Shown here: piece after piece, positions 1-49,208 of the stretch
How the letters are laid out: each line of letters opens with the position of its first letter
How positions within the stretch are numbered: the first letter of the stretch is position 1
NCBI GenBank assembly: GCA_030295235.1
Contig: AP026171.1
Location: 1-49,208, forward strand
Length of the DNA: 49,208 bases
Direction: 5' to 3'
DNA from: Fistulifera solaris
Lineage: Eukaryota > Bacillariophyta > Bacillariophyceae > Naviculales > Stauroneidaceae
Position numbers and translations under genes: made by a program
The notes under the pieces: generated by a model
What the model saw: only the letters and a program-made list of their open reading frames with translations
Databases searched by the model: none
What the model was told of the DNA's origin: nothing

Positions 1-155
1 CTCCTAACTCCTAACTCCTAACTCCTAACCCTAACTCCTAACCCTAACCCTAACCCTAACTCCTAACCCTAACCCCTAACCCTAACCCTAACTCCTAACC
101 CTAACCCTCCTAACCCTAACCCTAACCCTAACCCTAACTCCTAACCCTAACCCTG
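1..155. repeat. Terminal telomeric repeat, degenerate
   Basis: The C-rich strand of a TTAGGG-type telomere reads inward from base 1, so this is the left chromosome end. CCCTAA units are mixed with seven-base CTCCTAA units (TTAGGAG on the G strand). The first 30 bases are almost all the variant, and canonical units become commoner further in. The tract decays into unique sequence near 155-160. The variant may be real telomere degeneracy or a base-calling effect. Confidence 0.95.
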
Positions 156-515
156 ACCCTTAGAAACAAAAGAGGGGCAGGATTGACTTCTGACAAGGTA
201 TTTTCCACGAAAATGTACCAGGAACCCTAGAAAATGAACACGGACTCTGTAGCCTTGGTACATAATGCTACACCACGTAGAAACCAGTACCAGTGGCTAC
301 ATCCAAAAGAATTCCCAATGCACTTGCAAGGACCGACGTGGCAAGAGAAGAACCTTGTGGATCACTACAAATGACTCCAGTATGTCCGAAAGGTATTCCA
401 GAAGCTATTCCGCACCCTGTGACTTCAAGCCAAAACTCCATAAAACCACTGTCGAACGCACTGTACCAGGGTACCGCTGCGTGTCCTCCAAGACACAGAA
501 CACGTACTTGAAATA
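156..515. other. Subtelomeric unique sequence, no convincing gene
   Basis: Sequence between the telomere and the minisatellite. An ATG at 265 opens 83 codons on the plus strand, but a second overlapping frame of 72 codons is also open and neither resembles a known family. I see no reason to call a gene here. Confidence 0.4.
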
Positions 516-1110
516 AGTTTGTCACAACTTGCCAACAACTTGCACTTGTACTCTGCTCAACTTGCACTTGCACTTGCACTACTTGCACAACTTGCACTTG
601 CACTTGAACTACTTGCACTTGCACTTGCACAACTTGCACTTGCACTTGCACAACGACTTGCACATCGTGACTTGCACAACCTGTACAATGCACTTGCACT
701 TGCACAACCTGCACAATGCATTTGCACTTCTTGCACAATGCACTTGCACAACTTGCACTTGCACAACTTGCACTTGCACTTGCACTTGCATTTGCACTTG
801 CACTCCACAACTTGCACTTGCACAACGACTTGCACATCGCGACTTGCACAACCTGCACATGCACTTGCACTTGCACAACCTGCACAATGCATTTGCACTT
901 GCACAACGCACTTGCACAACTTGCACTTGCACAACTTGCACTTGCACTTGCACAACGTGCACAACTTGCACAACGACTTGCACAACTTGCACTTGCAGAA
1001 CCTGCACAACGACTTGCACAACATGCACAACACACTTGCACAACTTGCCAACAACTTGCACTTGCACTTGCACTTGCAGAACCTGCACTTGCACAAAGAA
1101 CTTGCACAAT
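516..1110. repeat. TTGCAC-based minisatellite with higher-order repeat
   Basis: About 600 bp built from a six-base unit TTGCAC and a nine-base unit TTGCACAAC in irregular alternation. A higher-order unit is visible: the block containing CAACGACTTGCACATCG begins near 651 and recurs near 823, followed both times by ACCTGCACAATGCATTTGCA. Both short units are multiples of three, so several frames on both strands stay open for 140-300 codons. The resulting Leu/Ala/His or Cys/Lys/Ser/Ala repeats look like by-products of the repeat. Confidence 0.9.
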
Positions 1111-1262
1111 TATGGCATCAGGAGCAGCATAGTCCCTCACAAGCTCATAGTCTAGTGCTATCTCGTGTTTGAAGTCATCATGCACAGAGGTGGCTTTGTT
1201 TTGGGGTTGAAGGTGGGGTCAGACCATTTCTCAGCAAGTAACTCGCGGCCATTTTGAAGGGC

Positions 1263-1935
1263 TTACATCAGACTTTTCGCATCTAACATCGCCTGGCTTT
1301 TATGATCATACCTGTGCAAATATGCATCTTTTACATCAGATTCACACAAGCAGTGCATCAGACTAAGGAAAGGAAGTGCACTGCGCCACTGCTTATCTGT
1401 GTCTTGACGAAAGCACTGGTTTCCAGGGCATTTAAATTTTGACATTTTCGACCTCGTGCGCAAGAAATTAACATCCGCTTCATCGGTTATCGGATTGTCA
1501 TTCAGCCATTTTGTTGCCTTAGTCAATGTCCAATTTTTGGGTTTTTCACGGGTGAACGGGCGATGCACTTCTGAGCGGATTAAATCAATCTTTGGTTTGA
1601 GAGATCGCTTCCGATTCTGTTGCCGAGACACAAATGGTTCTTCATCAAGATCCATAAGTGCTTTGTCACCATCTTTCAAGCCCATACATAAAACAACCAA
1701 ACAGTCAATAGAACCACCTTTTTCAATATAGCGGTGTTCTGCTGCCGTAATTGCTTTTGGGGCTTCAACGATCGAACTACTGTTACTTTTGGCGGACTGT
1801 GAGTTTAGGCCGCAGGAAGTTGAAGAACCTGCCTGTCCAGAGGAAGAGCTGGAATCATCTGTCCTGTCGCCAAAATTCAAGCGCTTATTCTTGAGCGAAG
1901 TTGACACTAGCGTTATCACTGCTATCTTCACTCAT
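1263..1935 (-). CDS. Hypothetical protein, subtelomeric
   Basis: About 224 residues. An ATG at 1935-1933 opens an acidic Ser/Asp start that runs into a stop, while the neighbouring frame continues openly from just after it to a TAA at 1263-1265. The likely protein therefore starts at this ATG with one base missing near 1890. The N-terminal part is Ser-rich (DDSSSSSGQ). The C-terminal half is basic, with a Trp-containing block (KPKNWTLTKATKWLNDNP) and four Cys near the end. No family was recognised, and a mobile-element origin is possible in this location but not shown. Codon composition looks coding, unlike the repeats on either side. Confidence 0.5.
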
Positions 1936-2029
1936 GTTTATATAATTGTGGTGATGAAAACAAAAGAGGACGAGTAATGAAGAATGGAGAAATGGTCAAA
2001 ACCAATCCGCACTCAACTCAATGTTTTCA

Positions 2030-2102
2030 ACTCAAGGTTTTTGAGTTTGTCACTCCAGATTTTGGCTGGCAAACTTTGAGTTGTCCAGCCAAAACCTTGA
2101 GT
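2030..2102. repeat. 18-bp inverted repeat with split left arm
   Basis: The right arm, 2085-2102, reads CCAGCCAAAACCTTGAGT. Its reverse complement occurs on the left in two pieces: ACTCAAGGTTTT at 2030-2041 and TTTTGGCTGG at 2060-2069, separated by an insertion. The loop contains another TTGAGT motif. ACTCAATGTT also occurs as a direct repeat on both sides. It could be the core of a decayed TIR element. Confidence 0.7.
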
Positions 2103-2362
2103 TTGGGTACCACAAATTTTATCCGCACCTAGGCGTATCCAAACTCAATGTTATTTTTTGGTAAATGGCCAAGGCCTTATTCCCCTTTTCCTAGCTTCAC
2201 TTCTTCCTCAATTCCTCCTGCTTTGATTCCTACTTCCATGTACTCGCTACCACTCACTCAAATTCCTACTTCCTACTTCTAAGTTACCGCTTCTAATTCC
2301 TACTTCCTACTTCTACGCTTCCTTGTTCCAAGTTCCATGTTCCATATCCCAATTCCCAAATT

Positions 2363-2390
2363 CCTAACCCTAACCCTAACCCTAACCCTG
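2363..2390. repeat. Interstitial telomeric repeat 1
   Basis: Four to five CCCTAA units in the same orientation as the terminal array, 2.2 kb inside the end. Confidence 0.9.
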
Positions 2391-2526
2391 AAATCTTCTT
2401 TTCCTTATTTCCAACATTTCCTTCTATTCCATCGCCCTTACTCCCTTGTTACTGATTCCTACTTCCTATTTACCTAGTTCTAAGTTCCTTTTTCCAAGTT
2501 CCAAGTTCCATATCCCAATTTCCAAA

Positions 2527-2542
2527 CTCCTAACCCTAACCC
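2527..2542. repeat. Interstitial telomeric repeat 2
   Basis: A CTCCTAA variant unit followed by CCCTAACCC, in the same orientation as the telomere. Confidence 0.8.
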
Positions 2543-2790
2543 GGTCTGTAGCATGTTGCTGCCGGCCGTAGGGATAGAGCTCCTCCGTATGTATAGACCC
2601 ACCTGGGATGGCTCAGGTCTTTGCTCTATTAGGCTGCTGCTCTCCCATTTGAGTCAATTCTTCTTTGTGCAACCTGCCCCTTGTATTCCTGGTTGCATCA
2701 TCCTCATTGCATCCCTCCTCAACACCCTCACATGTCCACCAGTGGTTTTCGAAGTTCTAGCTTAATTTCTTCCCATAGCTGCGTTTTTCC

Positions 2791-2804
2791 ACCCTAACCC
2801 TAAC
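2791..2804. repeat. Interstitial telomeric repeat 3
   Basis: Two CCCTAA units in the same orientation as the telomere, the innermost tract seen. Confidence 0.75.
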
Positions 2805-2977
2805 GGTTTTGCACCAAAAGACGTTCAGCAATGGAGTACCGGATGACATGTACCATTCTCCATTTTTACTTAAGGTTGCATCAGCCTTAACCTCTAAGAA
2901 TGAGAATATTTTTAAGATGCTACCAAATTATAATCTCAATTAGTTTTGTTCTTCATTTACGAAGCCTCTTCATGTGC

Positions 2978-5900
2978 TTATCGAAAACGAAACTTGATGT
3001 AAGGTAACTCGACCTCTTCGTCCGTTTCCTTATCATTGGCAATCACTTCCAGGATTAAAAACAGCTGATTTGGAGGAAACTCTTCTTGGTAATACTCGTT
3101 ATCACTTCAGTCATCTTCATTGCTTTGCGCTCCTCAATTTTTTCTTGTTCGCAAAGAACGAGTAGAGAATGCTGACACCGTGTGAAAGCATACTGATCTC
3201 GAGGTTGTATTGCTCTTCGAAGTAGTCCATGAACTCTCCCATTGTCATATCGCCCATTGCAATATCCAAGCTATCCCAAGCGGTCCATTCCCATTCCTTG
3301 CCCTGTAGCTTACTTTGGTCTTGGCCGGTGGATTGGGTTCTGACATGGTCATGAACGGTACTGCCAAGTTCAAGAAACCATTCTTGTATGCCTCAATTGT
3401 CAACTTTTGCGCGGCGTCCCGATCAGCTTGTACAATTCAAGACAAATGAGTCCAGTCACCAAAGTTGTCGTCGTGGCAATCGCAGGAATGATACGTCCTG
3501 CAATCGCTCTTGAGCGGTGAGCATCGGCAGGGGATGCTGTAATTCATTGCGCGACAGTTGGAACAAGCAGTCACAAAGTTGTTGTGTGCGTCGATGTCTT
3601 TGTCGAATTCAATTGCTACAAGCTCCATGCCCGCAAGTTCAGCCGGTTTGGGTAGCTGCGCGAGCAAGTCTGACACGTTATCATTGTCTCCACTGCTTTT
3701 CTGTTCTTCAGCTTCGGCGTCGTTGGCAGCTATCTTGACACCTTCAGCAGGAACAAAGTCAGGAACGATGACTTGCTCCAACATATCCAGCACATCTACA
3801 TCTGCAGGCACTTGAATGCCATACATTTCCGCTCGCAAGTTGGCGCCCATAACGACGAACTCCAAATGGGTCTTCATATCATTAGCATCGACATCAATTG
3901 CGTTTGGGTCAAAACGAGGGGCTTGGGGCAACGCTTCGATCCCGACCAGAACAGTTGCCCGCTGCTAGTCACTTGATCGGCAGGAAAGTTGTGCAAAAGC
4001 TGTAAGATTTGGTTGGAAAACTGATTTTCGAACGTCAAACGCGCCCACGTCACGCAGTCTTGATACGTCGTGGGACGATCCAAAGTTTGGAGCAGTAGTT
4101 TAATAGTTTCGGCTTTGCTGTTTGGATGCAACGATTCCAAGTACATCTCACCTCCTTTGATATAGCCATTCACTTCCTCAGCAGCCTGTTTGAGCGCCTT
4201 CAAACCAGTCGCGCGCCCATTGCAACGTGTGCTCAATCTGGTTAGGGAAGTTTTCAGTGTGCAAACAGGAATACTCTTTTCGGGAGGGTCGCGAGTAGCA
4301 CCGTAATGCTCCGTCACGTGGGGAACGACAATTTGAGCTGTTTCCCCTTGTTCCAAGAGTACCACTTTCCATCATTGGCAAGCGATAAAAGAGACAACGT
4401 TGATCGACGTACAATCGCGCTTCGACATTGTCCAACGCCGTACAAACCCCCGAAAGCTTGTCATAAAAGTCATCTCCGAACAAATGTTCAGTTTCGTGCA
4501 ACCTTTTCCTGATATGCCGTGACTCTGAGTTGCGGGTTCATGTGTTGCGCCGCCTTGGCCGCCGTGGTACTTTGAACTCGTTGATGTCCGTGTTCCGAAA
4601 CAAAAATTGACGCGACAAGTTTGATTTTCAATGCGATCCATGTCCGTGACATGAACCATTCCTCCCGAACCGCAAGCAACACCCATCATGGCCCAGTTTT
4701 TGAGCATTTCACAACCAATGGCTCCAGCGCCGATCAAGAAGTAATTCAATGCTCCCAATTCTCTTGCATGTCTTGACCGAACACAAGGACTTGACTGTCG
4801 TAGCGAGTGTTGGAGTTTGCTGTCATGTCCGATGACAACAACGTATCTGGTAAACACTCATCCGCGTCCAGATACAAGAAACCAGAAATCGGAGTGAACT
4901 TTCCGGAACACGCCTTCAAGACTTCCTGGCCCACTACACCTCCCAAGGCCGCACACGTGGGACTCAAGATCGCCCGACTGCCATGCGCCAAATGCAAGAC
5001 GATACGCTCTGCTTTCGCGTCTGCGACAACATCGGGCTTGATCTGTTTCGCCAAGTCAAGCACTTGCTGACAAGCGACAGCATCCGGAGGAAGCTGTCCA
5101 TGCTGATCTTGGTATTTCGCGACAGCTTGGAAAGCCACATGTAGCAAAGGAGGACGGTCAAACTTTGCGAAATCGCTCATCATCATATCTCCCGGATTCG
5201 CCAATTTGTCTTTGTAGGATTCGAAAGCCATCTTGACTGGTTGTTTGACCTGCGTAATGTAACCCTGTGCGTGCTGCACCGTTTGTTGTGTCAAATCGAG
5301 ACCATCTAGCGTAAAGGTGTAGGGCCCAGTCACCGTGACAGGATATTCGACATTGTTTTCGAGCCCAGTTACTCCTTGCAAACGCGAAAAGGTGACCTTG
5401 TCGCCCGTCTCCGCCATGGCGTCCTTGATCTTCCAATACCTTGACCGTGGAGGCGCCTCATCGGTCAAGACTGTTTCAATCTGAGAAGTAGCCGCTGGTT
5501 CCCCATCTTTGTCAAATACCGCAAATTCTGCACCGAAATCACAAAAGACTTGGCCGAAGACCGACATTGTTAAGGCGTAAATGAAGGAAGCACCCACTGC
5601 ACGGCACTGCTCATTGATGGCGAATAACGTCTCAGTGGGCAAAAGAATGGTGACAACCACTACCGAGACGTTTGAAGTAATGAGTTCGGTGACTGTTTCG
5701 GTTGCAAGATCGGGCACATCCGCGAGATCGACCTTGACATAGGGATTCAACTGCGCCAAGAGAGGACGACAGAGACTAGCTCGACTTTTCCCGCTCGACA
5801 AGTCCTCCAGGGTCAAGTAAAAGTTTCCTCCCAAATCAAAGGACGTAGGAGACATCGGATCGACGAGAACGATACGATTCAAGCCAGCCAGAATAGTATT

Positions 5901-6163
5901 CTTGGCTACTTCGACACCGCAACCGGAAAGACCCACCAACAAACACGTCGAAGCCATCATACGACGTTGTGCTTCGTGTCCCATGACATACAGCTGACGT
6001 GAATACAACTTTTCGTCGACTGCAAAGAAAGAAGAAACAGAGAAGGAAGAGAGAGCTTGTGAGTCTGTGATGGAGAAAACAAGCAGTAACGACAGACTTT
6101 TGTATCTCTTTCAAGCGCACCTTCGGCTGTTGCGGAAGCATCCATTTTATCTTGAGTCGTCAT
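2978..6163 (-). CDS. UBA1: Ubiquitin-activating enzyme E1, frame-disrupted
   Basis: E1 adenylates the ubiquitin C-terminus with ATP, carries it as a Cys thioester and passes it to E2 enzymes. The ATG at 6163 begins a short exon, and an intron (6120-6020) joins it to [20 protein letters not shown]. The inactive adenylation half ([15 protein letters not shown]) runs cleanly to about 4750. It is followed by the active half ([27 protein letters not shown]) and then the catalytic Cys (PVCTLK; codon 4263-4261) with [33 protein letters not shown] and the C-terminal ubiquitin-fold domain ([19 protein letters not shown]) follow, with TAA at 2980-2978. Total length of about 1,030 residues is normal for UBA1. 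At least ten single-base shifts break the frame downstream of 4760, mostly in homopolymers such as 3138-3143 and 3530-3533. All tested domains and key residues are present, so the gene is probably functional. Confidence 0.93.
6020..6120 (-). other. Intron 1 of the E1 gene
   Basis: 101 bp on the minus strand, starting GTGCGC after GCCGAAG and ending in a pyrimidine-rich TTTCTTTGCAG. Splicing joins codons to give the family-typical sequence [11 protein letters not shown] immediately after the junction, which fixes both sites. Confidence 0.9.
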
Positions 6164-6741
6164 CGAATAAGCTCTTTTCGTAATAGACTGCACAATAAAA
6201 TATATTCAACAGAGATGATAATCAACACACGGGAAGTTATCAAACAAGAAGATTGAATAGCAAAACAGTACAAGTACAAGTACTGGTAGATAAAAGACTC
6301 AATAGTTTTGTTGCCTCCAAGATGGCAAGACGACGACGACGCCGCGCTTTCGTAGAGGAGCGTCTACGTAAAGGTTACGGGCTGTGTTTAATGGATACGG
6401 TAATTTTTTGCGATCTCCGCCGATGCGCAACGAAATCCTACCAGCGGTACCGGTACCGTACCGTTACCAGTAAGGAAACGGCGTTAAAATTCTGCCTCGT
6501 CGTGGACGCTACGTAGAATCTTATACTGGGAGGCAAAATTTTAACGTCCTTCCCAGTACCAGGTAAGTTGCGCGCGAAAGCAAAGGCGAAAGTGTCACAT
6601 TCTATGGGTCAGTCATGAGCTACGAATCACGAATGCGAGAAGACATTAAAGAAAAGAAAACGACATACGGAGTAATATTATAAAACACGCAACCAACACA
6701 CAACAAACCATCATAATTGAACATCAAACTTCCTTTATCAT
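6164..6741. promoter_or_regulatory. Divergent intergenic region, E1 / GT8-1
   Basis: 578 bp separates the E1 start (minus) from the first GT8 start (plus), so it should hold both promoters. It contains a GTACC-rich palindromic cluster (6441-6470) and a MITE-like element (6483-6545). No specific promoter box could be assigned. Confidence 0.5.
6483..6545 (+). mobile_element. MITE-like element, copy 1
   Basis: 63 bp bounded by terminal inverted repeats: GTTAAAATTCTGCCTC at the left and GAGGCAAAATTTTAAC at the right match at 15 of 16 positions as inverted copies. A near-identical copy in the opposite orientation lies at 30970-31031. About ten flanking bases (GGAAACGG and GTCCTT) are also shared, so the full repeat may be somewhat longer. 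It encodes nothing. Confidence 0.8.
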
Positions 6742-8126
6742 ATGAATTCTCCTTTGGGTATGACGGCGGCTTTGTCGCGCTTACAAGCTATAAGACGAAA
6801 ACGACCGCAACCGTGGAAGCTCGCTGGTGGTTTATTGTTGGTTGGATTGGGGCTCTTGCAAAGTCTCTACCATCTTCAGCAATCGCTTCAATTATCGAAT
6901 TTTCAAGAGCAACTCGCTGATTTCACTTTACCGCTTGCTCTATTCTCGAACCCTGAGGTTTCCTCCAAGAATTTCTACTACGACCACGATGACCATGACA
7001 CGTATTCGCGCTTTGCTTACGCCTTTGTGATAGGAGGCTGCGATCCCACGAATCTACCTACCTATCAAAATTATCTCTTTAATATTGCCATTGCGGCCCG
7101 CAATCTGAAACGTCTTGGGAGTCAAGCTGATGTTGTGGTGCTCTTTCAAATGTCAAAACCGCAACAGAATTGCAACTACCGAAACAAGATTTAGAATTGT
7201 TGCATGCGCAAAACGTCACTGTTTATTATATTCCTCAACAATTGACTGGACGAGAGTCATTTTATCGAACGCAATTAGACAAGTTCCGAATACTGGGGCT
7301 CACACAATATGAGAGAGTTCTCTTTATGGATGGCGACATTATGCCATTGTGTAATTTGATCCTTTCATGGAATACGAAAATTCCAACAAAATGTTGTCAT
7401 GGAAGGTCTATACGAGCCATTCAATGGAGGATTTTTCATGTTGAAGACGGGATACTTAGAAGAGATACAACAAATTATTGAAAAGCGCGAAGAAATGGCA
7501 GCCGAGCTAGAGTATCCGCACTTTAATTTTACGATTGGTTGGGGTCAAGACTTGACATACGATCCTTGGGTGAGCTTTAAGAGAAACTGGTACAAACTGG
7601 TCCTTTTAGCCGGATTCGCAGATCAGGGTTTACTCTATTACTATACAAAATACCATCGCAAATCCGTCAGTCTGTTGCATCGTGATGGCGGCGTCCATCA
7701 CTATGGGTGGAATGGCACGACCGTAACCGAAATTGGTCCCTTTAATGAGACCGTCGATAGCTTGCACAACGATACAGATTTGGATTCTATGATTCGCGTG
7801 CCCGGGAAGCATAGCCGATTCCATTATCCTTTAACTGTTTTGTGCATTTTACGGGCAATGCTAAACCATGGCTTTGGGAGGAGCACCCGAAGATTGTTGC
7901 GTACCAGAGACACAAAACAAGTCAGCGAAACATTTTGGATGTACGAGCTATCGGAGATACTGAAAGAACATGGGCGCACGGATGTTGATATTCAAACTCA
8001 TTGGGATCAAAGAAGAAGAGGCAAAGGCCGGCTTTGGGATTGTATCCAACGTATACACAAGTTATCAATGCGAGCTCCGATATCATGACTCCTCTGAAGC
8101 GAGTTAGGCCGAGAGAACAATCATAA
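6742..8126 (+). CDS. GT8-like glycosyltransferase 1, frame-disrupted
   Basis: A type II membrane protein of about 460 residues. An Arg/Lys-rich cytosolic start precedes a membrane anchor (LAGGLLLVGLGLLQSLYHL, residues 28-46) and a lumenal catalytic domain. The domain opens with FAYAFVIGGCDP, YQNYLFNIAIA and ADVVVLFQM. It continues with LDKFRILGLTQYERVLFMDGD, in which DGD is the metal-binding DxD of glycogenin-like GT8 enzymes, then GLYEPFNGGFFMLK and IGWGQDLTYDPW. Such enzymes move a sugar from a nucleotide sugar, probably in the Golgi. Three shifts are each explained by one missing base: in AAAA at 7148-7151, near 7360 and near 7390. The C-terminal block PALGLYPTY matches its paralogues. Donor and acceptor are unknown. 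Confidence 0.85.
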
Positions 8127-8516
8127 TCATCATTTTGGTAAATCTTTTCGTTATTCGTAGGCTTGTACCTTGTACCAGGGTAGAGTGTAGACATTCTTTT
8201 CGAGCTAGACTCGAACTCTAGCACACTGCACTTGTCACTTACTTTGTCCACAACACGTGACTCAAGACATAGCAGAAACGATAGTGCTACCAAAACGTAA
8301 GTTATGTATTGATCAAAGAGTAGTGAATACACCCAAACTCAAAGTCCTAACTTCTTTAGAAGTCCCCATTGCCCATTGCATCTAAATACTTTGTACCTAC
8401 AAGTAGTAGGAAAATGCCCGACGAACACGACACACGGCATGTTGCGACATTCAAATGCATTAAAAGACTTTTCTTTGACAACAAGTACTGTACTTGCTTG
8501 ATGAGCACATCTCATC
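8127..8516. other. Intergenic spacer GT8-1 / GT8-2
   Basis: 390 bp. A GTACC-type motif pair sits at 8165-8178. No gene was recognised. Spacing is compatible with a promoter for the second GT8 copy. Confidence 0.5.
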
Positions 8517-9816
8517 ATGGACAAAGAAGATGCCTTCAGAGACGATGCAGCAACACTCTTCCTTTCGATTAAAATATGGTTTTAACGATTATTGCTGTAG
8601 CGGTTATTCAATTCCGGGGAACATTCATTACGTGGAGACTGTTCTGGGGAACCCAAGGGATGCCTCGTCGACACCGTCAATAAATGAGCTTACAATCTCG
8701 TCCGATCATTCTTCACCCTCTGAGCGCCAAAAGCTCTCCAATGTTCGCATACACGTTCGTTATTGGTGGCTGCGATCCTACGAATCGAGCCAGTTATCAG
8801 AACTACCTTTCAATATTGCTATCTCAGCACGAATCCTCAAGCGACTTGGAAGTCAAGCTGATATCGTGGCTCTTCAAATGTCACAAACAGCCAAAGAGCC
8901 CCAACTTCCAAAATATGATCTAGATTTGCTTCAGGCACAAAATGTCACTGTATATTACATTCCTCAGCAACTGACAGGACGAGAATCGTTCTATCGAACG
9001 ACGTTGGACAAGTTCCGCATTTTGGGCTTGACACAGTATGAAAAGGTCATTCTCATGGATGGAGATTTTTACCGTTATGTAATTTGGACTTTTTCTTCCT
9101 ACATGATACCTTTCAGGAGATTGTTGTGATGGAAGGTCTTTACGAACCTTTCAATGCCGGCTTTTTATGGTGAAAACTGGGATATCGCATTTACAGGAGG
9201 TCCAAGAAATCATAGAAAAGCGTGAGCGAGAGGCCCTCACCTTGACATACCCTTACTTTGATCTGAAAATGGGATGGGGTCATGATTTATCTGATGATCC
9301 TTGGTTTCATACCGTCAAACTGGAACAAATTGACCTTCGAATTTGCTTTTTCGGATCAGGGGCTTTTGTATTACTACGCCAAATATCACCGAAAATCGTA
9401 CAGTTTGTTAAATCGTCGTGGTGGGGTGACGCATTACGGTCGAAATGGAGACACTGGTCAGAAGATAGGCTCCGTCGACCGTTCGCTCAGTCAATATAGC
9501 TCGGTTGCGGAACCAGTTGCAATGAAGTTGAAAGCGAAGACTCGTCGTCATCCTTTTCCGCTGCGCTGCATGCTTCATTTCACAGGAACGACAAAACCGT
9601 GGCTTGATGGGGCGCTCCAAAAGATTGCTGTACAAACGAAACCAAATACAAGTCCGGTAAGCATTACTGGATGTTTGAATTGCACGAGCTCATGCAGGAA
9701 GTGAATCGTGATATCGATCTAAAACGCATTGGGATCCCCTAAAGGCCAATCATCGACCAGCACTCGGCTTATTTGCTACTTCCGATCAAGCGCTGCACGC
9801 GCAAACCAATCTTTGA
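8517..9816 (+). CDS. GT8-like glycosyltransferase 2, frame-disrupted
   Basis: Tandem paralogue of the preceding gene, about 430 residues and shorter at the N terminus. The likely start is the ATG at 8517 (MDKEDAFRDDAATLFLSIK). It leads into a hydrophobic anchor (FLTIIAVAVIQF) once one T is restored in the run near 8580. The ATG at 8576 is the alternative. Shared blocks are FAYTFVIGGCDP, LDKFRILGLTQYEKVILMDGD with the DxD motif, GLYEPFNAGFF, MGWGHDLSDDPW and HYGRNGD, ending in HRPALGLFATSD. At least five shifts break the frame. Similarity to copy 1 is strongest around the DxD motif and weakest in the anchor. Confidence 0.8.
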
Positions 9817-10123
9817 CAAGTTTACAGCCGGTAAACGCTTAATTTCTACCAACAACAGCGCAATAGTGGAATTATAGCCTTAATCGGAATGACGTCATAC
9901 ATAGGATTCAGGATTCCCGACCTATAATCCGTACTGTTGACAGACTTTTACTTCACACGTTTACTTACCGATCATGTCGCTTCACTTCAGTCATGGTATT
10001 CTTCGTGGCTTTATTCCGTTTGCACAATAAAACAATAGGTGTTTTTCGTGTTTGACGCCTTTAGTTGAACAAATACGACAGTCAGCTGTACTATCTTTCT
10101 AGTTTCACCAAATTAAAAGGAAA
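9817..10123. other. Intergenic spacer upstream of eS10
   Basis: 307 bp of AT-rich sequence between the GT8-2 stop and the eS10 start. It presumably holds the eS10 promoter. No repeat or specific motif was recognised. Confidence 0.5.
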
Positions 10124-10530
10124 ATGTTTATCCCCAAGGAAAACCGCATCGCTACTTTCAGCTACCTCTTCAAAGAGGGCGTTTGTGTCGTCAAAAGGAC
10201 ACTCGTTCGCAGACGCATCCTCACATCGAAGGACCAACCAACTTGGAAGTTCTCATGCTCATGAAGAGTTTGCAATCGCGTTTGGTCAAGATCACCTTCT
10301 CGTGGCAGTACAATTATTGCTACTTGACGGACGAAGGCATTGAATACCTTCGAAACTACTTGGCGCTCCCTGCTGAAATCGTTCCCAATACGCACAAGAA
10401 GCAGGCCGGTCGTCTTGATGTGCGCGAACGCGATGACAAGTTCGGCGGAGGTGGACGCCCTGCTTTCCGTGGTGGAGATCGTGAATACCGTGGTCGTGAA
10501 GGAGGATTCGGTCGTGGTGGAGGTCTCTAA
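10124..10530 (+). CDS. RPS10: 40S ribosomal protein eS10
   Basis: About 135 residues, a normal length for eS10, a small-subunit protein near the ribosome head and mRNA entry region. The ATG at 10124 gives MFIPKENRIATFSYLFKEG, the typical eS10 opening. The winged-helix core follows (MKSLQSRLVK, YLTDEGIEYLRNYLALPAE, IVPNTHKKQ), and then the usual Arg/Gly-rich tail (GGGGRPAFRGGDREYRG). A single shift in AAAA at 10193-10196 separates the first 23 codons from the rest. One extra A gives the expected VVKKDTRSQTHPHIE. As an essential gene, it argues that the shift is technical or that another copy exists. Confidence 0.93.
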
Positions 10531-11096
10531 AGACAGAAGATAGTTGATTTCGGTTAGATTGACTTTTTCAAGCATTTATTATGTAGCTGATTGTGTGCAA
10601 TTGCCTTCTGAAGTGCCACGAACGAATCTTCCAGCACCATCTTAGGCTTTATCGTTGATTGCCCCAACATCCGGAAAGGATGGTACAAGGTACGCTAGAC
10701 ATATGTTGATGGCGGGAATGGGTACTACTGTACCCCTTTGATTTTGGAAAGCGGGTGGAAGCAATTGCCGACGCCAACGTGCTTGACAGGATGCAGAGTT
10801 AACAATTAACATCCGTAACCGAACCTCACAACTCATGACTTAGGACATTGAGTCCAGTCTTGGTAGAAACGGACAACACTTCGGGCCATGCATAGTACTG
10901 TACCTGGTAAGTTGTACCGGTACCGCACCGGTACTACGTACCTATGTATGTGGGCGCAAAGATGCGGCGACTTGTTTTTTTTCTTTGAACCGCAAAATCG
11001 TGACTTCTTCGTCGCCATGATAATAACATTATGCGTTACGATCATTAGAATTAGAAAGACTTTGAATTCAGTGTCTCCTTATGTCTTTTATTGAAG
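10531..11096. other. Intergenic spacer eS10 / RING-chromo
   Basis: 566 bp. It contains a strong GTACC/GGTACC palindromic cluster at 10893-10944 and a T-run near 10976-10983. No gene was recognised. Confidence 0.55.
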
Positions 11097-11894
11097 ATGA
11101 GTAAATATCAAGCATTAAATTACAGCGCGAGCGAATCATCAACGAGTGATCTTTTGAAGATTCTTTGACGTGCCCTTTGTGCATCGAAATGTTTGATACA
11201 GATTTGGAAGTAGTTGCAAAACAGAAGCGAGACAAACTCATCGTTCCAGTACGGAATCACGGAAACCTCTGCTGTCTTCAGAGAATCGTTTACCCGTCTC
11301 GTGTACCGCTTGCTGGTTTACGTTTTGCAACGCTTGTTTGCATCGAATAATGTATCGACCTGGCGGGGTTAAATGTCCCATTTGCCCTAATAAGGATCTC
11401 AGCGTAGCAGCGCCTGCTATCAATTTGCCTCTGGTGCGTCTTTTACACCTGATAAAACCCATGGTAGAGACTCCGGTACTATCAGTTGATATGGTCCATA
11501 CAGTAGTAACCCCCCTTACAAAGGCAGAAAAACAAATGCCCATTAAGGCGACGAAAATAAGTGCAAAGAACGTTATTCAGAAAGAGAGGACCATAGCGCT
11601 CCCAACGCAAGAGTTGCTGAATACAAACGTTTAGCTGATAATTTGTATCAGGTGCAAGCCATTGTCGGTCGTCGCTCATCTCCCGGAAATAAGTGGTACA
11701 AAGTTCGCTGGGCCGGCTATGCAGAAGAGGACGATACTTGGGAGCACTGGAAAGGTTTAAAACACCTTGATAGTACGTTTCTCCAACAAATGCGACTATT
11801 GGACGAACAAGCCAAAAGAAAAGAAAACAAAATAGCATTTGATCATAGCTGTGTGTTGTCGTGTTTACACTCACCACGCGTGGAACGCACGTAG
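11097..11894 (+). CDS. RING finger plus chromodomain protein, frame-disrupted
   Basis: About 265 residues from the ATG at 11097 (MSKYQALNYSASESSTSD). A RING-type zinc site follows: CPLCIEMFD (11169-11195), then about 40 residues, then CTACWFTFCNACLHRI, GGVKCPIC and PNKDLS. This is the Cys pairing of a RING with a long first loop and suggests E3 ubiquitin ligase activity. After a 50-residue linker, a C-terminal chromodomain reads YQVQAIVGRRSSPGNKWYKV, RWAGYAEEDDTWEHW, with aromatic residues placed to read methyl-lysine. Shifts at T4 11152-11155, about 11220-11270 and A4 near 11549 must be bridged. No integrase or reverse transcriptase is nearby, so this is not an obvious retroelement remnant. 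A link between chromatin reading and ubiquitination is inference. Confidence 0.72.
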
Positions 11895-11990
11895 TTTGGT
11901 GCGTAGCATTCGATGCTGCCATTTGAAACACTCAATCAAGTAATCATAATAGAATGATGAACATGTCTCTATTGGCAATATGTTCCGTTG

Positions 11991-12990
11991 TTACTGCAGT
12001 CTACTTATGTTTTGTGCCTCGTTCAACGAAGCAGTCTTCTTCGTGTCACTAAACCGTGAGGATTCAAACTCGTTCTGTTTCCCCAACAGGACGCTTTGAT
12101 ACCTATCTTTCTTCTAAGAGAGCACCTGCGTTGGCATCATCTAATGCAAATTCGATGTAGGTCAGAGATGGGTGCTCCGCTGCGAATTTTCGTACGTGCT
12201 TTGTTTGCCAAAGGTAAAATTGTCGAATGTCTTCGTCCGTTCGATTCCGCTGTGGCTGTTGGGGCCAGAGCCGTCTGCAGGTTTTCAAATGTTCCATGAG
12301 ACCACCCCAACGCTGCACACTACTGACCCAATCATCCGGGTCTCTCGTCGACAAGATGATCGTTCCTTGGGGTAGGACCTATAAAATGCATCTAGAGCGT
12401 AGACAGATGGGTCCCAACAACCCTCCATAGCGTTGTTATCCGTCCAGATATCGTAATTTCCGCATCCTCGGAACATATCTAGTCTTTTGATAGATTTTAA
12501 GCATGCAGACACCTGTTCGTAGTTTGTTCTCACCAAAGTAGTGCACCGAGCGCTGTTCCCCGCATTGAAAGTAGGAATGAAGCGACGTGGTGCCGCTTTT
12601 GAAAATACTCGCCACCAGTACGGGGAAAGGAATGTTTATCGGTGGTCTTTTGAGGGGTGCAACGCGTGTTTGCGATACAGGTTTCGAAAAGGGTTTGACT
12701 GTCTTGCTGGAATTTACTGAAGTAATAAAAGAGCTTTTCTGTGGAGCGCGCTCATGAGATTGGACTTTTGTTTGTGCGATACCTTTCGGCAAAGCGTTGA
12801 TTGTGACAATTTCAATCGTGTTATTTGCTGTTGTTTTACGAACTTCCAGCGATCGCTTCGAGTTAGCCACGAGATTCTTAACATCTGCATACATCGCCCA
12901 GGAAGCGAAACAGGCAATACCGAGAAAAGCAAGTTGTGCAAAATAACGCATGTGCCTCCACCGCTTCCGTATTGGTCGTTTGATATCCAT
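11991..12990 (-). CDS. Sulfotransferase-like type II membrane protein, frame-disrupted
   Basis: About 330 residues from the ATG at 12990. A basic N terminus precedes a single anchor (YFAQLAFLGIACFASWAMYA), a stem and the catalytic fold. PFPVLVASIFKSGTTSLHSYF carries the 5'-phosphosulfate loop (KSGTTSL, near 12581-12601). GTIILSTRDPDDWVSSVQRW corresponds to the 3'-phosphate-binding region, with a helix ending in SLTYIEFALDDANAGALLEER. A terminal CWGKQNE block lies beyond a further shift, ending at TAA 11993-11991. Such enzymes move sulfate from PAPS to Golgi glycans or small molecules. At least three shifts are present. It is convergent with the RING-chromo gene, with only about 100 bp between stops. 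Confidence 0.75.
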
Positions 12991-13464
12991 GCTTTTGACA
13001 AGGACTAAAGGTGTGTGAGAAAGTTATGAAAGTTTATGAGGCTTTGCACAAATACGGGTTTTCGAGTAGTGTTGTTGGTTGTAAAATGAGAGGAATGACG
13101 GAGGTGCACGCAACACCGCAAAACACTCCGATCTCCGCGATCTTCGACGTGCGCCGTAACACGTTTTTACCTCCCTTTAACGAGGACATTGTGTCTGTTG
13201 TGAACACAAACTGCACTATCCGTAGTATAGTGTCGATATTTGTATAAAGCAAATCGTACTAAAATAACTGGCTTTCCCCTTATGTTTTTCCCTCCTGTCA
13301 TAATCCTCGCCATCGGCAATCGCTTTTTCCGTCAAGGAAAAATAATAATACTCCGCAAAATAAGCTAAGAAACGTTGGGGTGCAAAATACAATTGATGAG
13401 GAATGTCATGAAGTGCATGACATCTTGACTTGTCAGTTGTCAGCCTCAAAACCATAGCAAAGTC
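12991..13464. promoter_or_regulatory. Divergent intergenic region
   Basis: 474 bp between the divergently transcribed sulfotransferase-like and GT-A-like genes, so both promoters should lie here. Short open frames exist on both strands but show no family similarity. No specific element was recognised. Confidence 0.45.
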
Positions 13465-14470
13465 ATGGGACGTTCCGGCAGAATAAGAATAGCTCGGCTA
13501 ATAGTAGTTGCTTCTGTCACAATAAGCGGATTCTTCCTTTCTGCGACTCTTACTCGTGTTTACTTGGAAGCGGATGACCTGTCATGGAAGACAACAATTG
13601 ACGAGCTGGAAGGAATCATCTTAGATAGCGATGAAGAGAACGTTGTCGGTGAAGCGGATTTGCAAATAATAGTTGCTATCGTTGCTTGTACCAAGTCGAA
13701 AGACGACTGGAAGTCAGTCGAAACGACTGCTCTTCACAATATTCTTATTCCTTCGATTGAACGAACTGTTACGCCCTCCGAAAAACACGTGCGGGTCGAT
13801 CTGGTGGTCGGATTTGATGATAACGACCCATTTTGGAATGATCCTGAAAATCGAAAAGCTACAAGCATCGACTCATGTCCCTATCAGTTTCATTTCTGTT
13901 CCGAAACAGCCCAGCCGGCCCTATCGGATTCCTTTCAACGAAGTTTGTAGGGCCAGCTATGAGTATGGGGCTGACTTTATTGCTCGCGTGAACGATGACT
14001 CGGAATTTATTACTCCTGGATGGATCACCAAAGGTGTAAATCGGTTATCACACTACAATCCACCTTGGGTAGGCGTCGTCGGGCCAACGTGTCGACAAGG
14101 CAACACACAGATTCTTACACATGACTTTGTACATCGAACCCACATGGATATATTTGAAAATTATTATCCAGATGAATTCGACAATTGGTGGATCGATGAC
14201 TGGATCACTTACGTCTATGGACCCAAAAGGACAACGAGGTTACCCGATTGGGAGATGTTTCATCATACTTCCAAACACGGACAAAGGTATCAAGTAGAAC
14301 AATCCCTCAAGAGACAATTACCATTAAGTCTTCGTCGAGGCGCACAGCAAATTGAGTTGTTTGTACAGCAGAACGAATCACAAGTGCTGCTTCATCAGCG
14401 TACAGTATTGGGAACTGATCGATTGGCTGGTGTATGGGGTCCCATAGCAGATTTTGTTGCTTCACATTGA
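13465..14470 (+). CDS. GT-A-like glycosyltransferase, type II membrane, frame-disrupted
   Basis: About 335 residues. The ATG at 13465 gives a short basic tail and an anchor (LIVVASVTISGFFLSATL). DLQIIVAIVACTKSKDDW looks like the first strand of a nucleotide-sugar fold, with VRVDLVVGFDDNDPFW next. FNEVCRASYEYGADFIARVN, DDSEFITPGW contains an acidic DD pair at the place of a DxD motif. WVGVVGPTCRQGNTQILTHD, FVHRTHMDIFENYYPDEFDN and WWIDDWIT follow, and HHTSKHGQRYQVE is near the C terminus. One frame change lies between about 13680 and 13945, here needing one extra or two missing bases. The fold call is an inference from motif order; the precise CAZy family is not settled. Golgi location is likely from topology. 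Confidence 0.65.
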
Positions 14471-15327
14471 GGGTAATATGGTTCTAGTCAGTTGCAACGT
14501 CATCTAAGGACAAAAGCAGCTGGGATTACCTTCGGTGCGCATAGACTATGAATATCGACAACGACTGGGGTTTATTTTAAGTAAAGGGAGCATCGGACAA
14601 GGCAAGTCCTCCTGGGTTTGTAATTGCTGACTTTCGCTCTTACACTTGCGATAGAATGATGAACATATTTTCGTCGGCCATGGATCATGAATAGAATTGT
14701 TTTCCGTACCAACTTGCTCCAGGCTATAATATTCTATCACGCTAGTCCTCAACGAAAAATTTCTCCACCTAGAATACTATACTACGTAAGTTTATCTGTT
14801 TTTCTTAATTTGAAGCCAGCTGATTGTGTGATAGCTATGTGTAACGACTGTTCCGCTGACCAAAAACTGAGAATAAAGGTGGGGCTCGGAAGTCAGCTCA
14901 CGGTGAGAGGAGCCAACACTAACCCTGATACCGTACGAACTACTTACGAGGCACATCAATGCGGAAAACATGAGCTACTGCTAACGTTCGACCTAATTGT
15001 TTTTCAATACCGAAAATCATGCTTGGGGCCTCGAATAGCAATGAGGTGAACGGAGTCGAATTGTTGTTCGGGACTGAGAATTAACCGAATCGCACAAAGA
15101 GTACATAGGTGGGGCTTAGACTTGGTCAATGTCCCCGTGACCGTGACCGACCCTTTTTCTTCGTCCTCGTGACCCTTCTCTCCTTCGCACATAATATCGA
15201 CGACATAACTCACTTCTTCATCATTCTTTTCGGACCGTTGTACGTTGCCCCCATTTTCGTCATCCTAGAACTCAGTAAAACAACTTGGCATTTCAAGGTT
15301 CAATAAGCAAGACGCGAAGAAGCTACG
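14471..15327. other. Intergenic spacer
   Basis: 857 bp. A plus-strand frame of 120 codons (14687-15049) begins with an ATG but has no recognisable domain and a composition like the surrounding spacer. Nothing else was identified. Confidence 0.45.
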
Positions 15328-16861
15328 ATGATCGCATCTCCGTCTGCTGCAACGCTCACCACAAGGGCATCCTTGTCGACAATTTCTACAGCAGATTCAT
15401 TGCGTCGTTCTTTGATTATCAGTTTCTTAATAGCGCTAGTTATAGGAGCGTTACAGCACCTTCAATTTTCGAGAACGGTACGGAAAGGGTCTCATTTCGA
15501 GGTTCTACATCAACGCTTCGATCTACCTGTGATACGCTCCTCGTCGGCCACAAATAAATACGAAATTACCGAATTGGGCGAGGACTCCACTGATAGTCCT
15601 CCCACACAACCAAGAGGCTCTTCTTCACAACAATTACGACCTCCACCACAACCTCCTCTTCGAACCCGAACAACCCATAATTCAATAAACAAGCCCCCGC
15701 CCAACGTTAAAGCCAGCAATCGCACCGATTTACCTTTCTCAATATCACCGTTTGCCTACGCATTTGTTATTGGTGGCTGTGATCCGAGAACCCGCCCACG
15801 TATCAGAACTATCTGTTCAACATCGCGATCGCGACAAAATGCTAAGAGAAGTCAACAGCACGGCCGATGTAGTAGCGTTGTTTCAGATGGGACAAGATGT
15901 GCCCGCCGGGGAGTCACTGCCACAGCGTGACCTGCATGCCTTTGGGAATATACGTCTATTACATACCACAACAAACAACTGGCCGGCAATCCTTTTATCG
16001 AACACAGCTAGATAAATTCCGGATATTGGGGCTGACTCAGTACGAGCGCATATTGTTCATGGATGGAGATGTGTTGCCGCTGGGGAATCTGGATTTGCTT
16101 TTGAATTGAGTATGAATGGCACGTTACAAGAAAATGTCGTCATGCGAGGTTTGTACGAGCCAGCGAATGGCGGCTTCTTTCTCGTCAAACCGGGAACGCT
16201 AGAAGATATCCAACGAGTCATTGAATGGCGCGAAGAAACGGCATTGCAACTTCCGTATCCGCACTTCGACCCAGATATTGGTTGGGGCACGAACTAATAT
16301 CGCCGTGGCTGGCACAAAAGAGCAAGGAACCAATTGACGTTTTTGGCAGCCTTTGCAGATCAAGGTCTATTGTACTATTATACTATGTATCATCAAAATC
16401 GGTCAGCTTTTGCTGCGAGACGGGACGGCGGAAAATTGGCAATATGCGCCCGACGGTACCGTGCAACTTCGCAATCATGTCTCATTATTGAATTTTAGTG
16501 TCGCGGAAATCAGTGCTATTCCGGGACGACATCACTACTACAAATTTCCGCTGAATTCGTTCATTCACTTTACTGGCGCAGGAAAGCCTTGGATGCGAGG
16601 TGGTCCTCCTGAAGACTGCTGTACCGAAGAGAACAAGTTCAAAGAAGCCAAATATTATTGGTTCTGGGAATTATCAAAATGAACGAAGCACTAAATTTGG
16701 GAATTGATTTCAAGCAGCATTGAAAGGCGGCAAACATAGACCGCCGTTGGGCTTGCATCCTGTCTATGCTCACGCATCTGAATGTTTCCCATCAAAACGC
16801 TTTGACACCGCTGGAGAGAGTCTATCCGGAAAGCGCGGCCGACTATAACACATTTCATTAG
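15328..16861 (+). CDS. GT8-like glycosyltransferase 3, frame-disrupted
   Basis: Third member of the family, about 510 residues, separated from copies 1 and 2 by four unrelated genes. The ATG at 15328 is followed by a membrane anchor (SLIISFLIALVIGALQHL). A Pro/Ser/Thr-rich stem of about 90 residues, absent from the other copies, includes SSSQQLRPPPQPPLRTRT. The catalytic core has FAYAFVIGGCDP, LDKFRILGLTQYERILFMDG with the following D and VLPLGNLD (DxD motif). It then has GLYEPANGGFFLVKPGTLED, FDPDIGWG and KFPLNSFIHFTGAGKPWMRG. The end matches copy 1 (RPPLGLHPVYAH, then LTPLERVYPESAADYN) and stops at TAG 16859-16861. Several shifts lie between 15780 and 16100 and near 16290-16380. Confidence 0.8.
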
Positions 16862-17470
16862 TGGGCCGAGCAACATGTCGCTTGCTCTTTGAGGGCACGT
16901 TCTTTGGCTAGGCTTAGCGTTTTGAATAGCATACGTTTACAATGTTGACATCAAGGATGTTCAAGATGCTTTAAGAAATGGAATAGAGTTAGCTCTAAGA
17001 AATCAGAAGGATAGCGCTATCAGACGTTTTGTACACCCTTACCATTTCGCGCGTACTTGTACATACAACATACTATGGTACTTTGATTTGTACAATACGT
17101 TATTTTCGTGTGACTGAGAATTAGGGACTGACAATGACGGGTGTGACACCTTTCTATGGTCGAAAAGTAGGATCGTCTACACGTCAGCATGAACCAGCGT
17201 AAATCCAAATGTCTTTGAACATGCACAAGCGAACATCTTTTTCTTCTCTCATTTGAGAAGAAAGAAAAGTAGAGACAGACTAGCCCTTCCGTCTCGTCTT
17301 AAGCTTCTTATTTGTAGAATATACTTCTCCTTGTAAACTTGGCATGAGCGTGCAAGAGCTGTAAATTGGAGAACACTATTATTTTCACCAAACCGAGATT
17401 CTTTCGTTTTCTCGCTATCGGCACATATATTTTAACGGAAAGTGATAACAAAACAAAGCAACAAATCACA
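16862..17470. other. Intergenic spacer
   Basis: 609 bp between GT8-3 and the plastid membrane protein gene. It contains short near-palindromes such as TCTAAGAAATCAG and a pyrimidine-rich stretch near 17237-17262. No gene was recognised. Confidence 0.45.
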
Positions 17471-18224
17471 ATGACATTACATAGGGTGCTTGCTTTTCTG
17501 CTAGTTTGCGCGCTTCCGAGTCATCTGTCGGCGTTTCATCCTCAACCGCAGAAAAGGCCGTACGCAATCTCAATCAACAAACAGTTTCCGTTCTATATGT
17601 CCGATATTCCTCGTGAAGACAGTGAAAAGACGAGGAGAGAAACTCCTTTCAAGAAATTGTTAGCTTTTTAAAGCACCTCCGCCTCCCGAAGATCTGTTTG
17701 TATTAACCGGTGATGTATTGGCGCTCTCTGTCTACGGTCTTGCCGATCACATTGTCTCACAAGAGATGACACACCAAATGGTTTTAGATAGTCCGAATCC
17801 GATGGAACTGCAACAGAAAATGGCAGCTGATTGGGGACCGCCTGTGTGGCTTGATTCGACGCACAGTTACCATCAGCACGTACTACAAGTCACACTTAGT
17901 GATAAACTCGTGACACATTACTCGCCGCTACTCGAACCCACAAGTGTAGCTGTGTGTTTGCTGTTAGCATCGTGGCTACTGTCGGGATGGTGGCACCAAG
18001 CGTTCGCAATAGAAACCACACGAAATGCGGAACGAAACTTGTTTAAAACAGGACAGACTTGGCTGACATCGACCGCAATACTTGTCAGCCTAGTGGCTGT
18101 TTCGCATCTCATCATGGAACCCGTTATCTTTACTAAAGGAGACATTTCGTTCCTCTTGGACACGCTCACTGTCATGGCTATGTGGAGATTCATGGTCAGC
18201 TGTATAATAGATTGGAGATTGTAA
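17471..18224 (+). CDS. Plastid-targeted membrane protein, DUF3054-like layout
   Basis: About 250 residues from the ATG at 17471. MTLHRVLAFLLVCALPSHLS is a signal peptide followed by A|FHPQPQKRP, the A|F cleavage motif of diatom bipartite plastid presequences. The mature part has four hydrophobic segments: LFVLTGDVLALSVYGLADHI, TSVAVCLLLASWLLSGWW, WLTSTAILVSLVAVSHLI and FLLDTLTVMAMWRFMVSCI. A loop of about 50 residues lies after the first. GD-x-LAL in the first helix and the order of helices resemble DUF3054 proteins, whose function is unknown; this assignment is tentative. One frame change occurs at the T-run near 17665-17670. The gene ends 300 bp from the convergent C2-TerD gene A. Confidence 0.6.
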
Positions 18225-18525
18225 AGTATCCCCAAGCAAAGAAAAGCCATACAATGAGCTCAGAGAGGGAATAACAAGGTGGAAGGCAACGGGCTGCTTT
18301 AGAAGCAATTCAGGCGCAATTATGTCGAAAGAACCAAGAGGTACTACCCTAGAGACTAATGCTATCAAATAATTCCGTTACTAGATGGGTCTTGATGTAA
18401 TTCATTTTTCTCTTACGGAGTATACAAAGAACTAACCGCATCCGAAAATCGGTGCGTTCTAGACTAGCAATCCTAGTCAAAATAAGCAACCACTAAAGCG
18501 CACAAACAGTGGCATTGCTCTGCGA
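18225..18525. other. Convergent 3' spacer
   Basis: About 300 bp between the convergent stops of the plastid protein and C2-TerD gene A, presumably holding two 3' UTRs. No element was recognised. Confidence 0.5.
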
Positions 18526-21500
18526 TTAAGAGTATGTCATTAGAGAAGAAAGATGGCCTAGGTGCTTCTCGATCATGCAATTCTGCAGCGTGCGGGTACA
18601 GTCATCGATTGTCAAATCACACGACGATAATCCCAGCAGGGCAAATTCCCAGCTAGCACCGCTGCGAAACAAACACCCAACAGTAACCGTTCTGGTAGGA
18701 AATGTGTCGAAATCCGGAAACGTACATCGAACTATCTCTGTCCCATCAGCAGAATTGAGCATATTAAACGCAGCAGACAAAATGTGGTCCGCTTGCTCGC
18801 CAAGGTACGGGCCCAGTGAAAAGCATATGTAATGAACATCAGTTACCGCTCTGGGTAAAGCGACTTGGAACCGATCTTCGACGTATGCAACAGAGAGATC
18901 TTCCGATTGAGAATTTTGACGATGTACAACGTCAAGAAGATGAGTATCTTTGTCCATCAGAAGGGCCAAGGGCAGAACATTTTCACCGTTGGCTACCTTC
19001 CAATACAATCCAATGCTAAGGTTTTCTGGTAGTGGTGCAGCATAGTCCTCGATTCGAATACTTTCGCCTGAGCGCATCAATGCTGTTCTCTCAGCTCGTC
19101 TAGATATGCGGGTTGCTGATCCCTGGGCAATCACCTGTATTTCCGGTTGCATACTGCCGAATTCGCGAAATCCTTGATAACCTGTCGCCATGACTTCTAG
19201 GTCCCACGTGTTTCTGTTCTTTGCTCGAGAAATCCGTAAGAGCACGACAGACGTGTCCGAAGGTGTAAGTTGAGGAACAAATCGACCAACACCTTGACCA
19301 GTAATAGCGTCTTTACACCGTATTTCTAACGACTCTATGCCAGAAAAGAGTTGTCTCTTGCGGTCATTACAAGGCAGAGTGTTCCAACGTTCATTGGGAC
19401 GTTGTCCAAATCGATCACTACCGTATCGATTGTCGGTTGACCCGGTAACTCTAACCGTTCAGGAAAACAATAGAGCGGTTGGGATTAGTTCGGTTAGCAA
19501 AGTATACTGATTCATCCCACAAAATGAATCCATTGTCTAGATCAGTGGCTACGAAACTGGTCTCCAAGCACGGTCCCGACCTCCATGATAGGTCTAGCGC
19601 TATCTTCGAATGTTGTCTCAGAACAAAGACATGACCTGGCATCAAAACAGGATAGAACTTCGCAGTCATCTGGACCTTCACCTCTATTTGACCCGTAGCT
19701 CCGGCGCAATAAAATTCTCTCGCTTGCTCGGAACGCTGCCACAGTGTACCAACATGATACCTCCTCTTTCGGCAATGTTAGCATGATGGCCCCATAAACG
19801 TTTCTTTGCTGATTTGACGATCATAAATACGAAGTTCTAGTTTTCGCTCCTCTGCACAAGCTCTTTTGCCATATCCCCGCCAATTTCACAAAGATTTCGT
19901 TTTCTTTCCATACAGGATTGCTCGATCGACGAGCAGGGCCCGTTTTACCACAAGACTTGCCACCGAGATACAGTTCAACAAGAGGTTCCGCTGACTTCAT
20001 TTTACCAAATATGTTGCGATCCAGTGACACTAAACCACGGGCCTGTGAGACGGTAACGGTCAAAGTGGCGGATGACATGATCGAAGTCATTGCTTGTCCA
20101 TGATTGTGGAATGGTATAGCACTACTTTCTTGCGAGTGAAAACTCGAAAGAGAGGACTGACTAGCTTGAAGCCCAAATGAAGGGCTTTCGAACGACAATT
20201 CGGTGCTCCTTATCGACTCATTGGCGTCTTTCTCAACCGGAATAGTATTTTCAAGCTTGTTATTTACGGGCACCCCGCTTGTACCAACTCATATGTAGCT
20301 GAAACACCAAAGGAATGCATAGATTGTGAGTGAGGTTTTGTATAATCGACATCGATAGTTCCTGTTCTTGGCCCAACATAATGTAGCGACGATGACAACT
20401 GGCCAGAGGTCCGCTTTGTTAGTGCCATTGCTGGCAAGACGGGGTCGTACTTGTGATGACCGACGCCGGATTTTTTTTCATTTAAGATGAAGTTCTTTGC
20501 GTCCTTCGCGAGTGATTGTTCAGCACTGACATTATTTTCGGTTCCTTTTGATGCAAGTATGCGGCGCGGATGCACAACAGCGGTAACTTTTCGACTCCAC
20601 AGAGATCTTTTGGTTTTAGAATCAGCACTCGACCCACTTGATGAGTTATATGTATGAACTTCACACCCATTGTCCGCTTCAGATGTTAAGGTGTTTCGTT
20701 CGGAAATATTTCGTACCGTAAAAGTAGCTCCCAGTTTGGCGCAAGCGACTGCATCGTCAGAGGATTTCACACGAGAAGGAGGGGCGCAATTTCTATTGCT
20801 TGAAGTTACTTTATCAGCTGACAAACTCCACTTGGGCGTTTTTCGACGACCTCTATTATTTTCATGGATCGGTGCACCTCCAATCGGTAGTACAGGATTA
20901 ACCGTATAGCTAGCCGCTGACGGAATGCGATGAGTTTGTACCTCGTCATGCTCTGTCTCGCTAGTGTCAGAATCGCAATCACCGGACTTTTCATCCCTTT
21001 TGTCATCATCACCTTCCATTACAACGGTCAATGCTGTTTCGATAGCTGCAGGAGTCTCATTGCTTGATTTGGGAATTAGTTTTGCTTGAAATAGTTTCGA
21101 TTTGATGCTCGGTGATTCAATGTGATGGCCTGGCGGATCACGAAGCCGGTAATCTTGCCTTCCAGATCCCCTATCGCGACGCCCGCCACGTCGTTTTCCT
21201 GAAGATGAGATTAAATCATCAGAAGAGTTCCATCGTTTTAACGGCCTTCTTTACGACTCCCATTGTCGAACCCTTCATGAAAAGACCAGTTTAACAACTC
21301 TGGATTAGCCCATTGTACTCTTCTTTGTCGTTGCGTATCACTGTCTCTGCATGTGGGCCAGAACTGATCGCCGACTTGAATGTCATTTCTTGGCCCGTAC
21401 TCATTATTATTCTTGGCCGCGAAGTATTCGAAGAAGAGTGCTGCACCACGCTCACAACTTCGGCGCTAACTGCTTCACCCACAAACGATGATTGGTGCTC

Positions 21501-21767
21501 ATCATTATGGACCATCACTTCGCTTTCCTCGCCCTCTGTGACTGATTGAGGTTGCGAGGAAATGTTCTCCTGGAGATTCGTAATCGTTCTCAAAACTATC
21601 TCCAGATTCCGTCTCAGACTCATCAGAATATGATCTTCCGTAAGATTCATAGTCACTGTCGTAGCTTCTTCAGATTCCGAGTAAGGACTGTCGTGTAAAT
21701 GCGGCTTCGAGGTAGAAAAGCTTCCGTCAATACTCGTAGGCTCACTTTCAGAATTATCAGACACCAT
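18526..21767 (-). CDS. C2-TerD protein A (disordered N-terminus, C2, two TerD-like domains)
   Basis: About 1,080 residues. From the ATG at 21767 the first 560 residues are Ser/Lys/Arg-rich and predicted disordered, with a short helix (LRRNLEIVLRTITNLQENI). In-frame coding-like sequence also extends upstream to about 21845 without an ATG. The C2 domain (about 20070-19690) reads ATLTVTVSQARGLVSLDRNI, NPVWKENEIFVKL and LRIYDRQISKETFMGAI, and keeps an Asp in its first loop. TerD 1 (19620-19160) has IALDLSWRSGPCLETSFVAT, WDESVYFANRTN, VVIDLDNVP and GRFVPQLTPSDTSVVLLRI. TerD 2 (19100-18560) has GESIRIEDY, IGLYWKV, LLMDKDTHLLDVV and VTVGCLFRSGASWEFALLG. C2 domains bind membranes, often with calcium; TerD is a calcium-binding stress-response fold. 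At least six frame shifts are present. Confidence 0.8.
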
Positions 21768-22595
21768 TGCGTTGTCTTTTCTTGCTTTTCCGTCATGTGT
21801 AGATGCTTTTGAAGCCTTGAGGCGACTTTCCGTTATCTCTTGATCAATCTAGGCGCGTGTTGGCTCCTTTACCTGCTCTGGTAAGCGTCGTCGAAGGCCA
21901 TGTCGTTGACTGTGCTTTTCATCGATCATGCGCGTTTATTGAGTCTGTAAACGAAAACGTTGCGACCCGTTTGAAACAAACAATAAAGAGCATAGAAGCA
22001 GGCAGGCAAAGGGGCTACACCGTATGTGAGAGTGCAGTGTTCAGTAAGCGTGAAAAGAAACGTCTTGGGTAAGCTGTGTTTCTGGAGGACTATTTCAGGT
22101 CGATGACAAAATTGGAGTGACCAAAGTCCTGATTTTTTGTAAAATTATCCATGGATAAGTTTGGGCTGCTAGCTTTTCTACAGGAGTGACAAGTACCTTG
22201 AGGATTAACTTAAGAGAGTTTTGGCCGAAATGACTGTCCTACGGAAATGGTTAATGGTTATGGTCATAGTGTGTGATAGAGACATTGTAAAATCGTGAAT
22301 GAACTTGAATGAGTCCGGAGCGAAGGTGGCAAACTTGATTATTCTGCGCGCGTTTAAAAGCTGAAGCAAAACTGGTACTTGATACTGGTACAATGAATAG
22401 CACCTTAGCAGTGAAAATTTACTCCGTATTAGATCAGAAACACACATATTACGGTTTATAACTTGATTATATCCCTTCGAATCTTTTCTATTCCCAAAAT
22501 CAACGCATATCGATGGCCTAATTTAATATTTTACTAGCCAAGGTAACTTCCTCTCGCGATGCTACCAAATACTGGCAACTTTCAGTAGAAAATCT
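21768..22595. other. Spacer between C2-TerD genes A and B
   Basis: 828 bp. The first 80 bp may be coding or 5' UTR for gene A. The rest holds no gene I recognise. A GTAC motif pair lies near 22376-22393. Confidence 0.5.
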
Positions 22596-25500
22596 TCAGG
22601 AATCATGATGCTTTCTTTGGAACAGGCACCAGAGGAGGTAGTTTACAAGGTAGTTCAACAGGGAGATCTCCGGGGTAGGTATTCGACTTCGTTTCACCTC
22701 TTCTCGGAAAGCGTGGGCAACTTCGCAGCTATTCGTCGCTTCTGTCGGACGTCCAATCACGTAAAACGTCCAGGGAGAGTCTACCGAGGATCGAAGAAAA
22801 CACCCTATCAGAGCCTCCCCTGTCCAGTGCAAGTGGTAGGTTCTGGTACGTCATAACTTATGGCCACATGGTTATCGCCGCCCAGAATACTACAGTGCAA
22901 GCTCAATAAAGGATCAGCTACTTGTCCATTGTACGGACCCAAGGAAAACAAACGAACATAGTTCGACTGGAAACGCGAGTCAAGTCTACTTCGACTTTGT
23001 CGCGGTAGCTTCCGACCGGAATGTCATCATCGTCCTCGCCTTCCCTCCGCAATGCAGAACCGAGTTATCGCGACTGTTGGGATTTTCAAACAAGACCTCG
23101 TCTAGTTTGTGAAAGTCCCTGTCAAGCAATGTTATCACACTGTCAAGCCGCACTCGATAGTGCGTGCCCCATTGTATATGCACAGATATCTCATTCGCCT
23201 CCAAGTAATCTTCAACTCTGATGCAACTTCCTGGCCTTAGCCACGCCGATCGCCGAGCCGGCGGAACCTTATCAGGAATCGTATGTCGACAGAAGGCATG
23301 AAGCTGCGGTATTAAGCTGCCGCATTCTCTTATAACAGGATAACCTTGACCAATCGGACACAATTCCATGAATGATCCTTTCGGGTAATCCGAAACAAAA
23401 CCATACTGGTGTCACCTCGCGACAATTCTGGAATGAATCGACATACTCCGTCATCGGAATCAGAATTAATGCAACGTACTTTTAGAACACCCAACGCACT
23501 TAGATCATCGCGAGGCATACATAAAACCATGAATAGCGACATAATGCTCTTATGGACCTTCTCCAGTTCCAGTTGCCAAATTTCTTCGCCATCTGGACGG
23601 CAGTAAATCTTCTGGTCCGATCTCAGCACACCCCACTTCACTATGCTTTGATTTGGGTTTACTGCCCGAGAGAAGTAGATGTTTGATCTTGAATTATTTT
23701 TGGCCGGATTCTTCGTCTAACGCCACACACGCTGACTCTGCCAATACATTCTGATACCCCAGGAGAAGCCGATGGTTAAATGATTTGGCAATTGCAGCAA
23801 ACTACCTGGCACTACATCCGAGCAGCCGTTGCGATAAAGTCAACAGAAACAAGGAGCTCTCCCGAAGCCCCAGGGCTGAACAAATCGTGATGTCGAGAAC
23901 GCTTCATAACACGATACCATGTAGCGGACTGACTTCCTACAACAGGAACTTGAACACACCCCATGAACTCATCATTCCCTAACATATCCTGGTCGCAAAG
24001 TCTCAACTCGATTTTTCCCCAGAGCGAAGTAAGGCTCGAGCTTGGTCACAGCCTAGTTTTACCTGAAACATGCCCCGCTGGAATACTGGATTTAGTGTTT
24101 TATACACGGTATCACTTCTTCCGACACATTTCCAGTTGTAATTTTCGAAAACAAAGGCTTTGACAAAGGATCGGACGTCGTAGGTCGTCCCAGTAAGTCT
24201 TTGTCCAGCGCTACCAAGTTTCGACCCTGCAAAACATGTATTAACATTGTGGCCGATCCCATCGTTCGACCAATTACTTTGCGAGCCACCGGCGCAACAC
24301 TTTCGGCTTCAGTAAGGTCATCTGATATGACTGGGGTGCTTCTCGGCAGCTTAGCGATGGCTGCTCCTAATGAGGCTCGTCGATTCATACGACGCATCGC
24401 ACTCGAACTAGCACCATGCGTTGTCGAGCCACGACGACTCGCCATTGGGGCAACCTGCGTACTAGTTGTTGCTTTTGGATTTACAGCAGTCGTTGCATCT
24501 GAAGTAAAAGTTTTGCGACAGAGATTACTTGTATTGGTTGCGAATATTCGCCGGCAGCAGCTGCCACAGATGCTCGCCGTCCACCACGTCCAGCATCTGT
24601 TTCCGAGGTTCGGGATTGTTTCATAATTTTATTCCAGTCCGAGGCGGCATTTTCGCCTTCTTTTTTTTCTTTTTTTTTTCTTTCCAAAATGGCTAGCATT
24701 CCCAAACTACTGTCTGAATTAGATCGTACAAGCACCGGCATACCATCCCCGACTGCTTACGATTACTTGCCCCGTTTTCTCTTGTCTCCAACATATCCAT
24801 GAGATTCTTTGAAGAATTTCGACGCCGCGCTTTTGTCTCATCGTTTGGTTCTCCTAATCTTGGCCGAGAAGAGGATCGCTTAGGTGGCGATCCCTCCCCA
24901 ACACGAAGCCGTCTCTCTTCATCACTGTGAGCACGTCGAGGCCGAGGCCGTGACGCCGGACGTACTTCACGCGGTTCATCCTCACCTAGAGCATTAATTC
25001 GTGACCGCGACGAGCTACGTTTCTTCCTTCCTCGTTTCCTGATTCTTTTGTTTTAGGACGACGACGAGCACCATCTTCAGGCCGGGGCTGTTGATCGGAA
25101 GACTTTGACTTTGCGAAGAATCTTTACTGACATTCGAAAATGAACTATCCGCCGCATTTGTGGTAGAAGAAGGCTTTTCCGTGCTGATTTTGATGACGAA
25201 ATTAGATTTTCTAAACCGACATCATCGGTACTTTCGAGTGTGTCGATGCTGTCAGAAGACGAAGTTCCCTTGCTTGATCTTTTGAGGTTTCTTGGCCTCT
25301 TCAGCTGTTGCATTTCTCTCTGAACGTTTTGGCTTAGAGCTAGAGCTGATTGTTTTCGATTTGTGGGTGATAAATCAGTTTTGTCCTCATCGATCGTCGT
25401 TGACACTGGTCGAGTTGTCTTTGCTTCGCTTCCGGACTCATTGTAGCAAAGATGTATGCAGTTCTTTATTCACCCGCAGCTTTCCAGTGTTCTTCAATAA

Positions 25501-25647
25501 ATGAGGTGATGAATTTGATCGCGATACTCGCCTCCGAGGAGCTTTATCTTCATTATCAGTCTCAGGTTTGTCTCGAGGAGGTCGAGGACTTGAACGCTTC
25601 ATCGGAGATATCATTTCGGCAGACGTCGAATCGCTGGCTGTCTTCAT
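22596..25647 (-). CDS. C2-TerD protein B
   Basis: About 1,010 residues from the ATG at 25647 to TGA at 22598-22596. The N-terminal half is basic and Ser/Arg-rich (SSPRPPRDKPETD, RRRVSRSNSSPHLLKN, SSSRSR), with a Lys-rich run KKKEKK. C2 (about 24250-23810) reads SATMLIHVLQGRNLVALDKD, NPVFQRGMFQVKLG and MRLCDQDMLGNDEFMGCVQV, and its first-loop Asp residues are retained. TerD 1 (23780-23330) includes NIYFSRAVNPNQSIV, EIWQLELEKV and CRFIPELSRGDTSMVLFRIT. TerD 2 (23270-22640) includes RPGSCIRVEDY, VITLLDRDFHKLDEV, NSRDNSVLHCG and GCFLRSSVDSPWTFYVIG. NSRDNSVLHCG is close to the DGSV-H-GD motif of bacterial TerD. The frame changes at many points, mostly consistent with missing single bases. Confidence 0.8.
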
Positions 25648-26570
25648 TGTGGCTTAATAATTCTCTATCTGTTTATTCCCAACTTTCTTCATTTAAGTTC
25701 TTTAAAAATAATAAAAACAATGATGCTTCTCACACAAACCCGCGTCGACGAGAAGAAAGTCACTTGTTCTTATTATTTCTGCTTCTTCGCCCCTGTTTCG
25801 CTTTTCGGTTCCAAAACGGCAAACGGGCGAACTGGGACTATTGAGGAGAAGAGACATCACAACGCGGTCATCAATATAGGTCATACGGATCACATGGATG
25901 ACCCAGAATTCTACAGGTACCAGGTACCGTACCTGGTAAATCTTAGTGCTCCCCTTCCTTTTGTAGTGACCTTGCGGTCTGTCGTCGTCGGTTATCCGAA
26001 CGGTTCTCGCAATAAATATTTTAGTGGTTTTATCATACTGGTTAAAAAGTCAGTCTTCCTTGTTAAGTTCGACAAGTACATTCGACCGTGACTGAAGGAA
26101 ATCCAGTCTTGGTTATCGCCGGCCAACACTTTGATCTATAGTAGTTTGGACAGACCAACCACGAGAGTGCCATGGAAATTAATGCGGATGATAAATCTGA
26201 CGAGAGACTAGACAATGGAGCAAATTAGCAGAACAAGTAAAGGATAAGCAACAGTCTATGCAAACCAAATATTCATGGATCACGACTAATGACTGCAATA
26301 CAGTCTTAGTTACTATGATTTACACTTGACCTATAAAGAAATGACTACGAACCAGAAGAATATTCGACGTAAGCAATTTAGCTGCTGATAATCAATATAC
26401 AAGTATTGCTAACAGAAGATAAATAGAGCTTGCCGAGCCTTCAAAAACAAAATAGCATTCTACGACGGAGAGTATTATGATTCATGGGTAAAATCCAGTC
26501 AGTACCTCTTGTCAAATAAGCCTATAAGAACTAAATGCATTTAACTTCTTTGTACCCATATTCTCGCAGT
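25648..26570. other. Spacer between C2-TerD genes B and C
   Basis: 923 bp with the promoter side of gene B and the 3' side of gene C. A dense palindromic GGTACC cluster lies at 25916-25938. The open frames here carry no recognisable domain. Confidence 0.5.
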
Positions 26571-28882
26571 CTAGTTTCCTGAAGATGTTTTCATAGCTTT
26601 GAGCAATCGGTCAGCAAAAATAACTCCATCTGAACTATCTATATAAGATTTTGCTGGAACGTCAAACGGTTCGATCGCAAATAGGGACGACGGCTTCGGT
26701 GATGGGTGGAGATTGTAAACATAGTCGCACAATGCGTGTAATGAATTGCATTTCGTTGGCGAACCAATTGCCCAAAAGTCCCAATACGACTCATCTGACC
26801 GATTGAGACATCCGACCAGGATATGTTTGTAGCCACAACTGGGATCAATAGGGCAGTCCGTAAAGCGAATGAGCTGAGCTTCCGTTGCTGGATCCCAAAC
26901 ATGACAGGAGAATTCTGCAGTAGTAATGAACGCTATTGTTTGAACTCTCATACCCACGCGGTGCAATTCCAGTTCAATCATTTTACGAGTCATTGTGGCA
27001 CTGCGATCTCGCGACTTCGTGTGATGTTGATCAACAACGTCAACGCGCTGACCCCGTTCATCTAAGAACAATGCCATGACATCACCTTTCTTGCATCGAA
27101 TGTCTATGACCAAACTGATCAGTCGTGGACAGTAATCAAGCAAATGAATACATGTACCTGGTTGCATCCACGCTGTCCGTGAAACACTAAAAGGATCTTG
27201 TATGATATCGCACGCACACATGTGCAGCATTGGTATCAAAGCCCCAAGATCCGATATGATTGGAAAAGATTTCATTAAAGCCATCATTTCAAATCCATTG
27301 GATTCCAAGGTGATTCGACCAAGCAAGGTGATTTGACTCGCTGGAACTTTCATCCGACCAAGACCTATTCGCTCTTCCAAACGGCAGGTCGCAGGTTCTG
27401 ACGAGTCATTCACCACAACAAAAAGAGAGCCGCTACCGACTCCGGAGATTCTTCAAATTGCACCGCAATGAAGTAGATTGGCGTTCGAGTGATTCGCACT
27501 CTTGTTTGTATGAGACAAATCGCTCAAGCATTCATCCCACTGGACCAGCCCATGCTTCTTCGTTATTGCAATAGCCGAGATAGGAAGACTACAATGCCAG
27601 TAGCACGAGGTAGGTATATTCTTTAAAACCGAACCAGCGTCTAAGTCATGCATTGTAGACCCTCTAGTGTAATATATGCACAGACTTCAAATGGTGAATC
27701 TTCTATCGAGAAAACCAAGATGATTCTGTGGTGTGCATAGGCAATGGTATCGACCCAAGAAATCGCGGACCATTGTAAATACGGAGCTCAATAGGTTTGT
27801 AATCCTCTTCATTTTTCAAAAATCCTTAGCCTCATCACACGACAGCGACATCTGTAATGTCACAGGTGAAACCGTGGTTCCCGCTATCGCTACTATCTGT
27901 GATACTTTTTCTGTCCACTCGTTGTGGGATGTCAAAGCGTACGCTTGATACCACAATTGTGACTTCGTCTGCATCCATTTTGAAGGGAAGAGCGCTTGTT
28001 GAAGTTCAATAGTGATTTGCAGTCCAGCTAGGGATCGTACAACAGTGCGGCGACGGGAAGGCGACTTTTGGACTAGAGGAGGAACTACTTTTCGTGAACT
28101 CCGTTGAGCATCATCACTGCTGTTTTGATGGCAACTCTGCACTGCTGCGATGCTGTCGAATCGACTGCTCTCCATGACTACCTTGAATGGATTGTGGTGT
28201 TTTGATTCTCTCCGACTCTGTACCAGCACTTTGGGATCTTTTAAGGATAGGCGGGGAAACAATTTGCAATTGTGCCGATGAATGCCGAGTCACCGGACGA
28301 GGTGTGACCGGAGTAGATGGACCGGACGTCGATAGCGTGGGGACTTGGGCAACAACATCACCAACACGAGGCATACTAAGACGACGACGGGGACCGCCCG
28401 TGGATCGAATGGTACGACGAGAAAAGGGTGAGTCAGCAAGACTGCCGCGTCGGGGCGTGTGGTTACGCCCTGAATCAAAGCCACTCGCATTTCCTGTCGA
28501 GGAACGACGGTGCATCGATCGACGTGGCGACGAGCTGCGCCGCGGACTGACTCGTTCAGTCGCAAAAGTCGAATCGTGCGAGCCTCGGGTTGTACGTTGA
28601 TGTCGCGAAATAGACGAACTCCTTCTTTGTGAACGTCTGCTCTCTGCTAAATCGCTTCTTTCCATGTCACTGCTACTTTTAGACGATATTGACCTCGATC
28701 GCGCAGCTCGTGACCTTTCTCTCCCAGGCTCAAATACTTCACCAGGCAGCCCGTCATCTTGGCACTCAATCGAAGTACTTCTCGGCTTTTATCGGATTGA
28801 TTCGAGCACAAAGCCGAAGGGCTTTCTTTGGCTGCCATGTATTCTCTAGCTGATCATCTTTCACCATATCGGTCGACACCAT
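26571..28882 (-). CDS. C2-TerD protein C, with divergent C2
   Basis: About 770 residues. The best start is the ATG at 28882 (MVSTDMVKDDQLENTWQPKK); an alternative ATG lies at 28838. The disordered N terminus is rich in Arg and Ser (SRRSQRRSSSISRHQRTTRG, RVSPRRSSSPRRSMHRRSS) and contains PRRRLSMPRVGD, a motif shared with the small basic proteins nearby. The C2 region (about 28050-27690) is divergent: it begins LQITIELQQALFPSKW, keeps strand-like spacing and lacks clear loop Asp residues. TerD 1 (27640-27230) shows CSLPISAIAITKKHGLVQWD. TerD 2 (27190-26700) shows MQPGTCIHLLDYCPRL, VMALFLDERGQRVDVVDQHH and HILVGCLNRSDESYWDFWAI. The last 282 codons read without a shift. Confidence 0.75.
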
Positions 28883-29424
28883 CTCTTCAACCTCAATTCA
28901 GAAGCGCTTTGCCAGCAAAGAAAAACTGTTGCAAGAAAAATTATTGGTGATGCCAATAGAAAGAAAAGCCGAGAACAAGATTGATGTAAAACCAAACATC
29001 GACAAAGACTCTCTTCTTTCTTTCACAGGTCACCACAACTCGAAACCATTTAAAATTCAAATCTTAATAATGTCTCATCACGTCTCGAAGCATTATCAAA
29101 TGCTCTACTCTCACGATCGCGAGACTGCGCAACCAAGGAACACCGCAGAAGCACAGTGGCTAGAAAAGTACTATTAATTTATCTTCTGAAGGCCGCGAGC
29201 ATAAGGCCCACACCGCCGATGGCAAACGTTAGTCGTGTCGTACTCGTGAAATGTTAGGCCGTTCATCTACACAAATCCGACGTGTCTAAAGAGTTTAGCC
29301 AAGAGTCGATTAAGTCGAGAAGTTTCTTTAGAATAGTAGGTTATTAACAATTACTAGCTTTAATATCACAAGGAGGGTTTAGTTCGCTACTTAAAGTAGC
29401 TATCGTCGAGGCGTTGAAGGCCAA
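28883..29424. other. Spacer between gene C and small basic protein J
   Basis: 542 bp. A plus-strand frame of 82 codons (28929-29177) has no recognisable features. Otherwise AT-rich spacer. Confidence 0.45.
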
Positions 29425-30276
29425 TCAAAATGTACTTCTTCTGCGCTTTTTGCCGTAACAAGGAGGCTTCTCCCGGCTTAATTGTTGCATGGATTGCGCG
29501 TGACGGGCCAGACGTCGAGCGGCGGGTGATTCAAGTGTTTCTGAGACTTGTGGGGATGCCGAACCTATTTTCGTCATGCTCAGACGGCGCCGTGGAGGTA
29601 ATTCGGTTCCACTCGTGCGACGACGCTCAACAGAAGCTGTGCGTCTACGCCGGGGTTCCACGGAAGAAGAACGTCGAGCTCTTCGTGGTGTTTCTGAAGC
29701 AACTTCTGCTGCTGATGGAGAAAGAACGAGAAATTCTTGCTCTAGTTTGACAGCCGAGGACGTTCTCCGTGGCCGACGACGGGGACTGCGTTTCGAAGAT
29801 TCATTTGATTCGTTTGTTTCATTGGAGTGATTCGTGCATGTCGACATTCTCCGCCTCGGACGTCTAGGGATTGTTTTTCCTCTTGTTGATAAGGAGAAAC
29901 GAGTGGTGAGCAACTTTGTATTTGCTTGAGTTTTCTTTCGTGAGAGTATGCACATCTCGTTTCGGCGTCTGAAAAGAGCTTTTATCCACGCCTGTACTCC
30001 ATTCTCCTGAAGAATCAAAGGAAAGTCATCTTCAAACGCACTAACAGAATCAGAATGCACTGTCGACGGAGTAGAAACAAAGAAGTCGTCGGCTTTTGAT
30101 CGAGGTGTCGAGGGCGTAACAGACCCTCGTTTCTCGCGAGGTGTTGTTACAGGGCGCGGCCTGCTGCGACGACAGCGCGGTGTAAGTGGATCCATGGTGT
30201 CTGCAACAATTGCTCTGTCGAGCCGATTATTGTTGATTTTGTTGTTGCTCTTGTTGATTGATGGATGAATGTTCAT
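29425..30276 (-). CDS. Arg/Ser-rich disordered protein J
   Basis: 283 residues in one uninterrupted frame from the ATG at 30276; a second in-frame ATG at 30195 (MDPLTPRCRRSRPRPV) may be the true start. The protein is very basic, with repeated RR and SPRR motifs (RRRPRRTSSAV, RRARRSSSVEPRRRRTASVE). Near the C terminus, RRRLSMTKIGSASP and RRLARHAQSMQQL are shared in order and spacing with protein E on the opposite arm, and RRRLSM also with protein C. An acidic-aromatic patch (SVSAFEDDFPLIL) may correspond to the DDW patch of proteins E and F. No RRM, signal peptide or membrane segment is present. It is a paralogue of the disordered N-terminal regions of the C2-TerD proteins, without the C2 or TerD part. 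Function unknown. Confidence 0.65.
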   Translation of the reverse strand: MNIHPSINKSNNKINNNRLDRAIVADTMDPLTPRCRRSRPRPVTTPREKRGSVTPSTPRSKADDFFVSTPSTVHSDSVSAFEDDFPLILQENGVQAWIKALFRRRNEMCILSRKKTQANTKLLTTRFSLSTRGKTIPRRPRRRMSTCTNHSNETNESNESSKRSPRRRPRRTSSAVKLEQEFLVLSPSAAEVASETPRRARRSSSVEPRRRRTASVERRRTSGTELPPRRRLSMTKIGSASPQVSETLESPAARRLARHAQSMQQLSREKPPCYGKKRRRSTF

Positions 30277-30969
30277 GTTTCAAGCCCACCATCGCTGGTT
30301 ACTGGTGTGTGGGCGAACTTTGTGCGTCACGTCTTATTGTGTCAAGGGAAATGAAGGAAGGTCTTGCCGGTAATCTACTGGGTAATATGAGTTTAGCGTA
30401 CTTAGGATAATATTCTTAAGCCTCCTATCCACAATAGCTTCATTTGTAGCTCCGAGACATACCAGTGATTATCTGGATTTAACTTCGTTTGCAACTTGAA
30501 CTTCCCACATGGTACTATCTACTACGACCAATGGGTACGTAGTACGTAGTACCTTCATGACTACAACTACTGGGTGATAATGACCAATGACCCTCTTGCG
30601 AACTCGAGACGAAAATCAAAACGAAGGTGAGTTTATTGTTTGTTCATCCGTTTCATCCGTAAGAATCATCGAGGCAAACGTTGCATTGTGGCCAATAGAC
30701 TCGAAAATCGAAGGAAAAGTTTGTTCCATTATATCCCCAAAATTTAGATAGAGACTATGTTCAGGCTTCTGGTTCGTTTTTGAAGATCGTTCTGGGAGTG
30801 TCGGTTCATGCTTTTCAACATTATGTTGAACGACGTGCCATTGATAATGCCCGAATAAAGAGAATCTATTGTAATCGTCAAAGCAAGATATTGACCATCA
30901 TCAACGCGAGTGTTGGGACTCTCACGGTATAATTGATGAGGTCGAACCAAGCCCATATCCGGTAAGGAC

Positions 30970-31031
30970 GTTAAAATTCTGTCTCCAGTACAAGATTCTA
31001 CGTAGCCTCCACGACGAGGCAGAATTTTAAC
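30970..31031 (-). mobile_element. MITE-like element, copy 2
   Basis: 62 bp, the reverse-complement counterpart of the copy at 6483-6545. The internal TCGTCGTGGAGGCTACGTAG is shared with one mismatch, and the ends are GTTAAAATTCTG and CAGAATTTTAAC. The flanks (GGACG on one side, CCGTTTCC on the other) also match those of copy 1 when inverted. Two copies 24 kb apart in opposite orientation indicate a dispersed family. Confidence 0.8.
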
Positions 31032-31052
31032 CCGTTTCCCGGGCTCTCCCTC

Positions 31053-31342
31053 TGCCGATAAATTTCTTAACGAAAGCTACGTGAAATGTACGCAGACATT
31101 CGAAGCGTTGTATCTTTCATGCTTTTACGTATTGTAATCAATTTAACATCGATTATCATCTATCGGTACAAAATATCCATAGTGGTGAAAGCGATGCTGG
31201 CATTGGTGCTCAAAGACCTGAAAAGTGGCAAGATCGAATCTAGCCAATATCCGGGTTTTCCTCTGGTCGACTGTCGATAAATATCTCTAGGAGGCCTACG
31301 TGTAATCTACGTAGACATGTATTCCAAGCGTTGCATCTTTCA
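31053..31342 (+). repeat. Imperfect direct repeat upstream of gene D
   Basis: Two copies with a period of about 221 bp: 31053-31120 and 31274-31342. Shared blocks include CGATAAAT, CTACGTG, GACAT, AAGCGTTG and ATCTTTCAT in the same order. They lie directly upstream of the gene D start and may be duplicated promoter or 5' UTR sequence. Confidence 0.65.
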
Positions 31343-31486
31343 TCCTTCTCGACGTTCATTGAGTTCGAATGGATGTCAAAGAATGATAATGACCTCTCTT
31401 ATTCATATCACTTTCTCCTTGCTTCAAATAGACGAATAGAGATCCTTCTTGCGCAGGATAAGAAACTAAGATTGTCTGAAATCGCA

Positions 31487-33842
31487 ATGTCTTCTCAAAC
31501 AGTCTCAAGACGGCCACGGCCTCGACGACATCCAGTTCAAAAGAGATCGCAACATGTACCCGGAAATAACAGCGGTCACGAAGACATCACTGGCGATATT
31601 AGTCCTAAAGATCGGCACGAGGACGCAGCATTAGCATCGGAGTTACACACACCTCCCTCGAAGACGTCTTGTAAGTCATCATCACAGTCTTCGTCGGAAA
31701 TTTGATCGAAGTCCTGTTCGAAAACGCATCATGGGACGCCAAAGCTGCCGCTGCAAGGATCATCGTTGCCACCGCCGCCTTCCTTGTCGCCGAAGTTTTC
31801 GTCCAAAACAAACGATAAAGCTGCGACCATTCTCATAGCCGTGAAGAAAACAAATCGACAATTGCGACTGATCGACACAAAGTACGACGTCGTCCTGCTA
31901 TCGGTAAACTAACAATTCGCGTCGCACAATTAAAAGCAGAAAATTTGATGCCTGTCACTTATCAAGCCCCTGGAGATTAAAGCGGATTCGGTCAAGAATA
32001 TAGGAGAGACACTTGTCAATACACTCAAACAACCAACAAATCTAAAACGTGCTTTACGCAAAGCTCCAGATGCTCTCATGAAGACGCCAGCAGCTGTTGT
32101 TTCCAAAACATCCGATGCCCTTAAAAATCTGCCGACACCTTTGTGCAACTGCATTATTTTGATTATGGTTGGAAGTCCGGCCCGAAAAGCTCTATACAAA
32201 AGCGAACCTGTTCACCTGAATGGTCGGACGAAGTGCTTGAACTGCAATTGCCGATTCAGCGGAAGCGTTGTTAAAAGCGGAGAGCGTTTAGAGTTACGAC
32301 TATGGAGTCATGATAATGTCGTGGGGATTCGTTTTAGGAGCATACAAATACCATTGCTGCCCAAAGAGAAGGAGAAAAGGGCAACGTACCGTGTTTTGAA
32401 GCGATCGCCCAATGATTCCTCGTTACAAAGTCACCACGCGACCGGAGAGTTGACTGCGTACGTTTCCTTGCACGCCGAAACCATGGTTGATCTGCATCGC
32501 GGAGAAAGTTTTCCTTTGCAGCAATCAAAGATCACTCTGGGCGTTTCTTGTCGTAAGAACTGTTTTGAGAGCAGTATGGTCGTTCTAGATCAAGAGGGTT
32601 TTGAGAGCAGTATGGTCGTTCTAGATCGAGAGGGTACTGTTATGTGGGACGAATGTGCTTATCACGATCACTGCGTTACAGACGCTATAAGCATTGCTTA
32701 CAACGATTCCGAATCAAAAGATCTGCACTATTATCACATGGATCGTTGCACCATTGATGTAGATTTACATAACTTGCCAGACAAAGCGGTAGCGCTGTTT
32801 CTTGTTGTTTATGTGCCTTCCGAGGAAGCTCCACTCCAGCTAAGAATTTTAGAAACGGAATCCAGGACAGCACTAGCTCGCTACCTGCCCCACTTAGTGA
32901 AAGCGTCGCACACTGTCATCTTGACGAGACTAGCGCGGCACTCTGAGGGTTGGTTTATGGCACCGATTGGCGAGAGTTTTGTCCAAATACAAGATTTTGG
33001 CAATTTAGTCCCCGTTATACATAGCTTTGCGCAGGATTTGATTACAAAACATCTCTGCTCGCATAATATTTCTGCCACGGCGGTGCTTCGTCGACAGAGA
33101 CCGATGCTTTAGGAAATGGCAATGAGGAGTGGAAGCTTCGTATATCTTGGGAGGAAAAACAAAATGACCACACAAATATGAACTTCGTCACGAAAGCTTT
33201 GCTACTGGACGGGGATTATCACACTATGGACCACGTCGATGCAAACCTACAGAGCTCTCTGAGAGGTGGCGTTGTATACATCAAAGGATGGCGTCCGAAA
33301 CGCTTTGAAAAATTTGAGGACTTTCTTGTTGACAAAGTCGAGGCTATCAACATCCACGATGTGAATAACGACACGGGCGATTTTACTGACGAATTTGCTC
33401 TGCATCTTTCCAAATTGTCAGGACGTGTACGTCATGTCTGCTTCAATATTTTATTGGCTAAGAAAGGAGAGCAAGCTGGTAGGAGCAGCATAGAAAAGGT
33501 GACCCTGCTCGTACACGACGAGTTGAGCAACACCGAGTTCGCGCGTTTTGTGTCGCCGGTCCGCAATGATTCAGGTCTGCTTGTCGTTTGTTTTTCTCGA
33601 TGTGATATGACAAGTCAGGGAAGCGTGATTGGTTTTTAAAGTTGCAGCGATGGCAGCTGGTCCGTCTGATGTGGGGAAGCAATGGAAATGGTTCTTCGGA
33701 GAGTGGACACACTGAGCCGTATGCGCTCGTTCCCCAACAAAGCGCCAATTTAGATATGCTGTCCAGAGAGATTCTCTTTCAATGTTGTAAACGCGACGCC
33801 AAAATCCTTGCCGATGAAACTTTACTCCAATATCGGATCTAG
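31487..33842 (+). CDS. C2-TerD protein D, with insertion in C2 and duplicated strand in TerD 1
   Basis: About 785 residues from the ATG at 31487 (MSSQTVSRRPRPRRHPVQKR). It has the shortest disordered region of the five, about 130 residues. C2 begins KLTIRVAQLKAENL (about 31900). About 55 Lys-rich helical residues follow, including LKRALRKAPDALMKTPAAVV, and then the fold resumes with PFVQLHYFDYGWKSGPKSS, CSPEWSDEVLELQLPI and RLELRLWSHDN. TerD 1 (32490-33060) has a 36-bp in-frame tandem duplication (32562-32633), then VMWDECAY, CTIDVDLHNLPDKAVALFLV and LARYLPHLVKASHTVILTRL. TerD 2 (33170-33700) has AINIHDVNNDTGDFTDEFAL and LSGRVRHVCFNILLA. The 345-codon central frame (32078-33112) is intact; other shifts lie before and after it. 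Confidence 0.78.
32562..32633 (+). repeat. 36-bp tandem duplication inside TerD 1 of protein D
   Basis: Two adjacent 36-bp copies, 32562-32597 and 32598-32633, differ at a single position (A to G, changing Gln to Arg). Each encodes twelve residues, FESSMVVLDQEG then FESSMVVLDREG in repeat phase. The length keeps the frame, and the near-identity implies a recent event. The repeated part corresponds to a core strand that occurs once in the paralogues. Confidence 0.95.
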
Positions 33843-34414
33843 ATCGGCAGTACATTTCGTGCGCATTTTTCTGATCAGTTGCAGCACGCAAGAGTTTGCG
33901 TTGAATCTGGTATCGCTTCGTTCCAAACTATTGTTCTCGGACGTTTCTTCAAATTAATGATGCATAGTCTGGTTAGGTTCCTAGTTATTTGGCCCTCTTT
34001 ACATAGTTATCATCAATGGCGCTGTTTTTAGAAATATATCCGGGACTGCTATTCTATTGAGTCACCCATACAATGTCATTGTCGTACCAGTGAGAAGGTT
34101 ACCTCAGTGACCGTCATTTGCACAACATTAAGCCCGCGGTGAAATGTCGATATATTTAGTAGGAAGCGACATCGCGAGCATCTCATTGTTCTACTTTCCT
34201 GTATTTACCGCGGCAACTCGATGTAATAATACCCAATCCCGTATGCCTGTACTGGTACAAGGTACTACGTATGCTCGGAATTAACCCGACGGATCAAATC
34301 AAACGCGCTCATCGCTCCTCGCGCCTCTCGCTGTGTCGAGAGAGCGCGTTTTCAGCACCATTCGTCGAAAGCTGTCTCTTGCCAAACACTAGCAACACAA
34401 CAATTATTTAAATC
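33843..34414. other. Spacer between genes D and E
   Basis: 572 bp with a GTAC motif pair at 34254-34269. No gene was recognised. The last 100 bp should hold the gene E promoter. Confidence 0.45.
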
Positions 34415-35095
34415 ATGCGACCAGAGAGCTCTTACGTAGACGATTGGTGTATTTTTGAGGATGACGAGCCTAGCTGGAATGACGATTCGACGAGTTTTGG
34501 AATCGACTTTGTGGTTGCCGCCGATCCAGCTGCTAGTCCGCGTCGTCGAGTTCGTCGAGCATCTCTTGCTTCAAGCTTATCACATACACCGGATGTTTCT
34601 GATTCGGCGATAGGAGGAGGCAGAAGCGTCAAATCGGAGCAGGTGAGACCGTCAAAACGTCTTCAAGGGCAACACGTCGACTGTCCCTTCGTGGAAGTTC
34701 TACGCAGCCCTCTCGTCCAGCGCCTCCTCGATCACCCGTCAAGAAAAACGCACATCGCCGCAGTTCAATATCACACACAAACGACAAACTATGCGAAAAC
34801 ATGGCATCATGCAGTCTCCTTGATCTCATGAAAGTCAATCACATCAGTGTCGACACGGCTTCCTCCAGTAGCGGCTCGGCCACGCCTCCTCCTCCCCAAA
34901 ACCAGCAATCACAGTCCCCGACGACGAACCGTAGAAGAATACAACAGTGCTCAGAGCAGTCCCCGCCGCTCTTCCCCTCGACGCACTCGTCGGCTCGTTT
35001 CTATGCCGAAAGTGGGATCCGCCAATCCTGGATCGCAATCCAACGAGAATGCGTGTACGCGTCGCATGGCTCGTCGCATGTCCTTACAAGCATAG
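34415..35095 (+). CDS. Arg/Ser-rich disordered protein E
   Basis: About 227 residues from the ATG at 34415 (MRPESSYVDDWCIFEDDEPS) to TAG at 35093-35095. An acidic DDW patch opens the protein. Basic Ser/Arg-rich sequence follows (SPRRRVRRASLASSLSHTPD, SSPRRSSPRRTRR), and the C-terminal block RRLVSMPKVGSANP and RRMARRMSLQA matches protein J, on the opposite strand, in order and spacing. At least two frame shifts lie between 34640 and 34850. No C2 or TerD domain follows. J and E form an inverted paralogous pair on either side of the central spacer and gene D. Function unknown. Confidence 0.6.
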
Positions 35096-35628
35096 AGAAT
35101 GCATAAATGTAAATAATTATAATTTTTAGGAGGATAGATTAAGAGACGCTAAGAGAGACGCCATGGTGATCTCGGTCTCATCGCTTGGTTCATCGACTCC
35201 TCGTCCCATTTTTATTGGGGTTAATTTCGCCTGCGCGCATCAGTATTACAAAGCCAGGAAAAGATCCTGTCGCTTGTCAACTTAGTACTAAAAAATCGAA
35301 TTCGTGACTCTGAGAAAGCGACACATTCAAAGCTTCAAAGTGTACCAGGTAGCGAACCCAATAATGGCCTTCGCAATTCGCAATCACGCTCAACCGCACA
35401 CACACAACACACCTCTCTCATCATTCATCATTTCCAGGTACTCCGTACCAGTATCATTCATTGTCAAAGCCACCTTCGAGGCAAACGTCAACTACTAACA
35501 CTACAAAGTATATTATTTGCTGCTGATTGCAATTGAAACTAATTCCAGTTCAAGGGTGTGAGTTGTAACAGATCGTGTAACGAAAAATTTGAACGCCAAC
35601 AATCATCGTCTTCCTCACACACAACAAC
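35096..35628. other. Spacer between genes E and F
   Basis: 533 bp. A GGTACTCCGTACC motif lies at 35438-35450 and a CA-rich stretch near 35397-35411. No gene was recognised. Confidence 0.45.
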
Positions 35629-36876
35629 ATGACACATTTGGACGAATGGATGTCACCAAAAGAAGCTTTACCTCGAAGAATCGTTTACTTCATCAACACA
35701 GGCGTCGGACGACTGGGAGGTCTTTCCATCATGGCATGAAACGATTCTCGTCTCTACAATACCAGAATCTCCAGTCAGTCGTCGTTCGTCGCTCGGATGT
35801 AATAATGTGCACAGCGTCAGTTCCTTCAGTTCGCAGCGACTTCTCTCTAAGCCTGTTGAGTCGCCTCGGACGACACGTTCCAGTCGGCAGCCGCCTTCCT
35901 CGCGAACACCTCGACGTGTCTCGGCATCAACTAGTTCCTGTCCTCATTTGAAAGAAAAATCCCTCGATTCCACCGCTTCCCCGATTTCTGTCGTATCGAG
36001 TCGCAACGTGTCACCTCTCGCCGCCGACGACCTTCCGCAGTATCCACGTCCCAGATGTCGGCAGGAACGACCGATACAATGGAAGCATCCGTCATCTCCC
36101 CGAAGCGAACAGCGTAGTAATGTTGACAGTGTTCGACATTCATTGCAACCTAAGCCAATATCGCAGCGACAAGCCCAAGCGAACTCGGAATCTAGATCCA
36201 AACAAAGAAACTCGCAACAATCGTAGTGAAGAAAAACGATTTGTCACCCACGGTAGCGGATAGAAAGAAAATGTCCACTCAAACAGAAAGCGATTACACC
36301 ACGACGGAAACCGGAAAAGCCCGAGGAGTCACCGCAAATAGCACACAAGAACGTATCGAGAGAAGCAACGAAAACAAGGCCAAATTCGAGAAGAGCTTCC
36401 ATGACAGAGGGGTCCCAAACGCTGCAGAGAAATTCGTTTCGAAACGAACAAGCGATCATCGTGGCATTAGCCGCCGTTCTGCGTCACCGCGTCGTCGACG
36501 TGAGTCGATGGCTTCCAAAGCATCCCTGCATCGTTCTAGCAGTCGATCGAAATCACGCAGCAAGGCACGTCCTATGGATGTCTCGGGTGATTCTTCCGCG
36601 AGGAACAGCAAAGTCCCCTGTGCACATCACGGCATCGCTTGTCGACAGGATTCGGCACTGACAATCAAGTTTGCAAACTCGTTGTGCGACAACTTCCTCA
36701 TCAAGGCTCTCTTCGAAAAGGATGCATCGAGATTTTGGAGAAGTCGGATCATTCAGTGCTTTCCCCTCGTCCGTTTCCCAACGTCGCTATTCCGTGTTTT
36801 GAACAAAGATAGAAGAAACGCATATATTCGTCTGAGGCGTCAGGAACAATGGAGACAATTTGAAATGAGCAAATGA
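35629..36876 (+). CDS. Arg/Ser-rich disordered protein F
   Basis: About 415 residues. The ATG at 35629 gives MTHLDEWMSPKEALP. After one shift the frame enters SDDWEVFPSWHETILVST, which resembles the DDW patch of protein E. The rest is Ser/Arg/Pro-rich (SSRQPPSSRTPRRVSASTSS, SRRSASPRRRRESMASKAS, SRSKSRSKARP). The last 70 residues are less biased and contain hydrophobic and aromatic residues (FANSLCDNFLIKALFEKDAS), perhaps a short folded tail. Shifts occur near 35690, 35800 and 36225. TGA is at 36874-36876. No C2 or TerD domain follows before a spacer with typical intergenic motifs. Confidence 0.5.
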
Positions 36877-37203
36877 CGGTGAATGGATTCTAAGCTTTCG
36901 AATGCAATGAGGATGAGATCTCCGCGCCCCATGCTTAGCCAGTAGTACTGTCCAAGTGTGAATTCTGCAAATCATTCACGAGTTTATTGTTTTACTGTTT
37001 TTATAGTGTACCCGGTACAGAGCCTAAAAGAGCCGTTTCAACTGTGATTGCTTCGATAAATGGATCGTTCCTTTTTCCCGCTTTTACTTGCAACAACATG
37101 CAACGCGATCGTCGCATCAATCTCTCGATTGCGAGAGCGGCGGCTCCGGCATTATCTCTCTCTCTCCCTTTGCGGTCTGCAATCCTTACATTTCAACTCA
37201 ATC
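36877..37203. other. Spacer between genes F and G
   Basis: 327 bp with a GTACCCGGTAC motif at 37009-37019. A purine/pyrimidine-biased stretch (CTCTCTCTC) occurs near 37155-37166, just upstream of the gene G start. Confidence 0.5.
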
Positions 37204-39081
37204 ATGAAGAATACACAACAAGACGATGTCTCCTCGTCGGCCGGATCCAGCGTCGACGAAGACGTTTGCGGGAAACGATTGGTCCCCAGAATCATTGCAT
37301 TCTTCAACGACGACAACGAAGCCTCAGCAGCAACAGAATCAGCGACACAGCAAACAAAATGCAAAGACGACCGACTCATCCTTGTCTTCGAAATCTCGCA
37401 AGGTTACACGAACTCATTCGCAACTTCGTAATCTGGTCGTGAAATTGCTTTCTCCCGTTTTACGTTCGTCGAACGCAACACAAAGTTATCCCGCCGGTCC
37501 CGACAGGCCTCTGAAACGCACTGTGAAGGAAACGCAACAACCTCTGGAGAAGAAAGATAAAATCGTCGACCTTGTAGCGGAGATTCAGCACCGCGACGTT
37601 CTGCGCCTCCCCAGAGTCGTCAACTTGCGCTTGCTGAAGAAAAGAAACAGTCACGGCGCGACTTGACGGCAAAGCAGCAGCACAAATCGATTGGTCGACT
37701 TTCGATTAGCAACACACCTCATCCCGAAGAAAATGTAGATACGAAACGAAAATCGATAGCAAATGGGACATCGGAGGGAAGAATACGGGTCGTCCTCGTA
37801 CGTCATTTGTGACGCAAGCCAGTGTCAAAAGAATGGGAACGGTACCTGCATTAAAGACTGTTTCGAAAAGGACGTACCTCGATCCGATGAGATGATGAAA
37901 CAATTCAAGCAATCGCCGAAACAAACTTCGAGACGTATAGAGCAGGGACTCGCCGCAGCAACTTCTATTCGACGCAGCCCTTCACCCAACAAAAGCAAGC
38001 TTCGGATCGTAGACTCACCTTTGCCAAGACTCCGTCTCGTCGAACGATCAAAGAAGGACAACACGAGCCAGGTCAATCACGTCGAAAATTGGTAGAAGGC
38101 AGTGCTGCTCGGAGTGAACGCAACCTTATTCGCACGATGCCTTCGGCTGCACAGATCCCAACCCCGCCAATAACCGATACAGTAGATAATCGAGCAATAC
38201 GGAAAGGATTAGACGAAAGAACGAGTATCGCGAATAAATCTCGAAAGGAACTGATTCAGATGGCATCGCAACGACGCTTTTCGTCTTCCGGTACGGAAGA
38301 TGTGTCGCTCGGGAGCCGTCTCGGAGAGCCTTGACGAAAAGCCCCATTGCAAAGATCGTGGAGCAAGGAAAGCGGTGCCATCCGTCAGCGATAAGCAACC
38401 GGATATTGAATGGAAGCCCGAAATCGAAGAGAGTTCCGGCCAAACAGGGTCTCCCGCACGCTCGAATGAATTGAAAATTGTTCAGGGAAGCGTCGTATCG
38501 CCCGATTCTCCCCTCGTCAGGCACAACGGGTTTCCATGAGAACGATTGGTGCATCCTCTCTTTCGTTGCGCCAGATTCCGCAGATAATAGAGGAGAGTCT
38601 CTCCAGCGCGAGCCGTAGCAAAAGCAAAAGATCTTTCCCGCCGTGTTTTGCTGAGCTCGACGGGAAAATCTGAAGCCAGTTTCAAGTCGCAGCGTTCGGT
38701 GACCAAGAAGGAAAAGATAGCAACCAAGTTGCTCGTCGAGACGTCGCTCAGCCACCGCGCGGCGCTCTCAAGAGAACTGACCCAGTGAAGAAGGAATCGA
38801 CACCGAAGCTGCTTCGCACAGAAGGTACGGCTATGTCGAGATCTTCTTCGAAAAGAACGTAACAAATCGTACTGCTCGGCGCAGGTCTATCGACCTAAAG
38901 ACTAAATCTCCTCGGCGTCGTTCTGTCTCACCAACGGAACCTACCGAAAGCTCAGACTTTGACTACAGCCAGACAAAAATATACCCTATACCGCCTCACC
39001 TACAAGAATGATATCTTTCGCTCCGAACGTGTCCTCGAGAAGGAATATGAACTGGATCCAATTTTGAACAAGGTAAAATAG
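37204..39081 (+). CDS. Arg/Ser/Gln-rich disordered protein G
   Basis: About 625 residues from the ATG at 37204 (MKNTQQDDVSSSAGSSVDED). It includes NDWSPESLHSSTTTTKPQQQ, which may be the counterpart of the DDW patch in E and F. Basic low-complexity sequence follows, with blocks SSLSSKSRKVTRTHSQLRNL, KKESTPKLLRTEGTAMSRSS and KSPRRRSVSPTEP. The best end is a frame reading KNDIFRSERVLEKEYELDPI and stopping at TAG 39079-39081. The frame changes at least seven times. No globular domain was recognised. The call rests on sustained biased composition on this strand and similarity of layout to E and F, not on a known family. Confidence 0.42.
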
Positions 39082-39308
39082 TTAGTCTGACAACTACGCT
39101 CAGTAACCTCGTAATTTTAGCTCTCAACTCATTGCATCAATAGTTTATGTATTTATCTTGTATCGTTGTTGCTGATTACAATTAAGGGTACCTGGTAGCA
39201 ATGAATTAGCGTCAATTTCCTTTCATCGTTTTGAATCTTTAGCTCGCTTTGGCTTAAAAATTTTACACTATATCCCTTCTTGTAGTTTCGTTCGTCACAC
39301 CGGTCATA

Positions 39309-41982
39309 ATGCATCTTCCGAACAAAAGTCTCGTCCATTTTCGTTCTTCACTCAACTTAACAGCAGCAGGGAGGAGGATGAAATTCTTTCTCGAGCTCCT
39401 TCTTGCCCATAATACAGTTAATAACATGGGAGAAGTCGACATTTCCGGTAGTCCCAGTGCAAAGGCAACAGTTCGGTTAGGGACCGCCATAACGACACGA
39501 TCTTCTCCGAATGTATTGATCGACGATGCAACGCTCGACACGATATTCTGTCCAGTTGATGGTCTTTCGATTGCTTCCACTCTTGACGATGTATTCTGCT
39601 CAGCTTTAACGGATGATTCGATCGTCGATTCGCCCACGCAGCGACGGCGGAAGCAGCTTGGCGAAGTAAAAGCCCTCAGCAACGAGATCGACAATCTCTT
39701 GTTAAGAAAGACAATAATAGACTCGTTTCACCGAGAAGTAAGCCGGCGTTCTTCGAAAACCTTTCAAAGCAACGCAAAACAGAGTTGAAGAGCAGCCCGC
39801 GGTATCCAAGCGCGTCGAAACAGTTAATCATCGAACAGGAGTCGTTAAAGTCGCCTCATACTCAAGATGAAATGATTAAGAGAAATTTACCTTTGAGAAG
39901 TGTTTCAAAGTCGCGAATACAGAATCTCGAAACAAATGACGAAGACCTAGGGAAAACAACGAAAAGACGAAGTTTCGTTTTACAAAGAAAAGGTGCCAGA
40001 GAGCTACAGAACGATATACTCGTCAACAACTCAGACCCAAAACGAAGTTCGTCACGAAAGTCAGCAAGTAGGAATCTTGAAATGCGGATCGAACGGTCGG
40101 TTAGTTCACATCGACGAGGGAGTTCCGAACCACGGATAAGGGATCTGAGGCAACAAAATAAAGATGACTTGGTCGAAGGTGGATGTCGGTCGTCACGAAC
40201 ACGGAGTTTAGAAAGGAAGGTCGAACAGTTACGAAGCGTTCATAAGAGAGGTGATGCTGACCCTGCTGAGAAACTAAACAAGGACAAAAGTGAAGATAGG
40301 CCAATGACCCCAAACGCTTCAAAAACATTCCCGGGCGAAGCAGCTCAGCGTCGGGGCTAGAGAGATTAACTGGGCAAACAAGAAGAGCGCTTAACAAACG
40401 AGAAGTACCTCAGATTCTCGAATCTCACAGATCGATCATCACCACGAAATTTATGAAGTTAAGGAGGACGTAAAGAAGAAAGTGTCGTCTCAGACCATCC
40501 GTTCGATACGGCGGAAAGAACGCTTGCAAAGTCCGTCTGGACGCTCGCGGCAATCACTGAAGAGAAGGAATTCCAATTCACGGATTGAAATTACCGAGGA
40601 CAAACTTTTAAAGGGCATTAAAGAGTCTTCAGAGCGCGCAGCTAGATCCCCAAATCGAAATAGATTAAAAGCGAAAGTTGACAATGGAGTTACAAGATCC
40701 GAACCTACAAGAAGCTCACACAGACGAAGAACTTCAAAATCTCCTGTAAAGATTCCTCTTTACAACCAAAGAACGACGCCAAAGAAAAATCGCAACGGAC
40801 ACGCGGCTCACATTGTTCAAAAAGTTTCCATGGACATATCAAAGAATCAATAAAACAAGAAAGTGAGCGACGGAGCATTTCACAGGATAAAAGGGAAAAG
40901 TTAGAACGCCGCGGCTCAAAGTTAAGGATTGTTCATCACGACGGTACGGACAAAGGTGACAGTTCAAGGAGTTCTGACGCGCGAGACAGCTCGATGTCTA
41001 CTAACCAAAATTTGAAGAGAGAAGGGCGCAAAGTGTCAACTAAAGACACAGTGGTCCGTTCCGAATCTTCGCCGCACACACCTTCATCGGACGTAAATTA
41101 TGTCAGCCCGAAGACATGGACTGTAAACAATTTCCAAACGGATAAAGTTTACCTAATACGGCCCTTTGGCGAAAAACAATCCAACAAAAGGGCGCAACAC
41201 CAATTTTGAGTTAGTGGCGTCACAAGCACTACAGCATCCCCACAGACTTTTGAGGATGAACCAGAGAATCATAACCAACATCACGTTACAGAGTCTACCA
41301 TGAAAGGACGTCTTTTCCCATGCTGTACTCAAGCTTGCAACCGCTTTCCGGGAAATTGTTGGGGACGCGAAACTCTTACAAAATGAGTTGGTTGTGACGC
41401 GAGAGTATTTCCCCACTTCCTTGGAAGCATTTGAAGCAGCAATAACGCCGAGAAAAGAGGAAAATTGGCACTTCTACAAACTGACGAAATTGATGAGCAT
41501 CACACGCCTGCGTCTCCACGTAGGCAAATCAAGAGTTTAAGTCCGACGAGATTTTTCAAGAAGGCATCTAAACGATTGAGTAGCGCGGTGGCGCAATTAT
41601 CTGGACGCGTGTTCCCAGCAGGTACAAGCGATTCGTCGAGTCGAAAAGAAACATACCAAGAGGCGTCTGTCGCTCAGAACAAGGTAGATGTAGTCCGACA
41701 GGAAGCTCCTCGTGAGTCTGCTGTCCAACCTAAAAATCTTATGGAAATCTTGCTCAAGACATGTACGGCAATGCCAAAGAAGACAGCGCTAAGGAGGACC
41801 CGATCACGTCGAAAGAGGGTGAAGGAAGAACCAACGCAAAGCAATCAACACTTTCACGGACCAGGGCCCGCAGTAGATCGGCGGGTCGTTTGCAGCTAGA
41901 AAATGATAATGCAAGGGCTTCCATTAAACGGACGAACAACGGCAAAAGTGTGCCCCGCATTAGCTTCAAAATCCTTCCGTGA
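39309..41982 (+). CDS. Long Arg/Ser/Lys-rich disordered protein H
   Basis: About 890 residues. The first ATG is at 39309, with an in-frame alternative at 39426 (MGEVDISGSPSAKATVRLG). The N-terminal 130 residues are mixed and partly acidic (LIDDATLDTIFCPVDG, LSNEIDNLLLRKTIIDSFHR). The remainder is basic with regularly spaced SRSLE, SSRKSAS and RRKERLQ patches, including LSPTRFFKKASKRLSSAVAQ, LSGRVFPAG. Frame shifts occur near 39785, 40365, 40850, 41210, 41430 and 41750. TGA is at about 41980. It lacks C2 and TerD domains, and the following 1.7 kb is non-coding on this strand. Whether H is one gene or several is uncertain. Confidence 0.42.
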
Positions 41983-43651
41983 CCTCGACTTATAGTGTCG
42001 AGCTTCTTTTAGATGACATATGGGTCTGATGCAGGATCAAACCTTACATTACTAGAAGGCGGCCACCATATTCTGGAAGTCAGCTGGTGCGCTGCTCTTT
42101 GTTTTCCTCCTTCACTGATTAAGAAGAAGAATGTAAAATGATTGATTATAAACAAAAACACGTGGAGCATGGTGTTTTGAAAATTTGTTTATGGGACTTG
42201 CCACAGAGCGATTTTGTTCTAAAGGTTACAAAAAGGCTACCGTCGCACGGGCTTGATCTGTTTTATTTATTTTACATAAGGCTCTCATCACGAAAACTCA
42301 TTAGCTATAAACATCTCCCAACTATGATTTTAAAACAGATGTTTAGAAAAGCCAACGAAATAAACTTGTTGAATGAATCGATTGTGCCGTGGACTCTCTC
42401 GCCATGATTCTGCTCTTTCATTATCAAACCGGCTTCCTACATGAAATGTAAGCGTCTGCATCGCACAGTTTGTGAGAGCGGTCAGCAACCTGTTCCATTG
42501 CGATTGTGTGAAACAAGCCATCACATCCGTTCCCAACTCGAAATGTTTTAGGTGCGGGTAACCTGGCATCCACTTCAGGAGAGCCGACGTAACCGAAATC
42601 ATTAATGTTTTGTTTCCTTGTAAAATCTAATACGTCTGACAATACTGCTGGGTGTAAAGCAACAACGAACCCGCCACTAATTCGAAGAGAGATCACATGA
42701 CAATCTGATAGCGTTTTGCATGAATCATGTACGGAACCGGTAAATTGTTTGAATGAAAAGTGCAGATTCGATCGAATGAATCAGTCGACAACAATGTGTG
42801 TTAACGAAGTAAAGAAGTCGTTTGAAGTATGTCATCGAAACTTAAAGATGTGTTCGATTCGTAGATATACCAAAAGTGTTGTTTGTTGTGCCAAGCTGTT
42901 TAGGAAAATGCTTTCAGCCTGGCGATTGGGAAAAGCCGTACCAGTACGTCTATGGAATACAAAGACGGTCGTAGACCTGGCCCAGATTGAGAACGACTCT
43001 GTTGATTGCTTTCCCGCTGTGGACTGTCTGATAGCGAGAGAGTCTTTTCATCTACACCATCTTTTGACCTCGTTGCTCAACGGTCGCTCCTTTCTTTGGG
43101 TTCTTTTTTCTTTTGACGACTCCTCTAAAGGAGTATGTAATATACCCTTTGCATATACTCCTTTGACTCCTCTGTCCTCTGTGATTGTTGTGGTTTGTGG
43201 TCGAAAATCGACTGTCGCAGCTTTAGGTCTGTTATGTCACTTATAAGATCCTTTCTAATGGCAGCTCGGGACTGGACGCAACGGCTTTTCTTTTCAAACC
43301 CGTACCAGGTACTTTGTGTATAAACGAAAAGGTCATCCGCTTCTCCGGTTCTCCACAAATTTCGGCGAACGCGACGAGAAAACAACTTTTCTGGGACAAT
43401 TCGAGAACAGAAGTTGACAGTTGACCATAAAGTCCGTGTCACGAGACAAGAGCTGGATGGCTGCTTTCGGTCTTCTGTCTTTCCGTCGTTATTATCTCAC
43501 CCAATGCATACTCGCAACTGGATATGTCAATTTTTACGTTTTCATCGGAACACACAGTAAAGTAAGTAGTTTTCGTGTCGACACAGCATAAAAACGAAAA
43601 AGAAGGATGTTACTAAGCTTTTAAGATGGAATGGCAATAATCACTACAGCA
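41983..43651. other. Long spacer between genes H and I
   Basis: 1.67 kb. It contains a possible minus-strand coding segment (42424-42738), an 18-bp near-direct pair AAAGGAGTATGTAATATACC/CATATACTCCTTTGACTCC forming a small inverted repeat (43131-43168), and a GTACCAGGTAC motif (43303-43313). Plus-strand frames here show no domain. Confidence 0.45.
42424..42738 (-). CDS. Possible hypothetical protein fragment
   Basis: A minus-strand frame of about 105 codons ends at TGA 42426-42424 and reads SDCHVISLRISGGFVVALHP, SDVLDFTRKQNINDFGYVGS, then FRVGNGCDGLFHTIAMEQVA. The composition is balanced and protein-like, unlike surrounding frames. There is no in-frame ATG, and a stop lies just upstream, so it would have to be a 3' exon or a frame-shifted C terminus. 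No family was recognised. Confidence 0.25.
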   Translation of the reverse strand, partial: GSVHDSCKTLSDCHVISLRISGGFVVALHPAVLSDVLDFTRKQNINDFGYVGSPEVDARLPAPKTFRVGNGCDGLFHTIAMEQVADRSHKLCDADAYISCRKPV

Positions 43652-46620
43652 ATGTCTTCTTCGAACGGATCAAAAATGTGAAGCAAAGAGGAGCAGATCC
43701 GCCGGGAAGATCGAAAAGCCAATCATAACAGCGGAAATACTGACGAAGCTTCTCCTGTTGAATTACCAAACAATGAGTTTTTCTCAGAGCGGCGTTCCAA
43801 GAGTCGAGGACGCTCCTTGGGGCGATCTACCAGTAGCAGGGGATTGCATAGAGCAACTAGCAGTCGCTCCCTTGCCAAATCTCAGCGTAGCGAGTCTCTG
43901 GCAGCGTCTAAGGATAAACATAGGAGTGAAGGTAACGAAAGATCAAAGAGCTTAGGAAGAGGAGAAAGAGGAAGATCGAAGAGCCGAGGAAAAAGAAGGC
44001 CGCGACAGAAGACGGCAGATCAAAAGTCGAAGACGGAGATCAGAAGCGGGGCGAAGGTCTAAAAAGCCGCGGGAAGATTACAGCAGAAAGGGTTTCAAGA
44101 AACGATAACGCCCCTCATCCTGACGGAAATGGAGATCAGCTACCAAAAGAGATCGCACTCAGAAGATAGAGGTGTCATCATCTAAAGCGGCACAGTCACC
44201 GCGTCCATCGATTTTAGAAAAGGCTCCGAGAACCCAGTCTGGTTCGAATCGTAGCACATCTCCATCCATACAAAAACTCGATGCGCCTTTTATTCCACCA
44301 ATTCGAAATGTTGAGCCAATTCCAACGTTATCAAAGAAGCTGTTAACAAGTTACCGGCCGAAGCAAGCATTTCCTCTAAACCAGCTGCCGTGAATCGAGG
44401 TGTAAGGCGGAGTACTCGGCACATGCCGACATGAAGACGGCAATAAGGTCCCCAAAGCGATCTCAGTCGACCGATGAGATCAAGATATCTCAAAGAAAAA
44501 GTTGCCAACGCCTACCCCTTTTTCCTGAAAGGGAACTCACCCCAGATGTACAAGTCAAAACGTTGCCAAGACAACGTCTTAGCAATTCAAATGCTTTTGA
44601 CAGAGTAAGTCTTCTGAAAGACTTTCAGTCGACGGATGATAATCCTTTTCACCAAAGCAAGCGATCGATAAGGCTGAGTATAATACCACACATATACCCA
44701 ATCCACAAAAGTTGCAGTGAAGAGTTATTCTGATCTAACGAAGTCCAGTTATCAAACGCGACATTCGCCGAAGACCAATACGCAAACCTTGGTGGCATCC
44801 GCGCGTTGTTTGTAACTGTTTCGGAAGGTCGATGTTGGTCCCTATGCAGCGCAACATTCTTGGTTTCAAAACTTACTCTCATCCTTACATTGAGGTATAC
44901 GCTGACGGGAAACTGCTTGGTAAAACAAAACATGCTTACCGAACCGTCAATCCTGCATGGAAGAGCGGCAACTCATTCTCTACTCATTATGACGCTATAA
45001 CTGCCAAAGAAAAGGCTTCTCGCAGCGAAAGAATAGAATTACATGTTCATCATCTTGGAAAGGGCGGTGTTGCTGCATTTATGGGAGCTGTTCGCATTCC
45101 CCTCTTAACACACGGTCGAGCAGAGTGGTACCCTGTGCAACAACGTTCTGCTCTGGATAGTGGATTGTATTGCATTAATGCCTCGAGAGCTGCAAGTGCA
45201 AGTGAATTTTACTCGCGCATTCTTATCCAGAATTGAAGCCTGGTCACGAGTTACTGATCTCTGGGAATGCTGAGATATCACTCAATCTATCTTGGTCCAG
45301 TGATTCTTCCCTTGAAACGAGCTGCGTCAGCCTTGACGGAAAGAATGGACACGTGACTTTGGAAAGAATGCGTTTACTTTGCAAATCGGATTAATATGAG
45401 TAAATCTGTTGCACGACCGGAGGTGCAAGATCACAAGGATATGGCGACACGAGATTCGTTGTTATTTGATTTTGGAATGGTGCCGGAGAATGTTGCAGCT
45501 TTTTGTTGTTTTGACGATTCAGCGACAAATCATTCACGCTGTCTGACTTACAATCCTTTCAGCTTTCTGTCAGGAATGAGTCGACACGCGGAGGAATAGG
45601 GCACATATCGGTCAATTTCGGCTTCTAAGGAAACATCAGCTATTTTGTTGCGCATCACTCGTTCGACTCTGGGGACAAGCAGCACGTGGAAAATTGCAAC
45701 AATAATCAAAGGATATAAAGTATTTCGCGAGTTTGGAAGCCTTTTACCCCAACTTCAAGAGCTCTCGGGTGATATTCTGCCAAATATAGGAACCCCTACT
45801 GGACGAACAGCATTAATGCGATGTGGCGATAGCCTTCAACTTTTGATTACGCATCGGATCATCTACCAAGCAAATTGGTGACTGGCTTCTTCTGGAAGGT
45901 CAAAACAGGGAACCATTAAAGTCGCAGTATCTCTCCTCGACGAAGAGTTGCGGAGGTAGACGCAATTCAGGACACAACCAGGGTCACACGAGCCTCTATA
46001 TCCAGGAATCCGCGAAGTTCGAGGTAGCCTTTGCCCAACTATCATCAGATGTACATTACATCTGCTTTGTTAGGTCCTTGTAGCCGTCAGAAAGTTGATG
46101 ATATCGAAAGCGTGGCTTGTCATATTGTAAACTCCGCTTTGGGGCTGAGTTAGCTGATGTACATTGTCAAGCTTCGGAGCGCTCCCACAAAATCAATCGG
46201 CCTAGGATGCTTCTACAAGACGGAAAAGGATGGAGCTTTACCATTCTCGGTTTATGTTCCACTGATACTACCTTTATGGACGCCTGAGCGAGCCGCAATC
46301 ACATATTCGAAAATCCCCTGGAACCCGCCGTCTCACTACCTCACCCTCGACTTCTAAAAGCGTTATGCCGCCAGCCATTCCACTGCCACCGCCAAGACAA
46401 CTAGTGTTTTCGGACATCGTGGAAGCACATCACAAATTCAACCACGGACAAAATGTATCTACCTCTACTCTACTTACAGTACGCAGACAATCAGAGAAAC
46501 AATATAAGATCTAGAAAGTCTAACAATATTTTGCTGTTTCCGTTGGATAGAAAATCACTTTCTGATGCTGCTTGGCTGCTTGAGATCCACGAAGACATCG
46601 ACCGACTTACAAATCCATAA
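43652..46620 (+). CDS. C2-TerD protein I
   Basis: About 990 residues from the ATG at 43652 (MSSSNGSK). The disordered N-terminal 370 residues are rich in RS dipeptides (RRSKSRGRSLGRSTSSRGLH, SLGRGERGRSKSRGKRR). C2 (44790-45230) is the clearest of the five: LFVTVSEGR, then SLVPMQRNILGFKTYSHPYI, EVYADGKLLGKTKHAYRTVN, PAWKSG and RIELHVHHLGKGGVAAFMGA. Gln replaces the usual first-loop Asp, so calcium binding is doubtful. TerD 1 (45240-45790) has ISLNLSWSSDSSLETSCVSL, ECVYFANRIN and LLFDFGMVPENVAAF. TerD 2 (45640-46370) opens with YKVFREFGSLLPQLQEL and ALMRCGDSLQL, and WSFTILGLCS lies near its end. The tail DAAWLLEIHEDIDRL stops at TAA 46618-46620. Frame shifts are numerous. Confidence 0.75.
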
Positions 46621-47603
46621 TCTAGGTACCTGGTAAGAGGAAGGTTGCCTTTAGGCACAGGGGCTATACAGATCTAATCTATTTGAAACATAAGCCAATG
46701 CGTGAACAAGAGCAAAGTACAAGGAAAAGTAAAGTCTCTCGAGCTAGACTCTTTTACTCTCCAGACTTTCGGTTGATGAGAGTTTAGGTTCTTCGGAGAA
46801 GAACCGTTTCTGCAACGCACACACAAGGAGACTCGGAATTTCATTCTTGCATGACACATGATACTTTGCATCATTCACCATGTTTTCAGCACTATAGAAT
46901 AAAGTCTGCAGTCCCTAGCACAAAGAACACTTCAATTGATGTGTGAAATTTTCGGCAGTTGTGTGTGTGTGTGTGATGTGTTGTGTTTTGATTTCACATT
47001 TTGCAAAGGGAAAACAGGTGATTGTAAGAGTAAGAGCGGACTGCGGCGAAGATGTCGAAGGTCGAAGGTGGAATGTCGAATAGACGTTCAAATTAAACGG
47101 AGCTAATGGTTACTGGAATCGGTACATCATAGCCCATAGTTCTAGAGGTTCAGATTTGATTAGAAGGAGAATGCAGAACCGAAACAGCCGGATGTTTCGA
47201 TTGTTCTATTTGTGGTAGAAAACAAGAAAGGTTTCCTTTATGTTTTCCGAATTGGGAGATGAACCTGACGTCAGGTTGAACTTCTCCTTTGTGTAGAAGA
47301 AAAATGCTAACATTGAACACGTCGGCCTTTTTCAAGGGCGTGGATCGACGCAGTTTCTCTTTCTGGTCGCTGATTTTCACTTGAGAACTTCTGGCGTGAA
47401 TGACCAAGTGCCGCAAGCTGTTTAGCCTGTTGCGAAGTACGTAACCTTTGTCGTAGCTGGTAACCTGAGAAAGGAAAAGAGGGAAACGAAAATACACGAA
47501 GCAACTCCACGACTTCGTAATTCGAGTTGAGCACTTGTACCCGACAACAAAAGGCAAAACAGGTAATCGAGAAAGCTCGAAACTCTTTTGTTACAGTAAC
47601 AAT
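46621..47603. other. Spacer upstream of the HSF gene
   Basis: About 1 kb. It contains GGTACCTGGTA (46625-46635), a short GT microsatellite (46959-46975) and the candidate minus-strand exon at 47150-47464. The HSF promoter presumably lies in the last few hundred bases. Confidence 0.5.
47150..47464 (-). CDS. Possible minus-strand 3' exon, hypothetical
   Basis: A strong 3' splice site (TTTCCTTTCTCAG, ending at 47465) precedes about 105 open codons on the minus strand, running to TGA? near 47150. A second frame reads QLRQRLRTSQQAKQLAALGH, SRQKFSSENQRPERETASI, which is also protein-like. No upstream exon with an ATG could be found and no domain was recognised. The splice site is the main reason to list it. 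Confidence 0.22.
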   Translation of the reverse strand, partial: VTSYDKGYVLRNRLNSLRHLVIHARSSQVKISDQKEKLRRSTPLKKADVFNVSIFLLHKGEVQPDVRFISQFGKHKGNLSCFLPQIEQSKHPAVSVLHSPSNQI

Positions 47604-48829
47604 ATGAATAGGCAAAAGGTAAAAGGAAAGTTCAAAAGCGAAAACAGTTCTTCCACTCTCAAGAACTGTTTCCCTTCGAAACTACACTCACAATCCCCTC
47701 AAACGAGACGGAAAGACGGACTCGAACACATTATGAGCTGGCAATCGAGTGGTCGGTCATTCAAAATTCACAATCAACAGCTCCTTGAAAGGAGGTTCTT
47801 CGGATGTAAGTGTACGGAAAAATTACTTCTTCAATCAGCAAAAAAACCGGAATAGCCAAGCAGTATTGAACAGGAATCTATCGCAAACTAACATCTCCTT
47901 TCTTTGCTCATTTTAGGTACTTTACCCAAACCAAATATGCGTCATTCCAAAGGTACAGCCAAGCCTCGATTTTGTTTATGCTCTTTTCACTGTACCTAGC
48001 TAACCAATTTTAAAGACAGCTGAATATATACGGTTTCGTTCGAATCGGCTCTGGTACGTGAATAAACTTTCAACCTGTGCTTGCCTGCTGTTTCTCTACC
48101 AGTTCTTTGCCAACCGATGCGTTTCACTATTTCTGTCAGGTGCCGATAAGGGTGGCTATTACCATAGTATGTTCCTCAAAGACCGCCCTGAGCTCGCGAG
48201 TCAAATCCCACGCGAAAAGTAACCAAAACTGGCGCCAAGTCTCAAGTATCAAGGGCACCGGTCGCAGGTGTACAAGGTTCGAACGAGGGACGAGAAACAG
48301 CACAAGTTGTGTCTCAATCGTTCCCCATTTTGGGAAGCCCATCATTCGTCGCTTCCAATCTCCCCGATGAGTCGAACACACGTAGCGTCTCCTCCACCCA
48401 TTCCGAACGCAATTGGCAATCTGGGTTTGCTGTCTTCGCTAGTCTTGTCTCCTACCACAACTACGGCGCTCTCCGACTTATGCGCAACTCAAATCGGCTA
48501 AGAGCTACTCTCGTTGCTTTCGCAACCCGCGCCAGTTTTCGCAGCTGCCCAATGCAGCGATACCGTCCGTCAATCGAATACCTGTTGGGCTATTGCAATT
48601 TTCGTCTCCGGAGATTTCCGCTCTGTTGGAGCTATTACTGCGCAGTGAAGGTACTAACCAATATCAACGAGAACTCCATTCTGTCACAGAAGCACACTTT
48701 CGGAGTCTGTTGAGCAATAATAATTCGCAATGGCCCCAACCGGTGACCGGTGACCGCCAAGGTTTTCCCATTTCAGGGGGGGAATGTCGTGAAATGACAA
48801 CTGGTTTGATTTGTTTTGATTGTATTTGA
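47604..48829 (+). CDS. HSF: Heat shock transcription factor (HSF-type DNA-binding domain), four exons
   Basis: The protein is a nuclear winged-helix activator binding heat shock elements. Exon 1 (47604-47805) reads NCFPSKLHS, then DGLEHIMSWQSSGRSFKIHN, QQ and EVLRM. Exon 2 (47917-47952) gives YFTQTKYASFQR, exon 3 (48016-48053) gives QLNIYGFVRIGS, and exon 4 from 48140 gives GADKGGYYHSMFLKDRPELA. These reproduce the recognition helix and wing region of HSF in order. The C-terminal 220 residues are Ser/Pro/Gln-rich with a leucine-rich helix (EISALLELLLRSEG) and end at TGA 48827-48829. One base is missing in AAA at 47788-47790, and further shifts occur after 48215. HSF genes are expanded in diatoms, which supports the host assignment. 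The target genes are unknown. Confidence 0.88.
47806..47916 (+). other. HSF intron 1
   Basis: 111 bp, GTAAGT to TTTTAG. Joining AT|G restores EVLRMYFTQTKYASFQR across the junction. Confidence 0.88.
47953..48015 (+). other. HSF intron 2
   Basis: 63 bp, GTACAG to TTTAAAG, with a plausible branch sequence CTAGCTAACC. Splicing AG|A restores SFQRQLNIYGF, the core of the HSF signature. Confidence 0.88.
48054..48139 (+). other. HSF intron 3
   Basis: 86 bp, GTACGTG to TTTCTGTCAG. Splicing G|GT restores RIGSGADKGGYYHSMFL. Confidence 0.85.
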
Positions 48830-49208
48830 ATTCATTCATTTTAAAGATGTGGCACTTTTGGTAATAATAATTCTGCTTGAACAGAGCTCAGCCAAAACAA
48901 ATTGTTTGTACGTATTGGAAAAGTAAGGAGATAGAGAACCTGAAAGCGGGATGAGCCTTTCGTTGTTGATTATGTTGCGATGATTGATGTTGTCTCTGTT
49001 GCCTCAATCGTCGGCACTATTTGACCTTCACGAAATGTGGTAAAATACCCCTTTTAACTACTCCGTACTAAGTACAAGTACAGAATACAGAATACAGAAT
49101 GAATCATCGAGTGCCTACCTGGTACTACGTACTGGTACCTATACCCGTACCTGATATACAAACGTTAGTAATTAGTGCCGACAATATTTAATCGCAAATG
49201 AAACGGCT
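48830..49208. other. Intergenic sequence to the window end
   Basis: About 380 bp downstream of HSF. It carries a triple CAGAATA repeat (49081-49100) and a GTAC-rich palindromic cluster (49119-49153). No gene was recognised. Confidence 0.5.

Follow-up and report, generated by a model that had tools for sequence, protein, structure and literature searches.

Bacterial TerD proteins (PF02342; e.g. Klebsiella 2kxt and Streptomyces 3ibz) consist of a single domain, and 2kxt is calcium-binding according to its entry title. The proteins of the oil-rich diatom Fistulifera solaris described here differ in that they carry TerD in tandem, fused to a C2 domain, and with incomplete acidic sets. Tandem TerD-like domains are also present in chain A of radial spoke 1 of Chlamydomonas (7jtk_A), the best Foldseek match of our models of the proteins B and C (E 3.1e-14 and 1.7e-11, aligned over 338 and 299 residues), yet this chain belongs to a ciliary complex; it was absent from the PDB sequence matches listed (for two of the searches, the best 60 of 108 and of 122). 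In Trypanosoma brucei, the flagellum attachment zone contains the TerD proteins FAZ28 and FAZ30 (PMC10953051), which resemble the present family in being eukaryotic and carrying TerD, here where membrane and cytoskeleton meet; the C2 domains reported there belong to other proteins, namely CC2D, FAZ22 and FAZ35. The closest counterparts come from other diatoms: P0010 from Craspedostauros australis, P0011 from Stauroneis constricta and P0045 from Seminavis robusta likewise have a C2 followed by two TerD domains in ∼560 residues, with 25% identity between P0010 and B over 608 aligned columns. Such canonical diatom proteins (116 compared) have complete acidic sets in both TerD domains, and a median of 10 residues precedes their C2, whereas the Fistulifera copies have incomplete sets, long tails and clustered genes.

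The stretch of DNA that we analysed (the window) is one entire 49.2-kb contig, near-identical to the end of contig C20 but riddled with deletions. The same ten genes occur in C20 and in its homoeologue C19. As the preliminary description had it, the block is subtelomeric:

3..160, no strand: telomere repeat (CCTAAC)n at the contig start; CCCTAA repeats also begin C20 and C19
18529..21796, minus strand: gene A, acidic/Ser-rich N-terminus, C2 (about 19711-20073), TerD1, TerD2; window frame broken by contig errors; copies C20:18564-21851 and C19:15846-19193 (dN/dS 0.34)
22565..25650, minus strand: gene B, 1026 aa, NCBI FisN_6Hh458; basic, RRxS-rich, disordered N-terminus, C2, TerD1, TerD2; copy C19:19809-22890 (dN/dS 0.17; C2 acidic set retained)
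26574..28853, minus strand: gene C, Arg/Ser-rich N-terminus, C2, TerD1 and TerD2 by predicted fold, without a Pfam match; copy C19:23370-25700 (dN/dS 0.27)
29402..30252, minus strand: gene J, Arg/Ser-rich protein with RRxxSM[TP] motif
31439..33628, plus strand: gene D, Arg-rich N-terminus, C2, TerD1 (carrying a 36-bp tandem repeat insert), TerD2; C-terminal end approximate; copy C20:31537-33741 (dN/dS 0.25)
34415..35103, plus strand: gene E, Arg/Ser-rich, RRxS-rich protein; RRxxSM[TP] motif in the C19 copy, absent from the C20 frame
35568..36787, plus strand: gene F, Arg/Ser-rich protein with RRxxSM[TP] motif
37060..39064, plus strand: gene G, Arg/Lys/Ser-rich protein
39393..41960, plus strand: gene H, Arg/Ser-rich protein, an open frame of 870 residues in C19; matches in this block only in the genome search
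43580..46547, plus strand: gene I, C2-TerD-TerD paralogue whose frame is broken in the window as well as in C19 and C20; probably decaying

Genes A, B, C, D and I share the order of an N-terminal low-complexity region, C2, TerD1 and TerD2, in line with the preliminary description; for B and C this order comes from predicted folds, for A, D and I from profiles plus sequence similarity. Pfam searches with window pieces recovered TerD (1.3e-8; 18526-19458) and C2 (1.1e-6; 19821-20288) in A and C2 in I (4.5e-7; 44739-45236), while TerD stayed below the cut-off in D (3.3e-4; 31949-33112) and was sub-threshold in B and C (0.17 and 0.054). With the better C19/C20 copies, we obtained TerD 6.1e-16 and C2 4.5e-12 for B, C2 4.9e-8 and TerD 1.3e-6 for D, TerD 2.1e-14 and, just over the cut-off, C2 1.6e-4 for A, and C2 6.0e-10 for I; the better copy of C gave no Pfam match. 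TerD exceeded the cut-off of 25.3 bits in A, B and D; neither C nor I was recognised by the TerD profile, C being assigned by fold. For TerD2 of A, D and I, and for TerD1 of I, the assignment comes from sequence similarity to relatives. AlphaFold models of B and of tail-less C, compared with PDB structures, yielded C2 followed by TerD folds; since the alignments feeding both models contained canonical relatives, the fold of C depends partly on these, and C matches B by BLAST at 8e-21. There were no matches for a piece of gene C against phages (tblastn) or for a piece of D against PDB (phmmer), and an Rfam scan gave nothing at the gathering score.

The tails of the Fistulifera copies span ∼130-590 residues. 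They had been described as disordered and basic, which holds for the charge of B, C, D and I (+9 to +10 per 100 residues) but not for A, which is acidic (-5.3). Disorder is predicted over residues 1-141 of the B piece (AlphaFold pLDDT about 30); elsewhere in the tails it is suggested by composition. The neighbours J, E, F, G and H were thought to represent the disordered part alone, and they do resemble most tails in composition, yet kinship in sequence was confined to a short motif, RRxxSM[TP], defined only after inspection of the sequences and common to C, J, E and F (3/10 in the C20 set). Among 45 pairs, each tested against 60 shuffles, one exceeded a z of 6 (D-E, 7.3), a score that we discount because different segments align in the C19 copies than in the C20 ones; F-H (4.0), B-J (3.8), D-G (3.5), G-H (3.4) and J-E (3.3) are suggestive only. 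What ties the neighbours to the C2-TerD proteins is their adjacency and the short motif. An excess of RRxS was absent from A, D and I and not clear in C and G. SR-type RS repeats were rejected as a feature of the tails, with RS/SR dipeptides mostly at shuffled level; the counts were raised in I (21 versus 13.4) and slightly in C (25 versus 19.9).

The fusion of C2 to TerD, initially regarded as special to this block, occurs in several diatom genera, and the unusual part is the Fistulifera form. A Craspedostauros query had 286 relatives, 120 of them listed (including the query itself) and 166 outside the listing. Both Pfam domains were present in 119 of the 120 relatives listed, among which every row with a named organism was a diatom; labels among these matches included TerZ, SCP2, hypothetical and C2 domain-containing. 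As the canonical set was gathered by similarity to a single query whose acidic sites are complete, degenerate relatives elsewhere may be under-sampled. Six-frame searches of one Fistulifera assembly found no canonical C2-TerD-TerD copy. Protein searches with P0003 and with the C2-TerD region of P0005 gave 6 matches each; about 7990 candidates were scored in either case, so that distant degenerate relatives may be missed. Gene B has four relatives at 81-87%. In a tree with long branches, 12 Fistulifera-type rows stood opposite 23 canonical rows across one branch (100/99), and grouping B with Craspedostauros and Stauroneis was rejected (p-AU 0.0028), again with long branches. The proposed evolution by local duplication agrees with this branch. 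The expansion does not appear recent, however: C and D are only 24% and 25% identical to B and each array gene has a single partner in each homoeologue, which argues for old duplications. A literature search found no account joining TerD, C2 domain and diatoms, nor one joining tellurium resistance, C2 domain and TerD; subscription papers were mostly outside its reach, and an earlier description may exist. The one paper found to mention both TerD and diatoms is a plastisphere metaproteome study.

For each protein we compared 14 acidic positions (five in C2, four in TerD1, five in TerD2), which we take to be calcium ligands. The full set was retained by 113 of the 116 canonical proteins, and each TerD domain had its complete set in all 116 rows. 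In all five Fistulifera copies, by contrast, the TerD1 and TerD2 sets are incomplete, as are the calcium-binding-type clusters DLDA, GDE and GDDE. The C2 set is complete in B only (DDDDE) and incomplete in A, C, D and I, with almost all acidic positions lost from C and I. That the family is calcium- and membrane-linked, with C2 and TerD both binding calcium, is therefore unlikely, although both folds are real, B keeps 5/5 C2, 2/4 TerD1 and 3/5 TerD2 acids, which would still permit weak calcium binding by this protein, and one TerD1 position has E in place of D in A, B, D and one copy of I. Against a specific loss of calcium sites, TerD1 is poorly kept in general in C and D (9-10/22) and I19 (8/22). 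In TerD2, the canonical residue was found at 0-3 of 8 acidic versus 4-9 of 24 other invariant columns; its acids were thus lost no more than other invariant positions, and TerD2 may simply be diverged. As no copy has a full calcium-type TerD set, the domains appear retained for another job. We put at a little under an even chance that this is an old, clustered C2-TerD-TerD family whose TerD domains would have lost their calcium sites to become calcium-independent scaffolds, with B probably still steered by calcium.

Alternatively, the acidic sites might be gone because the genes lost function and are on their way to becoming pseudogenes. Gene I looks the part: it required 13 frame switches in each of C19 and C20 at a first setting and, under the conditions applied to the other genes (which needed 0-5 switches), 13 in C20 as against 9 switches and 2 stops in C19, with a dN/dS of 0.49 overall and 0.63 in TerD1. 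It is probably a decaying copy. The paralogues are also very diverged, and one switch in B and one at the extreme end of D lie less than 60 columns apart between C19 and C20. On the other hand, purifying selection acts on A-D (dN/dS 0.17-0.34, and 0.08-0.09 in the TerD domains of B), the NCBI protein of B is continuous and has the close relatives mentioned above, and A and C have no frame switch common to C20 and C19, as random contig errors would give. Decay of the block is thus improbable. We consider it very unlikely that a bacterial-like Ter role in stress or metal resistance was retained in the diatom, since a common fold says nothing on function and the acidic sites are incomplete.

Pseudogenes throughout the block, as the broken frames might suggest, were ruled out by comparing C19, C20 and the window, gene I excepted. 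Between window 65-49208 and C20:1-49538 there were 115 mismatches but 355 gap openings; the array block had 172 deletions on the window side versus 22 on the C20 side, 93 of 117 one-base window deletions fell in runs of 3 to 6, and C19 retained the base at 136 of the 172, so that most window frame breaks are contig errors. Although the window forms a contig of its own and starts with a telomere repeat, these figures make it highly improbable that it is a true third, pseudogenised array copy on another chromosome.

In the favoured reading of an old family with lost TerD calcium sites, the tandem TerD beta-sandwiches would serve as calcium-independent, protein-binding scaffolds, and the Fistulifera copies would have gained their long N-terminal tails. 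B, with its five acidic C2 ligand positions kept, is the likeliest member for calcium-driven membrane targeting and would move to anionic membranes upon a calcium rise; the action of A, C and D would be independent of calcium. Basophilic kinases may phosphorylate the basic, RRxS-rich tail of B and the tail-like J, E and F at multiple sites, and these parts could be recruited to the membrane-bound scaffold. It is doubtful, in our view, that a calcium-sensing C2-TerD-TerD protein was replaced by this entire ensemble of calcium-blind A, C and D, calcium-steered B and kinase-controlled, RRxS-rich scaffold-binders at the membrane.

The present work brings out a family of C2 and tandem TerD proteins across several diatom genera, hitherto under varied labels. 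Members whose acidic sites are complete can be set against those whose sites are not, a natural comparison by which a calcium role of eukaryotic TerD becomes testable, and genome editing of F. solaris has been reported (PMC13276009). Should the entire ensemble proposed above prove real, it would exemplify eukaryotic TerD domains that lost their calcium sites and yet persisted purely as interaction modules.

The window is one entire contig (C51) of the 51.7-Mb, 61-contig assembly of Fistulifera solaris, with a telomere repeat at its left end, and over 49 kb it matches the start of another contig, C20, at 98.6% (115 mismatches, 355 gap openings). Within the block we counted 172 deletions in the window versus 22 in C20. 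In a three-way comparison, the missing base was present in C19, the homoeologue of C20, for 136 of these 172, and 93 of the 117 one-base window deletions sit in runs of 3-6. The most plausible reading is that the window duplicates the C20 end redundantly and with many errors, and that most of its frame breaks are artefacts; the analysis was done on C20 and C19. As this low-quality 49-kb contig (window 1-49208) doubles a chromosome end, gene counts on the assembly would be inflated. Besides, many C2-domain matches fell in neighbouring contig pairs, as expected if F. solaris is allodiploid, as it is described in PMC13276009, and gene B of C19 is 99% identical to F. solaris FisN_6Hh458.

Several further features of this chromosome end were observed, the protein names among them being readings of the frames by eye:
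Window 523-1109: degenerate ACTTGC repeat adjoining the telomere, also in C20.
Window 7012-7694, 8744-9427 and 15954-16430: second repeated family left of the block, three copies ~67-70% alike in DNA, whose frames resemble a glycogenin-type glycosyltransferase.
Flank piece L024 3343-5960 (minus) and flank piece L030 800-3465 (minus): putative ubiquitin-activating-enzyme-like gene, 1-6 kb from the contig end, so that the chromosome end would hold ordinary genes.
L030 8351-9136 (C19): open frame resembling a RING plus chromodomain protein.

Using a coding model that permits frame changes, we called ten genes, the same in each homoeologue, four of them on the minus strand (A, B, C and J) and six on the plus strand (D, E, F, G, H and I). 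Five of them (A, B, C, D, I) are C2-TerD1-TerD2 genes with long N-terminal tails, the others being Arg/Ser-rich neighbours. C of C19 (822 residues), D of C20 (750 residues) and most of B of C19 (709 residues) are open with zero frame changes, and every gene except I has 0-5 frame switches per copy. When switches ≤60 columns apart in C20 and C19 were scored as shared, none was common to both in A, C, J, F or G; B had a single shared pair, located in the tail, a stretch that is continuous in NCBI's B protein (P0005), and D had one at its extreme end, which is uncertain. Of the two homoeologues, only C20 has a 36-bp tandem duplication within TerD1 of D (window 32562-32635).

Between C19 and C20, dN/dS was 0.34 for A, 0.17 for B, 0.27 for C, 0.25 for D and 0.49 for I, and 0.35, 0.41, 0.47, 0.45 and 0.39 for the neighbours J, E, F, G and H, respectively. 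By domain, it was 0.08 in TerD1 and 0.09 in TerD2 of B, and 0.63 in TerD1 of I. At the setting used for the other genes, I showed 13 switches in C20 and nine plus two stops in C19 (13 in each at a laxer setting), three of them near each other in the two copies. Gene I has probably decayed, on account of these many broken frames more than of its dN/dS, which for the whole gene is barely above that of F and G.

The neighbours contain 15-22% Arg+Lys and 21-28% Ser+Thr, similar to the tails of B, C, D and I, and searches of the Fistulifera assembly found no match elsewhere for H, J and F. RRxS/T exceeded its shuffled level in E, J, F and B and, less so, in H; against shuffles there was no excess in A, D and I and none clear in C and G. 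The motif RRxxSM[TP], chosen after the sequences had been read and with a spacer of one or two residues separating RR from SM, is present in four of the ten C19 proteins (C, J, E and F), compared with a mean of 0.03 and a maximum of 2 in 1000 shufflings for this post hoc motif; in the C20 set, three of ten carry it. None of the 380 open frames (≥60 residues) from the flanking sequence retrieved contained it.

When a Craspedostauros australis C2-TerD-TerD protein (P0010) served as query, 286 proteins matched, and 119 of the 120 listed, the query included, combine C2 and TerD Pfam domains. Those labelled by organism, a minority of the listed relatives, are from diatoms (Craspedostauros, Stauroneis, Seminavis, Odontella, Skeletonema, Thalassiosira and others). 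Stauroneis constricta shares the family Stauroneidaceae with Fistulifera; Craspedostauros lies outside it in the taxonomy used. Within the Fistulifera assembly, P0010 gave 22 matches (E up to 1), all in the block on C19, C20 and C51, and a TerD profile gave three, again in the block alone. B-type proteins turned up in F. solaris and, at 81-87%, as four further proteins.

We aligned A, B, C, D and I of both homoeologues and a B orthologue (P0006) with 116 listed canonical proteins of 540-700 residues (P0010-P0127, less two of the 118 for greater length; P0128 and P0129 were also left out). The positions compared are acidic residues that, going by TerD and C2 structures, are probable calcium ligands. 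All four in TerD1 and all five in TerD2 are acidic in 116/116 canonical proteins, and the five in C2 in 113/116. The Fistulifera copies have acids at 0-2 of four in TerD1 and 0-3 of five in TerD2, and no complete TerD acidic set is left in them. In C2, B keeps 5/5, A 3/5, D 2/5, C 0-1/5 and I 0/5. As a control, 15-18 of 22 other invariant TerD1 columns are kept in A, B and the C20 copy of I, 8 in its C19 copy and 9-10 in C and D; in TerD2 of the Fistulifera copies, the same comparison revealed no acid-specific loss.

In a tree, one branch (support 100/99, with a long-branch warning from the program) split 12 Fistulifera-type from 23 canonical rows, and grouping B-type rows with Stauroneis and Craspedostauros was rejected (p-AU 0.0028). 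B either stems from a more ancient line of paralogues or has diverged rapidly. The block is a genuine variant, old and clustered, of a family that also occurs in other diatoms; in the block, the TerD domains may act as calcium-independent scaffolds, with one member within the cluster possibly steered by calcium.
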